The notes under the pieces were generated by a model, which searched no databases, was not told the DNA's origin, and saw only the letters and a program-made list of their open reading frames with translations. From NCBI GenBank assembly GCA_021822495.1, contig JAKAQO010000008.1:1-64000 (forward strand): a stretch of DNA of 64,000 nucleotides, in the 5' to 3' direction. Below are positions 1 to 64,000 of the stretch, in pieces; within the stretch, counting starts at the first letter, position 1, and the number at the start of each line of letters is the position of its first letter. Made by a program: the position numbers and the translations under genes. The DNA is from a bacterium. Lineage in GTDB: Bacteria; Elusimicrobiota; Elusimicrobia; UBA1565; UBA9628.

Positions 1-1
1 T

Positions 2-157
2 CTCATCCTGACCCAAAACGCCTTGGGCGCTCAAAGCCGCATGAGCTACGACTCCTTCGGCCATCTCGCGAAAATCCAAGACCCCTTGGGAAATACGAGC
101 GCGTTTTCTTATGACTCAAACGGCGCCTGTACCCAGAGGCAAAAAAGTGACAGGTAA
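2..157 (+). pseudogene. RHS/YD-repeat protein, C-terminal fragment cut by a transposon
   Basis: An open frame runs in from the left window edge and stops at TAA 155-157. It encodes YD-repeat signatures (YDSFGHLAKIQDPLGN followed by YDSNG), the hallmark of RHS/YD-repeat wall-associated or polymorphic-toxin proteins. The last residues (QRQKSDR) appear to come from the end of the adjacent transposase element, so the gene was probably truncated inside its repeat region. No continuation of the RHS frame is seen on the far side of the transposase. The function of the intact gene (surface or toxin delivery) cannot be judged from this fragment. Confidence 0.6.
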
Positions 158-1150
158 AAAATATGAATAAACGAGCGCGAAAGAGGCAAGTTCGGGAGAA
201 TCGGAAGAAATTGTTCCTTGAGGCTTGGCATGAGGCCAAGGCCGAAGGCGTCTCTCTGTCCAGTTTTTGCCGCGATTACGGGCTATGCCGGAATAATTTC
301 TATCGCTGGCTTCGCGAGAAAGGAGAAGCGCTTAAGCCCTATCCCATTCGCCGCGTCGATCCCGCTCTCGCCGCGAAAGCGATCCGGATTCACCGCCGCT
401 ACCATGGAACTTGGAGCGGCGAAACAATCTCCCTGGCCCTTCGAGGCCGGATTAGCCCGTGGAGCGTCAGAAAAGCCGTTCGATCCTTGGAACCTAATGT
501 TAATGTCGGAAACTCCCGAGTCTCAACTCCCGTTTCCCATTCCGCGCGGCGATTTCCTCTATGGGCTACGGACTGGACCGAGTTCAAGATCGCGAGAAGC
601 AAGTTTTTCATCCTTCTCCTCATGGACGAGGCCTCGCGATTCTGGTTGGGGCACGAAATCCTCGCGCATTGCCCCAATTCGTTCGATGTCGCGCGTCTTC
701 TCGCTCAAGCTTTCGATCGTTACTCATCGCGGCCCTTGGCCGTCAAGTCGGATCGCGCCCAAGTTTTCAAAAGTTCGCCTTGGCTTGAGGAGCTTCGGAA
801 ACAAAAAGTCTTGCCGCGCCTGAGCCGTCCGCATTGTCCGACGGACCAAGCCGTCATCGAACGGGGAATTCGGGAGGTTAAGCAATGGCTTCGGGTTCTC
901 GCGCCGGAAAACCCGGAAGCCCTGCGCTCGGCGTTGGATGAGGGAATTTTCATGCTCAATTTTCTAAAGCCAAAAGTCGTCTTAAACGGGCAAACTCCGG
1001 CGGCGGCGTATTTTACGCCGCAGAAGCTCCAGGCCGAGCCGGAAAAAAGAATTTCACCCCCGACCGCTCCGCCGTTGTCAAGACCCAGAAGCGTCTAGGA
1101 CCCCTCTCGCTCCTTTCCGACTCTCGACGAGAAAATGTCCTTTTTTCTCG
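141..1150 (+). mobile_element. Insertion sequence with single-ORF DDE transposase
   Basis: The transposase gene is bracketed by a possible imperfect inverted repeat. On the left, AAAAAAGTGACA starts at 141; on the right, the reverse complement of 1136-1146 reads AAAAAAGGACA. The left copy lies exactly where the RHS frame loses its repeat character. The ends are inferred, and no clear target-site duplication was found. Confidence 0.4.
163..1098 (+). CDS. DDE (rve-type) transposase, IS3/IS481-like
   Basis: 311 residues. An N-terminal helix-turn-helix region (about 20-52, FCRDYGLCRNNFYRWL) precedes an integrase-core fold. The catalytic triad is visible as D137 (ATDWTEF), D197 (KSDRAQ) and E233 (IERGIREVKQW), giving the D-x35-E spacing of retroviral-type integrases. 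It would catalyse DNA strand transfer of its own element. Unlike many IS3 members it is one continuous frame with no programmed frameshift, which favours an IS481-like or single-ORF relative. It appears intact. Confidence 0.85.
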   Translation: MNKRARKRQVRENRKKLFLEAWHEAKAEGVSLSSFCRDYGLCRNNFYRWLREKGEALKPYPIRRVDPALAAKAIRIHRRYHGTWSGETISLALRGRISPWSVRKAVRSLEPNVNVGNSRVSTPVSHSARRFPLWATDWTEFKIARSKFFILLLMDEASRFWLGHEILAHCPNSFDVARLLAQAFDRYSSRPLAVKSDRAQVFKSSPWLEELRKQKVLPRLSRPHCPTDQAVIERGIREVKQWLRVLAPENPEALRSALDEGIFMLNFLKPKVVLNGQTPAAAYFTPQKLQAEPEKRISPPTAPPLSRPRSV

Positions 1151-1162
1151 CGCGCTCGGCGG

Positions 1163-1193
1163 CCGTCAGGATTCCGTCAGCATTGCCTATTAT
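1163..1193 (+). promoter_or_regulatory. Tandem 11-bp direct repeat plus -10 box (PhoB/OmpR-like)
   Basis: CCGTCAGGATT (1163-1173) is followed directly by CCGTCAGCATT (1174-1184), and TATTAT (1188-1193) follows. An 11-bp head-to-tail repeat overlapping the -35 region resembles PhoB/OmpR-family boxes. It lies 112 bp upstream of the rhodanese gene. This is a resemblance only. Confidence 0.35.
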
Positions 1194-1304
1194 CCTATCC
1201 CGTGAAAGAGGCGGGATGCATCTCTCTTAAAGAGCGGGCATCCGCCGTTTGGTCCGGGTGAATCATTCGAGCCGAGCCGCTAAATTCGTATTGGAGGCAT
1301 CGCA

Positions 1305-2057
1305 ATGCGAAAAATGCCGTCGGCAATCCGATTGGGAAAAACGGGGTGCGCCTCCGCGCTTTTTGCGTTCTTTCTTTTTTCCGCCCCAACCGTAAGCTTC
1401 GCCGGAGTCGCCGTCTCGACCATTTCGTGCGAGGCCCTGCGGCTGATGGAGTTTAAACAAACGCCGGGGCTTTCCGTCATCGACGTGCGTTTGCCGCCCG
1501 ATTTCGACAAATCCCACGTCCAAGGGGCTCGGAATATCCCGAAAGCGGCGCTCGCCTCCGCCGGGCTCCCCAAAAGCGGCCTCCTCGTTCTTTATTGCGG
1601 TTCGGCCTCCTGCCCGCTAAGCCACATGGCGGCCGAGACCTTGATGGCGGACGGCTATCAGAATGTCTCGGTTTTAGACGGCGGGCTCGCGGCTTGGAGC
1701 GGGAAGGGATATCCCACCCAAACCTCGTCCGCGCCCAAGCGCATTAAAATCAAGCATACCTCTCAAAGGGAAGTCCGGGCTGAAGTCCTCTCAAAGCGGG
1801 CGTTCATCATCGACCTTCGTCAAGCCACGGGATATCGAGCCGGGCATATTCCCGGCGCCGTCAATATCCCCTTGGAAAATTTGCCGCAAAACCTCTCTGA
1901 AATCCCGCGCGGCGCCACGGTCTTGGTCTACGATCTTGTCCAGTCCCGAATGAGAGAGGGAGTTCAAGAGCTGAAGAAAGCCGGAATCAAGGCGCGGGAA
2001 CTTTCCGGCGGGTTCGCGGCCTGGGTCAGGGGGAAAAACTCGGTGGAGGTCAAGTAA
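1305..2057 (+). CDS. Exported tandem rhodanese-domain protein
   Basis: 250 residues with a signal peptide (about 1-33, ending SFA-G), so probably periplasmic. Two rhodanese (sulfurtransferase) domains span about 38-137 and 148-250. Domain 1 keeps an active-site cysteine, C98 in the loop YCGSASC. In domain 2 the equivalent loop reads YDLVQSR, so the cysteine is replaced by Asp210 and that domain should be catalytically dead. This is the usual inactive/active pairing of tandem rhodaneses, but here the active copy is N-terminal. GGAG about 12 bases upstream supports the ATG. The stop codon overlaps the next gene's start (TAATG), so the two are probably co-transcribed. The sulfur acceptor is unknown. 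Confidence 0.85.
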   Translation: MRKMPSAIRLGKTGCASALFAFFLFSAPTVSFAGVAVSTISCEALRLMEFKQTPGLSVIDVRLPPDFDKSHVQGARNIPKAALASAGLPKSGLLVLYCGSASCPLSHMAAETLMADGYQNVSVLDGGLAAWSGKGYPTQTSSAPKRIKIKHTSQREVRAEVLSKRAFIIDLRQATGYRAGHIPGAVNIPLENLPQNLSEIPRGATVLVYDLVQSRMREGVQELKKAGIKARELSGGFAAWVRGKNSVEVK

Positions 2058-5000
2058 TGGGGGAAAGGCCGCGCGGACATTTCGCGTCAAGATGGGGGCT
2101 TTTCATTCTCGCTTTCCTCCTTCTTCTCACGCGCGAAGTCTCGGCCCAGAACGTTTGCGCCATCGTCAAACTTCAAATATCGCAAAAGGCGACCCTGGAG
2201 CGGGAGGCCTTCAACGCCGATCTCGACATCTCAAACAACATTCCCAATCAGCCGCTGACGAATCTCAAGGTCCAGATATTCATCAATGACGCGAACGGGA
2301 ACCCGGCGGACAATCTCTTTTTCGTCGCGGTCAGTTCCTTAAGCGGAACCAACGCCGTGGATGGAACGGGCGTCATCCAATCCTCAAGCTCCGCCAACAT
2401 CAGCTGGCTCATCATTCCCTCGACCGGAGCGGGAGGAACGCTTCCCCAGGGGTTGAATTATTCGGTCTCGGCCATGATGAGTTCCGTCTCCAATGGAACG
2501 CCTCAAACTCTCAATACTTTTCCCGCGACCATCACGGTCTTGCCCCAGCCGGCTCTTGATCTTGAATACGCCATTCCCTTTGAAGTATTTGGAGAGGAAC
2601 CGCTGCTGTTGCCCAATATCGTCACGCCGATAATTCCGTTTCCCTTGGCCGTCCGAGTCTTGAATGTCGGCTACGGGCCGGCGAACAATTTCCAAATTCA
2701 ATCCGCGCAACCGGAAATCGTGGATAATAAGCAAGGATTGGCCGTCAGTTTCAACCTGTTGGGGACCAATGTCGGCGGAATAACCGCGCCCAATTCGCTT
2801 CTCGTCAATTTTGGAAATATCCCGCCCGGGGGAGCCGCGCAGGCGTCCTGGATTATGTCGGCAAGCCTTTCCGGGCAATTCATTAGTTTTACTTCGACCT
2901 TCACCCATGCGGCCGCCTTGGGAGGACAACTGACTTCCCTCATCCAAAACATCTCCAATTACACGCTTCTCAGCCAGGTCCAGGTGGATGTTCCAATCAT
3001 GGACCCCAGCCCCGATTTTCTGGTCAACACCAACTTCGATCGGCAATCCATGGGAGCGCTTTTGGACTCCGGCGTCCAGCCTCCCGCCAATTTAATCCTT
3101 GAATCGGATTATCAAACCCCGATTCAAGTCACGGAAGTTCCCGGAAGCATTTCTGGAATCTTGGGCGGCTCCAGCGCGAGCCTGAACTTTTCTTTTACCG
3201 AGGCCGTCAGTTCCGGCGTATGGGTCCACAGCTACGCGCCTTTTCCCTACGGAAACAGCCAAGACGGCGCCAGCCCGGCCATCGCCTCGGCCATTCGCTC
3301 GGACGGCAAGAAAATAAACCCTCAAAACGTCTGGGTTTCCAAGCACTTCATCAAAAGTTCCCTCAAGTATATTTTCTGGCTTAACGTTTTGGATTTCACA
3401 TCTTCCGCGGCGACTTATGTAATTAATTTTAGTTCAGCCAATCTCGATCTTCCGCCGGGAGCGGTTAATAATTTATCCGCGCAAACCGACGCGACGGAAG
3501 GAGGCGCGATCAGCCTCGGCTGGACGGCCCCGGGAGACGATGGATTTGTCGGAAACATGTTGGGCGCGAGTTATTTCATCGAATCCAGCCTCAGTTCCAC
3601 GACCGCGTTCGCTCCCGGAGCCGCGCAAATTCATTTCGCGACCAACACGATCGCGAACTCCACCCAGTCCTATCTCTTATCGGGCCTGGTCGGAAATGCG
3701 ACTAATTATCTCGTTTTGTGGACCCAGGACCCGGGCGGAAATATGTCGGCGCTTTCAAATGAGGCCACGGCTTATACGCTCCCGAATCCGCCAAATTCCC
3801 TTGTCATCTCAAGCAGAACCAACAACGCCTTGAGCGTGAATTGGGCTATAGGCGACAATTCGCTTCCCATCGCCTATCAGGTTCTGGCGGCAACCGCGCC
3901 CTTCGGCCTTGCCGTATCCTCAAGCCCATTCTTGGACTCCTTCCACAGCAGCTTCACCTTCACCGGTCTTCTGCCGGGAACGACTTATTTCATTTTGGGT
4001 CTGGCCGAAAACCCCTTGACCGGCGTTTCCTCTCCTTTAATCGTCCTAGGCTCCACGGAGACCATTTTGCCGCGTGATATCGAACCTCCGCGCACCAGCC
4101 TCCTTATCAGCTCCCCATCTTTCGCGGGGCCGGAAACGATTCCGTCGTCAATGACCTTCGTGACCAGTCAAACGACGATGACTTTATCTTCGATTGACGA
4201 TCTTTTGTCTACCGGCGACGCCGTGGGGCTTGGCGTTGCCTTGACGGAACTCCAAATCGACCAAAGCACGCCGACCATTTTCACCGATACCGCTCCCGGC
4301 GTGGGGAAAATTTTTGTCTCGACCTTTAATCTCGCCGGTTTTTCGGACGGGCTTCACACTCTTCGCTATTTCTCAAAAGATATCGTCGGAAACGTCGAGG
4401 CCGTTCATGTCGCGACCGTCGCCGTGGACAATACCCCGCCCGCGACCAGTCTCGTTTTCCTAAACGGCTTTTCCCATGCCGTCTCGACCTTGACCTACGT
4501 GTCTTCCTCAAGCTTCTTCAGCTTTTCTGCCGTCGATCCCGTCATCAACGGCGTCGCCTCGGGACTCGCCTTAACCCAATACCGCGTCGATCCCTCGACC
4601 TTCCCGCCCACGCCATTCGAGGATTTCATTTCTTCTTTCAGCTTGCCGCCCGGGCTTCATGAAATTGATTTCCGCAGTCAAGACAACGTGGGAAATATCG
4701 AGCCGATTCATCAGAACTTCGTCTTTGTCGACACCTCGCCGCCTTCCATTAATATCACCGCGCCTTCCTCTGGAACCTACGCCGCGACTCTCAGCACGAT
4801 CACGGTCCTCTTCTCGGTCTTAGACCCCTATGATCCCAGCCCCGTTTCAACCGCCACCCTGGTCGAGCTCTCGCACTTGGGAGGACCCATCTCGGGTTCG
4901 ACCGAGGCCTTTGTCGTCAACGGCGAGACCATTGCGCCCGCAAGTCTCGATCAGGGAGTTTGGGAACTTCAGGTAACGGCCTTTGATTTCGTCCATAACA

Positions 5001-8000
5001 GTTCTAGTTCCGCGGGCGTGCCCTTCAGGGTACTCCACGATATCGAGCCCCCGCGAACCAGCCTCCTCATCAGCTCGCCCTCTTTTGCGGGCGCGGGAAC
5101 GATTCCGTCTTCAATGACCTTCGTGACCAGTCAAACGACCATGACCTTGTCCTCTATTGACGATCTTTTGTCTACCGGCGATGCCGTGGGGCTTGGCGTC
5201 GCGTTCCAAAGCCTCTCTATTGACGGTTCGACTCCCACGATTTTCACTGATACAGTTCCCGGCGTGGGAAAAATTTTTAATTCGACCTTTAATCTCGCGG
5301 GTTATTCCGACGGCCTCCATGTCCTCCGCTATTTCTCGGAAGATATCGTCGGAAATGTCGAGGCCGTTCATATCGCGACCATCGCCGTGGACAATACCCC
5401 GCCCGTGACGAAACTGGGCTTTAGCGGCGGGACTCAGTTCTCGACTCCCTCGGTTTCAGGCGTCTACGCTTCCTCTTCAAGCTTTATCGTCCTGTCGGCC
5501 ACCGATCCCATCGTCAACGGCGTCGCCTCGGGAGTCGCTTTTACGCGCTATTCCGATAACGGAAATGCCTTTCAAATCTACTCCTCTTCCTTTGCTTTGC
5601 CCGGCGGCGCGCATCTTTTGAGTGATCAAAGCCAGGACAACGTGGAAAATCTCGAAGCCTTGGAAAATACGAACATCCTCGTTGACACCTCTCCGCCCGT
5701 AACCACAATTTCCATCGGATCCCCGACCTACACAAGTCCCTCGGGAACCCTCTATGTCTCGACTGAGGCCCCGATTTCCTTAAGCGCCGTGGATCCTCTC
5801 ATTCCGCAAATCAGCACGGCCCTTCCCGCTTTCCCGGGTTCGGGCGTCCTTCTCACTCAAATCGCCCTGGACACGAACGTTTTCTCGGTCTATTCGGGAA
5901 GCTTCACGCTCGCCGAGGGAATCCATACGATTCTCTACCGCTCCGTGGATGAGGTCGGAAATGTCGAGGCGACGCATCAAATCCAGATCGAGTCGGACGG
6001 AACTCCGCCCGTTTCGTCTTTGTCCATCGGTTCTCCGCAATTTGCGCTGTCCTCCACCACTCTCTTAGTCAGTTCCATCACGCCTTTCGTGATCGTCTCA
6101 ACCGATCCCGTCTCAAACGGTGTCGCCTCGGGAGTCAAAAATTCATTCTTTAAAGTTTCGATTGGAACCTTCGCCATCGCGGGTTCGAGTTTTACGGTTT
6201 ACTCGGGGAGCTTCACGTTGTCTCCGCCGGACGGGTCTCAAACCATTTCCTTTTATAGCGTGGACGAAGTTTTAAACGCCGAAGTCATGAAAAGCTCAAC
6301 CGTCATTTTGGACTCGACCCCGCCGAGCCTGGCCCTTCTTTCCCCGGCTTCCTGCGAACAGGGAATCTGCCGCGTCCTTAAGGGAAAGTTCCCGGTCCTG
6401 GGCTCGGTCTATGATCTTTATCTCGCAAGCTGGACATTGTCCTTTGCTCCGGGTCAAAACGCCGTTTCGGGATTTACTCAAATTTCATCAGGAACGCTCG
6501 CCGTCAGTTCCGGGACCCTGGGAACCTGGGACACGACGGCTTTGACTGGCTGGCAGACCCTGAGCCTCTCGGCCTCGGATTTGGTCCAGAATATGAGCGC
6601 GATTCAAATCAACGTCTTTATCGGCGATCCGGGGGAATTAATGATTTTGGGAAACGACGACGTCTTTAACCTCCCCGAGGGCGTCGCCGCCGCCGAATCC
6701 GGAAACATCTACGTCGCCGATACCAACGCGGATCGAATCGAGGTCTTTTCCTCGACCGGCGCCGAATTGACCGGCTTTGGGGTTCGCCCTCCAGAATTCC
6801 CGGGAGAAATTCCGCCACCTGAACCCGCTCCCAATGGAGCTCCGCCGCAAGATAGCTTGGGAGATCAAGACGATCAGGTCTCGACCATGACCCTGACCCT
6901 CAATAAGCCCTCGGGGCTGGCCCTCGATTCATCGGGATATGTCTACATCGCCGATACGAACGACGACCGCGTCGTCAAGGTTTCGAGCTCGGGACAAATC
7001 CTCCTGGCCTTGGGAAAAGAACATTCCGGAAAAGACGGAAGAGTCTTTTTCAGCCCCGGATCGGGGCCGGGAGAGTTCAATAAGCCCTCCGGCGTCGCCG
7101 TCGACAGCTCGGGAAATATCTATGTCTCGGACACCGAAAACGGCCGGATTCAAATTTTTAGCTCCACGGGAAGTTTTGAGACCGCCTTTAATTTGCCGGC
7201 GACGCCAAGAGGGGAGAACGAAAAGGACAAGCCCCCAAAAGGACCAGGCGGGCGCGGACCGGATAATCGCCAGCAAGATATTGGAACTCCCTTCGGCATT
7301 GCCTTGGACGGTTTAGGACGCATTTACGTCGCCGACCCCAAGGGCGGGCGCGCTCTCGTCTTTAGCTCAACCGGACAGATTTTGCTTGATATTCCCATCG
7401 CGACGCGCCGGAAGCGGAACGAAAAAAATCCGCCGCCTTCCGTTTTTCCCGGACTTTCCAGTCGCGAGCGCGGAGAGCCCTTCGGCATCGCCGTTTCGAC
7501 GGGAGGAGATTGCCTGCTGGTCTCGGACCGAAAATCGAACCGAATCCTTAAATTCGACGATCTCGGCGCGCAAACGCTTAAATTCGGAAAATTCGGCCAA
7601 ATTCCGGATAATACAAAGCCGCCCCAAAAAATCGTCTTTCACAAACCGATGGGACTGGCCCTGGACTCTTCCGGCGCTCTTTATGTCGCGGATCGGGATA
7701 ACGACCGCATCGAAAAATTCAGCCTGCCGACGGCCACGCCGACCATTATCACGCCGCCTCCGGGACCCGAGGACGATGAAATCGCGCGCGGCGTCGTGGA
7801 TAAGGACCTGGGCGGAAAAATCAGCCGTCCGGATTTTTCAAGCGTCCAATTCTCACCGGGAGCTCTTCTCCATGATCTCCAAGTCAAGGTCTCAAGCGTC
7901 ACCGCCGCAAATCTGCCGCAACTCGACGCCATGGCCAAGGCCGCTCAAACCTCCGGCCTGACGCCCGCCTACGCCCCCGTCGATTTCGGACCCGAGGGAA

Positions 8001-8563
8001 CCGTCTTTCAAGCCTCGGTGACGCTGACCATTCCTTACAACCCCGCCATGCTCGCCAATGCGGGAATCTCAGACGACGATCTCAAAATACGCTGGTGGAA
8101 TCCGGTTCAACAAGCCTGGCAAGACCTGGATTCGAGCGTGGATAAAACCAATCACTTGGTCACGGCCCAGACGGGGCATTTCTCGCTTTATCAAGTTTTA
8201 GCGGGGACAAGCTCAACGAGAAGTTTGAACCCCTTGAGCGCCCCGACGGCGTTTCAATTCGTCGACCTCTACGCCTTTCCCAATCCCGCCAAGGGGCAAT
8301 TCCCCGATATCCGCGTCCAGGTGGGGCTGGCCGATTCGGTCGATCTCCACATCTACGACATTTCTGGGCGATTGATTAAAACCGCGACCTTGACTAATCC
8401 CGTTCAACTCGACGACGGAAACGGCAAGGGGCTTCAATACACTTTTGATTATCTCTGGAACACAAGCTCGATCGGATCGGGAGTCTACATCTACGCAATA
8501 ACGGCTCACAAAGCGGGATACTCCAATATTAGCCGGACCAAAAAAGTGGCGGTGATAAGATGA
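2057..8563 (+). CDS. Giant secreted multidomain surface protein with FlgD/T9SS-like C-terminal domain
   Basis: 2168 residues, signal peptide about 1-30 (ending VSAQ). After an N-terminal beta-rich region (about 30-470) come fibronectin-III-like domains (about 475-680). A run of OmpL47/Ig-like repeats (about 690-1480) carries recurring signatures such as YRSVDEVGNVEA and DNTPP. At least five NHL-type beta-propeller repeats (about 1525-1900, for example IYVADTNADRI) follow, then a ZU5-like beta region (about 1920-2050). The C-terminal domain (about 2070-2168) begins LYAFPNPAKG and contains YDISGRLI and SGVYIY, as in FlgD-like or type A sorting domains. Two segments starting near 4076 and 5039 are about 360-bp near-duplicates. 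The gene overlaps the rhodanese stop and is followed by a PorV-like gene, consistent with an exported, surface-anchored protein. Its ligand is unknown. Confidence 0.8.
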   Translation: MGERPRGHFASRWGLFILAFLLLLTREVSAQNVCAIVKLQISQKATLEREAFNADLDISNNIPNQPLTNLKVQIFINDANGNPADNLFFVAVSSLSGTNAVDGTGVIQSSSSANISWLIIPSTGAGGTLPQGLNYSVSAMMSSVSNGTPQTLNTFPATITVLPQPALDLEYAIPFEVFGEEPLLLPNIVTPIIPFPLAVRVLNVGYGPANNFQIQSAQPEIVDNKQGLAVSFNLLGTNVGGITAPNSLLVNFGNIPPGGAAQASWIMSASLSGQFISFTSTFTHAAALGGQLTSLIQNISNYTLLSQVQVDVPIMDPSPDFLVNTNFDRQSMGALLDSGVQPPANLILESDYQTPIQVTEVPGSISGILGGSSASLNFSFTEAVSSGVWVHSYAPFPYGNSQDGASPAIASAIRSDGKKINPQNVWVSKHFIKSSLKYIFWLNVLDFTSSAATYVINFSSANLDLPPGAVNNLSAQTDATEGGAISLGWTAPGDDGFVGNMLGASYFIESSLSSTTAFAPGAAQIHFATNTIANSTQSYLLSGLVGNATNYLVLWTQDPGGNMSALSNEATAYTLPNPPNSLVISSRTNNALSVNWAIGDNSLPIAYQVLAATAPFGLAVSSSPFLDSFHSSFTFTGLLPGTTYFILGLAENPLTGVSSPLIVLGSTETILPRDIEPPRTSLLISSPSFAGPETIPSSMTFVTSQTTMTLSSIDDLLSTGDAVGLGVALTELQIDQSTPTIFTDTAPGVGKIFVSTFNLAGFSDGLHTLRYFSKDIVGNVEAVHVATVAVDNTPPATSLVFLNGFSHAVSTLTYVSSSSFFSFSAVDPVINGVASGLALTQYRVDPSTFPPTPFEDFISSFSLPPGLHEIDFRSQDNVGNIEPIHQNFVFVDTSPPSINITAPSSGTYAATLSTITVLFSVLDPYDPSPVSTATLVELSHLGGPISGSTEAFVVNGETIAPASLDQGVWELQVTAFDFVHNSSSSAGVPFRVLHDIEPPRTSLLISSPSFAGAGTIPSSMTFVTSQTTMTLSSIDDLLSTGDAVGLGVAFQSLSIDGSTPTIFTDTVPGVGKIFNSTFNLAGYSDGLHVLRYFSEDIVGNVEAVHIATIAVDNTPPVTKLGFSGGTQFSTPSVSGVYASSSSFIVLSATDPIVNGVASGVAFTRYSDNGNAFQIYSSSFALPGGAHLLSDQSQDNVENLEALENTNILVDTSPPVTTISIGSPTYTSPSGTLYVSTEAPISLSAVDPLIPQISTALPAFPGSGVLLTQIALDTNVFSVYSGSFTLAEGIHTILYRSVDEVGNVEATHQIQIESDGTPPVSSLSIGSPQFALSSTTLLVSSITPFVIVSTDPVSNGVASGVKNSFFKVSIGTFAIAGSSFTVYSGSFTLSPPDGSQTISFYSVDEVLNAEVMKSSTVILDSTPPSLALLSPASCEQGICRVLKGKFPVLGSVYDLYLASWTLSFAPGQNAVSGFTQISSGTLAVSSGTLGTWDTTALTGWQTLSLSASDLVQNMSAIQINVFIGDPGELMILGNDDVFNLPEGVAAAESGNIYVADTNADRIEVFSSTGAELTGFGVRPPEFPGEIPPPEPAPNGAPPQDSLGDQDDQVSTMTLTLNKPSGLALDSSGYVYIADTNDDRVVKVSSSGQILLALGKEHSGKDGRVFFSPGSGPGEFNKPSGVAVDSSGNIYVSDTENGRIQIFSSTGSFETAFNLPATPRGENEKDKPPKGPGGRGPDNRQQDIGTPFGIALDGLGRIYVADPKGGRALVFSSTGQILLDIPIATRRKRNEKNPPPSVFPGLSSRERGEPFGIAVSTGGDCLLVSDRKSNRILKFDDLGAQTLKFGKFGQIPDNTKPPQKIVFHKPMGLALDSSGALYVADRDNDRIEKFSLPTATPTIITPPPGPEDDEIARGVVDKDLGGKISRPDFSSVQFSPGALLHDLQVKVSSVTAANLPQLDAMAKAAQTSGLTPAYAPVDFGPEGTVFQASVTLTIPYNPAMLANAGISDDDLKIRWWNPVQQAWQDLDSSVDKTNHLVTAQTGHFSLYQVLAGTSSTRSLNPLSAPTAFQFVDLYAFPNPAKGQFPDIRVQVGLADSVDLHIYDISGRLIKTATLTNPVQLDDGNGKGLQYTFDYLWNTSSIGSGVYIYAITAHKAGYSNISRTKKVAVIR

Positions 8564-8609
8564 GAGAAGAGGGGAATGAAGGATGAGGGTTGAGGAAAGA
8601 GGACAAAGA

Positions 8610-9578
8610 ATGGAAACACAACGGGAACCGGGCGTTTGTCTCCGCGGTTTTGCCCTGAGCGTTTTTTTCCTCCTTCAACCTTATTTCCTCACATCTCTTT
8701 TCGCCGATGAAACCGCCGCCTTCCTTAAAATCGGCGTCGGAGCCCGGGCCGTCGGCATGGGCGGCGCCTTTACCGCCGTCTCGGGAGACGTCAATTCCCT
8801 CTTCTGGAATCCGGCGGGCCTCGCTGATCTTAAACAATCTCAACTGGGAGCGATGAGCTCGGTTTTAGCGGCGGATACCAATCTCAATACCTTGGGCTAT
8901 GCCCAGCCGACCAAATACGGAACCTTCGGCGCTTCGGCTTTGTATTTGGATCAAGGCCCCTTGGACGGCCGCAACGCCTCCGCCCAACCCACCGGAAATT
9001 TTAACGCCTCGGACTTCGCCGGAAGCGTCGCCTACGCCAATAAATTCGGGAAACATTTGAGGCTCGGGACGAACTTGAAATACATCCATAGCTCGATTGC
9101 GGCGGATGCCGGAGAAGATTTCGCCCTGGACGCGGGCGCGCTTTATGATTTTGGGAAACTCGGGCCGGGAACGCCGGTCTTGGGCGCAATGGTCCAAAAT
9201 CTCGGGCCTAAAATGTCCATGGGCGGCGGCGCGGCCTCTTATCTTCCGACGACGCTGGCCACGGGACTCAGCTACCGCTGGAGGGGACTCCTGGCGGACA
9301 TTGATTACAAATCCATGCCCTATGCCCCGGCCTCCGAGGTGGACGCGGGACTTGAGTTTCGACCGATAGAGCTGATTGCCCTTAGGGCCGGTTATGATCG
9401 CTCAACTTTTTCGGAGCCCCTTCTTCTTAACGGCTCCGGCGGCATTGATGTCGCGGCTTTGAACGGTTTCTCCTTTGGAACCGGGCTTCGCTTGGACGGC
9501 TTTGATTTCGACTATTCATTCACCCCGCAGGGGGAGCTCGGCGACGCTCAGCGGTTTAGTTTAACGGCGAGGTTTTGA
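8610..9578 (+). CDS. PorV/PorQ-like (UPF0164) outer-membrane protein
   Basis: About 322 residues with a signal peptide ending near LFADE. The conserved N-terminal block GARAVGMGGAFTAVSGD...LFWNPAGLA is the signature of the PorV/PorQ UPF0164 family, and the rest is alternating beta strand suited to a FadL-like 14-strand barrel. In Bacteroidota, PorV shuttles cargo bearing a C-terminal sorting domain to the surface. The upstream gene encodes just such a protein, so a cargo/shuttle pairing is inferred. I chose ATG 8610 over 8583 because AGAGGA precedes it at good spacing and it leaves a cleaner signal peptide. Confidence 0.85.
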   Translation: METQREPGVCLRGFALSVFFLLQPYFLTSLFADETAAFLKIGVGARAVGMGGAFTAVSGDVNSLFWNPAGLADLKQSQLGAMSSVLAADTNLNTLGYAQPTKYGTFGASALYLDQGPLDGRNASAQPTGNFNASDFAGSVAYANKFGKHLRLGTNLKYIHSSIAADAGEDFALDAGALYDFGKLGPGTPVLGAMVQNLGPKMSMGGGAASYLPTTLATGLSYRWRGLLADIDYKSMPYAPASEVDAGLEFRPIELIALRAGYDRSTFSEPLLLNGSGGIDVAALNGFSFGTGLRLDGFDFDYSFTPQGELGDAQRFSLTARF

Positions 9579-9602
9579 ATGAATTCAAATGAGGGGGTAT
9601 CT

Positions 9603-9917
9603 ATGAGAATAAATCAATACGCCTTCTGCCTCGTACAGTTGTTCTTCTTGGCCTTCACTGCTTTTCCAGTGCGGGCGTCACCATCGCCCTATAACATGGT
9701 AAAGATGACTATCACAAGAACCGTCGATACTGGCAAAATTATCACCAAAACTACAATTGACACCGAAGATATTATCGCGGTCTTTGCTGGCACGGTTTCA
9801 CTGATTTTCGCGATCGGGATGTACAAAAAAAGAATTCCAATCAATAAGTTGACTATCGGCGTGCTTGGTTCTTCTGGAGTTGGTATTGTCATAGAAGCGC
9901 TACGTAGAATAAAATAA
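9603..9917 (+). CDS. Small membrane protein of unknown function
   Basis: 104 residues from ATG 9603, which has a strong GAGGGGG ribosome-binding site; the upstream ATG at 9579 lacks one. It has a likely signal peptide or first membrane segment (residues 5-24) and a second hydrophobic helix around AVFAGTVSLIFAIGMY, followed by a Lys/Arg-rich tail. I do not recognise the family. It is the first gene of an AT-richer four-gene cassette, 18 bases before the membrane lipase, and may form a complex with it. Confidence 0.65.
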   Translation: MRINQYAFCLVQLFFLAFTAFPVRASPSPYNMVKMTITRTVDTGKIITKTTIDTEDIIAVFAGTVSLIFAIGMYKKRIPINKLTIGVLGSSGVGIVIEALRRIK

Positions 9918-9935
9918 CGCGAAGGGGCTGAGAAT

Positions 9936-11621
9936 ATGGAAAAAAATCCAGAGGCAGGAAGCAACGATACTCAAAACAGTGGCGAAGTATTGAGTTCTGA
10001 AAAATCTGACTATTACAGCAAATACTGGATAGCTCAGCCTTCGGTAATAGCTGTCTATTTGTCGGTTAGCCTTATTGCATTTCTTCTCGTCGTATTCTTC
10101 ATCTATTGCCAACCATTCGGCATTAGTATTTGCCCATTTTGTCCCTCGCCTGAACGAATGCGAGCAATCAAGTTGCCGATCTATTCCTTTTGCTTCGGCG
10201 GAATTGGCGGAACGTGCTATTCCATTCGTGGCTTTTACAAACATGTCGCCGCTAACGACTATAAGCATGAATATGTCTATTGGTATCTATTCAGAGGACC
10301 TCTTGGCGCTATCCTAGGGATGGTCTGTTATTTTTTGACCCAAGGTGGGATTTTGGTATTTGCGAACGCCAGTCTAAAGGATTTGGCAAACCATCCCTCA
10401 TCCTTTAGATCTAACGCGTTTATTTGCGGTTTGGCTTTCCTTGCTGGCTATTCCACCAACCAATTCACCGACAAAATGCAAGACCTGTCAAGAACTCTTT
10501 TCGGGCAGGTCAGTCATAAGAAAAAGCTGGAGACGCTTAAAAATAAAGCTCAAAACACCTACCAGGAGGAACTTACGATGAACTCGGGATATATTCAAAC
10601 AGAAGCCGAAGAACTCCTAGAACTTTGCATCCAGCTAAACGGCGATGGGGTGAATAATTCCATACCGCCCTATTCTGGAAACTGGAAGCCAATAATAACT
10701 AAGGTGGTAATTCCCGTGCCTTTCGATAATGCCTGGTCTCTCTGGAAAAAGGATAATTCCCTTTGTTTTGTCGCACGAGGAACGGTCCCCAAGGATACCA
10801 GCATCATTGAGGACTTGCTTGTAGAAACAATTCCCGCCAATGACGGCATTGATCTAGGCGGAGGTCAATATTTATCGTTGAATCTGGCTTCCCAGAACAC
10901 GCAAGGCGCGGCAGTCCATTTTGGATTCGCATTAGGACTAGCCGTAATCCTTTTTCATCGGAGTGAAGGAATACTCAACACCTTAACCAGCTCAGGAATG
11001 GACATTAAGAATGAAACGAACATATACGTTACCGGGCACAGTCAGGGAGCGGCGATCGCGACCCTTCTTCATTCGTTCCTTGTCCACGCAAATCCAAACG
11101 ATCTTCCTTGGGTTAAGGGAAAAAATTTAAAATCTTATGTTTTTGCCCAACCCAAACCGGGCAATTGGCAATTCGCTATGGATTTTGCCAGAGCGGCTGG
11201 AAATGATAACTTAGCTTATTGCATCAACAATCCTTTGGATTGGGTTCCGCAAGTCCCGCTCACCCGCCAAGGCCTTTCCGATTTAAGTGACGACCCCATT
11301 ACCCCTTATCTCCGGAAACATTACCCGCTTGCGGCCAAAGCCGTATTGGAACTTGAAGCGAAATTTCGAGACCTAAAGTCAGACATCAGCGCCGTAGCTG
11401 GATGGACTTCAAGAGAAACCCTTCTCGGTAATCTACGCGATAATATTCTTCCGCAATACATTCGCGCCGGTTCTCCACTAGCCAGCGGCGATTTAAACTA
11501 CACACCCTGCGGAATTCTTCGTTCAACCAGAATGCAAGCGAATTTAGCCAACATCGTGCCTAACTATCAAGAAGATCCATTGGCGCAACATCATCTTGTG
11601 ACGTATAAGAGTCTTTTGTAA
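9936..11621 (+). CDS. Membrane-anchored class 3 lipase
   Basis: 561 residues. The N-terminal 180 residues contain about four hydrophobic segments (for example 34-56, 120-141, 162-178). The C-terminal half is an alpha/beta-hydrolase of the lipase class 3 family. The nucleophile elbow is GHSQG (Ser near 369), the acidic residue sits in NPLDWVPQVP (Asp near 433), and the catalytic His is in HHLVTYKSL near the C-terminus, so the triad looks complete. The substrate is probably a lipid or acylglycerol at the inner membrane. Codon use is AT-richer than the upstream surface genes, suggesting transfer. It sits with a DUF6338 protein and two small proteins. An antiviral or envelope-damaging effector role is possible but unproven. 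Confidence 0.75.
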   Translation: MEKNPEAGSNDTQNSGEVLSSEKSDYYSKYWIAQPSVIAVYLSVSLIAFLLVVFFIYCQPFGISICPFCPSPERMRAIKLPIYSFCFGGIGGTCYSIRGFYKHVAANDYKHEYVYWYLFRGPLGAILGMVCYFLTQGGILVFANASLKDLANHPSSFRSNAFICGLAFLAGYSTNQFTDKMQDLSRTLFGQVSHKKKLETLKNKAQNTYQEELTMNSGYIQTEAEELLELCIQLNGDGVNNSIPPYSGNWKPIITKVVIPVPFDNAWSLWKKDNSLCFVARGTVPKDTSIIEDLLVETIPANDGIDLGGGQYLSLNLASQNTQGAAVHFGFALGLAVILFHRSEGILNTLTSSGMDIKNETNIYVTGHSQGAAIATLLHSFLVHANPNDLPWVKGKNLKSYVFAQPKPGNWQFAMDFARAAGNDNLAYCINNPLDWVPQVPLTRQGLSDLSDDPITPYLRKHYPLAAKAVLELEAKFRDLKSDISAVAGWTSRETLLGNLRDNILPQYIRAGSPLASGDLNYTPCGILRSTRMQANLANIVPNYQEDPLAQHHLVTYKSLL

Positions 11622-11646
11622 AAAAACAGGGCCAAGGAGAAACTGT

Positions 11647-12264
11647 ATGGAAAAAATATTGGGTTCTTCGTTCGAAAATGTCATTTACATCGTGGCATTC
11701 ATTGTTCCTGGGTTTGTTATCAGCCAAATAATAGCCACGGTTGTCCCAAGAGAGAAGGAATTGGAATATGTCTCTTTCATTCGATTTATTATGTATAGCT
11801 GTATAAACTATGCCGTTTGGTCCTGGCTGATTGTTCTAATAGCAACTTCTCACTTTTTAAAAGAACATCTCTTGTGCCAGATATTCGGAGTATTATTTTT
11901 TGTTCTCATTTCCCCTATCCTAATCGGAATTATCCTTGCATTTATGGTGGAAAAAAGAATATTTCACAAGTTCCTTGAATGCATAGGATTTAGTATTACA
12001 AACGATCCAGTTCCAACCTCATGGGATTACGTTTTTAGTAAGTTAGACACTTCCCCCATCGTTATGATAAAATTTGAGGATGGTGGAACCATCGCAGGAC
12101 GCTTCTCTTTTGCATCCTCCGATAATAATGAGAGGGATATCTGTCTCGAATCTATTTATACAATCGATCCTAATACGGGACAATGGAGTAAATCCAAGCA
12201 ATCTGGCGAGGTATTGGTACGAGGTGATAAAATCAAGTGGATCGCGTTCATTCCGGAGGTATAG
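11647..12264 (+). CDS. DUF6338-like integral membrane protein
   Basis: 205 residues. Three membrane helices (about 10-31, 47-70 and 81-103) are followed by a cytoplasmic beta-rich domain (about 125-205: IVMIKFEDGGTIAGRFS, then LESIYTID). This layout matches DUF6338 proteins, which lack an assigned function; the match is from memory. The start has AAGGAG upstream. The gene lies between the lipase and a small charged protein, spaced 25 and 2 bases, so it is probably part of the same operon. The soluble domain resembles an SH3-like barrel, perhaps binding nucleic acid or a partner protein. Confidence 0.65.
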   Translation: MEKILGSSFENVIYIVAFIVPGFVISQIIATVVPREKELEYVSFIRFIMYSCINYAVWSWLIVLIATSHFLKEHLLCQIFGVLFFVLISPILIGIILAFMVEKRIFHKFLECIGFSITNDPVPTSWDYVFSKLDTSPIVMIKFEDGGTIAGRFSFASSDNNERDICLESIYTIDPNTGQWSKSKQSGEVLVRGDKIKWIAFIPEV

Positions 12265-12266
12265 AA

Positions 12267-12470
12267 ATGAGTGAAAAAGAAGAAGAAAAAGATAATCTGA
12301 TAGAAGACTCTAAAATCCGCATAGAGAAGGGCTATCGACCAGGGAAGCAACCTGGAGGATTGCCAAAAGCGGGAGGATATCGGCCAAATGGCTACAAGCC
12401 TAAGGCGGATGAGGAACCGAAGGTTCTCCCAATAATAAAACCAGAAGACATTGAGCGTTCCGATAAATAA
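12267..12470 (+). CDS. Small charged Gly/Pro-rich protein
   Basis: 67 residues from ATG 12267, which has an ideal GGAGGT at 12255-12260 inside the end of the DUF6338 gene. It is acidic at the N-terminus, with a central Gly/Pro/Lys-rich repeat (YRPGKQPGG, GGYRPNGYKPK) and no hydrophobic segment, and is probably disordered. Tight spacing to the DUF6338 gene implies co-translation and a functional link. It ends one base before the convergent sigma-54 gene. Function unknown. Confidence 0.65.
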   Translation: MSEKEEEKDNLIEDSKIRIEKGYRPGKQPGGLPKAGGYRPNGYKPKADEEPKVLPIIKPEDIERSDK

Positions 12471-12471
12471 G

Positions 12472-13551
12472 TTAAGGGCGGACATCGGCATTATCCCTGA
12501 CTAGTTGACGCACCCCCAGTTCGCTTCTGTATTGCGCGACGGAGCGCCGAGAGAGCTTGACGCCGAGAAGGTTGGGAAGGGAGCGGGCGAGTTCGCTGTC
12601 CGTTCGTCCGGGAAATTCCGCGATGAGGTCATGGAGTTTGCCAAGGAGAACGGTCTTGGAACTCGGCATTAGTGACTTCATCGGGGCCTCAAGTCCCCAG
12701 GGAAGTTGAACGGCCTTGTTCGAGACAAGGGCGTTGACGGATTGCGGGGGAAGGCTGGCTTTTCGGGCGACGGCGCGCTGGGTCAAGGGGCTTCTTTTTC
12801 CCAAATCCCCCGAGACGAGATACTCCGCCTGAAACTCCGTTAAAATTTCGAGAATCCGGTAAAGCGCGGTTTTGCGGCGTTCGATGAGTTCGATTCTGGA
12901 CAAAAAACCCGCCAAGCCGTCCGCTTTTTCCCTTGGGAGACTTGCCAGGAATTTCGCTTTTTTAAGGACGTCGACGGAATATCGTCCCTTCCAAATCTCG
13001 CGCGAAAAAAAGGCGAGGGCGGGCTTTCCGTTTTCAATCATGATTCCAAGGACGACGCTATAGGACTTTTTCGGAGCCTCGGAGGGCAGGCTCGCGGATG
13101 AGAACTCGGAGCGGATGTAGAGGTCATTGACGAGGCCCTTGATTTTTTGGAGTTCATTTAAGGATATCCCGCAAATTTTCATTCGCGCCTCATCACTCAA
13201 AAAATCGTCCTTGAGGAAACACTCCTCGAAGCGTTCTTGTCCGATGCGGCGGATGATTTTTGCGAGGGAAGAATCTCCGCTGAGGAGTTCCGGAAGCTCG
13301 CTGTCTGAAACGCACAGTTCCCGTCCCGCGAAACGGCGAGCGGACCATCTGGCCTCGGAATAAGGATTGAGCTTAAGAACTCCCTCGTCCTTGAGGATTT
13401 TAAAATCCGTCGCCGCCTCGATTTTTCGGATTTCTTCCTCTAAGTCCGGCTCGGGCATTTCTAAGACTTGGGTAAGCCGGATCCGGCTTTGAACTCGCGC
13501 GGTGGCCCGAAATCCGGGCGCGGCGGATTGAACATGAAGAGAGGAGGTCAT
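12472..13551 (-). CDS. rpoN: Divergent RNA polymerase sigma-54 factor
   Basis: 359 residues. A region I-like segment at the N-terminus (RIRLTQVLEMPEPDLEEEI) matches the Q/L-rich activator-interacting region. A core-binding region follows, and the DNA-binding end carries an RpoN box variant, SRRSVAQYRSEL, versus the usual ARRTVAKYR. The protein is shorter than typical RpoN (about 430-500), mainly through a reduced region II. ATG 13551 was chosen because it lies one base after the stop of the upstream histidine-kinase gene (TGAGATG). It closes an operon that also encodes a sigma-54 activator and a kinase, so a dedicated circuit is likely. It may be a second RpoN paralogue in this genome. Confidence 0.85.
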   Translation of the reverse strand: MTSSLHVQSAAPGFRATARVQSRIRLTQVLEMPEPDLEEEIRKIEAATDFKILKDEGVLKLNPYSEARWSARRFAGRELCVSDSELPELLSGDSSLAKIIRRIGQERFEECFLKDDFLSDEARMKICGISLNELQKIKGLVNDLYIRSEFSSASLPSEAPKKSYSVVLGIMIENGKPALAFFSREIWKGRYSVDVLKKAKFLASLPREKADGLAGFLSRIELIERRKTALYRILEILTEFQAEYLVSGDLGKRSPLTQRAVARKASLPPQSVNALVSNKAVQLPWGLEAPMKSLMPSSKTVLLGKLHDLIAEFPGRTDSELARSLPNLLGVKLSRRSVAQYRSELGVRQLVRDNADVRP

Positions 13552-13552
13552 C

Positions 13553-16246
13553 TCAAACCATGGAGAGAACCGGCTCCGGCGCGCGCTCAAAAGTCCAGGG
13601 CGGGGGCGCCCAGCCGCTGGGCGGGTCTTTTCCCACGGCGCCTTTAAGATGCTTGAGGCCTCCGCGCGGCAGTCCCTTGCGCCCAGTGGCGAGATAGAGC
13701 TCGGTAAATCCGAACTCTGCAATCCTGAAGGAAACCTCAATTCCGTTGACTTTGCCGCCCAATTCCTGGTCGATATAGACGGGCGTTGAGCGATTGATTC
13801 CGGAGACCGCTCTTAAGAACTCCGAGGCGGAGGGAAAAGACAGGAGTTTCTTTCCCGCGCGGTTTGCCGCCAATTTCCAGGTCATGCGCACCAAGGGATC
13901 GTCGTCTATAAGGACAGCGTCCCAGAAGGGTTCGGGGCTCTCGGAGAGCCGAAGGGGAACCATTCCCGCAAAACTCTTTGGAATCATCCGCACGCCGAGG
14001 CGTCGGCATTCCTCCAATATCCCGGGTTCGTCAAAGCGGCTGGTGACCAAGATCGCCCGCTCGCAAACGCCCAATTCCTCGACGAGTTCAAGCCCCGTTT
14101 CCTTGTGTCCCAATAATTCGTAGTCCACGAGATAAACGGCTTTTTGGGCGCTTTGTGGGTTTTGCCCGGCCCAGGATTTTATCTCATGGGGAGTGGAGAA
14201 ATGAAAGACCCTGGGGGTTTTCTCTTGCCGCCGCGAGAACTCAAGGCGTTCTCGCCAAACCTGGTGGATGCTCGCGTCATCATCCAAAATAACAATATCC
14301 TCGCCCGGGTAAATCCACAGTTCCGAGATGAACCAATCCGGGGCCGGGGCTTGCGGAATCTCAAGGGTCACGCTCGTTCTCGGAGTTTGGGCCGACGCGC
14401 CAAAATCACTTCCGGTTACGACATTTCCAGAGGTCAAAGTTAATTGACCGCCCCAAGACTCCACGGCGGCTTTCGCGTGGTGAAGTCCGAGACCCGAGCC
14501 CTTCAATTTGCCGAAACTCGCGCCCTTGCGGCACAGCCTCGGCAAAATATCCGGCGCTATTCCCGCGCCGTTATCCGTAATCTCAAGCGCGACAAAATCG
14601 CCTTGTTTAGAGAGATTGACCTGGACTTGCCCGTTTCCCGGTTCTCTCATCGCCTCGACCGCGTTGTCGATGAGATTCGACAAAACGCGCTTAAACTCGA
14701 CTGGCTGGACCAGGGCAAAGAGCCCGTAGGAGGACCGGTCCATGCGCGCCTCTATCTCAAGGCCGAGGCGGGAGCGGTATTGCAGGCGCTTTTCCGTAAT
14801 CAAGGGCTCAATGAGGCTCGACAAAAGGCAAAGGGCGGCGGGCTCATCAAAAACTTCCGAAGCGCCGGATGAACCATAAATCCTTGTGTCCATAACTTGC
14901 CTGCGCTCATCGAGGAGGTGATTGGCGATATCGCGGATGCGGCCGATGGCGCCGCGAATAATCAAGCGCTTTTCTTCCGGAAGCCGGGAGGCGTCCGCCA
15001 TGACGGAGTCCAAGGCCGCCAAGGGCGAGCGGATGTCGTGAGCGACCTGCGAGGAGAGATCGGCGAGGCTTCTCTGGATCGCCTCTTCCCGCCGGCGCCG
15101 CGTCGCATCCTCCTGAAACGCCGCTCGGTAGATTTGCCGCAACTCCATCGGCATGACGCGCGCATTCAGGAGAAAATCGTTTTCATCGGCGATATGGACG
15201 AGCTGGCCGAACATCAGGGAGTAGCGGATGATCTGCCTGGCCAATAACTCCCCCGCGAACGCCGCAAGCGCGGCGCCGAGAGCGACGCCGAAGAGGACGA
15301 TGCGGTAGGAATTCGGGCCGTGGGAAAGAATCAGGGCGGCTCCAATCAGGAAGGCGCTGATCAGAGACAAGATCGTCATTTTTTGCCGAGACGCCAGGCT
15401 TAAAACCGCGCTCCGCTCCTCGGAATCGGGCCATGGAGCGAAATTTCCCACAACCGAAAAGGCATACCAAAAGGCGATAATCCCGCACAACCACAGAAAT
15501 TCATACTCGCCGAAAACAAAAGAATTTTGATGCACGAGATAGGCCGAGATGCCGCCCCAGTTCCCCAACTGTGAAATAATTCCGGCGAGCCCCGCGAGGG
15601 AAAAGACGGGTTCTGGGGAAATCATGAGCGCGGCGCAGGACCAGAAAAAGAAAAGGATGGAGAATAGGGAGTTCAAGGCAATTTCAAGGAAATCAAAGCT
15701 TAAGCCCGCGGCTGCGTATCGAGCGCGAAGGAGGGGGAGGAAAACTCCACAAATCGCGGGAACGGCTAAAAGCGCGGGAAGCCAAAGAATTTTCAGGAGC
15801 TTCCAAGGCTTATCGCGAAAATCCCTCATCAAGGGGCGCAGATGCTGAAAAAATCCAACCGCGCCGATGAGATAGGCGGCGGTATAGGGCAAGGTGGTCA
15901 AGAAAAAGGAGGTCCAGTTCTCATGATTATCCTTAAAAAGATAATGCAGGCTCAGATAGCTGATGTCGGCGGGAAGGATGAGGCAGAAAAACCAAAGGAA
16001 ATAACGATACTCTCCGGCTTTTTCTTTTCGCCGGGAAAACAAATTGAGGATGATCGCCGCTTCGAGAGAGCATTCCAGGAACCCGGTCAAGAGTCCGGGA
16101 GTAAGCGCGGGAAACGCCCGCGAGCGGTCCAGGGCAAAGCCGAGAAACCCAACCGCCCAGGCCAAAAACAATCCGCCGAAACGCTTAAATTCCGGCTGAA
16201 AATCAGAAGCAAAACCCGCGCGGACAAGATAATCGGGAGATTCCAT
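13553..16246 (-). CDS. Hybrid sensor histidine kinase with multi-pass membrane sensor and two receiver domains
   Basis: 897 residues. The first 330 or so hold about ten hydrophobic helices, an integral-membrane sensor. The HisKA domain has its phospho-accepting His near 405 (SQVAHDIRSPLAAL), followed by the ATPase with N box NLIDNAVEAM, G1 DNGAGI and G2 GSGLGLH. Two receivers follow, the first with DDD, VDYEL and PKS, the second with IDDDP, IDQEL and a later Lys. A 21-bp repeat-derived stretch sits at the very C-terminus and another in the ATP-lid beta hairpin. The gene lies six bases after the methyltransferase and one base before rpoN, so it is operonic. It probably phosphorylates the NtrC-type regulator at 17222-18583. 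Confidence 0.9.
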   Translation of the reverse strand: MESPDYLVRAGFASDFQPEFKRFGGLFLAWAVGFLGFALDRSRAFPALTPGLLTGFLECSLEAAIILNLFSRRKEKAGEYRYFLWFFCLILPADISYLSLHYLFKDNHENWTSFFLTTLPYTAAYLIGAVGFFQHLRPLMRDFRDKPWKLLKILWLPALLAVPAICGVFLPLLRARYAAAGLSFDFLEIALNSLFSILFFFWSCAALMISPEPVFSLAGLAGIISQLGNWGGISAYLVHQNSFVFGEYEFLWLCGIIAFWYAFSVVGNFAPWPDSEERSAVLSLASRQKMTILSLISAFLIGAALILSHGPNSYRIVLFGVALGAALAAFAGELLARQIIRYSLMFGQLVHIADENDFLLNARVMPMELRQIYRAAFQEDATRRRREEAIQRSLADLSSQVAHDIRSPLAALDSVMADASRLPEEKRLIIRGAIGRIRDIANHLLDERRQVMDTRIYGSSGASEVFDEPAALCLLSSLIEPLITEKRLQYRSRLGLEIEARMDRSSYGLFALVQPVEFKRVLSNLIDNAVEAMREPGNGQVQVNLSKQGDFVALEITDNGAGIAPDILPRLCRKGASFGKLKGSGLGLHHAKAAVESWGGQLTLTSGNVVTGSDFGASAQTPRTSVTLEIPQAPAPDWFISELWIYPGEDIVILDDDASIHQVWRERLEFSRRQEKTPRVFHFSTPHEIKSWAGQNPQSAQKAVYLVDYELLGHKETGLELVEELGVCERAILVTSRFDEPGILEECRRLGVRMIPKSFAGMVPLRLSESPEPFWDAVLIDDDPLVRMTWKLAANRAGKKLLSFPSASEFLRAVSGINRSTPVYIDQELGGKVNGIEVSFRIAEFGFTELYLATGRKGLPRGGLKHLKGAVGKDPPSGWAPPPWTFERAPEPVLSMV
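13600..13626 (-). repeat. 21-bp palindromic unit inside the kinase gene
   Basis: GCGCCCAGCCGCTGGGCG with flanking GGG is one unit of the window-wide 21-bp family (stem CGCCCA/TGGGCG, 5-base loop). Here it is read on the minus strand as DPPSGWAPPPW in the kinase C-terminus. Confidence 0.7.
14381..14402 (-). repeat. Degenerate copy of the 21-bp unit in the kinase ATP-binding domain
   Basis: GTTTGGGCCGACGCGCC resembles the unit at 25105-25135 (GTCTGGGCCGACGCGCC). It encodes GASAQTPR between the last two strands of the ATPase domain, consistent with an inserted loop. Confidence 0.4.
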
Positions 16247-16252
16247 GCCCGT

Positions 16253-17044
16253 CTATTTCGGCCGCCGAACCCTGGGGCAGGGTCGCCGGACCCTGGGGCA
16301 GGGCCGCCGCGCCAACGCCATAATTCTCTGGGAGGCAAGTCCGGCATTTCTCTTCTCGCTTAAGCCGCCCATCAGGACGATGTTTTCAAATCCGGCCCAT
16401 CTTAAAGCCTTTTCCAGGCGTTTGCGGTCGTAGTGTCGGCTAAAACTTTCCGCTTCGCTGACTTTTCCGTTTTTGCCGATAAAAACCCAACGCGAGATCC
16501 AAGCCGGATCGGTCCCTCCCCGGAACCGGTGTTCCTCCAACTCCCAACCGCGCTCGGTTTTGATCCAGTCCTTTTGTTTGGCGTGCCGCTTAAGCCAGCG
16601 GCCGTCGGCGATGTCGAGGACCAAAAAACCGCCGGGCTTAAGGGACTTGAATATCTGCCGGAGGGTCAAAAGATCGTCTTGGAATTTTTTGAAATACCCG
16701 AAGCTGGTCCAGAGGTTCAGCGCGGCGTCAAATTGCCCGCTAAAGCCGAGAGCCCGCATATCGCGTTTCAAGAAATTGGCTTGAATTCCCGCCGCCCGGG
16801 CGCGCCGTTTGGCCTCGGCAAGGTATCCCTCCGAATAGTCCACGCCCGTCACCAGATAGCCTTTCCGCGACAAGGACAGGCTATGTCGGCCGACTCCGCA
16901 GGCGACATCCAGTATTTCCGCGCCCTTTTTTAGCGGCAGTCGGCGCAACAGCTCGCGGGTCTCCTTCTCGGTTTCCTCATCACTCACCAACTCGGCCAAG
17001 GGGTAGACCGAGGGCTTAAAAAAGCTCTTCCACCAGTCGTTCAT
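16253..17044 (-). CDS. Class I SAM-dependent methyltransferase
   Basis: 263 residues. Motif I is LDVACGVGRHS (about 40-50), followed by the acidic motif GVDYSEG and a motif IV-like ALNLWTSFGYF, a standard Rossmann methyltransferase (Methyltransf_25/11 type). The C-terminus ends in two copies of RPCPRVR, encoded by a 21-bp tandem repeat, so the native tail seems to have been extended or replaced. ATG 17044 overlaps the preceding stop (ATGA). The gene sits in the middle of a sigma-54/two-component operon. The substrate is unknown; a signalling protein is conceivable, but so is a small molecule. Confidence 0.8.
   Translation of the reverse strand: MNDWWKSFFKPSVYPLAELVSDEETEKETRELLRRLPLKKGAEILDVACGVGRHSLSLSRKGYLVTGVDYSEGYLAEAKRRARAAGIQANFLKRDMRALGFSGQFDAALNLWTSFGYFKKFQDDLLTLRQIFKSLKPGGFLVLDIADGRWLKRHAKQKDWIKTERGWELEEHRFRGGTDPAWISRWVFIGKNGKVSEAESFSRHYDRKRLEKALRWAGFENIVLMGGLSEKRNAGLASQRIMALARRPCPRVRRPCPRVRRPK
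16265..16306 (-). repeat. Two tandem 21-bp units at the methyltransferase C-terminus
   Basis: Two 21-bp units, 16265-16285 and 16286-16306, share CCCTGGGGCAGGG and differ at two positions. They encode RPCPRVR twice on the minus strand. The length and palindromic core parallel the CGCCCA-type units elsewhere, but the sequence is a different subfamily. Confidence 0.75.
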
Positions 17045-17238
17045 CCCGCCAGTCCTCGCCTTTTCCTATAAAAGGCGATATCATGGGATAATTTCCGCGT
17101 TTGGGCGTCCATGAGACCAAGAAGGGCGTCGGCCTCTTGCGTCGGAAGGGCCTCAATCATCTCCGCCGCGCTTTTGAGGCTCAGACACCGGGAATTGATG
17201 TCGTGGAGGAGGGCGCCCATATCATCCAGGGCGTTCAT
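17041..17238 (-). CDS. Stand-alone DHp (HisKA-like) small protein
   Basis: 65 residues from ATG 17238, overlapping the response-regulator stop by 17 bases and the methyltransferase start by 4. It is predicted to be two long helices. The first contains LLHDINSRCLSL, which resembles a histidine-kinase H box (HD-N/x). The second ends in a basic tail (FYRKRRG). No ATPase domain follows. It could be a phosphotransfer protein, a kinase-dimer poison or an adaptor for the neighbouring kinase/regulator pair. The resemblance is short, so the function is tentative, but the overlaps on both sides support a real gene. Confidence 0.65.
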   Translation of the reverse strand: MNALDDMGALLHDINSRCLSLKSAAEMIEALPTQEADALLGLMDAQTRKLSHDIAFYRKRRGLAG

Positions 17239-18583
17239 GTTTTGACTCCGTCCTTGCGGTCCGCGAGCTTCTCTGGATGGATTTGTAGAGAAGTCCCGTG
17301 GCGATCTTGAGGTCGGACAAGACCTTGGTCTTGACCCGGCCGTTCTCGGACAAGCAGCGCGCGATGATGAGATCGATAAATCTCTCAACCGCCTTCTTGA
17401 GGCCGTGTTCGAGGGCGAAGCGGTAGTGTTCATCCCCGATGAGGCTTCTTGACCTCTCGGCCTTTTCATTTGAAATAATCTTGCCTACCGCTTCTCCGCT
17501 GACAAGGCCCTCCCGCCCCGCCATGAGGAGTTCCACGAACTTTTTCAGCTCCCGGACATTCCCGGGCCAATCGTAGTTCAGGATTTTTTCCCTGGCCTCG
17601 GGTGAAAACGAAAGCCGGCGATCCCCCTTGGTGAAAAAAGACAGAAGCGGGAAAATATCGCCTTTTCTTTGAGCGAGGGGTTTGAGGTTGAGGGTGAGCC
17701 CGTGGATTCTGTGGAAGAAATCAAAGCGCATCTTCCCGGATTTAACCAGGCTCTGGATATCCTCCAAGGTCGCGCTCATCAGGCGAAATCGCGAGGTTTG
17801 GGGCGCGTCGGAGCCGAGGGGGTAAAAAGATTTCTCCTCGATAGCCTTCAGGAGCTTGGCCTGCATTTTGGGGCTCATGGCCCCAATCTCATCCAGAAAG
17901 AGGGTCCCTTGATCGGCCAGGAGAAGTTTTCCCTTGCGGTCCTCAAAGGCGCCGGTAAAAGCGCCCTTGCGATAGCCGAAGAGCTCCGCTTCGAGAAGGT
18001 CCTCGGGGCAGGCCGAGCAGTTGACGGCGACAAACTCTCCCGTTCGCCCGGAGCGGTCGTGAATCAGGCGGGCGAGGCTGGTCTTGCCGGAGCCCGAGGG
18101 GCCAAGGATCAGGAGGGGAATCTCCAAACCGGCGAGGCTAAGGGCCTCCTCTATGGACCTTTGCGTCTCTGGGTCCTCGGTGATGAACTCGCTTTTAAAA
18201 ACGCTCCTGGTCTTGGAGGCTTGCCGCGAGGCCTGGCAACGGGCGAGGATTTTGCCGATGTTCTCGCGTTCGTTTCCCTTGGCGTAGAAATCATCGCAGC
18301 CCAGGGCGTAGGCGCGCTCGATAAAGTCCTCCTTGGCGTGGCTGGACATGACGACCGAGTAAAGCCCCGAGGCCTTGGCGGCGGGGATGAGATCGAGTCC
18401 GGAAAAGCCTTCCTTCCCCAATTTAAGATCGATAAAGCAGAGGTCGTGCTCGCCCGATTTTATTTTTTTGAGCGCGGAATGCGAGTCTTCCGCGAAGTCA
18501 ATCTCATGTCCGGTCAGGTTGTTTCCGAGGACTTTACGGGCCAAAGGATCGTCATCTATGACCAGGATGGAGAGTTGAGCCAT
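17222..18583 (-). CDS. NtrC-family sigma-54-dependent response regulator
   Basis: About 453 residues. The receiver (about 1-120) has an acidic pocket IDDDP, phospho-acceptor Asp in CFIDLKL and Lys in YAKG. The central AAA+ domain has Walker A GPSGSGKTS, the sigma-54 contact loop GAFTGA and Walker B LFLDEIG. The C-terminal Fis-like region is divergent (RCLSENGRVKTKVLSDLKIATGL). It activates sigma-54 holoenzyme after phosphorylation. ATG 18583 gives a conventional receiver N-terminus; an upstream in-frame ATG at 18598 falls at the edge of a large palindrome. It is first in the operon that ends in rpoN, so kinase, activator and sigma factor are co-expressed. Confidence 0.9.
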   Translation of the reverse strand: MAQLSILVIDDDPLARKVLGNNLTGHEIDFAEDSHSALKKIKSGEHDLCFIDLKLGKEGFSGLDLIPAAKASGLYSVVMSSHAKEDFIERAYALGCDDFYAKGNERENIGKILARCQASRQASKTRSVFKSEFITEDPETQRSIEEALSLAGLEIPLLILGPSGSGKTSLARLIHDRSGRTGEFVAVNCSACPEDLLEAELFGYRKGAFTGAFEDRKGKLLLADQGTLFLDEIGAMSPKMQAKLLKAIEEKSFYPLGSDAPQTSRFRLMSATLEDIQSLVKSGKMRFDFFHRIHGLTLNLKPLAQRKGDIFPLLSFFTKGDRRLSFSPEAREKILNYDWPGNVRELKKFVELLMAGREGLVSGEAVGKIISNEKAERSRSLIGDEHYRFALEHGLKKAVERFIDLIIARCLSENGRVKTKVLSDLKIATGLLYKSIQRSSRTARTESKHERPG

Positions 18584-18598
18584 GAAGCATTGTAGCAT

Positions 18599-18634
18599 AT
18601 TTCTAAATAGAAATAATTATTTCTATTTAGAAAT
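18599..18634. promoter_or_regulatory. 36-bp perfect palindrome at the head of the sigma-54 operon
   Basis: The left half is ATTTCTAAATAGAAATAA and the right half is its exact reverse complement. Each arm is itself nearly symmetric (TTTCTAAATAGAAA), so it looks like two adjacent dyad operators. It lies immediately upstream of the response-regulator start and divergent from the gene at 18766. Likely an operator, for autoregulation or phage/ICE-type repression. It could also form a hairpin in the leader. Confidence 0.65.
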
Positions 18635-18765
18635 CACGAAAACCGCGACCTTCCCCCGATTCTCCTCTGAAAACTGCCTTCCGCCTCTACTCCCTCAACC
18701 TTGGCATAAAAATCCATACCAAGAGGGTGACGGGCCGAAAAAAATCGGACCCACGGGAGAACAAC

Positions 18766-18978
18766 ATGAACCAAAACATCGCAACTATAGGCGACAGCCC
18801 GCTTGAGATTTTGCTCAAACGCGAAGCCATCAAGGAAGCCGTTGACGCGGTCAGGACCCAGAAAAAATACCGCGACATTCGCCAACGGCGCTGGTGGAAG
18901 GACCACTTCCCCTTCCTTTTCCCAGGCCTCGGACCTGTCAACGGATTTGACCGGCGAAGCGAAGCGGCCGGAACTTAA
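18766..18978 (+). CDS. Small hypothetical protein, element left end
   Basis: 70 residues from ATG 18766, preceded by GGGAGA. Mostly helical and charged in the middle (REAIKEAVDAVRTQKKYRDIRQRRWW), with a Pro/Gly-rich C-terminus. No family recognised. It is the first plus-strand gene after the 36-bp palindrome and lies 24 bases before another small gene, suggesting a small regulatory or relaxosome-accessory operon of the conjugative element. Confidence 0.5.
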   Translation: MNQNIATIGDSPLEILLKREAIKEAVDAVRTQKKYRDIRQRRWWKDHFPFLFPGLGPVNGFDRRSEAAGT

Positions 18979-19002
18979 ACACAAAACAAGGAGAAATAAA
19001 CC

Positions 19003-19287
19003 ATGGAGACACAGTCAATCCAGCCGGAGGAAGAAGGGGGGATGGTCGCGGAAATTGCGGAACTTTCGGAGGAGTCGCGGGCCGGACTGGCCCGAAACCC
19101 GAAGGCTTCCCGCTACATCAAGATGCAAAGTTTCATCCTACTTAAGGACATCGTGACCTTGGATGAGATTCGGCTTAAGTTCATGCGGCAGGGGCAAGAC
19201 ATCAGCCGCGGACGGCTTTTGTCCGAGGCCATCCGCCTCCTTAGCAAGGAAGTTTCAGCTGGGAAACTCGAGATCAAAAACCCATGA
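19003..19287 (+). CDS. Small helical protein, possible relaxosome accessory or regulator
   Basis: 94 residues with a strong AAGGAG upstream of ATG 19003. It has an acidic N-terminus, then a C-terminal helix-turn-helix-like stretch (LKFMRQGQDISRGRLLSEAIRLLSKEV) similar in pattern to ribbon-helix-helix or plasmid accessory proteins. It is followed by repeats and inverted repeats of oriT style and then by the Replic_Relax gene, a position typical of relaxosome accessory factors. The family is not firmly recognised. Confidence 0.55.
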   Translation: METQSIQPEEEGGMVAEIAELSEESRAGLARNPKASRYIKMQSFILLKDIVTLDEIRLKFMRQGQDISRGRLLSEAIRLLSKEVSAGKLEIKNP

Positions 19288-19299
19288 AACGCCCAAAAA

Positions 19300-19337
19300 C
19301 CTACGTCTGTCGCTACGTCTGTTGTTGCAGACGTAGG
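19300..19337. repeat. CTACGTCTG iterons forming alternative hairpins
   Basis: CTACGTCTG occurs at 19301-19309 and 19313-19321, and its exact inverse CAGACGTAG at 19328-19336. The second and third copies form a 9-bp stem with a 6-base loop, and the first copy can pair instead. No T-run follows, so it is not a classic terminator. It resembles protein-binding iterons near transfer or replication origins. Confidence 0.6.
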
Positions 19338-19417
19338 CAAAAAGCGGCCAAATGACGGAAATGATTGATATTTCCTGCTCTTTTTGCCCCGCCTCTTGGC
19401 GCGAAAAGCCGCTTAAG

Positions 19418-19483
19418 CCTCCTGACCACACCCCCACAACCATATTAAAAAATGATGGTTTTAGTGGTGCTGTGGTCAGGAGG
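19418..19483. other. Long interrupted inverted repeat, candidate oriT
   Basis: CCTCCTGACCACA (19418-19430) pairs perfectly with TGTGGTCAGGAGG (19471-19483). Inside are CCAC/GTGG and AACCAT (19438-19443) / ATGGTT (19455-19460), giving a 66-nt nested dyad with an AT-rich centre. It sits 57 bases upstream of the Replic_Relax gene in a non-coding gap of about 250 bases. This fits a transfer origin, but a terminator or attenuator is an alternative. Confidence 0.45.
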
Positions 19484-19539
19484 ACGGCGGGGGATAATGA
19501 GCAGGAAATAGAGGAAAGGATGGGTTGAGGAGTTTAGAA

Positions 19540-20466
19540 ATGAGGGGAGAGATGATTAAGGTCAAGGTTTGGGAAGGGGAGGAAAAATCTGAATTTGAGG
19601 TCAGGAGATCAGGGTTAGGAGTCTTAAAAGGTCTGGAGAGATGGGGGGTTTTGAGTCTGTCACAGATAGAGGGATTGGTGTTTGGCAAGGCATCGGGAAG
19701 GAAAAGATTGGAACTGTTTTTCAATGGAAGGTTCAAGGATGAGTATCGGGGAGCGGCCTATAAAGTTCTGGAAAGGCTGGTTAAAAGAGGCTTGGTGATG
19801 GGGCAAAGCTATGTCAATTTGACGCGGGTTTACTCATTAACCAGGAAGGGACATGCGGCTTTGGTTGAGTCTGGACTGGCGGGTCTTGAGGACTACAGGG
19901 ACACGGTTTCCGACAGCATGATCCGGCATGAGCTGTTGGTTTCGGGGATCGGTCTTGTCATCAGCGAGTTGATAGGGCTTCCGGTGGCCACTAACTTCGA
20001 ACATCAAATCCTGAAGCGAGGAGAGGCGGGCCAAGGGTCGCCTTCGCCTGATCTGTGGGTATCCATAGGCGTTGGCGCCCAGCCTCTGGGCGGGAGCGCC
20101 CAATCTTTGGGCGGGGGGTCAAATGCCATCGAGGTCGAGAGAAGCCTTAAATCAGCCGAGCGCTACCAGGGACTCTGGGAGCTCTACCGCTACTACTTTT
20201 CCGGGGGCGGCGTTGTTCTCTACATCACGGCTTGGCCTGGACTGAGCCATAAAATTTTGTCGCTGGCCCGGAAATTCCTGATGGATTTTATCTATGTCTG
20301 TCCGCTTGAGGACTTCCGCAAATCCCTGGGAAAAGGCGCTTTTGTCAACTATCGCGGCGAACAATTCAGTCTGGGACGGCCCCAGTCTGTAGAGCCGCTG
20401 AGCCAAGGCCTGGGCGCCCAGCGTCCCCGGCCCGAACATAAATTGGCTCTAGGTTTACCGCGATGA
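19540..20466 (+). CDS. Replication-relaxation (Replic_Relax)-like protein
   Basis: About 308 residues. An N-terminal winged-helix part (about 25-95, RLVKRGLV and RVYSLTRKGH) is followed by an alpha/beta domain with PDLWV and IEVERSLKSAERYQ, the pattern of the Replic_Relax family found on plasmids and integrative elements. It may initiate or assist DNA processing at the proposed oriT. A 21-bp repeat pair inserts GAQPLGG-type residues between the conserved PDLWV and IEVE strands, and another palindrome lies near the C-terminus. ATG 19540 has GAGGAG upstream; 19552 is an equally good start. Its stop overlaps the coupling-protein start (ATGA). The first 250 bases are unusually purine-rich. Confidence 0.65.
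   Translation: MRGEMIKVKVWEGEEKSEFEVRRSGLGVLKGLERWGVLSLSQIEGLVFGKASGRKRLELFFNGRFKDEYRGAAYKVLERLVKRGLVMGQSYVNLTRVYSLTRKGHAALVESGLAGLEDYRDTVSDSMIRHELLVSGIGLVISELIGLPVATNFEHQILKRGEAGQGSPSPDLWVSIGVGAQPLGGSAQSLGGGSNAIEVERSLKSAERYQGLWELYRYYFSGGGVVLYITAWPGLSHKILSLARKFLMDFIYVCPLEDFRKSLGKGAFVNYRGEQFSLGRPQSVEPLSQGLGAQRPRPEHKLALGLPR
20071..20117 (+). repeat. Two tandem 21-bp units inside the Replic_Relax gene
   Basis: GGCGCCCAGCCTCTGGGCG followed by GAGCGCCCAATCTTTGGGCG, encoding GAQPLGG-SAQSLGG. The insertion preserves the frame between conserved strands of the host protein. Confidence 0.8.
20404..20425 (+). repeat. Palindromic unit near the Replic_Relax C-terminus
   Basis: Contains the perfect 12-bp palindrome CTGGGCGCCCAG (20410-20421), the junction of two 21-bp-family half-units. 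It encodes QGLGAQ. Confidence 0.55.
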
Positions 20467-22160
20467 ACATCCATTTATTAAGTCTGATGCCTCGCCTTCA
20501 TCTCACCGGGACGCTTCCTTTGAGACTCCGCCGCAGGCATCCTTCCCTCTCGGCTGAGCGCGCTGCGGCTTTGGGGGGACTTGCCGCTTTTCTCGCGATG
20601 TCTTTCCGTGGACCTCGCCAAAAGCGCAAACCCGGGTGGAATCAACCGGGCCAAGGTCGCGGCTTCGTCACGCGGGACCTCGACCGTATCCTAAAAAGAA
20701 ACCTTGCTTCACCTAGAGGCCGCGCTCACAAACTCAAATTTTGGACCGACGCCTCCCCGTCACCGGCCGCTCTCCACAAGACGTTTTTGGGAATCGCACG
20801 CGGAACCTGGGGCCGGCGTCCGGTCTATCTCCAGAACCAAAACCGCCAACCACATATGCAAATCGTGGGACCGACGCGCTCGGGAAAATCCCAACTCCTC
20901 TTGGCCTTGTCCGCCCAGGATATGCGCGCCGGCATCCCGCTCTTTTTCATGGAGGCCAAGGGGGATGACTCGGACTTTAATCAATTCCTCGCCCTGGCTT
21001 CCCTGGCCGGACGGGCGGGCGATGTCCGGTATTTCAACCCGCAGGACCCGCGCTCCATGACCTTTAACCCCATCCGCCGACTCCCTGGTCAAGACGCCAA
21101 CTCACTGGCCGACCAACTCTCACGCATCCTCGGCCGAGAACCGGGTTCCGGCGCCGAGGCCCAGGACTATTACAAATCCGTGGACTATTCCAAAATCCAG
21201 AATATGTCCGAAATCTTCTGGGAGACCAATCTCCAATATACCTTGCGCGATTGCTTCTGCTATTTCAACTATCCCGAGTGTCGGGAAAAGGCCTGGCGTT
21301 TGTCGAGAAGCGCCAGACTCATCGAGATGGCGCGCCGCGAGTTCGAGCAGAAAACCGATACGGCGGCCCTGACCTCGGCCCTAAGACCTTATGTCACCGG
21401 ACCCCTGGGAGAATTGCTCAACTCCTATGCCCCGCAAATCAAACTCGAGGAAATCTTCTCCCGCAATCAACTCGTCTATTTCGCCATCCCCATCGGATAT
21501 CTTCCGGTTCTGGCCAATCCGCTCGGACGCATGCTCATCTCGGGACTATTGTCGGTCGCGGCCTTCAGACAGCGTCAAGCTCCCAAACCCGGACCGGCTT
21601 CAATCATTTTAGATGAGTTCGCGGAATTTGCCACCCCCGCTTTCGCCTCCTTCATCGCCACCGTCGGCTCCGCCAACTTCTGGACCACCCTCTCCCATCA
21701 GGACCTGGGCCAGCTCAAAAAAGTCCAGGGAACCAATCCCGAGGCCTTTAAATCCGCCGTCTTCAACAACACCTCCGGCTGTAAAATCTGCTTCCGAAGC
21801 CCCGACCCCGCCGACGCCGAGTTCTGGTCCGCCGTGCTCGGAACCTACCAGACCGTCGAGGACACCGAACGGTTTAAAAAAACTTTATTCGGCACGCAAG
21901 GAACGGGGGAAATCTCGCGCAGAACCGTCGAACATTTCAAGGTTCATCCCAATACGCTTAAAAATCTAGCCCCCGGAACCGCTTTGGTTTTCTCTCCAGG
22001 ACATGAGGACTCCCTCATCCGCACCGCGCGCGTCTTTAATCTCATCAAGAACGCGCGACCGGAACTGAGCCGCGTTACGACTTTGGAAGAACCAGGACTT
22101 GATCTGGCTTCCATCATCAAACCTCCACAAGCCGCCGCGGACAGGAAAACCCGGATATGA
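20463..22160 (+). CDS. Type IV coupling protein (VirD4/TraD/TraG-like)
   Basis: 565 residues. Walker A is GPTRSGKS (136-143), Walker B is IILDEFAEF (about 380-388), and the later Q/H-rich motif LSHQDLGQL is typical of T4CP ATPases. At most one weak N-terminal membrane helix (about 33-48) is visible, fewer than classic TraG. It docks the relaxosome to the T4SS and powers DNA entry. Both ends overlap neighbours by ATGA, with the Replic_Relax gene upstream and the surface-protein gene downstream, so it is translationally coupled to both. Confidence 0.85.
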   Translation: MNIHLLSLMPRLHLTGTLPLRLRRRHPSLSAERAAALGGLAAFLAMSFRGPRQKRKPGWNQPGQGRGFVTRDLDRILKRNLASPRGRAHKLKFWTDASPSPAALHKTFLGIARGTWGRRPVYLQNQNRQPHMQIVGPTRSGKSQLLLALSAQDMRAGIPLFFMEAKGDDSDFNQFLALASLAGRAGDVRYFNPQDPRSMTFNPIRRLPGQDANSLADQLSRILGREPGSGAEAQDYYKSVDYSKIQNMSEIFWETNLQYTLRDCFCYFNYPECREKAWRLSRSARLIEMARREFEQKTDTAALTSALRPYVTGPLGELLNSYAPQIKLEEIFSRNQLVYFAIPIGYLPVLANPLGRMLISGLLSVAAFRQRQAPKPGPASIILDEFAEFATPAFASFIATVGSANFWTTLSHQDLGQLKKVQGTNPEAFKSAVFNNTSGCKICFRSPDPADAEFWSAVLGTYQTVEDTERFKKTLFGTQGTGEISRRTVEHFKVHPNTLKNLAPGTALVFSPGHEDSLIRTARVFNLIKNARPELSRVTTLEEPGLDLASIIKPPQAAADRKTRI

Positions 22161-25100
22161 ACCGCGCCAACCAGCTTAAGAAATTCCACTATCTCGCGCT
22201 CCTTGCGCCCCTAGCCCTTTTGCTGACTTCCCCCAGCGCCAAGGCCGATAACTACTTCCCTCAATTTTCATTCAACGCCCCGTTCGCTATCGCCGCCATG
22301 GACCGCGACGCCGTGGGAAATCTCTACCTCCTCGGTACCCCGCAAGGAAGGTCTTCTTTACAGGTCCTCGAAGTGGCGGAGGAAAATCTTAACTCACCAA
22401 ATCCAAGCCTCACCACCCTCTCCTCTTTCGATACCGGACTCTCAACCGCCTCGGCCTTCGCCGTCGAGGGCTCCGGCATCATTGACATCCTTGACGACGC
22501 AAACGGCTACCGCTTCACCCGCTTCTCGAACTCGGGAACCTTCATCAGCTCCGCCGCCTATTTCCTCAGCTACATCGCCCCCAATATCGTTTCAACCGCC
22601 ATCGATAAAATCAACGACCGCGTCTATATCGCCTATCAATACACCTATACCCCCATCTACGTACAATGCCTCGGCTGCCAAGGACCTTCCACCGTCACCA
22701 CCGCCAAGATTAACGAGTATGACTTCGCGGGAAATCTCCTCAACGCCTTTTATATGCCGGGTACAAGTTCCTCTGGCTGCAACACGCCCTCGGCCGCCGC
22801 CGTGGACCCACAGGGAAACCTGCATATAGAAGACTCGGTCTGCCAACAAATCCTCAGCTATTCTCCCAGCGGACAAAACTTAAGCCAAACTCCCAATCCT
22901 GAATGGATGAGCGCTCGCCTAATGTGGACCGACCTGGATTCAAACCTCTATCTCAGCGGAACCGTCTGCGCCGGAACTTGCGCCCCGGAAATGCTCAAGC
23001 TGGGAAACGGAGGAACGCTTCAAACAAGCCTGTTGACGACGCTCGCCGTGGGCTCGGCCTGGGATAACCGCATCTTGTATCTGGCCAATGGAACTTCTCT
23101 CGAACGACAAGTCTACGCCGGAGCCCCATCAGTGCCGGTTGAAATTTCTCCCATGGGACTGACCGTCCAGCATTCCTCCGCCGCGACACTTTCCTGGCAA
23201 ACGGTCTCAGACCCAGACGGCGACCCCATTCTCTACACCGCCTACCTCGGGCAATCGCCACAGTCTCTTCAAACACTGCCAACAACCGCACAATCCACAC
23301 TCTCAACCCAACCCCTCGATTTCGGAACAACCTATTACTGGACGATTTCCGCCCAAGCCTTCTACCTCGGACTTCCCCTCGAGGCGACCTCGGCCCCCAT
23401 CGAAAACTTCAATCTCGGCCTTATCAACAATCCGCCGGGCAACTTTTCGGTCCTCTCGGGAACCGGAACCTTTGAAACCCGCGCCTCTTCTCAAACCCTG
23501 TCCTGGCAACAAGCCCCGGACCCCGACGGCGACGCAGTCAATTACGTTCTAAACCTCTCAACGGTCCCGGGAGTTTCTAACCTCATCCAGATGGGAACCG
23601 CAACCGATTACGTCCTTAATTTTCAATACGGAACCACCTACTACTGGAGCGTCACGGCCACCGACAGTTACGGCGCGGCGACGACGATGACGGGGGGAAC
23701 GCAAACCTATCTCCCCATCTTCTGGAACCCGCAACCCCTTCCAGTGGTCTATCTCAGCACGGCTTCCTCTTATAACCTCCACACCGACTCGCCAACCATC
23801 AATCTCAGCTGGTCGCCCTCCAGCGACGCGGCCTCGGATTCTATCAGCTACGCTCTCTTCGTCAAGACGAGCACGGGAAACTGGCCGGCTATTTCCACCG
23901 GACAATCAACCAATATCAACCTATCGGTTCAGCTGGGAACCACCTATTACTGGGAGGTCCTGGCGGAAAACCCCTATGGCGGAATCTCAACCGCAACCTG
24001 GCAAAACTTCGTCGTCAATCTCCAAAACGACCCGCCGGATAATTTCTCGGTCCTATCGGGCACCGGAACCTTTGAGACGCGCGCCTCTTCTCAAACCCTG
24101 TCCTGGCAACAAGCCCCAGACCCCGACGGCGACGCAGTCAATTACGTTCTAAACCTCTCAACGGTCCCGGGAGTTTCTAACCTCATCCAGATGGGAACCG
24201 CAACCGATTACGTCCTTAATTTTCAATACGGAACCACCTACTACTGGAGCGTCACGGCCACCGACAGTTACGGCGCGGCGACGACGATGACGGGGGGAAC
24301 GCAAACCTATCTCCCCATCTTCTGGAACCCGCAACCCCTTCCAGTGGTCTATCTCAGCACGGCTTCCTCTTATAACCTCCACACCGACTCGCCAACCATC
24401 AATCTCAGCTGGTCGCCCTCCAGCGACGCGGCCTCGGATTCTATCAACTACGCTCTCTTCGTCAAGACGAGCACAGGAAACTGGCCGGCTATTTCCACCG
24501 GACAATCAACCAATATCAACCTATCGGTTCAGCTGGGAACCACCTATTACTGGGAGGTCCTGGCGGAAAACCCTTATGGCGGAATCTCAACCGCAACCTG
24601 GCAAAACTTTATCGTCAATCTCCAAAACGACCCGCCGGGAGATTTCTCGGTCCTATCGGGAACCGGAACCTTTGAGACGCGCGCCTCTTCTCAAACCCTG
24701 TCCTGGCAACAAGCCCCAGACCCCGACGGCGACGCGGTCAACTACGCTCTAAACCTCTCGACCGTCCCGGGAGTTTTTAATCTCATCCAGATGGGAACCT
24801 CGACCGATTACGTCCTCAACTTTCAATACGGGACGACTTACTACTGGAGCGTTTCGGCCTTTGACGATTTCGGCTCAAGTTCGACCATGACGAGTTCGCC
24901 GCAAACTTTTTTGCCCCTCTTCTTAAACCAAGCCCCGCCGCCGCCCAATCTCGTCTCGCCCTTCCTTCAATCCCCCATAGTCCACTCCATGTCCAACAAC
25001 GTCAATGTCTCCTGGCAAAAAGTTTCAGACCCGCAAGACGACCCCATCGCCTATACCCTCTATTTCGGCGAGTCTCCCTCCGATATGCCGCCCTTGGCCG

Positions 25101-25642
25101 TCCTCGACGCGCCCAGAGTCTGGGCCGACGCGCCCGCAAGTCAATCCTCAGAATCCCTCAATCTTAGGCCTTTAAGCCCTCAACCTAATATCCAAATATC
25201 AGTCGCCCAGGACACTTCCTCCATCGCCGTCGAAATCATGAACCTCGCCTATTACCAGAACTATTATCTCAAGGTCGCCGCCGCAAACCCCTACGGCTCG
25301 ACATCCGAAACCCAAATCCAACAATTCTCACTGGCATCAAACGTCGATTTCCCCAGGGCCTACAATTATCCCAATCCCTTTAGCCCCTATAAAGGAGGGA
25401 CGCATATCGTCTTCAACGCCCCGCCCTCGGGATATGCGCAAGCAACCGTCGAGATTTATTCGGAATGGCAGACTCTCCTCTTTAAACAGGATTACTTCCA
25501 TATCCCGCCCGGCATCAGTCAACAGGATTTTAACGGCCGCGACCGCTACGGAAAACCACTCTTCAATGGCAGCTATATCTGCAAGGTTCGCTTCTCGGGA
25601 CCGGCAGATGCCGCGACCTTTTACCTGATGGTGGTCAAATGA
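22157..25642 (+). CDS. Secreted FN3-repeat surface protein within the T4SS operon, FlgD/T9SS-like C-terminus
   Basis: 1161 residues, signal peptide about 1-30 (ending AKAD). The N-terminal 330 residues resemble an NHL-like or beta-propeller region (IYVAYQ- and NLYLSG-type strands). At least seven fibronectin-III-like domains follow with the recurrent YYW signature (TTYYWSV, TTYYWEV), including two nearly identical 200-residue blocks. The C-terminal domain begins YNYPNPFSPYKGG and ends FYLMVVK, a sorting-type domain. It overlaps the coupling protein and the next PorV-like gene by 4 bases each. A role in donor-recipient adhesion or surface exclusion is inferred. One 21-bp-family repeat lies at 25105-25135. 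Confidence 0.75.
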   Translation: MNRANQLKKFHYLALLAPLALLLTSPSAKADNYFPQFSFNAPFAIAAMDRDAVGNLYLLGTPQGRSSLQVLEVAEENLNSPNPSLTTLSSFDTGLSTASAFAVEGSGIIDILDDANGYRFTRFSNSGTFISSAAYFLSYIAPNIVSTAIDKINDRVYIAYQYTYTPIYVQCLGCQGPSTVTTAKINEYDFAGNLLNAFYMPGTSSSGCNTPSAAAVDPQGNLHIEDSVCQQILSYSPSGQNLSQTPNPEWMSARLMWTDLDSNLYLSGTVCAGTCAPEMLKLGNGGTLQTSLLTTLAVGSAWDNRILYLANGTSLERQVYAGAPSVPVEISPMGLTVQHSSAATLSWQTVSDPDGDPILYTAYLGQSPQSLQTLPTTAQSTLSTQPLDFGTTYYWTISAQAFYLGLPLEATSAPIENFNLGLINNPPGNFSVLSGTGTFETRASSQTLSWQQAPDPDGDAVNYVLNLSTVPGVSNLIQMGTATDYVLNFQYGTTYYWSVTATDSYGAATTMTGGTQTYLPIFWNPQPLPVVYLSTASSYNLHTDSPTINLSWSPSSDAASDSISYALFVKTSTGNWPAISTGQSTNINLSVQLGTTYYWEVLAENPYGGISTATWQNFVVNLQNDPPDNFSVLSGTGTFETRASSQTLSWQQAPDPDGDAVNYVLNLSTVPGVSNLIQMGTATDYVLNFQYGTTYYWSVTATDSYGAATTMTGGTQTYLPIFWNPQPLPVVYLSTASSYNLHTDSPTINLSWSPSSDAASDSINYALFVKTSTGNWPAISTGQSTNINLSVQLGTTYYWEVLAENPYGGISTATWQNFIVNLQNDPPGDFSVLSGTGTFETRASSQTLSWQQAPDPDGDAVNYALNLSTVPGVFNLIQMGTSTDYVLNFQYGTTYYWSVSAFDDFGSSSTMTSSPQTFLPLFLNQAPPPPNLVSPFLQSPIVHSMSNNVNVSWQKVSDPQDDPIAYTLYFGESPSDMPPLAVLDAPRVWADAPASQSSESLNLRPLSPQPNIQISVAQDTSSIAVEIMNLAYYQNYYLKVAAANPYGSTSETQIQQFSLASNVDFPRAYNYPNPFSPYKGGTHIVFNAPPSGYAQATVEIYSEWQTLLFKQDYFHIPPGISQQDFNGRDRYGKPLFNGSYICKVRFSGPADAATFYLMVVK
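23441..24870 (+). repeat. 600-bp in-gene tandem duplication
   Basis: The block starting at 23441 recurs at 24041 with very few differences, and the first part recurs more diverged from 24641. The period is exactly 600 bp (200 residues), encoding pairs of FN3-like domains. The near identity suggests recent duplication or gene conversion. Confidence 0.9.
25105..25135 (+). repeat. 21-bp-family unit in the surface-protein gene
   Basis: GACGCGCCCAGAGTCTGGGC followed by CGACGCGCCC, encoding DAPRVWADAP. This is the same alternative frame (APxxWA) as in the VirB10-like gene. Confidence 0.55.
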
Positions 25643-27552
25643 GGCGGCTTAAATTTGTTTTGGGATTGAGCCTTCTGGTCTTTTCCCGAGCGCCGCTTCG
25701 CGCCCAAATCCTCGGCGCGGCCTCGGGACAATTTCTCTCCCGCGGACCGGGCGCCTCCGCCGCCGCCTTGGCCGGCAGCGTCGTCTCCATCGTCAACGAC
25801 CCCACCGCCCTCTACTGGAACCCCGCCGGCATCGCCAACTCAAACGGCATGATCTCGGGCGAACATCTCTTCCTCGTCGGAGGAGCCCGCTACGATTTCA
25901 TGGGACTCACCGTCCCCTCGGACTTCGGCAGCTTCGGCCTCGGCGTCATCCAGCTCGCTCGCGACAATATCGTCGCCCGCTCCTCCATTGACGACCCGGG
26001 CTACGACATATCAAACACGCAATCAGACTACATGGCGGGTTTCGCGAAAAACCTGGGAGAACACTGGAGCGCCGGACTCTCCGCCAATGTCCTCGATTTC
26101 AACCTCGCCGGATACTCGGACCTCGGCTGGGGACTCAACGGCGGCGTCATGGGGCATTATCCCGCCAATGATTTCATGGGACTTAAACGCGCCGTCTGGC
26201 TCATGGGAGCCGACCTGGATAATTTTGTCCAACCTCAAATCAATCTGGCCGGAACGCCGGAAAATTATCCCACTTCGCTGCGCGCGGGCGGGGGACTCTC
26301 CTTTCAAGCCGACTCGAGAGCCGAGGCATCGGGCGTGATCAATCATGACCGGATCACCGTTCTCTTTTCAGTTCAGAAAAATATCAGCGGCGAAAATCTC
26401 TATCCCACCCAAGGGCTTAACGCCCTCGCCTTGGGCGTCGAGTACAACTACCAAAATATCCTTATCCTCCGCGCCGGATTTAACGGCGCCCTCACGGGCG
26501 GCATCGGACTTCAAACAGAGGACGATCGCTTCGAACTCGATTATTCCATCGAAAACGACCCCCTGGGTTTTAACAACCGCTTCACCCTCGCCTATCGCTT
26601 CTCCCAAGCCCCAAGCCCTGAAAAACGCCCGGAAATTTATCGCGAGATTGCCGATGAGGAATACGTACAGGCTAGAACCCGCGCTCAATCCCTGGCCAAA
26701 CGATTTTCCGCATCGGGACAAACTGATATGAGCCGCGAGGATTTTTCAAGGGCCAAATCCCTTCTTCGCCTCGCCTCTTTTCTTAACCCCGACAACGCGG
26801 CCATGAAAAAAGACTACCGCCAAGCTGAAACGGCCGAAAAAATAGAACGAGTCCAGCGCGATGAGGACCTCCTCGCTCGCGGATTGGACCCCCAAGAAAC
26901 CTATCAGGATTACGCCGCCGTCTTTGAACTCGCCTTCCTCAAACCCCAAGAGCAAAATAAGTGGCGAAAAACCCTGCGCCAAATCGCCTCAAACCTGGAC
27001 GCCGGAAAATGTTCCCTCATCTCGGGAGAACTTTTTGACGCCGAGGCCCCCAGGGCCCGGAGATGGGCAAGGCTGGGACTTCTCGAACAAGCCCTGAATC
27101 TGGCCACGGCGCTTAAAACCATCGCCACGCGTGGCGTCGCCGCGCCCGCAACCGCCGACGCCGCCGATAATCTCAGGCGCGAAATAGCGAACAAGGCCGC
27201 TTCGCTTCAAACAAGGTTTGATTGGCTGATTAAGGAATCCGGCGCCTCTCCCGATGCCGAGACGGCGAGAACGGCCTTGTCTGTCCTGCGCGCCTTCCCC
27301 AATGACGCCGGGGAAACCCGAAACGCCGAGCAAATCCTTGAACGCTATCAAAATCATCACCCCCTTTCCATCAGGGAAGGGTTCTACCTTAAGAAACTCT
27401 ATTACCTCGCCGCCATCGACTTTTCCGATAAGACGCCGGAAAAAAACGCCGAGGCGGAAAAATACTTGGACGAAATCTTGACCGATAATCCCGCCGATGA
27501 GAACTCTGGCGCGCTTCTCGGCGCCCTATCAAGGCGGGAGTCGAAACAATGA
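25639..27552 (+). CDS. PorV/PorQ-like barrel with long helical extension
   Basis: 637 residues. After a signal peptide, residues about 25-330 carry the UPF0164/PorV signature (SRGPGASAAALAGSVVSIVNDP...LYWNPAGIA) and a beta-barrel pattern. Residues about 335-637 are a helical, TPR-like periplasmic extension (for example FSRAKSLLRLASFLNPDN) absent from ordinary PorV. It overlaps the surface-protein gene upstream and the VirB2 gene downstream by ATGA. Its place between the coupling protein and the pilin suggests the extension could dock the barrel to the conjugation machine or the cargo. Confidence 0.8.
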   Translation: MRRLKFVLGLSLLVFSRAPLRAQILGAASGQFLSRGPGASAAALAGSVVSIVNDPTALYWNPAGIANSNGMISGEHLFLVGGARYDFMGLTVPSDFGSFGLGVIQLARDNIVARSSIDDPGYDISNTQSDYMAGFAKNLGEHWSAGLSANVLDFNLAGYSDLGWGLNGGVMGHYPANDFMGLKRAVWLMGADLDNFVQPQINLAGTPENYPTSLRAGGGLSFQADSRAEASGVINHDRITVLFSVQKNISGENLYPTQGLNALALGVEYNYQNILILRAGFNGALTGGIGLQTEDDRFELDYSIENDPLGFNNRFTLAYRFSQAPSPEKRPEIYREIADEEYVQARTRAQSLAKRFSASGQTDMSREDFSRAKSLLRLASFLNPDNAAMKKDYRQAETAEKIERVQRDEDLLARGLDPQETYQDYAAVFELAFLKPQEQNKWRKTLRQIASNLDAGKCSLISGELFDAEAPRARRWARLGLLEQALNLATALKTIATRGVAAPATADAADNLRREIANKAASLQTRFDWLIKESGASPDAETARTALSVLRAFPNDAGETRNAEQILERYQNHHPLSIREGFYLKKLYYLAAIDFSDKTPEKNAEAEKYLDEILTDNPADENSGALLGALSRRESKQ

Positions 27553-27881
27553 AAAAGGAGAACAACGAAACAATGAAAAAGAAAACGCGAAATAGTCTGC
27601 TGGCGGCGGGAACGGCCTTGATGACGGCCGCACCCGCCTTTTCACAAGTCGTCATGGGAAACCAGGCCCAGGTGGGAACCTTCCTCACCTCGGCCTCGAA
27701 CTGGCTGGTGACGATCCTCGGACCCGGGGTCTTCATGATCGGCGTCATCATGGTCGGCATCAGCCTCGCCATGGGAGATCAAGACGCCATGCGGCGAGGC
27801 TTCTATGTCATCGGCGGAGGAGCCTTGATATTTCTCTCAAGCTCGGTCGTCAGCCTCATCCAATCGCTCGCGGGGCAATGA
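27549..27881 (+). CDS. VirB2/TrbC-like conjugative pilin
   Basis: 110 residues. A long signal sequence (about 9-33, ending AFSQ) is followed by two hydrophobic helices (about 47-71 and 84-106) separated by a short charged loop, the TrbC/VirB2 layout. After cleavage it would be a pilin of about 75 residues. ATG 27549 overlaps the PorV-like stop; an in-frame ATG at 27573 follows AAGGAG at long spacing and may be the main start. Confidence 0.8.
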   Translation: MKKENNETMKKKTRNSLLAAGTALMTAAPAFSQVVMGNQAQVGTFLTSASNWLVTILGPGVFMIGVIMVGISLAMGDQDAMRRGFYVIGGGALIFLSSSVVSLIQSLAGQ

Positions 27882-27957
27882 GATGAGCCTGGACTCGGCG
27901 TCAACGGCCGCTGAACTCGCGCCGGAATGTCTATCCAACATCAAACGGAGGTTTACA

Positions 27958-28467
27958 ATGTCAAAACAAATGGAGAATCAAGAAAATCAAAAGGGGGGAG
28001 AGAAATCTTGCCAAGACTTCGGGCTCCTCAACCCGCAATCTGGAGGAACGCTCCGGAATCTTCCCGAACTAAACGAAGTGGCCTTGGCCGGCCGGCTCGT
28101 CAACGCCCCGACAGTCAAGGACTTCGGCGAGGATAAGCTGCGGGCGCAGTTCATCCTCGGCGTGCCCAAACCCCGCCGCGAGGGCGTGGAAAAGCCCATC
28201 GGCGTCAGGGCGATGGACTTTGTCGTCGTCACCGCCTGGCGAACCATGGCGCGGGAATGCGCCAAGCTCAGGAAGGGCGACGGCATCCAAATCCAAGGCC
28301 GTCTGAGGAGCTGGAAAGACGAGCATGACCGCGAGGCGTCCGGACGCGCGCGCTTCCGCTTGAACGTAGAAGCCGACATGCTCCAAATCCTCGACCGCGG
28401 ACTTCTCCAGCCCGCTCATCCGTCGCCTCAAACCGGAAAAACCGATGAGGGGGAGGAAATCGCCTAG
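27958..28467 (+). CDS. ssb: Single-stranded DNA-binding protein (element-encoded)
   Basis: 169 residues from ATG 27958, with GGAGG upstream. The OB-fold runs about 40-145: NEVALAGRLVN, then FVVVTAWRTMARECAKLRKGD and IQIQGRLRSW, the standard SSB family order. The C-terminus (EGEEIA) is acidic but lacks the DDIPF tip of chromosomal SSB. It probably protects transferred single strands. Its place directly after the pilin gene supports an element-specific role. Confidence 0.8.
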   Translation: MSKQMENQENQKGGEKSCQDFGLLNPQSGGTLRNLPELNEVALAGRLVNAPTVKDFGEDKLRAQFILGVPKPRREGVEKPIGVRAMDFVVVTAWRTMARECAKLRKGDGIQIQGRLRSWKDEHDREASGRARFRLNVEADMLQILDRGLLQPAHPSPQTGKTDEGEEIA

Positions 28468-28474
28468 GTTAAAA

Positions 28475-28516
28475 CGCCCCGGCCCCGGCGGAGATGCCCG
28501 CCGCTGGGACGGGGCG
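28475..28516 (+). terminator. GC-rich hairpin between ssb and the TraL-like gene
   Basis: CGCCCCG (28475-28481) pairs with CGGGGCG (28510-28516), with an inner GGCGG/CCGCC stem. There is no T-run, so it may be an attenuator, a processing site or a relative of the 21-bp palindrome family rather than a true terminator. Confidence 0.4.
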
Positions 28517-28551
28517 CCAAGACCCTAAAAGAATAAGGCGACAGAAAAAAT

Positions 28552-28890
28552 ATGCAGCCCGTCAAAATCCACGCCCATATCAACGCCCCCGATCAAATCC
28601 TCGGTCTTGAACTCGCCGATGGAGCCGTTATTCTCCTAGTCTTCTTTTTGACTTTTCTCTTTAACAGAAGGGGCTTGTTTCTCAACCTCCTCATCCTGGC
28701 TCTGGTCTATTTCGCCCTGCGCCTCTTAAAACGCGGAAAACCAAGCGGCTATCTCCTCGTCCTCTTTAGGTTCCTTCTCCTCAGCCGATTTAGACGATTG
28801 CCGGAACCGGAGGAGGAAGAGGGAATCCTTGTTTCGCAGCCCGATGAACGCCTTGCCGCGCGCGGCCTCAGGGGAAATACTGGTCCATGA
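28552..28890 (+). CDS. TraL/VirB3-like T4SS inner-membrane protein
   Basis: 112 residues. The N-terminal motif HINAPDQILGLELAD matches TraL of F-type systems (short N-terminal motif, then two adjacent membrane helices, about 25-42 and 45-63), followed by a basic then acidic tail. It anchors VirB4/TraC at the membrane. Its last 23 bases overlap the convergent PIN toxin gene, suggesting the toxin module inserted here. Confidence 0.75.
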   Translation: MQPVKIHAHINAPDQILGLELADGAVILLVFFLTFLFNRRGLFLNLLILALVYFALRLLKRGKPSGYLLVLFRFLLLSRFRRLPEPEEEEGILVSQPDERLAARGLRGNTGP

Positions 28891-29314
28891 ACTCGCGGGG
28901 AGTGAGGATTTCGATGCCCTCGAAAAAATTAAGCGGCCGGATATGCTTTAAATCTCCGGTCACCAAAATATCCGCCTTGGCCTCCACCGCGCATTCCAAA
29001 ATGCGGTTGTCGGCCTCATCTTTCTTGACAGCGCTAAGTCTGATCCGGGGGTGGACCATTTTAGCGATCGCCATAATCGCGCTCACAGTCTCGCGGATTT
29101 TATCCTCAGAGAATCCGATTTTAGGCCTCGATAAAACTACTTCCAACTCAGAGAGAATAAGCGGCGATACGACAAGGTCGAATTTCCCATCAGCCGCGAG
29201 GAAAAGAACCTCCGCCGACGCGCCGCGCGGCTTAATGGCGGCGGAAACAAAGACGTTGGTGTCTAAAACAACCCTCACAGGCTGTTTAAGCTCGCCCAAA
29301 ACCTCGCGCGGCAT
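28868..29314 (-). CDS. PIN-domain toxin
   Basis: About 148 residues from ATG 29314. PIN-domain acidic residues are visible at VVLDTNVFVSA, the conserved SELEVVL helix, DEADNRILECA and ILVTGDLKHI, matching the family annotated as PIN-family toxin-antitoxin toxins. It is probably an Mg-dependent RNase. It overlaps the antitoxin gene by 29 bases and ends inside the TraL-like gene on the opposite strand. Confidence 0.85.
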   Translation of the reverse strand: MPREVLGELKQPVRVVLDTNVFVSAAIKPRGASAEVLFLAADGKFDLVVSPLILSELEVVLSRPKIGFSEDKIRETVSAIMAIAKMVHPRIRLSAVKKDEADNRILECAVEAKADILVTGDLKHIRPLNFFEGIEILTPREFMDQYFP

Positions 29315-29555
29315 GCCTCGAATGACGAACTTCCTCGACAATGCCCTCGATGTCTTTCTCCTTGAGACCCGTCCTTCTCGCCTGTTTGATCCCATAGGTC
29401 TGGATGGCTTCCCAGCGCCGTTTCCACAAAAAAGCCCTCAAGGCATCGCGAAACAGTTCCGAACGGCTTCGCCCCTCGTCCTTGGAGATTTTATCGGCCA
29501 TCCGAAGAAGTTTGGGCGGCAAGGTGATTGTGATAGGTTGAGAGATTCGATTCAT
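29286..29555 (-). CDS. Ribbon-helix-helix antitoxin
   Basis: 89 residues. The N-terminal RHH fold (ITITLPPKLLRMADKISKDEGRSRSELFRDALRAFL) is typical of CopG-type antitoxins. The C-terminal part, with GLKEKDIEGIVEEVR, would wrap the toxin. GGAGG precedes the ATG. It would repress its own promoter at 29592-29620. Confidence 0.85.
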   Translation of the reverse strand: MNRISQPITITLPPKLLRMADKISKDEGRSRSELFRDALRAFLWKRRWEAIQTYGIKQARRTGLKEKDIEGIVEEVRHSRHAARGFGRA

Positions 29556-29591
29556 AATATCCTCCTGAGTATGCCATTGTATGACACTATA

Positions 29592-29620
29592 ATTATACCA
29601 GGTTTACCCATCATTTGCCA
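29592..29620 (-). promoter_or_regulatory. Promoter of the PIN/RHH toxin-antitoxin pair
   Basis: On the minus strand, TGGCAA (29620-29615), 17 bases, then TATAAT (29597-29592). The -10 lies inside the palindrome TATAATTATA, a plausible RHH operator. The leader is about 30 bases. Confidence 0.5.
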
Positions 29621-29656
29621 GAGGGAACAATTCAATTTCCTGGAGAGTCAAAATCC

Positions 29657-32104
29657 ATGAACCGAATCGAACTCAAGCTGACTAAACTTAGAAACGTTCT
29701 CCACGCGCCGAAGGTTCCAAGCCTGGCGCAATATCTCAATCTCCTCGCGATTGAAGAAGGCGTTCTGATCGGCGTTGACCTGGAATTTTCAAGCGTCTAT
29801 GAAGTGGAGCCCATCTCGGTTGAGCTCATGGACCCCCCCGCGCTTGAACTCTTCAGCTCGCGAATGCAAACGCTTCTCAACAGTCTTCCCCCAGAAACCG
29901 CCGTTCAATTCATCGTCCAAATCCGCCACGGTGACCCCGACGCCATCCAGAAATTCAGGAAAGAGACGCTTAAAAATAACCCGGACGAACTCTCCCGCCT
30001 CATCTTGAACAAAAAATGCGAGGCCCTCCAAAATAAATTCATCCAGCGACGCAGACATCTTCTCTTCGCCACCACCAAACCCAAGGACGGAAAACTCCCC
30101 ATGACCTCGATTCTCCCCGTCTACTGGCGGCCCGCTAAAGAAGCCGCGCTCGCCTTCCACGAACTTCGCCGCCGCGAACACGCGGTCCTCGAACAGACCC
30201 TCGAGGAACGCCTGCAAAACGCGGGAATCAAATTTAGGAAGCTTTCCTCCCAAGAGGTTTTGGACCTGGTCTTTGAACGCCTCAACCCGGAACGCCCCTT
30301 TCCCATGAAGCTTGAGTCCCTTAATCCCCATCAAAGCCTGCGCGGCCAGATTCTGTTTAACGCACTCAAGGAGGACTTTGACCGCCTCCAGGTCGGAGGC
30401 TCGTGTTTTAGGGGGCTGAGCCTGTTAAGCCTCCCCGAGGCCGCGCATCCCTTTTACGCCCAACGCCTCCTCGACAGCCTCTGGCCCGATTGCGACCTCA
30501 TCCTCAATGTCCATCCCCTGAACACCGAGACTGCCATCTCAAGGCTTAAGCTCAAAAACAATATCAGCCGCGCCCTCCTTTTGCCGGGACTCGGCAAAAA
30601 TTACGAGGCCGAGCAAAAGCATCTCGAACTTGACGAACTCATCACCGATATCCGCTCCTCATCCCAAAGACTTTTTGAGTTTTCTCTCTCGGTCCTCATC
30701 AAGGGAAAGAGCCCGGGGGAACTCGAGGATAAAACCCTTCCCGTTTTGGGCGCCTTTCATGATTTTGCCTCATCCCAAGCCGCTTCCGACGACATGAATC
30801 ATTCCCGCATCTTCCTCCAATCCATCCCCGGACACTCCGGCCTCGTCGGTCGCAGGTTTTTCATCCAGACCCACGCGCTTTCAGCCCTCTTGCCCCTGTC
30901 GGGTTCCTGGAAAGGCTCCCAATCGAAGAAATTCCTCGTCGAAACTCCACTGGGAGAGCTGGTGGGATTGAATCCCTTCGACTCGGAGCTCCCGGCCAAG
31001 CACGGAATTGTCCTCGGAACCACGGGCTCCGGAAAAAGCTTCTCGACCAATTACCTCCTTAGCGGTTTTCTGTCCGAGTCCCAGGACAACCACGTCATCA
31101 TCATTGACGTGGGCGGCTCCTACCGCAAGCTCGCCTCCATTTTTTCGGGGGATTATTTGGAGGTCAGCCTTTCCGAACGCTACGGCTTCAACCCCTTTCC
31201 GCCCAAAGAGCAGATCGCCCCCGAGGGAAATTTCGACGACGACGCCGTGGCCTATCTCTCCCTTTTGATTTCCCGCATGTGTCTGAGCGGCAAGGCCGCC
31301 GCCTCGGTCCATGAAAAAGGATTTTTAGAGCGCGCCATTAAAGACGCCTACTCCCAAAAAGACGAGGTCCTTCTCTCGGATATCCGGGAAGAACTCCTCA
31401 AGGCTTCCGGTTCTCGGCCCTCCGCCAAGGCCTATTACGATTCCCTTGAACTCTGGACCGATGGGATGTACGGCCGGCTGTTTAACCGGAAGGGAAATCT
31501 CGATTCGAAAAAACGCTTGGTCGTCTTCGATCTCCAAAACCTCGACCATCACCCGGACCTCCAGAGCGTTTATTTCTTCGTCATCCGTTCGATGATCTGG
31601 GGAAAACTCTCGAACCGCGCCTTGAAAAAGATCATCGTCATCGACGAGGGGTGGAAATTCTTTGACGACGAGGTGGGCTCGGAACTGGTCCAGAACCTCT
31701 ACCGCACGGCCCGCAAATTTAACGGCGCGGTCCTCTCCATATCCCAATCGCCAAAAGACTTCCTGGACACCAAGGCCGCCCCCGCCATCATCGCCAACTC
31801 CTACGTGAAGTATATTCTCAAGCTCTCCAAGGGACATGAGCTCCTTAAACATTTCGATCTCAATCCAAGCGAGGAGGCGGCGGTCAAAAATTTACAGTCC
31901 AAGCACAAGGTCTTTAGCGACCTCTTCGTCAAGTTCGGAGCGCATGGCCTGGTCGCGCGCATCGAGCCCGGACCCCTCGATTACTGGATTTGCACCACCG
32001 ACGCTTCCGACCACGTCAGGGAAAACGCGCTCAGAAACAAACGCCCCGAACTCTCGGAAACGGAACTATTGCTGAAGCTAGCGGGAGGGGAAAATGAGAA
32101 TTAA
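29657..32104 (+). CDS. VirB4/TraC-like T4SS ATPase
   Basis: 815 residues from ATG 29657 (GGAG upstream). The N-terminal VirB4-type domain is followed by the ATPase with Walker A GTTGSGKS (near 462), Walker B IIVIDEGWKFF and the downstream SISQSPKDF motif, typical of VirB4/TraC/TrbE. It energises pilus assembly and substrate transfer. It is separated from the TraL-like gene by the antisense PIN module, so its transcription may depend on read-through or a local promoter. Confidence 0.9.
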   Translation: MNRIELKLTKLRNVLHAPKVPSLAQYLNLLAIEEGVLIGVDLEFSSVYEVEPISVELMDPPALELFSSRMQTLLNSLPPETAVQFIVQIRHGDPDAIQKFRKETLKNNPDELSRLILNKKCEALQNKFIQRRRHLLFATTKPKDGKLPMTSILPVYWRPAKEAALAFHELRRREHAVLEQTLEERLQNAGIKFRKLSSQEVLDLVFERLNPERPFPMKLESLNPHQSLRGQILFNALKEDFDRLQVGGSCFRGLSLLSLPEAAHPFYAQRLLDSLWPDCDLILNVHPLNTETAISRLKLKNNISRALLLPGLGKNYEAEQKHLELDELITDIRSSSQRLFEFSLSVLIKGKSPGELEDKTLPVLGAFHDFASSQAASDDMNHSRIFLQSIPGHSGLVGRRFFIQTHALSALLPLSGSWKGSQSKKFLVETPLGELVGLNPFDSELPAKHGIVLGTTGSGKSFSTNYLLSGFLSESQDNHVIIIDVGGSYRKLASIFSGDYLEVSLSERYGFNPFPPKEQIAPEGNFDDDAVAYLSLLISRMCLSGKAAASVHEKGFLERAIKDAYSQKDEVLLSDIREELLKASGSRPSAKAYYDSLELWTDGMYGRLFNRKGNLDSKKRLVVFDLQNLDHHPDLQSVYFFVIRSMIWGKLSNRALKKIIVIDEGWKFFDDEVGSELVQNLYRTARKFNGAVLSISQSPKDFLDTKAAPAIIANSYVKYILKLSKGHELLKHFDLNPSEEAAVKNLQSKHKVFSDLFVKFGAHGLVARIEPGPLDYWICTTDASDHVRENALRNKRPELSETELLLKLAGGENEN

Positions 32105-32111
32105 CGGCGAG

Positions 32112-32372
32112 CTAGGGCTTGCGGTAGGCGTTTTGGTGAGACCCGATATTGCGCAGACACACGCCGCCGTCGATCCATTGAAAGGTGAGGCGATAGTTCA
32201 CGTCCACCCGCGCCGACCAGATATCGCGCCTAAAGTCTATCTTCTCGACATGAAGAGACGGATGCCGAGGATCGCGCTCAAAGAGAAGAATCGCCTTATC
32301 CGCCTTGCGGCGAACGGGCTCGGGCAGAGCCTGGTATGCCCGCTTAAAGCGCTCGGTGCGCTCGAAAATCAA
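32112..32372 (-). CDS. RelE/YafQ-like toxin
   Basis: 86 residues. RelE-superfamily pattern: FKRAYQALPEPVRRKADKAI helix, then RRDIWSARVDVNYRLTFQW strands and a C-terminal RNIGSHQNAYR. The basic and His residues near the end suit a ribosome-dependent or free mRNA interferase. It overlaps the antitoxin stop by 4 bases and ends 7 bases after virB4 on the opposite strand. Confidence 0.85.
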   Translation of the reverse strand: MIFERTERFKRAYQALPEPVRRKADKAILLFERDPRHPSLHVEKIDFRRDIWSARVDVNYRLTFQWIDGGVCLRNIGSHQNAYRKP

Positions 32373-32734
32373 CGGCGGAGATCCTTAAGAAGCTCGCGCG
32401 CCGATTTAAAGGACTTTTTGCGCCCCGCCGATAAGTCCCGATCCGCCGCCCGCTCGGACTTGCGCCAAGAAGCGCTCCAAAACCAGGGATTTTTTTCCCG
32501 GCTCTCGCGATCGAGCTTTTCGCGCGCCTTCTCCAAAAGCCCCGAATCCTTAAGCTCTTCCAGAATTTCCAATATCTCCAAATACTGCTTGTCCGGCAAA
32601 ATGGCGAGAACCGGCTTATTGCGAAGCATGACCCGATATGGGCGAGCGCCGCGGCGCATGATGCGGTCCAGGTTGAGGCGCAGCTCCTTGGCCCCGATAT
32701 ACTCCGTCGCCTTGAGAAGGCTTACGACATTCAT
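32369..32734 (-). CDS. Phd/YefM-like antitoxin
   Basis: 121 residues from ATG 32734, preceded by GGAGG. The N-terminal Phd/YefM fold (SLLKATEYIGAKELRLNLDRIM, then YRVMLRNKPVLAILPDKQYLEIL) is followed by a charged C-terminal toxin-binding tail. Pairing with the RelE-like gene makes a type II module. Confidence 0.8.
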   Translation of the reverse strand: MNVVSLLKATEYIGAKELRLNLDRIMRRGARPYRVMLRNKPVLAILPDKQYLEILEILEELKDSGLLEKAREKLDRESREKNPWFWSASWRKSERAADRDLSAGRKKSFKSARELLKDLRR

Positions 32735-32774
32735 GGAATCCCTCCAATTTAAAGTTAACCTTAAAGACAATAAT

Positions 32775-32803
32775 AGTTTAACTCCAATATCATGCCCTGT
32801 CAA
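32775..32803 (-). promoter_or_regulatory. Promoter/operator of the RelE/Phd pair
   Basis: Minus strand TTGACA (32803-32798), 17 bases, TAAACT (32780-32775). The nearby AGTTAAC and GTTTAACT form an imperfect dyad over the start region, a likely antitoxin operator. Confidence 0.55.
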
Positions 32804-32842
32804 GGGCGCCCGAAATTACAAACAGCAAAACAGGAGAAACTC

Positions 32843-33556
32843 ATGAAACAAACCGCGTTCTTTTCACTACTGCTTATCCTATTCGCCGCGCCCGCGCGCG
32901 CCCAGTTCCTGGTGGGGTCCGCCGTCAGCGGAATGCAGTATGCCCAGGAAAAGGCCTATGAGGCCTTCATGAAAATCCAGATCATCCAGGAACTCGAGAT
33001 TCTCCGCCAAAACTATACCGCCTCGGTCAATTACTACAACCAGTTCAAGCAGCTGAACTCGGGGAAGGGCTTTTTGTTCAACCTCTCCCAACAGTTTAAG
33101 ACCGCCGAGAACGCCGACATCGCCCAGATGAAGTGGCAACTCCTTGATTCCTATAACGGAAATACCGCGACCGACCGCTTCGTCGAACAGGCCAATGAGA
33201 CCGTTTATAACGACATGGCCTATGCGGGAAACGAAGCGGCCAATCTCATCTCGAATAAAAAAACGGCCCGTCAGCTCGCCCAAAACGCCGGAAATTTGTC
33301 TCCCAAGGACGCCGCCAATCTCACCGCCAAATCGCAAAGCCTCGAACTTCAAATGCTCCTTCAGCTTCACGAAGACAATCTGCGCCTCATTGAGCTTGCC
33401 TCGATACAGACATTAGGACAAAACCAGCGCGGCAAAGGAGAACTCAACATGATCCAAAACATCAAGGCCGGACTTAAAAAGCGCTTCCCCAACGCTCAAA
33501 TCGGCGGGGGCGCCCAGCCCCTGGGCGGGGGCGCCCAGCCGCTGGGAGGAAATTAA
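32843..33556 (+). CDS. VirB5/TrbJ-like T4SS protein
   Basis: 237 residues from ATG 32843 (AGGAG upstream), with a signal peptide (about 1-21, ending ARAQ). Long helices (about 25-215) resemble VirB5/TrbJ minor pilin or tip-adhesin proteins: QIIQELEILRQNYTAS and LLQLHEDNLRLIEL. The C-terminus ends in two GAQPLGG units from the 21-bp repeat family. It starts after the antisense RelE module. Confidence 0.75.
   Translation: MKQTAFFSLLLILFAAPARAQFLVGSAVSGMQYAQEKAYEAFMKIQIIQELEILRQNYTASVNYYNQFKQLNSGKGFLFNLSQQFKTAENADIAQMKWQLLDSYNGNTATDRFVEQANETVYNDMAYAGNEAANLISNKKTARQLAQNAGNLSPKDAANLTAKSQSLELQMLLQLHEDNLRLIELASIQTLGQNQRGKGELNMIQNIKAGLKKRFPNAQIGGGAQPLGGGAQPLGGN
33505..33553 (+). repeat. Two 21-bp units at the VirB5-like C-terminus
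   Basis: Two copies of the form GGCGCCCAGCCCCTGGGCGG encode GGGAQPLGGGAQPLGG directly before the stop codon. The palindromes may also act at the mRNA level near the downstream start. Confidence 0.85.
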
Positions 33557-34543
33557 ATGAATCCCAGCGTCCTCATCAATCTCTCTCAAATACCGATACA
33601 ACTCTCGGGACTGAGTTCCTTGACTACGGCCATCGCCCTGGGCCTTCTGGCCTTCATCATCCCCTACTCCGCCGTCGAGATGAATCTGCGCGCAATCTCG
33701 GGGCGAGGTTCGCCGGGATACGCCGGGCTCTTTCTTCGCATCGCTATCGCCATGAGCTGCCTGCTTGCCTATGACAAGCTCTACGGACTCTTCCTCGGAG
33801 CTTTCCAGGCCCTGTCTTATTCGGTCCTCAGCTCACAAGATTGGGGAAATTTCCTCGTCAAGGATTTTTCGGCCCCCAACGCCGCTTCCCCGATCCTCTC
33901 CTGGCTGACCCATCCCCTCAGTTCGGTTCAGGCCATCGTCCTATTCCTGGCAAGCCTCTTTGCCGTCACCGCTAAGGACGTCATCGTCATGCTTCAGGCT
34001 TCTTTTCTGAGCCTTCTCTTCGCCTTCGGACCCATCGCCATCGTCTGCTCAATCAGCGAAAAATCATTCTGCGTGACCAGGGGCTGGCTGGTCAACTCGG
34101 TTCAGATCGCCTCCTGGAGTTTTTTCTTGAGACTCGTCATCCGGGTTTGGCTGACCCTTGGCCCTTTGGCGACTAATACGGGAACCGGAACGGCTAATGA
34201 TTTCCTGGGTCTTTTGGCCGTCAACTCGGCCTTTTTTGTCCTGGTCCTGGGAACGCCGATTCTATCGGCGCGGCTGATATCGGGGGAAAGCCTGTCCTTT
34301 TTCGCCGAGGCGGCCCTGGGGACGATGAACGCGGCGGCCATCGGCCTTCCTTTAAAAGCGGGGAAATATTTAGGCGAGAGATCCCGAAACGCGGGGGGAA
34401 ATATGCGGACTCGAAGCGAGGGCGCCCCGCCAACGCCTCAAAGAAACGCCCTCCCCATGACCGCCACCTCCGCCTATCGCCGCCTCTTCAAGCGAAAAAA
34501 CGACAAGAAACCGGATGATAAAAAATCAGGAGAAAATCCATGA
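33557..34543 (+). CDS. VirB6/TrbL-like polytopic T4SS channel protein
   Basis: 328 residues with about six or seven membrane segments (for example 23-44, 58-84, 118-140, 147-170, 181-201 and 217-240) and a basic hydrophilic C-terminus (RLFKRKNDKKPDDKK). This matches VirB6/TrbL topology. The ATG follows the VirB5-like stop without a gap, and the stop overlaps the next start (ATGA). Confidence 0.8.
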   Translation: MNPSVLINLSQIPIQLSGLSSLTTAIALGLLAFIIPYSAVEMNLRAISGRGSPGYAGLFLRIAIAMSCLLAYDKLYGLFLGAFQALSYSVLSSQDWGNFLVKDFSAPNAASPILSWLTHPLSSVQAIVLFLASLFAVTAKDVIVMLQASFLSLLFAFGPIAIVCSISEKSFCVTRGWLVNSVQIASWSFFLRLVIRVWLTLGPLATNTGTGTANDFLGLLAVNSAFFVLVLGTPILSARLISGESLSFFAEAALGTMNAAAIGLPLKAGKYLGERSRNAGGNMRTRSEGAPPTPQRNALPMTATSAYRRLFKRKNDKKPDDKKSGENP

Positions 34544-35325
34544 TCGGATTTAAAACGAAGACCCCGTCAAAGCCGAAGGCTCAAATTAATTCTTCCTCGG
34601 CGGATGTTCGGCCGGAAACCCAGACCCTGGGCGGGGGCGCCCAACCTCTGGGCGCGGACGCCCAACCTTTGGGCACGAACGCCCAGCCTCTGGCTGGGGG
34701 CGATGAGTCTCTCGGCGTTCCCATCTATTACGAGGCCTGGGGCGGTCTTGAAAGCGCCAATAAAACCTTGTGGACCGCGCTTTGGTTTGCGATCAGCGCC
34801 GCGATCCTTTTAATCATCCTCCTTCGCCTGGAGATTCAAAAGCCGCCGGTCGTCATACTCCTCAGCCAAACGGGAAGCCCCCAGGTCGTCGTGGGAGCGC
34901 AATCCGCCCCGCCCGTCAGCGCCGATGAAATCAAAAATTTCATCGCCCTCTTCGAACGCTTCTTCACCGAGCTTGACCGCTACGCTTACAATGAAAGCCT
35001 TCAAACTGCCTTCTCCATGATGACCCCCAAGTTTAAAATAAAAGCCCAGGATATCCTTGACCGCGAGGGCCTCATCGAAACCATCAAAACGGATGAGATT
35101 AGGACGAAATTGACGCTGACCGATATTTCCATCGTCAGGGAAACCCCTGAATTCATCGAGTGCGACGTGAAGGGCTGGCGCGAGATTAGCTCCTTTAAAC
35201 TAGACGGACCCAAGTCCGAGATCGTGTTTGAAGACGAGATCATCTTAAAAAAAGTCCCGCGCTCACAAACCGCTCCCGACGGCGTCTTGGTTAAGGACTG
35301 GAAGGAAAGCCTCTTTAAAAAATGA
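34540..35325 (+). CDS. VirB8/TraE-like T4SS scaffold protein
   Basis: 261 residues. A cytoplasmic N-terminus (1-85) is followed by one membrane helix (about 87-107, WFAISAAILLIILL) and a periplasmic NTF2-like domain (about 125-255), as in VirB8. The N-terminus contains about five tandem heptads of GAQPLGx type encoded by 21-bp units (34621-34725), lengthening the cytoplasmic segment. ATGA overlaps at both ends indicate translational coupling. Confidence 0.75.
   Translation: MIGFKTKTPSKPKAQINSSSADVRPETQTLGGGAQPLGADAQPLGTNAQPLAGGDESLGVPIYYEAWGGLESANKTLWTALWFAISAAILLIILLRLEIQKPPVVILLSQTGSPQVVVGAQSAPPVSADEIKNFIALFERFFTELDRYAYNESLQTAFSMMTPKFKIKAQDILDREGLIETIKTDEIRTKLTLTDISIVRETPEFIECDVKGWREISSFKLDGPKSEIVFEDEIILKKVPRSQTAPDGVLVKDWKESLFKK
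34621..34725 (+). repeat. Array of about five 21-bp units in the VirB8-like gene
   Basis: The units encode TQTLGG, GAQPLGA, DAQPLGT, NAQPLAG and GDESLG, with the outer units most degenerate. The core is GCGCCCAACCTCTGGGCGC. The period is 21 bp, so the frame is kept whatever the copy number. Confidence 0.9.
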
Positions 35326-36110
35326 ACAGACTTATTTTTTTCTCGGCCGTAACTGCCGTCCTGGCCGCCGCTTTTCTTCTCTCTTCCCATCCCGCGCCAA
35401 AAACAAATTATGCGGCCAGCGCCGGAACCTTGATGCAATCTTCCAACCAGCCGCAACCAACGGAAAACTTAAACCTCCTTGGAATTCCCGCGACAATGCC
35501 TCGGGCTCAAACCTCCAAACCCGCGCCGCGAATTAAACACAAGCGCGAAAAATTCCCAGTGGGTAAAAAGACTTCAGAAACGCCGACAAAAACGGGAAAC
35601 GAACAATCAAGTTCTCATGGAAACACGCCCTCGCCCAAGGCCCAGGTCAACGCCGCCCTGTCCCTTAAAAGAGCGGGGGATAAAAATTCCTCCGCCGACT
35701 TTATGGACAGCCTTCCGCGATATATCACGGAAGACCTCATCCAGGCTTTTGAAAAAGACCCCGCGAAGTATTTCCCCAAGGAATTAAAAGAGAAGGGCGG
35801 CATCGCCCTCAGGCTCATCGCGCTTGAGAACCTTGAGGATATGCTCGTCCTTAAGCTTGCCGTGGAAAATAGATCATCGGCGAATTTCTTCATTAAGGGA
35901 TTTAAGGCGAGTTCGGGCAGCCAAAGGCTGGGGGAACGTTCCTTGTTCAAGATTTTAGTCGAGGCCAAAACGACCAGGCGGGGATATGTTCTCATCCAAA
36001 AACCTAAGAGAAAAGGCGAGACTCGGATGAGTTCGGGCCTTGCGCTCGCCCTGGAAGAAGAAGGAGGTAAAAACAGGGTCATCGAGATTCCCATCCCGGA
36101 CCCCTTTTAA
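35322..36110 (+). CDS. VirB9/TraN-like T4SS periplasmic protein (tentative)
   Basis: 262 residues. An N-terminal signal or anchor (about 5-22) is followed by a Pro/Lys/Ser-rich linker (about 35-115) and a C-terminal beta-rich domain (about 150-260). LVLKLAVENRSSANFFIKGF resembles the VirB9/DUF4138-type pattern of a strand followed by polar NRSS and an aromatic pair. It sits between VirB8- and VirB10-like genes, the expected place for VirB9. Similarity is weak, so this call rests on position and fold pattern. Confidence 0.5.
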   Translation: MNRLIFFSAVTAVLAAAFLLSSHPAPKTNYAASAGTLMQSSNQPQPTENLNLLGIPATMPRAQTSKPAPRIKHKREKFPVGKKTSETPTKTGNEQSSSHGNTPSPKAQVNAALSLKRAGDKNSSADFMDSLPRYITEDLIQAFEKDPAKYFPKELKEKGGIALRLIALENLEDMLVLKLAVENRSSANFFIKGFKASSGSQRLGERSLFKILVEAKTTRRGYVLIQKPKRKGETRMSSGLALALEEEGGKNRVIEIPIPDPF

Positions 36111-36113
36111 ATT

Positions 36114-36878
36114 ATGAAACGATTAAAAAAGAGCTCAAAGGTTTTAATTCTGGTCGCCGCTTCTGGTCTTTGGATCGGAATGCCAAGCCCCCGGGGGCGG
36201 ACGCCCAACCTTTGGGCGGGGGCGCCCAGCCTCTGGGCGGAAACGCCGAAGGAAACCCCGCCCCTTGATCCCCTGGCCTTGGACCATCATCTTAAAGACG
36301 ATAAGCCCCGGCCTTGGCGGGGCGTGACGAAAAAAAATCAGACCAGCGATCGCTATTTTTTGCCCACCGGATTTACCTTTCCGGTCCGCCTTGAAAACGC
36401 CGTCTATTCCTATAACGTGGAAAGCCCCGCCATCGCCGCCGTGGATGAGGACATTGTCTATCTCGGCCGCGTCGTCATCCCCAGAAAAACCCGCGCCATC
36501 GGAGAAGTCTCGGTCCAGCAGGATCATAACCGCATCCTCATCACCTTTAGAACCCTCGTTTTTCCCTCGGGAGACGAGATCGCCTTTACCGGACTCGGCC
36601 TTTCCACGGACGGCTCCCTGGGGATTAAGGGAAAGGTCAAGACGCACAAGGATTCCGCCATCGCCGACACGGTCTTAAGCTCGGTCGTCAGCGGGGCGCA
36701 GGAAGCGGCGATGATGACGACGACGGCGGTCAACCCCGTCGCCGAGTCTGCCGTATCGGGACTTGCCGGAGAAGCCACCGGCGAACTGGGCGCTCAAAGA
36801 CAAAAAATCACCACCTCCATCTCGGTTGAGGCCGACACCGGACTTCAGATTTTCGTACCCAGAAGAGTCGAGTATTAA
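36114..36878 (+). CDS. VirB10/TrbI-like T4SS protein
   Basis: 254 residues. A single hydrophobic N-terminal segment (9-21) is followed by a repeat-derived Pro/Trp-rich stretch. The VirB10-type C-terminal beta-barrel (about 82-250) then shows VYLGRVVIPRKTRAIGEV, ITFRTLVFPSGDEI and SVEADTGLQIFVPR. It is much shorter than typical VirB10 (about 380), mainly in the linker. The 21-bp repeat is read in another frame here (RTPNLWA-GAPSLWA). It spans inner to outer membrane in known systems. Confidence 0.75.
   Translation: MKRLKKSSKVLILVAASGLWIGMPSPRGRTPNLWAGAPSLWAETPKETPPLDPLALDHHLKDDKPRPWRGVTKKNQTSDRYFLPTGFTFPVRLENAVYSYNVESPAIAAVDEDIVYLGRVVIPRKTRAIGEVSVQQDHNRILITFRTLVFPSGDEIAFTGLGLSTDGSLGIKGKVKTHKDSAIADTVLSSVVSGAQEAAMMTTTAVNPVAESAVSGLAGEATGELGAQRQKITTSISVEADTGLQIFVPRRVEY
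36187..36245 (+). repeat. Two to three 21-bp units in the VirB10-like gene, alternative frame
   Basis: The units GGCGGACGCCCAACCTTTGG and GGCGCCCAGCCTCTGGGCG encode RTPNLWA and GAPSLWA instead of AQPLGG, so the same DNA unit has been accepted in a different reading frame. A related palindrome (CCCCGGCCTTGGCGGGG) lies at 36308. Confidence 0.85.
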
Positions 36879-36891
36879 AAGGAGACAATCA

Positions 36892-37254
36892 ATGATTAGA
36901 GAAGAAAATATCGGGCATTCCTCATTGTCCGAACAAATCGCGGCGGAAGTCGCCAGAATCTTAAGAGAAACGACCCTTACGCCATATCCCACTCCTCCCC
37001 TGCATGCCGAGTGGGTCAGCCTACCAGAAGCCGCTCGGATATTGGGGTATTCCACGTCTCGCTTCTACCACATCTACAACCGCCTAGGACTGGTAGCGAG
37101 CCGAACTTCAAAACGAAAAATTCGTTTTCTCAGGAAAGATATTGAGAATCTGCAAATCCTTTGCCAAACTCGCCATGCAAACCAAGCGATCAGGCGCCGC
37201 GTTTCGCCAACAGCTCAAAGTGGAACAAAATCGAGCTCCCCTTCGTATATGTAG
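36892..37254 (+). CDS. Excisionase-like MerR/HTH_17 DNA-binding protein
   Basis: 120 residues from ATG 36892, with AAGGAG upstream. The HTH region (about 44-92, WVSLPEAARILGYSTSRFYHIYNRLG...KRKIRFLRKDIENL) is typical of helix-turn-helix excisionase or directionality factors. It lies 24 bases before the integrase, matching an xis-int pair. Confidence 0.75.
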   Translation: MIREENIGHSSLSEQIAAEVARILRETTLTPYPTPPLHAEWVSLPEAARILGYSTSRFYHIYNRLGLVASRTSKRKIRFLRKDIENLQILCQTRHANQAIRRRVSPTAQSGTKSSSPSYM

Positions 37255-37278
37255 TAGGAGGCAGAATCGGAAAATAAA

Positions 37279-38418
37279 ATGCGTATTAAAAAGAGTAATA
37301 ACGCTTTTCAATTTGATTTTACCCATGAGGGAAAACGTATTCGACGCCTAGTAAGTTGCGATGATTTGATCCAGTTTCTGGGGGGAGAAGAGTTCACTGA
37401 AAAAAACATGAATTTGCCTGCTGGGAAAGAATCAATTCCCTTTGACGACTTCGCCATGAAATACTACATTCCCGGGCACTGCAATGCCGATAAAAAAACG
37501 AGCACTTTTCGCACCGATCAAATCAGCGTCAGGGCGCTCTCGCGCTATTTCGGCGATATGCCGCTACACGCCATTGAGCCCAAGCATTGGGAAGAATATA
37601 AGACTCTCAGACTTTCAGGACAAGTGACAACTCGATGTCGAAGAATATTGGAGGAAACTTTCAACCGAAACTCTCGCCGCGGCCCCCGAAACCAACCGGC
37701 CTCTCCATGGACAATCAACCGGGAGTTGTCCAGTATGCGTCAAATATTCGCCTACGCCCTCCGCCTTCATTTCATCAAGACCAATCCCCTCAATGAGGCA
37801 AGGCGCTTGCCCGCTAAAAGCCGAAAGGATTACTGGCTTAAAAAAGGGGAGATCGAGCTCTATTTGAAATCCATCCCTTTGCGGCTGTTTAAAGATAATC
37901 CGTGCCAAATGCGTCATCTTGCGGAATTCTTAATTCTGACCGGAGCAAGAATTGGAGAAGCATTGCAATTTAGAAAACAAGACGTGGACTGGGAGCGCAA
38001 GGAAATTAGACTCATCACTTTTAAAAAGAAAAAATCGCGCGATAAGATTTATCGCTATCTCCTCATAGACAGCCTTGGAGAACGATTTATTTCTCTTCTT
38101 AAAAATATGAAGCCTCATCCGGCGACAAATTTCTACTTTTACGGCGCGAAGGGGGAAGGGACTCCGCTGCCTTACCGCTGGGCGCGCCGACAACTCGTCG
38201 CCGGCGCGCGCAAAGCCAACCTCGACTGGCTACGGCCTCACGATATGCGGCATACCTTCGCCATGCACAGAGCTATCGTCATACGCGATTTCAGACAACT
38301 TCAAATGGAATTGGGACACGAGGACCCCATTTCCGTTCAGTCCTACCTGGACAACACCGCCAGGCTTAAGCCCGAGGATTCTATTTTTTATCCGGAGAAT
38401 TCCAAGCCGCGCGTTTAA
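37279..38418 (+). CDS. Tyrosine recombinase / integrase
   Basis: 379 residues. An N-terminal arm-binding part (about 1-60) and a SAM-like core-binding domain (about 60-165) precede the catalytic domain. Arg is in TGARIGEAL, H-x-x-R in HDMRHTFA, His in LGHED, and the nucleophile Tyr in VQSYLDN. All catalytic residues are present, so it should be active in site-specific integration and excision of the conjugative element. It ends the T4SS block. The att site was not identified. Confidence 0.9.
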   Translation: MRIKKSNNAFQFDFTHEGKRIRRLVSCDDLIQFLGGEEFTEKNMNLPAGKESIPFDDFAMKYYIPGHCNADKKTSTFRTDQISVRALSRYFGDMPLHAIEPKHWEEYKTLRLSGQVTTRCRRILEETFNRNSRRGPRNQPASPWTINRELSSMRQIFAYALRLHFIKTNPLNEARRLPAKSRKDYWLKKGEIELYLKSIPLRLFKDNPCQMRHLAEFLILTGARIGEALQFRKQDVDWERKEIRLITFKKKKSRDKIYRYLLIDSLGERFISLLKNMKPHPATNFYFYGAKGEGTPLPYRWARRQLVAGARKANLDWLRPHDMRHTFAMHRAIVIRDFRQLQMELGHEDPISVQSYLDNTARLKPEDSIFYPENSKPRV

Positions 38419-38473
38419 AAACGCGGAGCCGCATCTCGACACCTCGCATATCTAAAGGAATTCCAAGCAAGCA

Positions 38474-38518
38474 TTGACACAGCTCTACTTACTACTTATA
38501 CTATTACTAATTCAGTAA
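38474..38518 (+). promoter_or_regulatory. Sigma-70 promoter and dyad operator for the AbiEi gene
   Basis: TTGACA (38474-38479), exactly 17 bases, TATACT (38497-38502). Directly after it, TTACT-AATTC-AGTAA (38504-38518) forms an inverted repeat over the start of transcription, and CTTACT recurs within the spacer. AbiEi proteins are known to repress their own promoters by binding repeats, which fits. Confidence 0.7.
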
Positions 38519-38529
38519 GTTTAAACATA

Positions 38530-39360
38530 GTGAATAGAATGACCCTGAGAAGCCTTTCTAAGACAGAAGCGGACCTCGTTCTGGCGTGGGAATGGGACAA
38601 ACGCCGGTTGGTAACCATCAAGGACATCATCAAACGGCTCCGCTGTTCTCGTCCGCACGCCTACAAACTGGCGCATGTCTTGCGAAAAAAAGGCTGGCTA
38701 CAAACCGTCTCTAAAGGCCATTATCTTGTGATTGGCGCCGAGCGGGGACCCAAAGGCGTCGCGGAGATAAACCCTTACGCGGCGGCGCCGCTATTGCCGA
38801 AGCCCTACTTTTTCGCCTACCGCGCCGCCTGCGCCCATAACAGGCTCACCACGCAAATTCCGAGCGTCATCCATGTCGCCGTGCTGCGACAGAAGCCGCC
38901 CATGGAGATCATGAACGTCCGTTTCGAATTCGTGACCCTCTCTCGAAAGCGCTTTTTCGGCTTTGAAGAAGCGGCCATCATGGGAGAGAAGGTCAACATC
39001 TCGGATTTGGAGCGATCCGTAATTGATGCCATCGACCGTCCGGAACTGGCGGGGGGCATTGAGGAATCGGCCCACGCTCTCTTTAGCGCGGCCAAGAGGC
39101 TTGACCAGCTCAAACTTCTTGGCTACCTCAAACGTTATGATGACGGCGCGCTGGCGCGGCGGTTTGGATTTCTTTGCGAGACGCTTAAAATTGGACTCTT
39201 GAATGAACTCCTGGAATACCTGCGCGCCCAGGTCTCGCACAACCCTGCATTTCTCGGCGCGCGCGAGCGATGGGGAACGGAAGGCGCGCGCGACAAGCGC
39301 TGGAACCTGATCTTGAACGTGCCCAAGGAGCAGCTGTTGAGCGAGGTCCACGTCGGATGA
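38530..39360 (+). CDS. AbiEi-family antitoxin / transcriptional regulator
   Basis: 276 residues. The N-terminal winged helix (about 20-60, VTIKDIIKRLRCSRPHAYKLAHVLRKKGWL) and the following domain, with GHYLVIG, YFFAYRAACAHN and SDLERSVIDAIDRP, match AbiEi type IV antitoxins. It normally represses, and counters, the AbiEii nucleotidyltransferase toxin. Here the toxin frame directly downstream is truncated. GTG 38530 or ATG 38539 may be the start. Confidence 0.8.
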   Translation: MNRMTLRSLSKTEADLVLAWEWDKRRLVTIKDIIKRLRCSRPHAYKLAHVLRKKGWLQTVSKGHYLVIGAERGPKGVAEINPYAAAPLLPKPYFFAYRAACAHNRLTTQIPSVIHVAVLRQKPPMEIMNVRFEFVTLSRKRFFGFEEAAIMGEKVNISDLERSVIDAIDRPELAGGIEESAHALFSAAKRLDQLKLLGYLKRYDDGALARRFGFLCETLKIGLLNELLEYLRAQVSHNPAFLGARERWGTEGARDKRWNLILNVPKEQLLSEVHVG

Positions 39361-39491
39361 TCGACAAAAAGTTCGCAGACCTTTTCGCACAGGGTTCGCA
39401 GGTCTCCATTGAAATAGCGGAGCGCGAAATCGTGCTGGAACGCATACTCAAAATCTTACAAGGGAGAGATATTTGTGGCCAACATCTTTGA
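39357..39491 (+). pseudogene. Truncated AbiEii nucleotidyltransferase toxin (N-terminal remnant)
   Basis: The ATG overlaps the AbiEi stop (ATGA), exactly where abiEii normally starts. The 44-residue product (VSIEIAEREIVLERILKIL) resembles the helical N-terminus of AbiEii before its nucleotidyltransferase motifs. The frame then ends within the start of the DUF262 gene, and no catalytic GS or DxD motif remains. The toxin was probably lost when the next gene was recruited. Confidence 0.55.
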
Positions 39492-41649
39492 GGGAAAGTC
39501 CCAAGCCCTACACGAGTTACTTGCCAATGCTTCTCAAGATGATCAAGCTACCGTTTTAATTCCAGATTTGCAACGGCCATACGTTTGGGGCCCCAAACAA
39601 GTCTCTTTGCTACTTGATTCAATCCTACGCGGCTGGCCGTTTGGAACACTCCTCATGTGGAAAATCGATCAAGACGATTTGGGCAAGATTCCTCATCGAC
39701 AGTTTTGGCGAGTAGTTGATAGAACGGCGGAAGGCGAAGATGGGAGTTCTCTTGGGCGCAGAAATCCTCCGGCTTCTTACCACATGGTCCTTGATGGACA
39801 ACAGAGGCTCCAAAGTTTGCTCCTCGCTACAGGAGGCGATGGTTGGGGGTTCAAGCTCGAAGATCGAATATGGGCAGAAGAATTACAGGGGCGACGATCT
39901 CATTGGCGACGGAGCAAGAACTTGCATTGGTCACGAGCATGCCTCTGTCTTGATCTTCAGGAATTTGCCGGTGGTTATGCGCGGGCTGGAAGCATTGTTG
40001 CCATGGATTTTGAAGCCGTGTTGCAGTGGGCCATTACTGATCCAAGTGACGGTCAATCGAAATTTCCTAAGCCCGAGTCTTACGAAGATCCACTCCCCAA
40101 GACATTCCTTCTGGAAAATAAAGGACGCTATCTTCGGTTTGCGCGCTTATGGTCTGAAGCGACTCCAAACCAGAATCTCAAGGAAGCTGATTTTCAAAAA
40201 CGTTTACGGGATATCCTCAAGGATTTGGAAGTCGACAATGACAAGATTGAAAAATTACTTCATCCCCTCGGTGAATTGATGACAACTATCCGGGATGTAA
40301 AGTTAAGCAAGGTCACCTACCTAGAATTACTGCCGTTCGAAAGTGAAATTTGGAGTGAAGATTCCTACAACGATGCAATTGTAAACATCTTCACCCGTCT
40401 TAATACGGCTGGGCGGACTTTGACTCGCGAGGAGATTACACTTGCCTGGCTTAAGGTTGGATGGGTCCCAGAAACGACTGGGGGCCGAAGCGCCGCAGAT
40501 TGTTTTAACGAGTTGCACGCAAAACTTCGCGACAAAAACATTGAGATTAAAATGGATGACCTTGTCTCTGGGATATCCTTCCTTTGGAGCGTTAGTTCGA
40601 ATAACGGCAAACTCCTCGCGAACTCAGATCTCTTACGCGGAAATATTATTCGGCCAATGGCCTCTGACTTAGCGCATAGCTGGAATAACATTTGCTGTGC
40701 AGTTCTTGATGGAGTAGACGCCGTAATTTATCGCGACCTTGAGTACGGTGCTGCTCGCCAATATTCATCTCTCAATGCACTCACTATTATTTGGGCATGG
40801 CTTTTTCTTTCTTACCAGTGGGAATCGCCCCAGCAACTGACTGCCCTGCAAAAAGATGCCTATCGCAAAAAAATTGATCGAACATTGTCTGGACTCTTGG
40901 ACCGATGGTTATTCGCCTCGCATTGGGCTGGACGATGGGCGGGATCCTCAAATACAGCAATGACTGGCTATGCACGAGACCTAAATTCGACGTTAAATAA
41001 ACTTCAACAGGAATCGAGTTATGAAAAGGCTGTCCCTATCCTTAAAGACAGATTCGAGAACTTAGTCAGCGACCTAATCCCCGATGCTTCGAATCATGTG
41101 CAAACTCTCACCACCCCCGCTCGTGAACGGGTGTCGGTATATCGAAATCTTCTTTGGGTGTGGCATCGACTTGATACCCAAAGATGGGAAATGTCGCAGA
41201 TACAGTTGCGAGAACGCAAACGAAAACATCCGACTGTGGAAGTCGATCATTGTGTCTCTTTCGCGCTATGGCAGAAAAAGGTGCAAAGCACTGCTCCAGC
41301 TATTCCCGCCTCTGATGATGCCGCCGAGGTAATTAACTCCCTAGGAAACTGTTCCTTGCTAGAAAAGACCTTTAACATTTCAAAAAGCGACCAGTCCTTT
41401 AAATCGTTCCTCGATCAGGTATTTGAATTTAAAGAAAACAAACACTTGATTGAAGAGTGGGCCAAAGCCTTGGCTCTGACACCAGCCCTGATAGATCCTA
41501 ATCAGATCGACTCAAAAACTTTAGCACAGGAAATTGCCTCCCGCGACAAAGCCATCAGAGACGAATTAATTGCTTTTGTGAGAGGTAATAAGGCGCGCGT
41601 CGATATAACTGACGACTCCAACAGGTCTAACAAACACCCAGAATCCTAA
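39475..41649 (+). CDS. GmrSD-like DUF262/DUF1524 nuclease (type IV restriction-like)
   Basis: 724 residues from GTG 39475 (AGGGAGA upstream). The N-terminal DUF262 domain has IPDLQRPYVWGPKQV and the ParB-like DGQQR motif (VLDGQQRLQSL), followed by FTRLNTAGRTLTREEI. The C-terminus has an HNH-type DUF1524 pattern: EVDHCVSF, then NSLGNCSLLEKTFNISKSD. Single-chain GmrSD-like proteins cut modified phage DNA using NTP. It is joined to an AbiEi gene with a truncated AbiEii between, so AbiEi may now control it. AT-richer codon use suggests transfer. Confidence 0.8.
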   Translation: MANIFEGKSQALHELLANASQDDQATVLIPDLQRPYVWGPKQVSLLLDSILRGWPFGTLLMWKIDQDDLGKIPHRQFWRVVDRTAEGEDGSSLGRRNPPASYHMVLDGQQRLQSLLLATGGDGWGFKLEDRIWAEELQGRRSHWRRSKNLHWSRACLCLDLQEFAGGYARAGSIVAMDFEAVLQWAITDPSDGQSKFPKPESYEDPLPKTFLLENKGRYLRFARLWSEATPNQNLKEADFQKRLRDILKDLEVDNDKIEKLLHPLGELMTTIRDVKLSKVTYLELLPFESEIWSEDSYNDAIVNIFTRLNTAGRTLTREEITLAWLKVGWVPETTGGRSAADCFNELHAKLRDKNIEIKMDDLVSGISFLWSVSSNNGKLLANSDLLRGNIIRPMASDLAHSWNNICCAVLDGVDAVIYRDLEYGAARQYSSLNALTIIWAWLFLSYQWESPQQLTALQKDAYRKKIDRTLSGLLDRWLFASHWAGRWAGSSNTAMTGYARDLNSTLNKLQQESSYEKAVPILKDRFENLVSDLIPDASNHVQTLTTPARERVSVYRNLLWVWHRLDTQRWEMSQIQLRERKRKHPTVEVDHCVSFALWQKKVQSTAPAIPASDDAAEVINSLGNCSLLEKTFNISKSDQSFKSFLDQVFEFKENKHLIEEWAKALALTPALIDPNQIDSKTLAQEIASRDKAIRDELIAFVRGNKARVDITDDSNRSNKHPES

Positions 41650-42006
41650 ATGATGACGCCAGCCTTCTGAAAACCATAACATCCAAGGGCGGAACTTAAC
41701 TTCGCAAGTGCGTCTATGGTAAGATACATCGTTCCGCTGAGCTCGAATCCAACCATATGCTAATGTTGTAAAACTACCTCAAATGACGAGGAAGAAAATA
41801 ACTTGAAGACACAGAGAAGATGGAATATCGATTTCCGCTACAATGCAGGCAAACTCAGCTTCCGCTTAATTCAGCCAACAGATATTTCAAGGGCAAACTT
41901 GCATTGGATTTGAAAAAAGTCGACAAAAAGTCGACATGAAAGCCGGAAACAGAACTGAAATTAAGATTAAAATAAGCAAAATAATGCTTAAATAATAAAG
42001 ATAATC
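41650..42006. other. AT-rich non-coding stretch before the tRNA
   Basis: About 357 bases without a convincing gene. The final 70 bases are very AT-rich and probably contain the tRNA promoter. Nothing else recognised. Confidence 0.5.
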
Positions 42007-42077
42007 GCGGGCGTAGTTCAATGGTAGAATAGAAGCTTCCCAAGCTTCGGACGTGGGTTCGATTCCCATCGCCCGCT
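42007..42077 (+). tRNA. tRNA-Gly (CCC)
   Basis: 71 nt. The acceptor stem GCGGGCG pairs with CGCCCGC, the D arm is GTTC...GAAT, and the anticodon stem GAAGC/GCTTC holds loop TTCCCAA (anticodon CCC). The T arm is GTGGG-TTCGATT-CCCAT and the discriminator base is T. CCA is not encoded. Confidence 0.9.
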
Positions 42078-42117
42078 AAGTTTACTATTTCGAACCTCCA
42101 AGGGGAAGAATCGAAAG

Positions 42118-42232
42118 CGAGCCGCGCGCGTCCGGGGGACGAAAAGCGGGACGCAGTCCCGCGTCAGCGCGGCCGCCGGGCCGCAAAGGAGGAGCGAAGC
42201 GACGGGTGAGCGGGATTCCCATCGCCGGCTCG
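42118..42232. other. GC-rich structured element after tRNA-Gly, candidate ncRNA or att remnant
   Basis: CGAGCCG (42118-42124) pairs with CGGCTCG (42226-42232), closing a 115-nt domain. It contains a perfect GCGGGAC-GCA-GTCCCGC hairpin (42146-42162) and other GC stems. No convincing ORF. It could be a structured RNA co-transcribed with the tRNA or a recombination scar. Confidence 0.35.
42214..42230 (+). repeat. Repeat of the tRNA-Gly 3' end (att-like)
   Basis: GATTCCCATCGCCGGCT matches the tRNA 3' end at 42061-42077 (GATTCCCATCGCCCGCT) at 16 of 17 positions. Duplicated tRNA 3' ends are the usual mark of integrase attachment sites; here only 136 bases separate the copies. Confidence 0.55.
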
Positions 42233-42240
42233 TTCTATTT

Positions 42241-42249
42241 TGCTAGAAT
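42241..42249 (+). promoter_or_regulatory. Extended -10 promoter, near-leaderless
   Basis: TGCTAGAAT (TG-N-TAGAAT) ends 8 bases before the GTG start at 42258, so transcription would begin at or near the start codon. Confidence 0.45.
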
Positions 42250-42257
42250 CTTCTTAG

Positions 42258-43265
42258 GTGCAATTCGTTCGCAATCGCCGTCATCATCAAAAAGCCAAGA
42301 AGAAGCGGTCAGCCTGTCTCCTGCTTTTGACCGTTCTATTGATTGGCCCCCTCAGCTCAAGTCTTCAAGCCGCTCCGGCAACCTTCATCACGGCGTTGCC
42401 GGTCTCTCAAGACCAACTCTTGGCCCGTTTTTCTTTTAATCCTACGCTCAGCTCAAACCCCTCCGCGCCTTCCGGCGGAACGCAACTGAATAACTACCAA
42501 TTTCCAGAGACCTTTCTCTACGGTCTCACCGATAAAATCGCTCTCGCCTTGGACGCCAGGCAAGGTTTTAGTTCCATGCAAGAAGGCCTCCCTCAAGGCA
42601 GTCAAAATTTAAGCGCCGCAGGCGCGGGAGACACCCTCGTTTTCGCCCGCTATACGCTTTTTAGCATTGATCATCCGGGAAATACCTTTCGCATCGCTCC
42701 TTTATTGGGAATGTATCTTCCCACCGGATACTATGACAAATCCAACGCCTCGGGGCTTTTACCCGCAGCTCTTCAAAACGGTTCGGGCTCGGTCGATCCC
42801 TTCCTGGGATTGACCGCCGCTTTTTACAACCGCCATTATGGTTGGAGTTGGGACGCGACTTACCGGCATAACCCGCCCGCTCCGGGGGGATTTGATTTGG
42901 GAGACGAAGCGAGAACTGACGGGGAATTTGAATTTCGCATTTTTCCGCATTCCCTTCCAAGCTCTTATTTGCCAAACGAGTTATGGGGAGTTTTTGAAAC
43001 CAATCTCATTTCCAACAACAGAAGCGAAATCGCGGGAAATCTCGACAGCGCCTCCGGCGGGTTTTCCTGGCTTTTTTGGTCGGGCTTTGATTATGCGACT
43101 CTTCACTGGGAACTGGGAGCCGAAGTCGGCATTCCTGTGGTTCAGAATTTAAACGGCCCCGGAGAAGTCAAACAAATCGTCTCTTTTCGACTCTTTTACG
43201 AATATTACCTCGCCATGCCGTCTTGGCGAAAGAAAAAACCAGCCCCACATCAAACCGGAATATGA
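42258..43265 (+). CDS. Outer-membrane beta-barrel protein (transporter/porin-like)
   Basis: 335 residues from GTG 42258. A basic N-terminus and hydrophobic signal (about 20-40, ending LQAAPA) are followed by strands alternating aromatic and polar residues, such as LLGMYLPTGYYDKS, YGWSWDATYRHNPP and FRLFYEYYL, as in barrel proteins of the transporter/MetA-pathway type. It overlaps the next gene by ATGA. The neighbouring HMA-like and MFS genes suggest a small efflux or uptake operon. The substrate is unknown. Confidence 0.65.
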   Translation: MQFVRNRRHHQKAKKKRSACLLLLTVLLIGPLSSSLQAAPATFITALPVSQDQLLARFSFNPTLSSNPSAPSGGTQLNNYQFPETFLYGLTDKIALALDARQGFSSMQEGLPQGSQNLSAAGAGDTLVFARYTLFSIDHPGNTFRIAPLLGMYLPTGYYDKSNASGLLPAALQNGSGSVDPFLGLTAAFYNRHYGWSWDATYRHNPPAPGGFDLGDEARTDGEFEFRIFPHSLPSSYLPNELWGVFETNLISNNRSEIAGNLDSASGGFSWLFWSGFDYATLHWELGAEVGIPVVQNLNGPGEVKQIVSFRLFYEYYLAMPSWRKKKPAPHQTGI

Positions 43266-43678
43266 AAAAAATCTTCTTCCTTCTAATAACGTTTCTTTGC
43301 GCCCTGCAATACTCTTCCTTTGCCATGCAAACAGTTTCGGACAAACAAAAAGCGATTCGGGCTATTCTTAAGGTCCAAGGCGTTTTTTCGCCCCGAGGTT
43401 TTTTCAATATCGAAGTACGCCTTTATCAACTCAAAGGCCTCAAGCGCTACCGATTTGATCTTAAAGATTCGCTCGCCATTCTCGATTTTGAGCCGGGCGT
43501 TTCCATCAGTTCTTCTTCCTTGAAAAATGTCATGGTTATGGCGGGATACCAGCCCGGGCCTGTGACAATCAAAGAAATAACTCTCTCTCAAATGAAAGAA
43601 AAAGGGCGCGGCTGGCTCGCGCCTCCGGCAGTCAACTCCCCATGGGCCTTTATCCGCTGGCTGGAACTGAATTTTTAG
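43262..43678 (+). CDS. Exported HMA-like domain protein without the CxxC motif
   Basis: 138 residues from ATG 43262, with a signal peptide (about 1-20, ending SFAM). Residues about 40-105 follow a beta-alpha-beta-beta-alpha-beta pattern (IEVRLYQLKGLKRYRFDLKD, then LAILDFEPGVSISSSSLKNVMVMAGYQPG) reminiscent of heavy-metal-associated domains, but the metal-binding cysteines are absent. The protein is probably periplasmic. It is coupled to the barrel gene upstream. Confidence 0.55.
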   Translation: MKKIFFLLITFLCALQYSSFAMQTVSDKQKAIRAILKVQGVFSPRGFFNIEVRLYQLKGLKRYRFDLKDSLAILDFEPGVSISSSSLKNVMVMAGYQPGPVTIKEITLSQMKEKGRGWLAPPAVNSPWAFIRWLELNF

Positions 43679-43711
43679 CCTATTCCCTCTTTTGTTTTGT
43701 AGAATAGTTTT

Positions 43712-44938
43712 GTGAGTTCGGCCCAAAAGAAAAGCGTTTTACTTCCTATTTTTCTCATCGTCGCCGTCGACATCATGGGGCTGACTCTCATCCTGCCACT
43801 CCTTCCGTTTTACGCGGAAAGATACGGCGCCACTCCTCAAACCGTCGGTCTTTTAATCGCCACCTATGCCTTTTGCCAACTGATTGCCGGACCTATTCTC
43901 GGCAAACTGTCCGACCGCTTCGGCCGCCGCCCACTTCTCATCGTCAGCCAAATTGGCACCTTCGCGGGCTTTTTAGTTTTGGGATGGGCCAAAACCCTTT
44001 TTTGGATATTCTTTTCGCGATTTTTAGATGGAATCACCGCCGGCAATCTCTCTCTAGCCCAGGCCTATATTTCAGACGTCACCGCTCCGGAAGACCGGGC
44101 AAAGTCCTTTGGAGTCATCGGCATCGCCTTTGGTCTTGGCTTTCTCATCGGCCCTGCCTTGTCGGGTTTTTTGTCGCAATACAGCTACGCCTATCCCGCT
44201 TATCTCGCGGCCGCGCTTTCTTTTACCAGCATTCTCTGCACTTATTTTCTCTTGCCACAGGCAATTCCTCACCAGGAAGAAGAATCCGGGCCGGGAGGGA
44301 AACGCTTGGGGCTCTTGAATTGGGGAAGCTACATAGACTATTTCAAACGGCCGGAGCTTGCGCCTCTTCTTGTTGAATTTGCGCTTTTCTGCCTGATGTT
44401 TTCTCTTTTTATCCAGGGCTTTGCTCTTTTCGCGCAAAGAAGGTTTTTTATCCATGGTCATCCCTTTGGTCCCAAGGAAGTGGGATATCTCTACGCCTAT
44501 TCCGGTTTTCTAGGTCTTATCGTTCAAGGCGGTCTTTTAGGACGCCTGGTTAAACGCTACGGCGAAAAATCTCTCGCTCGTACCGGATTTATCTCTGCTG
44601 CATTAGGCCTTGTCTTTTTAGCCTTTGACCATCCTATTCTGATGCTCATTCCCATTTTCACCGCGACCGCTTTTGGAACCGGAGTATTAAGACCGGCCTT
44701 GACCAGCCTCATTACCCGGGTGACCAGCCGCAAGGAACAAGGGGTGGTTCTGGGGCTGACCCAATCTCTCAACTCTGTTGCCTCGATTTTTTCGCCTCTT
44801 TTGGCGGGATATTTAATAGGAAAAGGAGATTTGGCCGCTTGGGCGCTGATTGCGGCTCTTTTTTCAGGAATAGGGTTTATCCTCATCTCCCGAAGAACAG
44901 AACCTCAAGTCTCTCAAGCGACTCAATCTATCAACTAA
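43712..44938 (+). CDS. MFS efflux transporter (DHA1, TetA-like)
   Basis: 408 residues with 12 predicted membrane helices. Motif A GKLSDRFGRRPLL lies between helices 2 and 3, and a motif C-like GLGFLIGPALSG in helix 5 marks drug:H+ antiporters. The start is GTG 43712, with TAGAAT at 43700-43705 only 6 bases upstream, so the message may be leaderless. The substrate cannot be read from sequence. Confidence 0.85.
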   Translation: MSSAQKKSVLLPIFLIVAVDIMGLTLILPLLPFYAERYGATPQTVGLLIATYAFCQLIAGPILGKLSDRFGRRPLLIVSQIGTFAGFLVLGWAKTLFWIFFSRFLDGITAGNLSLAQAYISDVTAPEDRAKSFGVIGIAFGLGFLIGPALSGFLSQYSYAYPAYLAAALSFTSILCTYFLLPQAIPHQEEESGPGGKRLGLLNWGSYIDYFKRPELAPLLVEFALFCLMFSLFIQGFALFAQRRFFIHGHPFGPKEVGYLYAYSGFLGLIVQGGLLGRLVKRYGEKSLARTGFISAALGLVFLAFDHPILMLIPIFTATAFGTGVLRPALTSLITRVTSRKEQGVVLGLTQSLNSVASIFSPLLAGYLIGKGDLAAWALIAALFSGIGFILISRRTEPQVSQATQSIN

Positions 44939-44942
44939 AGAA

Positions 44943-45031
44943 CAAAGGGGACTGTGCCTTTTCCTCATAATTCTTAGGGACGGCGCTGTCCCGACCTTAA
45001 GATTATGAAGAAAGGGACTGTCCCCTTTTTA
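44943..45031. repeat. REP-like double hairpin (GGGACTGTCCC family)
   Basis: AAAGGGGACTGTGCCTTTT on the left and AAAGGGACTGTCCCCTTTTT on the right flank an inner dyad (AGGGACGGCGCTGTCCC, with CATAAT/ATTATG outer arms). A single related copy lies at 55898. It separates the MFS gene from gnd and could also terminate transcription. Confidence 0.7.
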
Positions 45032-45041
45032 GGAGGAAGTT

Positions 45042-46064
45042 ATGCAATTAGGAATGATCGGACTGGGAAGAATGGGCGCGAATATCGTCAGGCGGCTTAC
45101 AAACGACGGACATGACTGCGTCGTTTATGACGTGAGTCCGGAGGCGGTTAAAAATCTAACCGGGCCCCACATCACGGGGGCAACGTCTCTTAAAGATTTT
45201 GTTTCAAAACTCAAAACGCCGAGAGCCATTTGGATCATGGTTCCAGCCGCGGTCACAGGATCAACGGTTGATGAAGTTTCCGCTCTTCTTGAGAAAGACG
45301 ACGTCATTATTGACGGAGGAAACAGCTATTATCTCGATGACATCCAACGATCCAAACAATTAAAATCCAAGGGCATTCATTACGTTGATTGCGGAACCAG
45401 CGGCGGCATTTTTGGTCTTGAACGCGGCTATTGCTTGATGATTGGAGGCGAAAAACCTGTTATCGAACGACTAGACCCGATTTTTAAGACCATCGCTCCG
45501 GGAGTCGAAGCCGCGCCCAGAACTTCGGGCAAAACGGGAAACCCTTCGACGGCCGAACAAGGATACCTCCATTGCGGCCCCAATGGCGCGGGGCACTTTG
45601 TCAAAATGGTTCACAACGGAATCGAATACGGCCTCATGGCGGCTTACGCGGAAGGACTCAACATTCTCAAAAACGCGAATGCCGGGCTTCGTTCCCATGA
45701 GAAAGACGCGGAAACCGCCCCCATGAGAAATCCAGAGGCCTATCAATATCAGATTAACACTTCTGAAGTGGCGGAAGTTTGGAGACGGGGTAGCGTGGTC
45801 GCCTCCTGGCTTCTGGATTTAACGGCCAAGGCCCTTGCAACGGACGCGAACCTTTCGGAATTTTCCGGCCGGGTTTCCGACTCTGGAGAAGGACGCTGGA
45901 CGGCTCTAGCCGCGATTGATGAAGGGGTTCCCGCGCCAGTCATCAATGCCGCTCTCTTTGCCCGCTTTGAATCCCAAGGGAAATCGAGTTACGCAAATAA
46001 AGTTCTTTCGGCCATGCGAAAAGAATTTGGCGGTCACGCGGAAAAAAAGGAAAAGGGGGCTTAA
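45042..46064 (+). CDS. gnd: 6-phosphogluconate dehydrogenase, decarboxylating
   Basis: 340 residues, the short (GndA/YqeC-type) form rather than the 470-residue form. The N-terminal Rossmann motif GMIGLGRMGANIVRRL is followed by substrate-binding IDGGNSYY, CGTSGG and the catalytic Lys region GHFVKMVHNGIEY. It oxidises 6-phosphogluconate to ribulose-5-phosphate, CO2 and NAD(P)H. AGGAGG precedes the ATG. It is followed 5 bases later by zwf. Confidence 0.95.
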   Translation: MQLGMIGLGRMGANIVRRLTNDGHDCVVYDVSPEAVKNLTGPHITGATSLKDFVSKLKTPRAIWIMVPAAVTGSTVDEVSALLEKDDVIIDGGNSYYLDDIQRSKQLKSKGIHYVDCGTSGGIFGLERGYCLMIGGEKPVIERLDPIFKTIAPGVEAAPRTSGKTGNPSTAEQGYLHCGPNGAGHFVKMVHNGIEYGLMAAYAEGLNILKNANAGLRSHEKDAETAPMRNPEAYQYQINTSEVAEVWRRGSVVASWLLDLTAKALATDANLSEFSGRVSDSGEGRWTALAAIDEGVPAPVINAALFARFESQGKSSYANKVLSAMRKEFGGHAEKKEKGA

Positions 46065-46068
46065 AAAC

Positions 46069-47487
46069 ATGAGCATTCATAAGACCGTCCCAACGCCCTC
46101 CGACGCCTTGGTTATTTTTGGCGCAACGGGAGATTTGGCGCACAAAAAAATATTCCCATCTCTGTATGCAATGGTCAAACGCGGGGTCTTGAACGTTCCC
46201 ATTATTGGAGTCGCTTTTTCCAATTGGACGCTTGAGGATCTTAAGAATCGAATCAAGGACAGCATCCGTCAAATGGGGGATTTCGACCCGGAAGTTTTGA
46301 ATAAACTCCTCTCTCTTTTTCGCTACGTGGACGGAGACTATCAAAACCCGGAAACTTTTGCGGCTCTCAAAGAGGCCCTTGGAAATTCGACATGTCCGGC
46401 GCATTATCTCGCCATTCCGCCGTCTCTTTTCGCGACCGTCATTAAAGACCTGGGACAATCAGGACTTTCCAAGTGCGCGCGCGTCATCGTTGAAAAGCCT
46501 TTTGGGCGAGACCTCGCTTCCGCCCAAGAACTAAACCGAGTCGCTCAAGAGGTGTTTCCAGAATCTTCTATTTTCCGCATCGATCATTTTCTGGGCAAGG
46601 AGGAAATCGAAAACATCCTTTATTTTCGCTTTGCTAATTCGTTTTTGGAGCCTCTTTGGAACAACCACTACATCTCTTCAATCCAGATTACTCATTGCGA
46701 GAGTTTCGGCGTCGAGGGCCGTGGGAAATTTTATGACAACGTGGGTTGTTTAAAAGACGTCATTCAAAACCATCTTTTCCAGATCGTCTCTCTTTTAGCC
46801 ATGGAACCGCCATCAACCCAGGAGGTCGAATCTTACCGCAATGAAAAGGCGAAAGTCTTTCAGGCCATGCGCCCACTCAAGGCCGATGATCTCGTGCGCG
46901 GACAATTTATCGGATATCAAAACGAACCCGGCGTCGCTAAAAATTCCGACACCGAGACTTATTGCGCCTTGCGCCTTTTCATCGATTCCTGGAGATGGGC
47001 GGGAGTGCCGTGGTATTTAAGATCCGGAAAATCCCTGCCAACGAACGCCGCCGAGATTTTCGTCAAATTTAAATCTCCGCCGCAAAAATTATTCGCGGAT
47101 TCTGATTCTCAAGGAAATTCTCTCCGCTTTCGCCTCGCCCCTTACTCGGTTATTGCGCTAGCCGCGCGGGTCAAACGCCCCGGAGAAAAATTCATCGGCG
47201 ATCAAAAAGAGCTTTTTCTTCTGGACTCCCAACCGGAAAAACAAGCGCCTTACGAACGGCTTTTAGGCGACGCCCTGGCCGGAAACGGCGCGCTTTTCAC
47301 TCGGCAAGATTCCGTTGAAGCCGCCTGGGCGACTCTCGATGACGTTTTGACCTATCATCACCCCGCCCATCCCTATAGGCCGGGAACCTGGGGACCGGAG
47401 GAAGCCAATGCCCTCATCGCCCTTCATGGCGGATGGCATGACCCGACCCCGCGCCGAGATCCCGCGGATTTAAAGCTCAAGACGTAA
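46069..47487 (+). CDS. zwf: Glucose-6-phosphate 1-dehydrogenase
   Basis: 472 residues from ATG 46069; a longer frame from 45916 would overlap gnd and is unlikely. The N-terminal NADP site FGATGDLAHKKIFPSLY and the active-site signature RIDHFLGKEE are intact, as is the substrate-binding VEKPFG. It catalyses the first oxidative pentose phosphate step. It is coupled to gnd upstream; the glucokinase follows after 27 bases. Confidence 0.95.
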   Translation: MSIHKTVPTPSDALVIFGATGDLAHKKIFPSLYAMVKRGVLNVPIIGVAFSNWTLEDLKNRIKDSIRQMGDFDPEVLNKLLSLFRYVDGDYQNPETFAALKEALGNSTCPAHYLAIPPSLFATVIKDLGQSGLSKCARVIVEKPFGRDLASAQELNRVAQEVFPESSIFRIDHFLGKEEIENILYFRFANSFLEPLWNNHYISSIQITHCESFGVEGRGKFYDNVGCLKDVIQNHLFQIVSLLAMEPPSTQEVESYRNEKAKVFQAMRPLKADDLVRGQFIGYQNEPGVAKNSDTETYCALRLFIDSWRWAGVPWYLRSGKSLPTNAAEIFVKFKSPPQKLFADSDSQGNSLRFRLAPYSVIALAARVKRPGEKFIGDQKELFLLDSQPEKQAPYERLLGDALAGNGALFTRQDSVEAAWATLDDVLTYHHPAHPYRPGTWGPEEANALIALHGGWHDPTPRRDPADLKLKT

Positions 47488-47514
47488 AAGGAAAATTTCC
47501 AAGGCTCTCTTCCC

Positions 47515-48189
47515 ATGAATAAAATCGAAAATCCAAAAAAGATTCTGGTCATTGATGTGGGCGGAACTCACGTTAAAGTTTTAGCGAGCGGACAAAAGAC
47601 CGCGCTCAAAATTCCCTCCGGCAAGACGATGACGGCTTCCCGCATGGTTGCCGCCGTAAAAAAGGCGGCAAAAAGTTGGGATTATCAAGCCGTCTCCATC
47701 GGATACCCCGGACCCTTGATCGGCGGAAAACCTCTTCACGAACCGTTTAATCTTGGAGGGGGATGGGTGGGTTTTGATTTTAGAAAAGCCTTTGGGCGCC
47801 CTGTCAAAATCGTTAATGACGCCGCCATGCAGGCCCTGGGAAGTTACGGCGGCAAGGGCCGAATGTTATTTTTGGGTCTCGGCACCGGACTTGGAACGGC
47901 CCTCATTATTGACGGCATTTTAGAGCCAATGGAGATCGCCCATCTTCCCTATAAAAACGGAAAAACCTACGAGGACTTTTTAGGAATACGGGGACTTGAA
48001 AAATCCGGAAAGAAAAAATGGCGCAAGCACGTTTTTGAAATTGCGCAAAAACTCAAAGAAGCCTTGGAAGCCGATACCGTCGTTTTGGGCGGGGGAAACG
48101 CCAAAAAACTTAAAGATTTTCCGCCTGATTTTAAAATGGTCGCCAACGACAATGCCTTTATCGGAGGGTTTAGGCTTTGGACAAGATAA
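47515..48189 (+). CDS. ppgK: ROK-family (polyphosphate) glucokinase
   Basis: 224 residues. The phosphate-binding DVGGTHVKV, catalytic IVNDA and GLGTGLGTALI motifs match ROK kinases of the PpgK type; the compact size also fits. It makes glucose-6-phosphate for the adjacent zwf. Polyphosphate versus ATP preference is not readable from sequence. The last 13 bases overlap the ABC ATPase gene. Confidence 0.85.
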   Translation: MNKIENPKKILVIDVGGTHVKVLASGQKTALKIPSGKTMTASRMVAAVKKAAKSWDYQAVSIGYPGPLIGGKPLHEPFNLGGGWVGFDFRKAFGRPVKIVNDAAMQALGSYGGKGRMLFLGLGTGLGTALIIDGILEPMEIAHLPYKNGKTYEDFLGIRGLEKSGKKKWRKHVFEIAQKLKEALEADTVVLGGGNAKKLKDFPPDFKMVANDNAFIGGFRLWTR

Positions 48190-48983
48190 TCGAAGTCCAG
48201 AATCTTTCCAAACATTTCGGGGAATTTGAAGCGGTCGGCGGAATCTCTTTTGACGTAAAAAAAGGGGAAATATTTTCCTTGTTAGGGCCCAACGGCGCGG
48301 GGAAAACAACGACGATTAAAATGCTGACCACCCTCATTGAGCCTTCTTCCGGACTCATCCACATCGGCGGAATTAATCTCGCCGAAAATAAAATCGCCAT
48401 CAGAAAGCAATTTGGAATCGTCTTTCAAGACTCAAGCCTGGATGAGGACTTGACCGCGCAAGAAAATATGTTTTTCCATGCGGTTCTCTATGGACTCAAC
48501 CGCTCAAAACGCCAAACCAATATTGAGACCCTTCTGAAATTTTTCGGGTTATGGGAAAGACGAAACGATTTAGTCAAACATTTTTCCGGCGGAATGAAAA
48601 AACGTCTTGAAATCGCGCGGGCTTTATCTCACGAGCCGCCGCTTCTTTTTCTGGATGAGCCCACCTCGGGCCTTGACCCTCAAAATCGAAGCCGACTCTG
48701 GGAATACCTTAAAGATCTCAATAAAAAGATGAACATGACGATTTTCTTGACCACCCACTCCATGGAGGAAGTCGAAAAAGTATCGGAACGTATTGTGATT
48801 ATCGATCACGGAAAAATTTCGGCGGAAGGAACGCCCGAATCCATTAAAGCCGGAACGAAATCCGACACCTTGGAGGAAGCTTTTCTCGCTTTAACCGGAC
48901 GCGATATTCGGGAAGACGCTCCCGCTCTCACCGATCAGATGCGAAAGGGACGTCTTTTGTGGAGCGGAGGTAAAAAGAAGTGA
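48177..48983 (+). CDS. ABC-2 type transporter ATP-binding protein
   Basis: 268 residues from TTG 48177 (GGAGG 10 bases upstream). Walker A GPNGAGKTTT, Q-loop FGIVFQD, signature FSGGMKKRLE, Walker B LLFLDEPTSGLD and switch THS are all present. It is like the DrrA/CcmA exporters of drugs, lipids or polysaccharide. It overlaps its permease by GTGA. Confidence 0.9.
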   Translation: MDKIIEVQNLSKHFGEFEAVGGISFDVKKGEIFSLLGPNGAGKTTTIKMLTTLIEPSSGLIHIGGINLAENKIAIRKQFGIVFQDSSLDEDLTAQENMFFHAVLYGLNRSKRQTNIETLLKFFGLWERRNDLVKHFSGGMKKRLEIARALSHEPPLLFLDEPTSGLDPQNRSRLWEYLKDLNKKMNMTIFLTTHSMEEVEKVSERIVIIDHGKISAEGTPESIKAGTKSDTLEEAFLALTGRDIREDAPALTDQMRKGRLLWSGGKKK

Positions 48984-49726
48984 ACGCGATTTGGGCTTTA
49001 TGGCTCAGACAGATTAAGCGCTACTTAAGATCGCGCTCGCGCCTGATTGGATCTCTGGGACAACCCCTTCTTTTTTTATTGGCACTGGGATTTGGTTTTG
49101 GCCCGATTTTCAAAAAAGCCGGAGGGGGAAATTATATTCAATTCTTGACTCCGGGAGTCGTGGCTATGGGCGTCTTATTTACGGCTATTTTTTCCGGGAT
49201 TGAAATCATCTGGGACCGTCAATTCGGATTTTTGAAAGAAACCCTGGTCGCCCCGGTTTCCCGAATTTATATCATGCTGGGCCGAACCCTCGGAGGAGCG
49301 ACGGTTGCCGTCATCCAGGGAATTCTGGTTCTGACGATTGCGACATTGGTGGGATTTAAATGGAGTTCTCCGCTTGGAATTTTTCCGGCGCTCTGCTTTA
49401 TGTTTCTTATCGCTGTTTTATTTACCGCCTTGGGAACCGGAATCGCTTCCATCCTCGAGGATATGCAGGGCTTTCAAATCATCATGAATTTTCTCGTCAT
49501 GCCCATCTTCTTTTTTTCGGGTTCCCTTTTTCCGCTCTCGGGGTTGCCTCCTTTTCTCGGAGTTTTATCCGCCTTTAACCCCCTCACCTACGGAGTCGAG
49601 GGCTTAAGACTTTCGCTTTTAGGCGGAAGCCTTTTGCGGATGGGAATAGACATTCTCGTTCTTTTTAGTTTTTCAAGCGCTCTTCTTTTGATCGGGTCAT
49701 GGTTGTTTGAAAAGATACAAATCTAA
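48980..49726 (+). CDS. ABC-2 type permease
   Basis: 248 residues, six predicted membrane helices, with the ABC-2 family signature near LFPLSGLPPFLGVLSAFNPLTYGVEGLR. GTG 48980 overlaps the ATPase stop. It forms an exporter with the preceding ATPase. The substrate is unknown. Confidence 0.9.
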   Translation: MNAIWALWLRQIKRYLRSRSRLIGSLGQPLLFLLALGFGFGPIFKKAGGGNYIQFLTPGVVAMGVLFTAIFSGIEIIWDRQFGFLKETLVAPVSRIYIMLGRTLGGATVAVIQGILVLTIATLVGFKWSSPLGIFPALCFMFLIAVLFTALGTGIASILEDMQGFQIIMNFLVMPIFFFSGSLFPLSGLPPFLGVLSAFNPLTYGVEGLRLSLLGGSLLRMGIDILVLFSFSSALLLIGSWLFEKIQI

Positions 49727-49751
49727 TCTCCTCTTAAATCAGCGAATTGGA

Positions 49752-49757
49752 TATAAT
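49752..49757 (+). promoter_or_regulatory. TATAAT -10 box 11 bases before the SpoIID-domain gene
   Basis: A consensus TATAAT ends 11 bases before ATG 49769, and no ribosome-binding site is visible. The transcript would have a leader of only a few bases. Confidence 0.5.
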
Positions 49758-49768
49758 TAATCATCCCC

Positions 49769-51835
49769 ATGTTTCTTATTTTTGTCTTCGCGCGGCTTTT
49801 TACCTCGCTCTCTTTCGCAAACCCACCCCCATCTCCATTGAGAAAAAATCTTTTAGACCAAGCCCAAGCTCTTTATTATGCGGGAAATTTAAGCTCATCC
49901 GTCAGAACCTACAAAAAAGCGATTCACAAAGAGCCCAAGCTCTTGGAGGCTTGGCTTAACGGCGCTGTGGTCCTGGAAACGCTGGGAAGAGAAAAAGAAG
50001 CGAGAACATGGTATCAAAAGGCTGCGGAAATCAACCCATCTTCAAACATCGAAACCGCTCTGGGTTGGTGCGAACTCAAACTCCATGAACTTTCCTCGGC
50101 TAAAACGGATTTCAACCGCGCTCTCGCGGGAAACTCAAAAGACTCTTACGCTCATCTGGGAATGGCGCGCGTCTATATGGAGAAACGCAACTTCCCTTGG
50201 GCGCTCCATGAACTTAAAAGCGCGGCGAAATCAAACCCTCATTTAACCCTCATCCCCTTTTATGAGGGACAGATTTATCAAAAGATGCGCCGCCTTGGAA
50301 AGGCTTCTTCTTTTTATCAGAAGGTGGCCTCCGCTGATTCTTATTTTGTCGAAGCGCAAGAAAAACTGGCCCGCGTTTATCTTCAAGAAGGCGATTATTC
50401 AAAAGCTGTCGCCGAATTTGAAAGAATTAACGGTTCCGGACCTGAAAGTTCAAAATGGAAAAAATTATTAAGTCTTCTCCCTAATCAAGTCGCTCCTGGT
50501 TTTTCTCTCAACCCCTCTCGCTTTTATCATTGGCTGATGCCCATTCTTTCAAAACCTCTCCCGTCCCAAGGGGTTCCACTGTTACGCATCGGCATAGGAA
50601 CCAATCACCTGGGACGCCCGGAACGCCGCTCTCTCGCCGCTTTTTACGTCACTTCTCCCTTTGACCTGAAAGATTCTAAAGGAAACATTCTCGCTCATGG
50701 AAACGCCAATCAAATCTGGATTGTCCGTTTGGCCTCCCAAAAACGCAAAAAAATTCTCTCTATTTCTGGTCCGCCAAACAACAATTTTATAGCCAGTCAA
50801 CCAGTCACGATATTTCCTAAAAGCCAAAACGCTCTTATTAAGCTGGAAAGCCCTTCTCGACTGCCTCAGCTTGTTTTGGCCAAGGTCCTGCGGGGAAACG
50901 TGGAATTTTCCATTTTCCAAGGAAATATTCGCATCGTCAATACGATCGATCTTGAAAATTATACTCAAGGGGTGGTCGCGGCCGAAATGCCGATTAGGTC
51001 CCCCGTTGAAGCGCTCAAAGCCCAGGCGATATTAGCCAGAAGCGAGGCTCTGTTTCTAAAAACAATATGGCGACGCCATAAAAAGCAGGGTTACGATCTC
51101 TGCGACCGGGAGCATTGTCAGGTTTATCTTGGCGTTCACGCCGAAAGCGCTTTGGCCCGAAGAGTGGTTCAGGAAACAAGGGGGGAAATACTCACTTATC
51201 ATGGGCGCATCGCCCACGGAATTTATTCCGCCGATTGCGGAGGGCACACCCAATCCGGGGATGAACTCAGCGGCTGGGGAAAAATTCCGTATTGGAAAGG
51301 AATCCCGGACGGCGGAAAAAAGCGCGACTGGCCCTTATCTCCATGGAAATTGCGCCATTGGCTTCTGTCTTGGCCCGAGGCCTTTTGCCAGCCCTCCTCG
51401 AATGTTGATTATTCGCATTACCGCTGGAGCCAGGTCGTGTCTATCAAAGCCTTAAACCGAAAGGTGTCAAGAAGATTGAAAATAGGACGACTAATCTCCG
51501 TCATTCCTCTCAAGCGTTCCGTTTCCGGAAACGTCAACTCTGTTCTATTTATAGGAAGCAAAGGGCGCGCCATTGTTCGAGACGAACTTGAAATCCGCAA
51601 TCTCCTAGGACTCCAAACCTTGAGAAGCACGCTTTTCGTGCTGGACGCCGAATACGACGCGAAAGGACATCTGCAGTCTCTCATTTTTCACGGCGGAGGC
51701 TGGGGACACGGGGTAGGGCTCTGCCAATCTGGCGCCATGGGCCGGGCCGCGGCTGGACAAGATTACAAACAAATCATTCAAGCCTATTTCCCCGGCGTTA
51801 AAATTAAAAAACTGGACTATTCTAAAAAGAAGTGA
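49769..51835 (+). CDS. SpoIID/LytB-domain protein with N-terminal TPR repeats
   Basis: 688 residues with a signal peptide (about 1-18). TPR repeats span about 25-215 (for example LYYAGNLSSSVRTYKKAI). A SpoIID domain lies at about 390-520 (LENYTQGVVAAEMPIRSPVEALKAQAILAR, then YLGV and SADCGGHTQSGDE) and extends to the C-terminal GGGWGHGVGLCQSGAMGRA. SpoIID-family proteins are lytic transglycosylases acting on denuded peptidoglycan; in non-sporulating Gram-negatives they act in cell-wall remodelling. The conserved catalytic Glu is in AAEMP. Confidence 0.85.
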   Translation: MFLIFVFARLFTSLSFANPPPSPLRKNLLDQAQALYYAGNLSSSVRTYKKAIHKEPKLLEAWLNGAVVLETLGREKEARTWYQKAAEINPSSNIETALGWCELKLHELSSAKTDFNRALAGNSKDSYAHLGMARVYMEKRNFPWALHELKSAAKSNPHLTLIPFYEGQIYQKMRRLGKASSFYQKVASADSYFVEAQEKLARVYLQEGDYSKAVAEFERINGSGPESSKWKKLLSLLPNQVAPGFSLNPSRFYHWLMPILSKPLPSQGVPLLRIGIGTNHLGRPERRSLAAFYVTSPFDLKDSKGNILAHGNANQIWIVRLASQKRKKILSISGPPNNNFIASQPVTIFPKSQNALIKLESPSRLPQLVLAKVLRGNVEFSIFQGNIRIVNTIDLENYTQGVVAAEMPIRSPVEALKAQAILARSEALFLKTIWRRHKKQGYDLCDREHCQVYLGVHAESALARRVVQETRGEILTYHGRIAHGIYSADCGGHTQSGDELSGWGKIPYWKGIPDGGKKRDWPLSPWKLRHWLLSWPEAFCQPSSNVDYSHYRWSQVVSIKALNRKVSRRLKIGRLISVIPLKRSVSGNVNSVLFIGSKGRAIVRDELEIRNLLGLQTLRSTLFVLDAEYDAKGHLQSLIFHGGGWGHGVGLCQSGAMGRAAAGQDYKQIIQAYFPGVKIKKLDYSKKK

Positions 51836-51859
51836 TATATAAAGAGTAACGGAAAGGAA

Positions 51860-52537
51860 ATGAAAGTCACAGAAAGAAACGGCAAAGAAAACGCTCCAGC
51901 CTCAGTCGTTTGCCTTTTTCTAACTCTTCTTTTATCTGCCTGCGCGGGAACTTCTCCCAGAACAACAGCGGACATCTCTCCCAACCGGGGCGCAGTCGTC
52001 ATCGCAGCCAGAATCAACACGCCTGACGGACGGGCCTATACCGGCGGCATTCACCTCACCTTGCAAGGCATCGGTGGGGAATCTTTAGAAACCTATAATT
52101 TCTATCTTCCCGCGCGGCGGACTGTTCTCTACCAGATAGCCGCGGGAACCTACCGCATCGAAGCTCCAAAAAATTTCTTTGGAATCACTCGGGAAACTCT
52201 TCCCATCGTGGCGGATGGAAAGAAATATTTCCCGAATTTTCCAGAAAGCTTGTCCCAGCTAAAGCCTTTCGTGCTCAAACCGGAAAAAACCATCGTAATC
52301 GGGGAATTAGATATTTCCGTGACTCCCGGGACGAAGGAAAGCCCACGTTCGGTTTCCATCGAGTTTAAGCAAGGAGCAAAGGATAAAAGAAAGCTTCTCG
52401 CTCAAATTATTCATCAGATGCTTGACCCGGAAATACCTGAAGACATTAAAAAAAGCGAGCAGTCTTGGCTTAACTCCATTCAACAGGCTCTCATTGCAGT
52501 TAATCAAAAAACCGAAATACCCACTCCAAAACCATGA
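51860..52537 (+). CDS. Predicted lipoprotein
   Basis: 225 residues with a lipobox LLSA-C28, so it is lipid-anchored after cleavage. The mature part starts with a beta-sandwich-like region (AARINTPDGRAYTGGIHLTLQGIGG) similar in feel to PEGA or transthyretin-like domains and ends in a helical tail. Family not recognised. It overlaps rpiB by ATGA and lies 25 bases after the SpoIID gene. Confidence 0.65.
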   Translation: MKVTERNGKENAPASVVCLFLTLLLSACAGTSPRTTADISPNRGAVVIAARINTPDGRAYTGGIHLTLQGIGGESLETYNFYLPARRTVLYQIAAGTYRIEAPKNFFGITRETLPIVADGKKYFPNFPESLSQLKPFVLKPEKTIVIGELDISVTPGTKESPRSVSIEFKQGAKDKRKLLAQIIHQMLDPEIPEDIKKSEQSWLNSIQQALIAVNQKTEIPTPKP

Positions 52538-52989
52538 AAATTGCCATCGCCTCCGACCACGCGGGATATCCGCTCAAAATAAAACTTGTGGAAAGCTTAA
52601 AAAAAAGCGAGCATGAATTATTGGACTTAAGCGAAGGCGCGCCTGACCCGCAAGACGATTATCCTGATTTTGCCAAGGCCGTCGCCTTGGCCGTGGCCGA
52701 GAAAAAAGTCGAGCGCGGCGTTCTTGTTTGCGGAAGCGGAGTCGGGGCCAATGTCGCCGCAAACAAAATTCCCGGGGTCCGAGCTTGTGTCTGTCATGAT
52801 ACTTTTTCCGCTAGGCAGGGAGTTGAGGACGATGATATGAATGTCCTCTGCCTGGGCGGGCGCATTATCGGAGAAGAGCTCGCGAAAGAAATACTCAAAA
52901 CCTTTCTCGCCTCTCGGTTTTCAAATGCCGAAAGGCATTTAAGACGCCTTAAGAAAGTACTGTCCATAGAAAAGGAGTTCGCCAAATGA
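52534..52989 (+). CDS. rpiB: Ribose-5-phosphate isomerase B
   Basis: 151 residues. The LacAB/RpiB family signature is complete: IASDHAGYPLK at the start, catalytic Cys in VCGSGVGANVAANKIPGVRA, then HDTFSARQ and DDMNVLCLGGRIIG. It interconverts ribulose-5-P and ribose-5-P, completing the oxidative branch with gnd and zwf nearby. ATGA overlaps at both ends show operonic coupling with the lipoprotein and pgi. Confidence 0.95.
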   Translation: MKIAIASDHAGYPLKIKLVESLKKSEHELLDLSEGAPDPQDDYPDFAKAVALAVAEKKVERGVLVCGSGVGANVAANKIPGVRACVCHDTFSARQGVEDDDMNVLCLGGRIIGEELAKEILKTFLASRFSNAERHLRRLKKVLSIEKEFAK

Positions 52990-54710
52990 ATACACTAGAA
53001 AAAGCAAAAGCCGTTCAAGACCCCGCAGTCGAAGCCGCATTTGAGGAACTAAAAAAAAGCGATTTTCTCGCGCTCTTTAAAGCTAAACAAGCGTCTTTGT
53101 GGAAAAAAGAACCCGAAAACCAAGCCATTATCAACAAGTCCCTAGGCTGGATTGACGCCCCTGAAACGACCGCCATGTCGGTGGGAGCCTTAAGATCTTT
53201 TGTCTCCGAACTAGAGAAAGAAGAAATTGAATCCGCCGTCGTTTTGGGAATGGGAGGTTCAAGTCTCTGCTGCGAGGTTTTTAAAGAGTGTTTCCCGCAC
53301 CCCAATCACAAAATCCGGCTTGAGGTCTTGGACTCAACTTCCCCGGAATCCGTTTTGGCCCTTCAGAAAAAACTGAACCTCAAAAAAACCCTCTTTATCG
53401 TTTCCAGTAAATCCGGCTCCACCATGGAGCCTAATTGCTTCATGGATTATTTTTTCTCGGAAACTCAAAAGGTCTTGGGAAATAAAACCCCTAACCATTT
53501 TATCGCCGTCACCGATCCCAACACGAGCCTTGAGAAAAAAACCTCTCAAATGCGCTTTCGGAAAATTTGGCCCGGCAATCCTCAGGTGGGGGGAAGATAT
53601 TCCGCGCTGACCAATTTCGGCATCGTTCCAGCCGCTATCTCGGGCCTCAACGTCGAAGACATTCTCAATCGCGCCCGCAAAATAAGAACCCAGGTTCTTT
53701 CAGAAAATAATCCGGCGGAAAATCCGGCCCTCTGTCTCGGCGCGTTTTTGGGCGCTAACGCCCGCAAGGGAAAAGATAAGTTGACCTTGATTCTTTCTCC
53801 TCATTACAAGGCCTTCGGACTTTGGATTGAGCAACTCATCGCTGAATCAACCGGAAAAGAAGGACGCGGAATCGTGCCGATTATCGCTGAAGAAGGATTG
53901 TCTCCCAAAGACGTCAGTTCCGATCGCATTTTTGTCGGAATTATTGATCACAAAGACGCGCAGAACGCCGATTTGCTTAGAAAACTTAAGGAGAGCGGCG
54001 CGCCTTGTTTATCTTACGCGACAGAAGACCCCTATGAACTCTCGGAACAGTTTTTTCTCTGGGAGGCGGCAACCGCCGCCGCCGGATTTTTATTGGGAAT
54101 CAACCCATTCGACCAGCCGAACGTCCAAGCGGCCAAAGACCTGACGGTCGATATTCTCTCAAAAGCGAAGAAGGGGAGAATCGCGGAGGAAAAGCCTTTC
54201 CTTCGCTCCGGAGAATCTCAAGTGTTTTGCGATGAGATGCTTAAGGAAAGCATCCTTAAAGATCAAAAGAAGCCCAATTGGCCGCTTGCGGATTTAATCA
54301 AAAAACATTGCTCTCGGCTTAAAACAGGGGACTACGCCGTGATCCTAGCCTATATCCATCCCGAAGCCGCAATTCAAAAAGAGTTGGAAACGCTCCGGTC
54401 TTTTCTTGCAAAAACCTACCGCGTTCCCTTCGCCTTGGAGTTTGGTCCTCGCTATCTTCATTCAACCGGACAACTCTACAAAGGAGGGGGGGCAGGCGGG
54501 CTTTTTCTGGAAATCGCCTTGACCAAGGAAAAGAAACTTCCCATTGCCGGCCGGCCATGGGGTTTTGAGACCTTGATTCGGGCCCAGGCCTTGGGAGATT
54601 ATTCCGCGCTCAAATCCTCCGGGCATCGGATTCTTAGGCTTGATTTTCCGACGGATGAATTTTCGGCGGTTAAAGCCGTGGCCCAAGCCTTGAAAAAAAT
54701 AAGCGCATGA
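52986..54710 (+). CDS. pgi: Glucose-6-phosphate isomerase
   Basis: 574 residues. SIS folds carry GMGGSSLCCEVF, VSSKSGSTMEP and LTNFGIVPA, matching Pgi, especially the form fused to transaldolase in some phyla, but here the transaldolase part is absent. It interconverts glucose-6-P and fructose-6-P. It overlaps rpiB and kdsC by ATGA. Confidence 0.9.
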   Translation: MNTLEKAKAVQDPAVEAAFEELKKSDFLALFKAKQASLWKKEPENQAIINKSLGWIDAPETTAMSVGALRSFVSELEKEEIESAVVLGMGGSSLCCEVFKECFPHPNHKIRLEVLDSTSPESVLALQKKLNLKKTLFIVSSKSGSTMEPNCFMDYFFSETQKVLGNKTPNHFIAVTDPNTSLEKKTSQMRFRKIWPGNPQVGGRYSALTNFGIVPAAISGLNVEDILNRARKIRTQVLSENNPAENPALCLGAFLGANARKGKDKLTLILSPHYKAFGLWIEQLIAESTGKEGRGIVPIIAEEGLSPKDVSSDRIFVGIIDHKDAQNADLLRKLKESGAPCLSYATEDPYELSEQFFLWEAATAAAGFLLGINPFDQPNVQAAKDLTVDILSKAKKGRIAEEKPFLRSGESQVFCDEMLKESILKDQKKPNWPLADLIKKHCSRLKTGDYAVILAYIHPEAAIQKELETLRSFLAKTYRVPFALEFGPRYLHSTGQLYKGGGAGGLFLEIALTKEKKLPIAGRPWGFETLIRAQALGDYSALKSSGHRILRLDFPTDEFSAVKAVAQALKKISA

Positions 54711-55252
54711 AATTAAAAAACCAAAGCCAATTTTTTGAGGCCGCGAAAAAAATTAAATTAGTTTTGATGGACGTAGACGGGGTTCTCACGGGCGGGGTCG
54801 TTTACCATTTCGCGCTCAAAGAAGGTCTCGTCGAATTTAAAGGCGTTCACGCGCAAGACGCCATATCTCTTGCTTGGCTTTCTGATTTCCAAATCAAAAC
54901 TGGAATCATCAGCGGAAGAAATTCGGCGGGGCTGGCCGAACGGCTTAAGGCCCTCAAAGTCTCCTTTATCTACCAAGGCCGTCTGGATAAAAAAGCGGTT
55001 TTTGATGAGATCTGCCAAAATTCCAAAATCCAGCCCAAACACGCGCTCTATCTCGGAGATGATTTGCCGGACATTCCCGTTATCAACTCTGCCGGCATCG
55101 GCGTCGCGGTTAACAACGCGCGTCCGGAGGTCAAACAAGCGGCGGCTTGGGTGACCAAAAATCCCGGCGGACAAGGCGCGGTCAGGGAAATTTCCGAAAT
55201 GATTCTCAAGGCCCAAGGCCTCTGGCCTAAAATTCTAGCGACATTCCGCTAA
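54707..55252 (+). CDS. kdsC: KDO-8-phosphate phosphatase (HAD family)
   Basis: 181 residues. HAD motif I is LMDVDGVLTGG, motif II IISGRNS, motif III Lys in DKKAVF and motif IV YLGDDLPDIPV. This is the capless C0 HAD layout of KdsC, which removes phosphate from KDO-8-P for lipopolysaccharide synthesis. It implies an LPS-type outer membrane. It overlaps pgi by 4 bases. Confidence 0.9.
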   Translation: MKLKNQSQFFEAAKKIKLVLMDVDGVLTGGVVYHFALKEGLVEFKGVHAQDAISLAWLSDFQIKTGIISGRNSAGLAERLKALKVSFIYQGRLDKKAVFDEICQNSKIQPKHALYLGDDLPDIPVINSAGIGVAVNNARPEVKQAAAWVTKNPGGQGAVREISEMILKAQGLWPKILATFR

Positions 55253-55268
55253 GACGCGAACATTTCTT

Positions 55269-55277
55269 TGTTATAAT
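55269..55277 (+). promoter_or_regulatory. Extended -10 promoter, near-leaderless
   Basis: TGTTATAAT (TG-N-TATAAT) ends about 10 bases before ATG 55288. No matching -35 is seen. Confidence 0.5.
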
Positions 55278-55287
55278 TTTGAGCGAA

Positions 55288-55884
55288 ATGAACCAATCAG
55301 GACAAAAGTTGTGGGGGCTTCTCCTTGTTATTGATTCTTTTTTTGTCGTTATTTTTGGGGGAGCCTTTGCCGCGAAACTCTATGAGAGTTGGCAAACTCC
55401 CGCTCGCGAATTTACCGCTCCCATTCATGAGTTGAAACCGGCTCTCCCCAAGCCGCTTCGCGCCGTTTCTTCTATCCCTCAGCATTTAAAGAAGGCAACT
55501 ATTTCTCAATCGCCTACTCCGGCAGCGCCTAAGCCCATAGCGGCACAACCGCCACAAACGCAGAAACAGAAAAATCAAGTTGCGAAGACTCATCTTCCGT
55601 CATATAAAGAACCCCAGATACTTCCGTCTCGCGGACCCGAGAAGGCCCGAGGCGTAGTCTTTCACTATTACGGCAAAAAATCTCACCGAGTCTTTCTCAT
55701 CGCTTCGTTTATTCGCGGGAGAAAAGAGCCGCTTAAAAAGGCCAAGCGCGGGGGGTGGAAAGCGAAAGTTTTTTTGATGCCGGGAAATTATCGTTATCAA
55801 TTCCTGGTGGATGGCAGAAAAATCCTCGATCCCCGCAATCCAAGGCATAAAGGCCGATTTTCTTTCTTCTCCCTTGAAAAATAG
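55288..55884 (+). CDS. Membrane-anchored protein with glycogen-binding (AMPK-CBM/CBM48-like) domain
   Basis: 198 residues from ATG 55288. One N-terminal membrane helix (about 11-27) is followed by a Pro/Gln/Ala-rich linker (about 45-110) and a C-terminal domain (about 120-198: VVFHYYGKKSHRVFLIASF, GGWKAKVFLMPGNYRYQFLVDGRKILDP). The latter matches glycogen-recognition modules of AMPK-beta and branching enzymes. Such orphan domains on a membrane stalk may bind a polysaccharide or act as a scaffold. No catalytic domain is present. Confidence 0.75.
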   Translation: MNQSGQKLWGLLLVIDSFFVVIFGGAFAAKLYESWQTPAREFTAPIHELKPALPKPLRAVSSIPQHLKKATISQSPTPAAPKPIAAQPPQTQKQKNQVAKTHLPSYKEPQILPSRGPEKARGVVFHYYGKKSHRVFLIASFIRGRKEPLKKAKRGGWKAKVFLMPGNYRYQFLVDGRKILDPRNPRHKGRFSFFSLEK

Positions 55885-55897
55885 CGCATGGAGTTTA

Positions 55898-55922
55898 GAA
55901 AAAGGGACTGTCCCCTTTTTTA
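55898..55922. repeat. REP-like GGGACTGTCCC copy, possible terminator
   Basis: AAAAAGGGACTGTCCCC followed by a run of six T, matching the right arm of the element at 44943-45031. Placed between genes, it could act as a bidirectional terminator. Confidence 0.65.
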
Positions 55923-55983
55923 TTATTTTCACGTCATTTTTCCGTAACACGTGCCTGTTATCCTCTTTTTCAGCAGCCTTGCT

Positions 55984-58900
55984 ATGTCTAAACGATTAAA
56001 GATTTCCTGGGCAATGGCGGGAGTATTTTTCTGTCTCTTTCCCGCTCTTTCTTACGCTCAATTAACGGCCGTTTTTGGCCAAAGTTCAAGCCTTCTGCCC
56101 GACGGTTCAATTTTGGTTGTCGGAGGCGAAACAACCACAAACCCTCCTTCGACTGCCCGCGCCCAACTCATCAATCCTAATGGAACCGTGACTCAAGCCT
56201 CAACCTCAGGCCTGCCCGCCGTCAGTTCCCACACTGCAACAATTTTGCCCAATGGGCTTGTTCTTGTGACCGGAGGAATCAATAACACGGGAATTCTTCA
56301 AACTACAGAAATCTATAACCCTACCACCAACACCTGGGCCGCCGGCCCCAATCTCAGCACTCCTCGATTTGGACATACGGCAACTCTCCTAAACAATGGC
56401 AACGTCCTCATTTGCGGAGGCTATCCCAATACATCAGGAACTGCCGTTAATTCCTGCGATCTCTATAATCCGGGAACTAATCAGATCACGGCGGGACCAA
56501 TCACGGGCACGGCCCGCGCTTTTCATTCGGCCACTCTTTTGCCGAGTGGTGATGTATTTATGGCCGGCGGCGTCAGCGGTGGAAGCTATATTGACACAAC
56601 CGAAACCTATAGCGCTCAAAGTAATTCCTTTAATGCTGGCCCGGCTCTTTCGCTTGAAACCGCCTTTCATACGGCAACTGCCATGGGAGATGGTCGCGTA
56701 TTGATTGTCGGCGGAAAAAATGCGGTCAATAACCCTTTAACACTAAGCATCCCTGGAATTAACGAAAGCACCAACACCGTCCAAATTTACGATCCGGCAA
56801 GCGGCTTTTCATTCGGAGCTCCAATGTATGAAAACCGCGAAAAATTCGCGGCGGATTTAGACGCCAATGGAAATGTCAACGTCTCAGGGGGACTCGGAAC
56901 CATTCCCACATCCAATGATCCCGCTCCTACCCTCTCTGTCAGCGGAAGCATCTCTTTTACCCCTACGCCTCTCTCTACTACAACAGTCCTTACTGGAAGT
57001 TTCAGTAATCAAACCGTCACAATCGCAAACCCAACCCCTGTTTTACTCAATCTCTCGGTTAAAACCGCAGGCATCATTGTCGGAGGATTTGTAAGTTTTC
57101 CGAACAGCCAAATTAATTTTACCAGCGGCACTATCAGCGTTAATGCTTTCAATGTAACGATCAATGGTCAGGGAACCTGTATTTATACAGCAGGAAACAG
57201 CCCGCCCTGGACCTGCGGAGAAGTTAAAATCGCATCCCTTCCGCCCTTAAGCGGCACCATTAACTGCACACAGCCCCCTTGCTCATCGCCTATTAATTTA
57301 TCTTCCAATGGTTCACCCTCTTCACTCAGCGAAGCTCCTGGAGTCAGCGCCCCCGTCTCCGTTATCACTTCCAGCATGGTGTTTGCCGATGTCGAGAGTT
57401 ATAATCCCCAGAAAAATACCTGGACCCTTGAAACCGCGGCCTTAGCCGGCCCTCCGCTCGTCGCTTTTTATATCAACCCATCACAGGCGCCCTACGCCCC
57501 TTATAATCCTTCGCGATTCGCAGAAAACTCCCTCTTGTCTCCCATGGACACCAATGAGGTCATCGGAGGCGCGACCTGGGGGGGGACATCCTACACCACC
57601 CAGGGAAGCGTCTCTGGAAACGCCGACATCATTATGGGTATTGAGCCCGTTACTCAGACGGCCACCGGGCCAAGCCTTCCAAGCCCCCGGGCCTACCACA
57701 CGGCGACGACCTTGCCCGATGGTCAAATTCTCATCGCCGGAGGCCAAGATGTGAGTACGGATACCCTGAACACTTCTCTAATCTTTGATCCCAATGCCTT
57801 GACCTTTAGCACAACTTCGCCTCTCAATGTCTCGCGCGCCAAACAAACGGCCACGCTTTTGCCGAACGGAAATGTGCTTGTCGCCGGAGGTTTCAACTTT
57901 ATCAATTCCAGCACAGGAACCACTCTATCGAGCTGTGAAATTTACAATTCAACCGGAAACGCCTGGACGTTGACCGGAGCCATGAATTATGCGCGCCAAT
58001 ATCACACGGCGACCATTCTCCCCAACGGAAATGTTTTAGTCGTCGGAGGAATAGGAAGCGGGGGTTCAGGCGACTACTTGAACACCGCTGAAATTTATTA
58101 TTCAACTTCAGCGACCTGGGAGCCCGCCGCCTCCATCCCCTCAAGTTTGACGAATAATTCGCCGGGACTCGCGCAACACACGGCCACTCTTCTTCAAGAC
58201 GGCACGGTCCTTGTCGCCGGAGGTCAAAACAGTGGAGGCCCTCTAAGCAGCGTGGAAATCTATAACCCCGCGACGAATTCATGGGGCTCCGCCGCTTCAA
58301 TGCCCGCCACGCTTTGGGGACATACGGCAACGCTTTTATCCAATGGAAATGTTTTAATTGCCGGCGGAGATAACGGACTAGGCGAACAACAAGGATCTTA
58401 CCTCTATAACCCCACATCAAACTCCTGGTCCGCTACGGGAAAACTCACTGACGCAAGATTTGATCATAATGCCCTCCTACTCCCCAATGGGGGGGTTCTA
58501 GTTTCCGGCGGCTTTACCACCGTTGGCGCGATAGGAGATATTGAGGTCTATGACCCTTATTCCGGAAGCTGGACTATTACTGGAGGCGTCTCGCCCAAAG
58601 CCGCTCACACAACAAACATCTCTCTTTCCGGAACCATCTTTGATATTGGCGGCCTCGGCTCTCAGGGAGGAGGCAATTATTTAGCGGGAACCAATTCCTA
58701 TTTCTTTACCGCAACTCCTGACGGAGACACGGTCAACGCCCCGCCAAGCCTAAGGCAGCCGGTCGTCAACTCTGTCAATCTACCGGTTTTGCTTCCAGGC
58801 GCCAACGTCACTGTCACCGGAAGCAATTTCCATGGAGTCACCGAAGCCTCGGGAGGCGGGGCTTCCAGCGCGAACTCTGACCAGGACAAACCCAGAATGG

Positions 58901-61212
58901 TGCTCAGCGCTACCGATAACGGCACAAGTTTCATGGTAGATCTCACCACCGCCATCTACGCCAATTCCGCCAATCTTTGGACCCAAACCAATTCCTCAAT
59001 CACCATTCAACTACCCGTCAATAACTCCGCTCTTCCCTACGGTTGGTATCAGTTAAGAGAAGGCGCCAATGCCCAGTATTCCGCGGCTATTCTCGTTCAC
59101 GCCGGACCGCCGCTTCCCACCTCCGCCACGGGAATTCCACAACCCACGATACTCGGAATTTCTTCCGTTTCCTGGACCTGGAGCACACCACCCGGAACTT
59201 TTGACGGTTATGACGTCTATCAAGCGACCACCGGAGTTTTTCTCTCAACCGATGCCCAAACGACTTATGTGGAGACAAATCTTTCTCCCAACACGACAGT
59301 TCAACTCCTTGTCGCGCCTTATACTTTGTCTGGAGACGGACCGGGGTCTACCTCCGGCATGACCTATACTTTTGCGGCCGTTCCGCAAAATCTGTTTATC
59401 TCCTCAGATACGGGCTCCAGCCTGACCTTGGGATGGAGTCCGAATGATAATTCTCTCGGCACGGTTTACGAAGTTTCTGAATCTACGGACGGCTTTGTCA
59501 ATTCCTTTTCAACTCCCATTCCTAGTTCTCTTGATTACACTTCGACCACTACCGTCATTTCACCACTCCAAATGGATACGACCTATTATTTCCGCGTCCA
59601 AGCTTTCAACTACAACGGAATTCCCTCGGCTGGATTTAGCAATATCGTCACGACAACCACCGTCAACCAGGTTTTTAATCTTTCCGGAATTCCTATAAGC
59701 CCATCCTCCATTAATTGGAGTTGGACGAGCGCGGTCCTTCCCACTGGCGGATATTTCGCGGTTTATGACGCGACGACAACCCCGCCAGCATTAATTGGAA
59801 CTACAGTCAACACCTTCTTTACGGATTCAGGGCTTGCCATCAATTCTCCGCGCACGGTTGAAGTCGCCGCCGTCACTTCTTCCGGTCAAGGACCCTTGAC
59901 CTCTAGCGCGACTGTTTACACCGCCGCGGCTCAACCAACCCCTGTCAGCCCGGCCGTCACCGCCATTTCCACTTCGGGTTTTCTCGGGCAATGGGGAACT
60001 AGCGGCAATCCTAATTATACGCTCTATATTTGCAGCGTCACAGCTTTCAATGTCTCGACGAACGTCTTTACCAGTTTAACGACTGCCGCCAGTAGCTTTT
60101 CTTATTGCAATGTCAATGGTCTTCCCTTGCCGGGGACCTGGTTTCAAACCCAGGTTTTTGCCATCAACGGAAATGGAATACTCAGTACGCCGCTTATGCT
60201 TGGGACATCGGAAGAAACCTTGGCCGGGCCGCCGCAAAATCTAGCGGTCTTAGGAACCACGGCCGGATCTATTTCCATCGAGTGGAGTACCACCACCAAT
60301 TCATCCCTAGACACTTATCAGATTACTTACTCAACGGATGATTTTGTCAACACCATCAGCACCGCCATTTCATTCGCGGATAATTTTAGCGGCAGTTCCA
60401 CAACGATTTTGGGTCTCCTTGGCGGAGATACCTATTACATTCGCGGACAAGCCGAAAACCAAAGCCAAGCCTTAAGCGCTTTCTCAAACGTCATATCAAC
60501 CTTTACCTTTAATAACGGAGCTCCGCCGGGAAGTTCAGGAATTTATGTGGTGGCCAGTTCTCGAACCTATGAGACCTTCACGCTTTCAAACGGCGAGACG
60601 GGAAGTATTCTTGTTCAACCAAATTCTTTTTCACAAAACGTCATTCTCGTCATCTCGCCTCTCTCGACATCTCCGCCTCTTTGCCCGGGAACGGGATCTC
60701 AAATTGGAATTTCCGTAACGGCGAGCCCGGCTATTGAACCGACGACTCCGCTCACGTTGACCCTCTCTTATACCACACAACAAGTTCAAGGACTTAATCT
60801 CAATACGGCGTCACTCCTGAGAGTCACCGGGCCCAACACTTGCATCCCAGTTGAGACGACAGTCAATCAACCCGCCTCCCAGTTTACGGCGACTTTAAAC
60901 CACATTTCTCAATTTGAATTAGGAGAAGTCGCCGCCGGGACCAGCGTCAAAAGCGTCTTAATCTACCCTAACCCGCTTTATCCCTCTCGCGGAAATGGGT
61001 ACGTCACTTTCCAGAATTTGCCGGATGGCGCCCGAGTTCGAATCTATACAGTCATGGGCTCCCTAGTCTTTGAGGGAACTGCGGACGATTCCGGCCTTTT
61101 CCACTGGCCGGGTACTAACCGAGGCGGCCGTCTTGTCGCCAGCGGAGTCTATCTTGTTTACGTCAATTATCAAGGAACTAACGACATTTACAAAATCGCC
61201 GTTGAAAGATAG
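55984..61212 (+). CDS. Giant Kelch/FN3 surface protein with FlgD/T9SS-like C-terminal domain
   Basis: About 1742 residues from ATG 55984 (GTG 55951 is an alternative). Signal peptide ends LSYAQ. Two blocks of Kelch repeats (about 25-290 and 540-900) show the recurrent HTATLLPNGNVLVAGG signature of galactose-oxidase-type propellers. Between them is a beta-rich insert; after them come an IPT-like domain and four or five fibronectin-III domains. The C-terminal domain starts LIYPNPLYPSRG and ends YKIAVER. It is followed by a PorV-like gene, as for the other two giant proteins. No copper ligands of galactose oxidase were identified, so an adhesive role is more likely than enzymatic. Confidence 0.8.
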   Translation: MSKRLKISWAMAGVFFCLFPALSYAQLTAVFGQSSSLLPDGSILVVGGETTTNPPSTARAQLINPNGTVTQASTSGLPAVSSHTATILPNGLVLVTGGINNTGILQTTEIYNPTTNTWAAGPNLSTPRFGHTATLLNNGNVLICGGYPNTSGTAVNSCDLYNPGTNQITAGPITGTARAFHSATLLPSGDVFMAGGVSGGSYIDTTETYSAQSNSFNAGPALSLETAFHTATAMGDGRVLIVGGKNAVNNPLTLSIPGINESTNTVQIYDPASGFSFGAPMYENREKFAADLDANGNVNVSGGLGTIPTSNDPAPTLSVSGSISFTPTPLSTTTVLTGSFSNQTVTIANPTPVLLNLSVKTAGIIVGGFVSFPNSQINFTSGTISVNAFNVTINGQGTCIYTAGNSPPWTCGEVKIASLPPLSGTINCTQPPCSSPINLSSNGSPSSLSEAPGVSAPVSVITSSMVFADVESYNPQKNTWTLETAALAGPPLVAFYINPSQAPYAPYNPSRFAENSLLSPMDTNEVIGGATWGGTSYTTQGSVSGNADIIMGIEPVTQTATGPSLPSPRAYHTATTLPDGQILIAGGQDVSTDTLNTSLIFDPNALTFSTTSPLNVSRAKQTATLLPNGNVLVAGGFNFINSSTGTTLSSCEIYNSTGNAWTLTGAMNYARQYHTATILPNGNVLVVGGIGSGGSGDYLNTAEIYYSTSATWEPAASIPSSLTNNSPGLAQHTATLLQDGTVLVAGGQNSGGPLSSVEIYNPATNSWGSAASMPATLWGHTATLLSNGNVLIAGGDNGLGEQQGSYLYNPTSNSWSATGKLTDARFDHNALLLPNGGVLVSGGFTTVGAIGDIEVYDPYSGSWTITGGVSPKAAHTTNISLSGTIFDIGGLGSQGGGNYLAGTNSYFFTATPDGDTVNAPPSLRQPVVNSVNLPVLLPGANVTVTGSNFHGVTEASGGGASSANSDQDKPRMVLSATDNGTSFMVDLTTAIYANSANLWTQTNSSITIQLPVNNSALPYGWYQLREGANAQYSAAILVHAGPPLPTSATGIPQPTILGISSVSWTWSTPPGTFDGYDVYQATTGVFLSTDAQTTYVETNLSPNTTVQLLVAPYTLSGDGPGSTSGMTYTFAAVPQNLFISSDTGSSLTLGWSPNDNSLGTVYEVSESTDGFVNSFSTPIPSSLDYTSTTTVISPLQMDTTYYFRVQAFNYNGIPSAGFSNIVTTTTVNQVFNLSGIPISPSSINWSWTSAVLPTGGYFAVYDATTTPPALIGTTVNTFFTDSGLAINSPRTVEVAAVTSSGQGPLTSSATVYTAAAQPTPVSPAVTAISTSGFLGQWGTSGNPNYTLYICSVTAFNVSTNVFTSLTTAASSFSYCNVNGLPLPGTWFQTQVFAINGNGILSTPLMLGTSEETLAGPPQNLAVLGTTAGSISIEWSTTTNSSLDTYQITYSTDDFVNTISTAISFADNFSGSSTTILGLLGGDTYYIRGQAENQSQALSAFSNVISTFTFNNGAPPGSSGIYVVASSRTYETFTLSNGETGSILVQPNSFSQNVILVISPLSTSPPLCPGTGSQIGISVTASPAIEPTTPLTLTLSYTTQQVQGLNLNTASLLRVTGPNTCIPVETTVNQPASQFTATLNHISQFELGEVAAGTSVKSVLIYPNPLYPSRGNGYVTFQNLPDGARVRIYTVMGSLVFEGTADDSGLFHWPGTNRGGRLVASGVYLVYVNYQGTNDIYKIAVER

Positions 61213-61277
61213 CAAAAAGGAGAAGGTAGGCGTATAACAAACGCGCCATGAAAGTCATAATGCAAGGCGATAAAGGC

Positions 61278-62273
61278 ATGAAACTGCGCCCGGTTATCGG
61301 CGCGGCGCTCTGCTTGTTTGTGCTCACCCCTCTTTTCGCCGCCGTCGTATCGGATTTTACCACCAACGCCATTGGAACGGCGGGTGACCAGTTTTTACTC
61401 GAACCCATTGGCGCGCGCGGCATTGCCATGGGAGGCGCCTACACCGCCGTCACCGATGACGCCACATCCTTATATTGGAACCCAGCTGGGCTTTCCCGCG
61501 TGTCGGACACCTCAGGCTCTCTCATGTATACGCCGTATTTGGCCGGCATCAATTATCAAGCCGCCGAAGTCGCTAAAAGAGTTTCAGACACCGGCGTTCT
61601 CGCCGTTGGATTTCGCTCACAGAGTTACGGGTCCATCTCCCAAACTGATATCAATGGCAATTCTCTCGGCAGTTTTTCTCCGCATGATTACGTCGCCGAG
61701 GTTGGATGGGGGGAAAGCATTCCCGACTTATCCGACAATAATATCGCGACCTCCATGGGAGTTTCCGGGCGATGGATTCATTCGACCATTGTCCAATCCG
61801 CTGATTCCTACGGAGGAGATTTCGGCGTTCAAACCCGCATCTATCATGGGAACAGCTATTACGATATGGGAATCACAGCCCAAAATATCGGACAAGGACC
61901 GAAATTTGACGCCGTTCAAACTGTTCAACCCTTCCAACTCAAAGTGGGGGGAGCGATGTATCCGTGGAAAGGCGTCACTCTTTCCATGGACATGATCGCG
62001 CCCGAACAAAATCTTGTCTACGGAGCTCTTGGAGCCGAGTATTCTATTCCCATTGACAAAACCATCAAGGTCGCCCTGCGTGGTGGAATTAATTCAATGA
62101 ATATGGAAAGCTCCGATCTGGGCCCCGTCTCGATGTTTTCGGGGGGGATCGGGTTCTCCGCCGGAGACGTCTCTTTCGACTACGCCTTTGTGCCCATGGC
62201 TTTTCTTGGAAATGTCAGTTACCTATCCCTCAACTTCAATCTCCCCAGCAAATCTAAAAACCAAATTCCGTAA
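61278..62273 (+). CDS. PorV/PorQ-like (UPF0164) outer-membrane protein
   Basis: 331 residues from ATG 61278; ATG 61248 is possible. Signal peptide ends LFAAV. The family signature GARGIAMGGAYTAVTDDATSLYWNPAGLSR is followed by barrel strands. It lies 65 bases after the Kelch surface protein, repeating the cargo-then-PorV order. Presumably the outer-membrane shuttle or attachment partner of that cargo. Confidence 0.85.
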   Translation: MKLRPVIGAALCLFVLTPLFAAVVSDFTTNAIGTAGDQFLLEPIGARGIAMGGAYTAVTDDATSLYWNPAGLSRVSDTSGSLMYTPYLAGINYQAAEVAKRVSDTGVLAVGFRSQSYGSISQTDINGNSLGSFSPHDYVAEVGWGESIPDLSDNNIATSMGVSGRWIHSTIVQSADSYGGDFGVQTRIYHGNSYYDMGITAQNIGQGPKFDAVQTVQPFQLKVGGAMYPWKGVTLSMDMIAPEQNLVYGALGAEYSIPIDKTIKVALRGGINSMNMESSDLGPVSMFSGGIGFSAGDVSFDYAFVPMAFLGNVSYLSLNFNLPSKSKNQIP

Positions 62274-62382
62274 AAGCGTTGCGCGCCCTAAATTCAATTT
62301 GTTTTAATCGAGGTATGCGTTATTTATTGGCTCAAAATTATTTTCAATTACGGACACAACTCTCGCGACAGGAAAACACTCT

Positions 62383-63045
62383 ATGAAATATTTATTTCTC
62401 TTTGTTCTTTTCATCATCGCCGGATATTTTGCTCTTCAAGAATTAAAACCCAAGCCCTTGCCTCCGCCGCCTCCGCCGCCTCCAATTCTTAGCAAACTCA
62501 ATACCATCAAGCCGCTTTTAAGCCCCCAAGATGAACAGAGAATAGCTCAATCAGTCAATGACACCAATGAGAAAGTCCGCTGGCAAGCCTTAAAACTGTT
62601 GGTCAATGGAAAATCTTCCTTGGCTCTTCCGCTTCTCTTTAAGCATTTGGAACACGATCCTTCCATCAGCTTGCGCGTTAAAATTCTAGGGCTTCTCTCT
62701 CAGTATAAATCCAACAACGACGTTTTAACCCATGTTCTTGCCGCGCTGAAAGATTATAATCCAGACATACGGCTGGCGGCGCTTCAAACGCTGGATGATA
62801 TGAGCGCTTATTCCGCCGCGCCCAACATCACGGCCCTCTTAAGCGACGGAAGCGGACCGGTGCGCCAAAAAGCTTTGGATGTCCTCAACGATTTACAAAA
62901 GAAAAGACAAAAAGAAATAGACGCCGCGTGCGCCGAGTGGAAAAAAGAAATGCAAGAAAGGCAAGCTCAAGCCGCTCAAAGCGGAAATCCTCTTGCTCCC
63001 GCGCCACCCGCGCCGGAAGAGTGCGCCGCGCCTCTGAACCACTAA
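62383..63045 (+). CDS. Membrane-anchored HEAT-repeat protein
   Basis: 220 residues. An N-terminal helix (2-19) is followed by a proline run (PPPPPPPP, near 28) and about four HEAT-like repeats (about 45-180, for example EKVRWQALKLLV, NPDIRLAALQTLDD and GPVRQKALDVLNDL), then a charged helix. Likely a protein-interaction scaffold. It lies 12 bases before moxR and is probably co-transcribed with it. Confidence 0.75.
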   Translation: MKYLFLFVLFIIAGYFALQELKPKPLPPPPPPPPILSKLNTIKPLLSPQDEQRIAQSVNDTNEKVRWQALKLLVNGKSSLALPLLFKHLEHDPSISLRVKILGLLSQYKSNNDVLTHVLAALKDYNPDIRLAALQTLDDMSAYSAAPNITALLSDGSGPVRQKALDVLNDLQKKRQKEIDAACAEWKKEMQERQAQAAQSGNPLAPAPPAPEECAAPLNH

Positions 63046-63057
63046 GGAGAAACCAGA

Positions 63058-64000
63058 ATGGAACTAGGTATTAAGGAAATCAACAAAAAAGTCTCGGAAG
63101 AAAGTTTGTTTGTCGCCGAACTTAAAAGAGAAATCGGACGGGTCATTGTTGGGCAAGAAGACATTATCGACCGCATTCTTATTGGAATCATCGCCGGAGG
63201 GCATGTCCTTCTTGAAGGAGTTCCCGGACTGGCAAAAACCCTGACTATTAAAACTCTTTCCCAGTGCATGAAAGCGGATTTCTCCCGCATTCAGTTTACT
63301 CCTGACCTTTTGCCGGCGGATCTAACGGGAACCTTGGTCTTTAACCCAAAGGACTCCGACTTTACGGTGAAGAAAGGCCCCTTGTTTGCCAACCTAGTCC
63401 TAGCCGATGAAATCAACCGCGCGCCAGCCAAGGTTCAAAGCGCGCTTCTTGAAGCCATGCAGGAAAAAAGCATCACGATTGGAACCACCACCTATCCACT
63501 GCCGGAACTCTTTTTAGTCTTGGCGACTCAAAACCCCATCGAGCAAGAGGGAACCTACCCGCTTCCGGAAGCGCAGGTTGACCGATTTATGCTAAAGATC
63601 AAGGTCTCCTATCCCAGCAAACTGGAAGAGAAAACGATCCTGGAGCGGATGGCTTCGGATACTCCTTTGGTTCCCAAAGCCGTGGTCACCCCTCAACAAG
63701 TCTTGCAAGCCAGAAAAGTCGCTTCTGAAATCTACATGGATGAAAAAATCAAGGCTTATATCGTGGATTTGGTCTATGCGACAAGAACCCCTCAGGATTA
63801 TAAATTGACCAAGGAGAAATCTCTCATTTCCTATGGCGCAAGCCCCCGCGCGACCATTGCGCTAGCCAAGGCGGCGAAGGCCTACGCCTTTTTAAACGGA
63901 CGAGGGTATGTCACGCCCGAAGACGTCAAGACCGTTGGAACCGATGTCTTGCGGCACCGCGTTCTTCTCAGCTATGAAGCGGAAGCTCAAAATATAACAT
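63058..64000 (+). CDS. MoxR-family AAA+ ATPase (3' end outside window)
   Basis: At least 314 residues, running off the right edge. AAGGAG precedes ATG 63058. Walker A GVPGLAKT, Walker B LVLADEINRAPAKVQSALLEAMQE, sensor 1 ATQNPIEQEGTYPLPEAQVDRF and the AAA lid are all present. MoxR ATPases are chaperones for metal or cofactor insertion and usually precede DUF58 and VWA genes, which would lie beyond the window. Confidence 0.95.
   Translation, partial: MELGIKEINKKVSEESLFVAELKREIGRVIVGQEDIIDRILIGIIAGGHVLLEGVPGLAKTLTIKTLSQCMKADFSRIQFTPDLLPADLTGTLVFNPKDSDFTVKKGPLFANLVLADEINRAPAKVQSALLEAMQEKSITIGTTTYPLPELFLVLATQNPIEQEGTYPLPEAQVDRFMLKIKVSYPSKLEEKTILERMASDTPLVPKAVVTPQQVLQARKVASEIYMDEKIKAYIVDLVYATRTPQDYKLTKEKSLISYGASPRATIALAKAAKAYAFLNGRGYVTPEDVKTVGTDVLRHRVLLSYEAEAQNIT

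Follow-up and report, generated by a model that had tools for sequence, protein, structure and literature searches.

A 21-bp palindromic unit, core CGCCCAG-NNN-CTGGGCG, is present in 12 copies across six genes of one conjugative element (12472..38418, limits approximate, no strand assigned) in the 64,000-nucleotide stretch of bacterial DNA analysed here, termed the window. We call it a variant of the protein-coding palindromic repeat, set apart by a 21-bp unit arranged head-to-tail and by being confined to one element. The explanation favoured here, which falls somewhat short of being probable, is that the micro-repeat spread within this element via microhomology-seeded template switching or gene conversion, with selection acting afterwards. 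In-frame palindromic insertions as such are already known. The copying mechanism is directly testable in this case because the whole family resides in one 26-kb element, unit-free homologues exist, seed motifs occur natively and the 21-bp step is constant. Were copying to proceed without a transposase, short DNA repeats would thereby have a way of inserting segments into several proteins of a single machine simultaneously.

The query was the 18-mer GCGCCCAGCCTCTGGGCG, taken from the original prediction. With up to three mismatches it gave 12 matches in the window versus 0.12 expected, a number reached in none of 100 shuffles; two units are counted on both strands in this list, and VirB8 units 1 and 3, which are below the threshold, were read from the sequence. 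Reading the flanks of the matches gave the tally of units: four in the VirB8 gene, two each in the relaxase-like, VirB5 and VirB10 genes, and one each in the kinase and surface-protein genes. The predicted 21-bp palindromic unit, in frame in many genes, is thus confirmed. It has a 7-bp stem and a 3-nt loop; the palindrome is 17 bp and is spaced at 21 bp, and the unit has no stop codon in any of the six frames. Five of the six tandem arrays that TRF found in the conjugative element have a period of 21. Elsewhere, a further 243 kb of this genome and 286 kb of related elements hold one such array each, and the palindrome is absent from both arrays.

The element was recognised from Pfam/NCBIfam hits and gene order. 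Its genes encode a sigma-54-DBD protein, hybrid kinase, methyltransferase, NtrC-like regulator, relaxase-like protein, TraD/TraG, fn3 surface protein and PorV-like protein, and also SSB, VirB4, VirB5, a VirB6-like protein, VirB8, the product of a VirB9-position gene, VirB10/TrbI and a tyrosine integrase. Coupling protein, VirB4, TrbI/VirB10, tyrosine integrase and SSB are the conjugative genes assigned by Pfam/NCBIfam; the hybrid histidine kinase, NtrC-like regulator (17222-18598) and sigma-54-DBD protein make up a regulatory block. The kinase belongs to the element, because its homologue lies near that of the relaxase-like gene in another genus too (relative G010:C100). The label Replic_Relax, first given to the relaxase-like gene, is weak: the NCBIfam MobC replication-relaxation hit (E 2.6e-5) is below the cut-off. 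The host genome is 2.2 Mb with about 50% GC, and the unit is far richer in GC. A remnant on C11 of the same genome is 96% identical over 314 bp, is internally deleted and covers no unit.

The kinase gene (13553-16246, minus strand) has a single unit near its 3' end (13598..13625, plus strand; unit at 13607), antisense to the gene and encoding PPSGWAP, with a 7-bp GGGCGGG direct repeat 21 bp apart. Compared with homologues, it breaks into the conserved C-terminal GK[ED]PPW. A tentative candidate half unit in the same gene, GAGTTTGGGCCGACGCGCC (14383..14401, plus strand), is 18/19 identical to the surface-protein unit and lies within a 12-aa insertion relative to homologues. The methyltransferase gene (16253-17044) ends, at its 3' side, with a related 21-bp tandem pair (16260..16309, minus strand) whose core CCCTGCCCCAGGG has no other occurrence in the genome; 8-bp GGCCGCCG repeats are 42 bp apart, and the conserved ..LARRP end seen in homologues is lengthened by the units. 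The relaxase-like gene (19525-20466) carries a pair at 20075..20115 (plus strand; units at 20076 and 20097), with the tract GAQPLGGSAQSLGGG. None of the homologues that MAFFT aligned across this position has the tract; their sequence there resembles DLWVSDxxQPKAIEVER. The fn3 surface-protein gene (22157-25642) has one diverged, weak unit (25105..25135, plus strand; unit at 25110) with 10-bp CGACGCGCCC direct repeats 21 bp apart. It lies within a stretch of variable length among homologues, which makes for a weaker case of insertion.

The remaining units are found in secretion genes, all on the plus strand. A pair at the C-terminus of the VirB5-like gene 32792-33556 (33503..33549; units at 33511 and 33532) immediately precedes the GGAGG ribosome site of the next gene. 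Four units in the VirB8-like gene 34540-35325 (34617..34699; 34617, 34638, 34659 and 34680) occupy the N-terminal tail, ahead of a hydrophobic segment. The pair in the VirB10/TrbI-like gene 36114-36878 (36201..36247; units at 36202 and 36223) comes directly after the signal segment and is read in the second phase (TPNLWAGAPSLWA). By MAFFT, the tract is not present in 12 homologues of VirB5, in the VirB8 homologues covering the site or in 11 homologues of VirB10. Protein alignments thus show the units as insertions relative to homologous proteins. Orthologues with the same residues at the same positions, which had been named as the finding that would speak against a mobile repeat, were not encountered; the homologues are without inserts.

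Could the shared residues represent a conserved peptide? This explanation was rejected, as the residues are missing from homologues and are read in two phases. The centre of the palindrome falls on codon position 2 in the relaxase-like, VirB5 and VirB8 genes and on codon position 1 in the kinase, surface-protein, VirB10 and methyltransferase genes. Relaxase-like unit 1 matches VirB10 unit 2 at 17 of 17 positions, yet one is read as AQPLG and the other as APSLW. Since genes read the unit in either of two codon phases and in either orientation, it is a repeat at the DNA level, and the proposal that the same DNA serves in different frames is borne out. So are the peptides predicted for most loci: AQPLGG in relaxase-like, VirB5 and VirB8, APSLWA in VirB10, and the reading at the methyltransferase end, where the pair encodes CPRVRRP. 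The surface protein, said to read APSLWA, actually reads APRVWA. Tandem arrays are present as described; their expansion is doubtful. Units are identical at 13.1/17 within a gene versus 13.9/17 between genes, and identity within genes is not above that between genes, so the arrays do not come from simple local duplication. Positions had been given as loops, linkers and termini. Termini hold for five of the seven genes, where the locus is at most 50 codons from a protein end versus 26% of codons expected (p 0.015). The AlphaFold model of the relaxase-like protein has a pLDDT of 37.

At five of the seven loci the array edges bear direct repeats offset by exactly 21n bp; these are 7 bp long in the kinase gene, 8 in the methyltransferase gene, 10 in the surface-protein gene, 7 in VirB8 and 5 in VirB10. 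In simulated random insertions, edge repeats of at least 7 bp occurred in 0.08%. The relaxase-like and VirB5 loci have no exact flanking repeat of at least 5 bp at 42 bp. Two of the edge motifs occur natively in unit-free homologues: CCGCCCTGG at the kinase site in L125 and L131, and CGGCGGCCG at the methyltransferase site in L107. Seed lengths are not multiples of three, yet the 21n gain keeps the frame; thus the seed pre-existed or was duplicated. Of interest are several relaxase-like homologues that have native QP/AQP codons at the unit site. The DNA is GACGCCCAGCC in L065 and ACGCCCAACC in L059, the letters are those of the unit's left arm, and the phase is identical. Because some unit-free homologues carry the left-arm letters as native AQP codons, the relaxase-like gene may be the birthplace of the unit, though this is a suggestion and no proof.

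How might the unit be copied from gene to gene? A nascent strand, which may have stalled at the hairpin in the single-stranded DNA of conjugative replication, would anneal elsewhere at another array via a GGGCGG-like seed. It would copy whole 21-bp units and return at the same seed, for a gain of 21n bp with the frame kept. Switching within the hairpin would re-perfect the arms. Purifying selection would then remove harmful copies, and survivors would be those in frame, near protein ends or in variable segments. We infer this mechanism from the end products, and no intermediate or strain polymorphism was seen for it. One donor array is not sufficient, because seeds differ between loci and the spacers of the methyltransferase and surface-protein units are unlike those of the main family. 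Against microhomology copying, events in the chromosome would also be expected, and none were seen. The fullest form of the idea is of a transposase-free, self-spreading coding micro-repeat, born from relaxase-like codons and propagated 21 bp at a time by seeded template switching, which might take place during single-stranded conjugative transfer; as a whole this is speculative and distinctly unlikely.

The arms of the unit co-vary. Across 14 units, standard pairs fill 92% of the pair cells, both sides have changed at four pairs, and the covariation score is 0.30 versus 0.13 in shuffles, none of the 500 shuffles reaching the observed value. Comparison among the copies thus shows that the palindrome is kept despite changes of its bases. 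Coding constraint may account for some of the covariation, since G-to-A and C-to-T substitutions leave the amino acids unchanged in the AQPLG phase. In VirB8 unit 4 the usual right arm has been replaced by GGCTGGG, which is exactly complementary to CCCAGCC, so that the arm is re-made as CCCAGCC-TCT-GGCTGGG. Perfect arms are also re-made in the surface-protein unit (AGA-G-TCT). Perfect stems are reportedly generated and preserved by template switching, and the re-made arms of these two units are the footprint to be expected when switching occurs within a hairpin (PMC8794818).

Is the unit found outside the element? The rest of the 2.2-Mb genome has no copies beyond two chance-level matches with three mismatches, four congeners have no unit, and in a 340-genome phylum sample no other genome has more than one exact match. 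A genome-wide repeat was therefore rejected, there being no family outside the conjugative element. Relatives were discarded as a source, single matches being chance-like and the contexts in G005 and G044 showing one isolated palindrome each. The IMG/VR matches L180 and L181 are also isolated palindromes, other viral scans gave nothing related to the unit, and matches from the plasmid and phage search are attributable to chance (E 0.2 or worse). An Actinomyces array (L045) is of a different sequence. In the GTDB collection, tandem units occur in only two unrelated genomes. The original prediction of a self-propagating repeat inserted in frame, analogous to the Rickettsia palindromic elements (RPEs), is supported by homologues without inserts and by the two phases and orientations; the repeat is not a genome-wide one, its copies being confined to one element.

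RPE-1, other Rickettsia palindromic elements and their Wolbachia equivalents are in-frame palindromic DNAs in unrelated protein genes that are tolerated by the proteins (PMC2229807). The present unit resembles them in its in-frame insertion in unrelated genes and its absence from orthologues. It differs in size, RPEs being 105-146 bp with a long stem-loop and terminal inverted repeats; in distribution, RPEs being genome-wide and present also in intergenic regions and RNA genes; and in that units are often head-to-tail. REPs tagged with GTAG/CGTC, RPE-4 and RPE-6 among them, are 20-40-bp palindromes that are single, paired or grouped inside ORFs (PMC3733652), a likeness the unit shares. However, GTAG is in none of 12 units, CGTC is near 4 of 12 and not conserved, and neither tag is in the methyltransferase pair. 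The high, mostly intergenic chromosomal copy number of REPs and REPINs is not seen, and the head-to-tail 21-bp period is a further difference. The unit thus works like RPEs and intragenic REPs, but on the tests of length, tag, transposase linkage and genome-wide distribution it is filed with neither. MITEs are marked by terminal inverted repeats and a target-site duplication of constant length, a combination not found here: the edge repeats vary from 5 to 10 bp while the step stays 21n. Copies in an array are not more alike than those at other loci (13.1/17 versus 13.9/17), as would be the case in a minisatellite, nor are sites conserved in homologous genes and elements, as for operators or iterons. 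Elhai et al. reportedly described small dispersed repeats (SDR) of cyanobacteria in 2008. These, known here through citations, are likewise very small repeated elements but cyanobacterial; a passage in PMC4390886 states that SDR5 inserts precisely within HIP1 sites. Quasi-palindrome template switching, like the changes seen here, makes hairpin arms perfect and brings compensatory changes of several bases (PMC8794818, PMC7202029). It is known mainly as a local mutation and does not include sending one unit to distant genes.

The strongest rival is carriage by a transposase from an earlier host: the unit would be a REP-like non-autonomous element, moved by a RAYT/Y1-type transposase in an earlier, unsampled host with a genome-wide family, and brought here by the element. 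This is unlikely, though to be taken seriously. Intragenic REPs of 20-40 bp, often in dimers or groups, occur in many species (PMC3733652). The unit is much richer in GC than the present host, and a recent arrival would be expected to be confined to a mobile element. The host itself owns a RAYT/REP-like system with 82 exact GGGGACWGTCCCC palindromes, which surround a RAYT-like gene in pairs and extend into it; a different inverted repeat flanks a second Y1 transposase gene. However, the palindromes at the two Y1_Tnp genes are unlike the 21-bp unit, no family of its palindrome is found in any genome of the phylum sample, and the scarcity of tandem units in GTDB and the tag results also count against this rival. 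Insertion of the IS200/IS605 type is not known to make a target duplication, whereas flanking repeats are present here.

Copying by microhomology within the element must also be weighed against functional roles for the unit. Palindromic operators (CGCCCA-N5-TGGGCG, two helical turns apart) for a regulator of the element, e.g. the NtrC-like activator, would fit the 17-bp palindrome, its 21-bp spacing, the regulatory block, and a similar array just after a putative NtrC-type gene (read by eye) in a Rokuibacteriota MAG. But every unit is intragenic, the promoter gap at 18.6-19.5 kb has none, and homologous elements with the same genes are without units, which are therefore not required. Operators are thus improbable, and no positive evidence was found for the DNA-binding site first proposed. 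An mRNA hairpin device that tunes translation or stability of T4SS genes is highly improbable. The GC hairpins are stable and close to gene boundaries, those of VirB5 preceding the next ribosome site, but against shuffled sequence the folding z-scores are -1.6 to +0.2 in six of seven loci and -2.4 in VirB8. This range gives no consistent excess of stability for the structure device that had been suggested; distances to starts and stops also vary among units, and relatives lack them. Least probable of the explanations weighed is that GC-rich, low-complexity linkers expanded independently in each gene as ordinary minisatellites, alike by convergence. The closeness of most loci to protein ends, where length variation is tolerated, is in its favour. 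Against it are the 17/17 match of two units whose genes are 16 kb apart and read them in different phases, the near absence of period-21 arrays elsewhere and the 21-bp period common to all loci.

The hybrid kinase gene of the conjugative element holds a 19-bp stretch (window 14383-14401) that matches the diverged single 21-bp unit of the fn3 surface-protein gene (window 25116-25134) at 18 of 19 positions, and this stretch lies within a 12-amino-acid insertion that the kinase homologues lack. The surface-protein gene itself contains three 300-bp segments (window 23426-24925), spaced 600 bp apart and 83-96% alike, which represent a recent domain duplication. The region within the conjugative gene cluster at window 22157-27552 encodes a surface protein with a terminal YPNPF sorting-like domain, together with a PorV-family protein; homologues of the surface protein are also carried by related elements.

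An internally deleted relative of the element is present elsewhere in the host genome (L099, G000:C11:136000-144851); it is 96% identical to window 19643-19956 and then skips to the VirB10 end. Within the element, the intergenic gap between the NtrC-like and relaxase-like genes has an AT-rich inverted repeat with 17-bp arms (ATTTCTAAATAGAAATAATTATTTCTATTTAGAAAT; window 18599-18634), possibly an origin-of-transfer or promoter feature. A GmrSD/DUF262-type restriction endonuclease gene (window 39475-41649) adjoins the element.

The host's abundant REP/REPIN-like palindrome, AAAAAGGGGACWGTCCCCTTTTT, is often paired and occurs genome-wide, e.g. at window 45014 and 55904; the core has 82 exact matches in the 2.2 Mb host genome, where the reversed control has none. 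Pairs of this palindrome flank a RAYT-like gene of the host (L161, G000:C11:85009), and at the 3' end of that gene palindrome pairs enter in frame (PKKGTVPFFEISPKKGTVPFF). A second Y1 transposase gene has on both sides a distinct inverted repeat, GGGACACATCACTTAATTA...TAATTAAGTGATGTGTCCC (L162, G000:C5:16025, at 1120-1210 and 1905-1985).

In a Rokuibacteriota MAG (L046, 890-945), three CGCCCA-N5-TGGGCG palindromes stand in tandem, at 21 and 15 bp spacing, directly past a putative NtrC-type regulator gene, as read from sequence; they represent either an independent look-alike or an operator array. A congener carries further dispersed repeats of 14-16 bp, AGTTCGCTTCGGTAT and AAATGTTACCGAAA, in two stretches of its sequence (L158 at 2434, 3848 and 5118; L159 at 10176, 11833 and 12199).

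Follow-up and report, generated by a model that had tools for sequence, protein, structure and literature searches.

Organization of the transfer operon

The window (the whole stretch of 64,000 nucleotides that was analyzed) carries an operon in which conjugative type IV secretion system (T4SS) markers, namely VirB4, VirD4, VirB2, VirB3 and TrbI/VirB10, are found together with the genes of a fibronectin type III (FN3) surface protein, hereafter the cargo, and of a PorV-like barrel (Table 1). The gene order virD4 - FN3 protein - PorV-like - virB2 and the coordinates given in a preliminary description of this DNA were confirmed, each neighbouring pair of these four genes overlapping by 4 nt. That description emphasized consecutive overlaps: all three occur in the window copy and the one between the cargo and PorV genes is conserved, but the one between the PorV and virB2 genes is peculiar to the window copy, since relatives have 9-16 nt between these two genes. 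Owing to a short duplication, the window virB2 has two candidate start codons (ATG) separated by 24 nt. The operon looks complete: after the PorV gene, it runs from virB2 to a TrbI-domain virB10, followed by the genes of a helix-turn-helix protein and of an integrase. The likely ATG start of virB4 is at 29657 (M of MNRIEL). The VirB9-position protein gave no convincing Pfam match, even when searched as a family of 11 members. All 13 aligned VirB10 orthologues, from 13 loci, consist only of the TrbI domain preceded by a short signal-type segment, the cytoplasmic/inner-membrane part usually present at the N-terminus being missing.

Table 1. Positions of the features of the transfer operon in the window
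Feature	Coordinates	Strand	Evidence
OrfA, conserved, upstream of virD4	19525..20466	+	weak PadR / MobC-type match, invariant ExE and K
VirD4/TraG-type coupling protein	20463..22160	+	Pfam TraG-D_C 1.8e-9, T4SS-DNA_transf 4.5e-8
Surface cargo (FN3 protein), 1161 aa	22157..25642	+	fn3 3.5e-12
CTD coding region of cargo, YPNPF...NGSY...VVK, T9SS type A-like	25355..25642	+	
PorV-family barrel with C-terminal TPR-like arm, 637 aa	25639..27552	+	NF033709 (PorV_fam) 3.8e-25
VirB2 pilin	27549..27881	+	TrbC/VirB2 7e-13
SSB-like protein, kept in operons of close relatives	27883..28467	+	PF00436 6.8e-11
VirB3/TraL	28552..28890	+	PF07178 8.8e-6
VirB4/TraC ATPase	29615..32104	+	TIGR02746 5.9e-78
VirB5-position periplasmic protein	32792..33556	+	position and orthology across loci; no Pfam match
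VirB6-position polytopic protein	33557..34543	+	position and orthology
VirB8-like	34540..35325	+	weak DotI/VirB8 matches, orthology
VirB9-position protein	35322..36110	+	position only
VirB10/TrbI-domain protein	36114..36878	+	TrbI 4.9e-18
Tyrosine integrase of the element	37279..38418	+	PF00589 2.3e-18; equivalent place in L053, L176, L177, L178

No relaxase was recognized among the window genes scanned, OrfA having just a weak MobC-type match, and it is therefore from its gene content that the element is predicted to be conjugative. A MobF relaxase is encoded beside the related T4SS of locus L172. The distribution of the element is patchy, four congeners having no VirB4 match. The tRNA-Gly gene at 42007 was considered as an attachment site and rejected, since no repeat of its sequence occurs within the window.

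Other features were observed around the operon. A hairpin-type repeat, CGCCCA-N4-6-TGGGCG, with a 21-nt period, is found seven times in the element region (at 13607, 20076, 20097, 33511, 34638, 36202 and 36223) and a further 12 stretches of this genome, about 198 kb in all, contain none; several copies lie inside coding frames, giving AQPLGGG-type peptides in OrfA, VirB5 and VirB8. An inverted repeat at 19418-19483 (20-nt arms and 26-nt loop), upstream of OrfA and virD4, may be an oriT or a terminator. Next to the integrase gene, an AbiEi-like gene (4e-57) precedes one of the GmrSD/DUF262 type (38530-41649); together they are probably a cargo for defence, and two related elements, L050 and L052, also have the AbiEi-like gene at their side. 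The minus strand of the region that immediately precedes the transfer operon (12472-18598) encodes a histidine kinase, a protein with a sigma-54 DNA-binding domain and a sigma-54 activator with a receiver domain, which are possible regulators.

The cargo protein

The cargo has a signal peptide, followed by a head formed by an NHL-type beta-propeller, a stalk of FN3 repeats and a C-terminal domain (CTD) similar to those of type IX secretion systems (T9SSs). The head (about 290 residues, from about 33 to 320) has conserved cysteines. Its model is a beta-propeller, with pLDDT values mostly of 65-93, for which Foldseek retrieved NHL domains (4.8e-12) and PDB profile searches also gave matches. The stalk includes a 600-nt tandem duplication (repeat 23426-24925). 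The sorting-type C-terminus proposed initially for this protein is supported by profile matches among 21 orthologous cargo C-termini (FlgD_ig for 20 of them, the CHU_C type IX signal for 12 and the NCBIfam T9SS type A Por_Secre_tail for seven, with individual scores often below the curated cut-offs), and the last residue is K or R in all 21. Solved relatives of this CTD include FlgD and the C-terminus of PorU itself.

The length of the cargo ranges from 278 to 2546 aa across T4SS loci, with short forms of about 280 aa in some T4SS subtypes, and the type of head differs by T4SS lineage (NHL propeller in the group of the window, Kelch propeller in L170 and L203). The idea of a hypervariable passenger was not borne out: close elements share 81-96% identity in this part, which is just mildly more variable than the neighbouring genes. 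A surface protein encoded in a transfer operon, with a head that changes between T4SS lineages, is compatible with surface exclusion, in which the displayed cargo, like TraT of F, would prevent element-bearing cells from serving as recipients. We nevertheless regard this role as unlikely: most exclusion proteins are small lipoproteins or reside in the inner membrane, whereas the propeller-on-stalk, reaching 2546 aa, resembles a binding protein. Genomes G225 and G226 each harbour two different T4SS elements, which shows only that distinct types tolerate each other.

The PorV barrel and its TPR arm

The model of the PorV-like protein (AF2 mean pLDDT 86) shows a barrel of about 14 strands (residues about 30-325) followed by 13 helices (about 330-637). 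The helical C-terminal extension noticed previously is therefore confirmed, and begins with a TPR. The closest folds are the T9SS PorVs of SprA translocons (chains 8gl6_F and 6h3i_F, Z 31, rmsd 2.8-3.3 over 282-284 residues), FadL scoring lower (Z 27.8). The PorV/PorQ family model NF033709 (cut-off 90 bits) gave 90.8 bits in the genome search and 89.2 bits with the whole protein.

The 2.2-Mb genome, in 15 contigs, contains about 14 PorV-family genes, most of which adjoin the gene of a CTD protein. Other PorVs of this genome, outside the T4SS, also have a TPR-type arm, indicating that such an extension is not special to T4SSs. The window itself contains two more such arrangements (2057-9578 and 55951-62273), in which the gene of a large CTD protein precedes a PorV gene.

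Conservation of the pair in Elusimicrobiota

PorV and VirB4 were searched in 235 genomes of the class, and VirB4 in 340 genomes of the phylum. This revealed 26 VirB4 loci in 24 of the 340 genomes. At five of these loci (G029, G033:C46, G297, G299 and G300), the contig stops inside virB2/virB3/virB4 or shortly before them. The pair formed by the CTD protein and PorV is present at all the 21 assessable loci, across several families and classes, either on one contig (n = 19) or split over contigs that both carry T4SS genes (G016 and G032). Two additional PorVs adjoin T4SS genes in G042 and G033:C115. The preliminary description had proposed to search related genomes for this gene order and had envisaged that the pair might be absent from related elements, as expected for a one-off insertion. 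The opposite was found: the pair recurs at every assessable T4SS locus, with PorVs of one clade (see below), which rules out a one-off insertion. Furthermore, since the 2.2-Mb genome has just about 14 PorV genes and yet each assessable T4SS locus of the phylum carries one, the presence of the pair cannot be attributed to chance.

The commonest order is cargo-PorV-virB2-virB3-virB4, with virD4 immediately 5′ or shifted to the end of the operon. The pair is located further downstream in G225:C74, G027 and G032 (in L172, between virB8 and virB9/10). The cargo and PorV genes overlap at all 20 loci with a visible junction, by 4 nt in 11 of them, by 1 nt in L052 and by 20-44 nt in the others.

This constant association, mostly immediately 5′ of virB2, could mean that the pair belongs to the T4SS structure itself: barrel and TPR arm would cap or anchor the channel or the pilus at its outer-membrane end, and the cargo would be a component of the pilus base or tip. 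The reduced VirB10, which makes the envelope-spanning part unusual, and the retention of the TPR arm in most loci go in the same direction. However, PorV is a FadL-type monomeric barrel that would be too narrow for a pilus port, and the PorVs of L170 and L171 (about 416-432 aa) have little arm. Moreover, the T4SS cargo CTD profile matches the CTDs of the other PorV-neighbouring proteins of the genome (hhalign probability 99), and a CTD shared with proteins unrelated to the T4SS points to export rather than to channel building. A structural role thus appears improbable, and the outer-membrane port for the pilus suggested in the preliminary description found no support.

Single origin of the T4SS-associated pair

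Among 90 PorV barrels placed in a tree, the 22 T4SS-labelled rows form one clade (100/99, recovered in 100% of bootstraps), which branches within PorVs from Elusimicrobiota and other phyla. One of these rows, the PorV of L059, lies at the end of a contig on which no T4SS genes are visible and was excluded from the linked count. The PorVs of L170, L202, L203 and L205 were found via VirB4 alone; therefore, the clade is not merely a product of searching by PorV similarity. Since all the T4SS PorVs belong to one clade, the pair was recruited once and then inherited with the T4SS. The distances between VirB4, PorV and CTD sequences are correlated (r 0.93-0.94, p 0.0001).

The association was found in Elusimicrobiota T4SSs only within the sets compared. 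HMM scans detected PorV at 22 of 22 and CTD at 21 of 22 Elusimicrobiota T4SS loci, and neither of them at 20 Bacteroidota VirB4 loci or on the best-matching (Myxococcus) plasmid. Although Bacteroidota have PorV (positive controls, 6/6 and 5/6), none of these 20 VirB4 loci carries the pair. All ten strong PorV loci had T4SS genes, which were found at 1e-6 in none of 70 weaker PorV loci, mostly from other phyla. PorV had no match in 72,556 plasmids; VirB4 matched plasmids at 26% or less among the best-covering matches, the top one being the Myxococcus plasmid devoid of the pair. A single weak PorV match was obtained in IMG/VR.

Considering that the genome has many such pairs, two of them elsewhere in the window, a generic host surface-protein/PorV pair could have hitchhiked on the element, serving a trait that has no connection with transfer. 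This is very unlikely, as the pair sits inside the structural operon with overlapping genes, is found at every assessable T4SS locus and involves a single PorV clade co-inherited with VirB4.

Export machinery

In T9SSs, loops of PorV bind the CTD inside SprA, the CTD and PorV leave sideways, and PorV thereby carries CTD proteins out of SprA (PMC10994853). T9SS genes were stated to be absent outside FCB phyla, and Elusimicrobiota are not among the listed T9SS-bearing phyla (PMC11285876). The genome studied here encodes a SprA homologue of 1916 aa (L193:6050-11797), and partial matches to TIGR04189 (SprA), below its curated cut-off, were obtained in 16 of 18 related genomes. A search with a single SprA sequence gave no match, but a profile built from eight Elusimicrobiota SprA-like proteins retrieved solved SprA as its sole match (6.8e-15, in colinear pieces).

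Initial searches for GldL and Peptidase_C25 matched nowhere and were replaced by GldL and PorU searches with Bacteroidota controls. The GldL motor was found in none of seven Elusimicrobiota genomes and in both Bacteroidota controls, although a diverged GldL-type motor could have been missed. For the PorU sortase, the same seven genomes gave matches to the CTD region only, whereas both controls gave full-length or long matches. The T9SS-like character put forward initially is therefore retained on the grounds of the SprA homologue of the host and the T9SS-type CTD of the cargo, but the system is not a canonical T9SS since neither GldL nor PorU was detected.

A putative mating adhesin

We consider it fairly probable that the pair serves Elusimicrobiota conjugative T4SSs as a module dedicated to mating adhesion, comparable in role to TraN, with a cargo exported via the host SprA. 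The mating adhesin and the exclusion factor had both been put forward as possible roles; the adhesin would fit better.

In the proposed sequence of events, of which the last three steps are the least certain, Sec would first move the cargo and the barrel into the periplasm. The PorV encoded by the element, probably acting as the carrier of the surface protein, would then dock on the SprA-like translocon of the host, capture the CTD and deliver the cargo to the cell surface. Thereafter, the CTD probably remains bound to its PorV, which would anchor the stalk; this is suggested by the lack of any PorU sortase found and by the PorV gene that adjoins most of such cargos. The C-terminus of PorV-type barrels is periplasmic and therefore the TPR arm should face the T4SS; it probably ties the adhesin to the T4SS core or to the cell wall, direct binding to T4SS parts being our guess. 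Finally, the head would bind recipient cells and stabilize or choose mating pairs, as TraN does for F. The propeller-on-stalk form, the wide range of cargo lengths and the lineage-specific heads fit a receptor-binding adhesin with exchangeable heads, and TraN provides a precedent for partner choice on the donor side (PMC10516633).

A closer integration of the two systems can also be envisioned, in which the TPR arm of PorV would couple the SprA-type translocon to the T4SS and T9SS parts would constitute the outer-membrane end of the conjugation apparatus; we hold such a hybrid to be quite unlikely.

Our search of the literature on Elusimicrobiota or PorV in connection with conjugation or type IX secretion retrieved no description of this pair. 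Conjugative elements of Elusimicrobiota thus seem to make their own cell-grabbing protein by a second, unrelated secretion route. If the adhesin role is true, the mating adhesin of a conjugation system would be produced by such a route, apparently as a feature of single origin shared by the T4SSs of an entire phylum. Export of CTD proteins through SprA and PorV is also indicated in a phylum not counted among T9SS carriers, with neither of the known partners, the GldL motor and the PorU sortase; the powering and anchoring of such cargos thereby become testable. Furthermore, exchangeable heads would offer a handle on how these elements choose their recipients.

Comparison with known systems

The pair resembles the PorV-SprA translocon and type A CTD cargos of the Flavobacterium johnsoniae T9SS (PMC10994853) by the fold of PorV, the CTD of the cargo and the SprA homologue of the host. 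It differs by the organization of PorV and cargo as a gene pair encoded in a conjugation operon, by the TPR arm of PorV, and by the GldL motor and PorU sortase, which were not detected here. With F-type/VirB conjugative T4SSs, the operon shares VirD4, the VirB2 to VirB6-position genes, VirB8 and a TrbI-type VirB10 in conserved order, its VirB4 being nearest to TraC; unlike them, it includes the cargo/PorV pair, its VirB10 is truncated and its VirB9-position protein is unrecognizable.

TraN of F-like plasmids, involved in mating-pair stabilization (PMC10516633), is likewise a donor surface protein encoded among transfer genes and has a variable tip, the proposed role being the same. However, no sequence relation was found, the TraN family being absent from the Pfam and NCBIfam matches of both the cargo and PorV, and TraN is a single outer-membrane protein whereas the pair consists of two, the CTD cargo being distinct from PorV. 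The aggregation substance PrgB, a conjugation adhesin of Gram-positive bacteria (PMC10516633), is also a large element-encoded adhesin promoting mating contact, but both its cell envelope and its display route differ from those of the pair described here.
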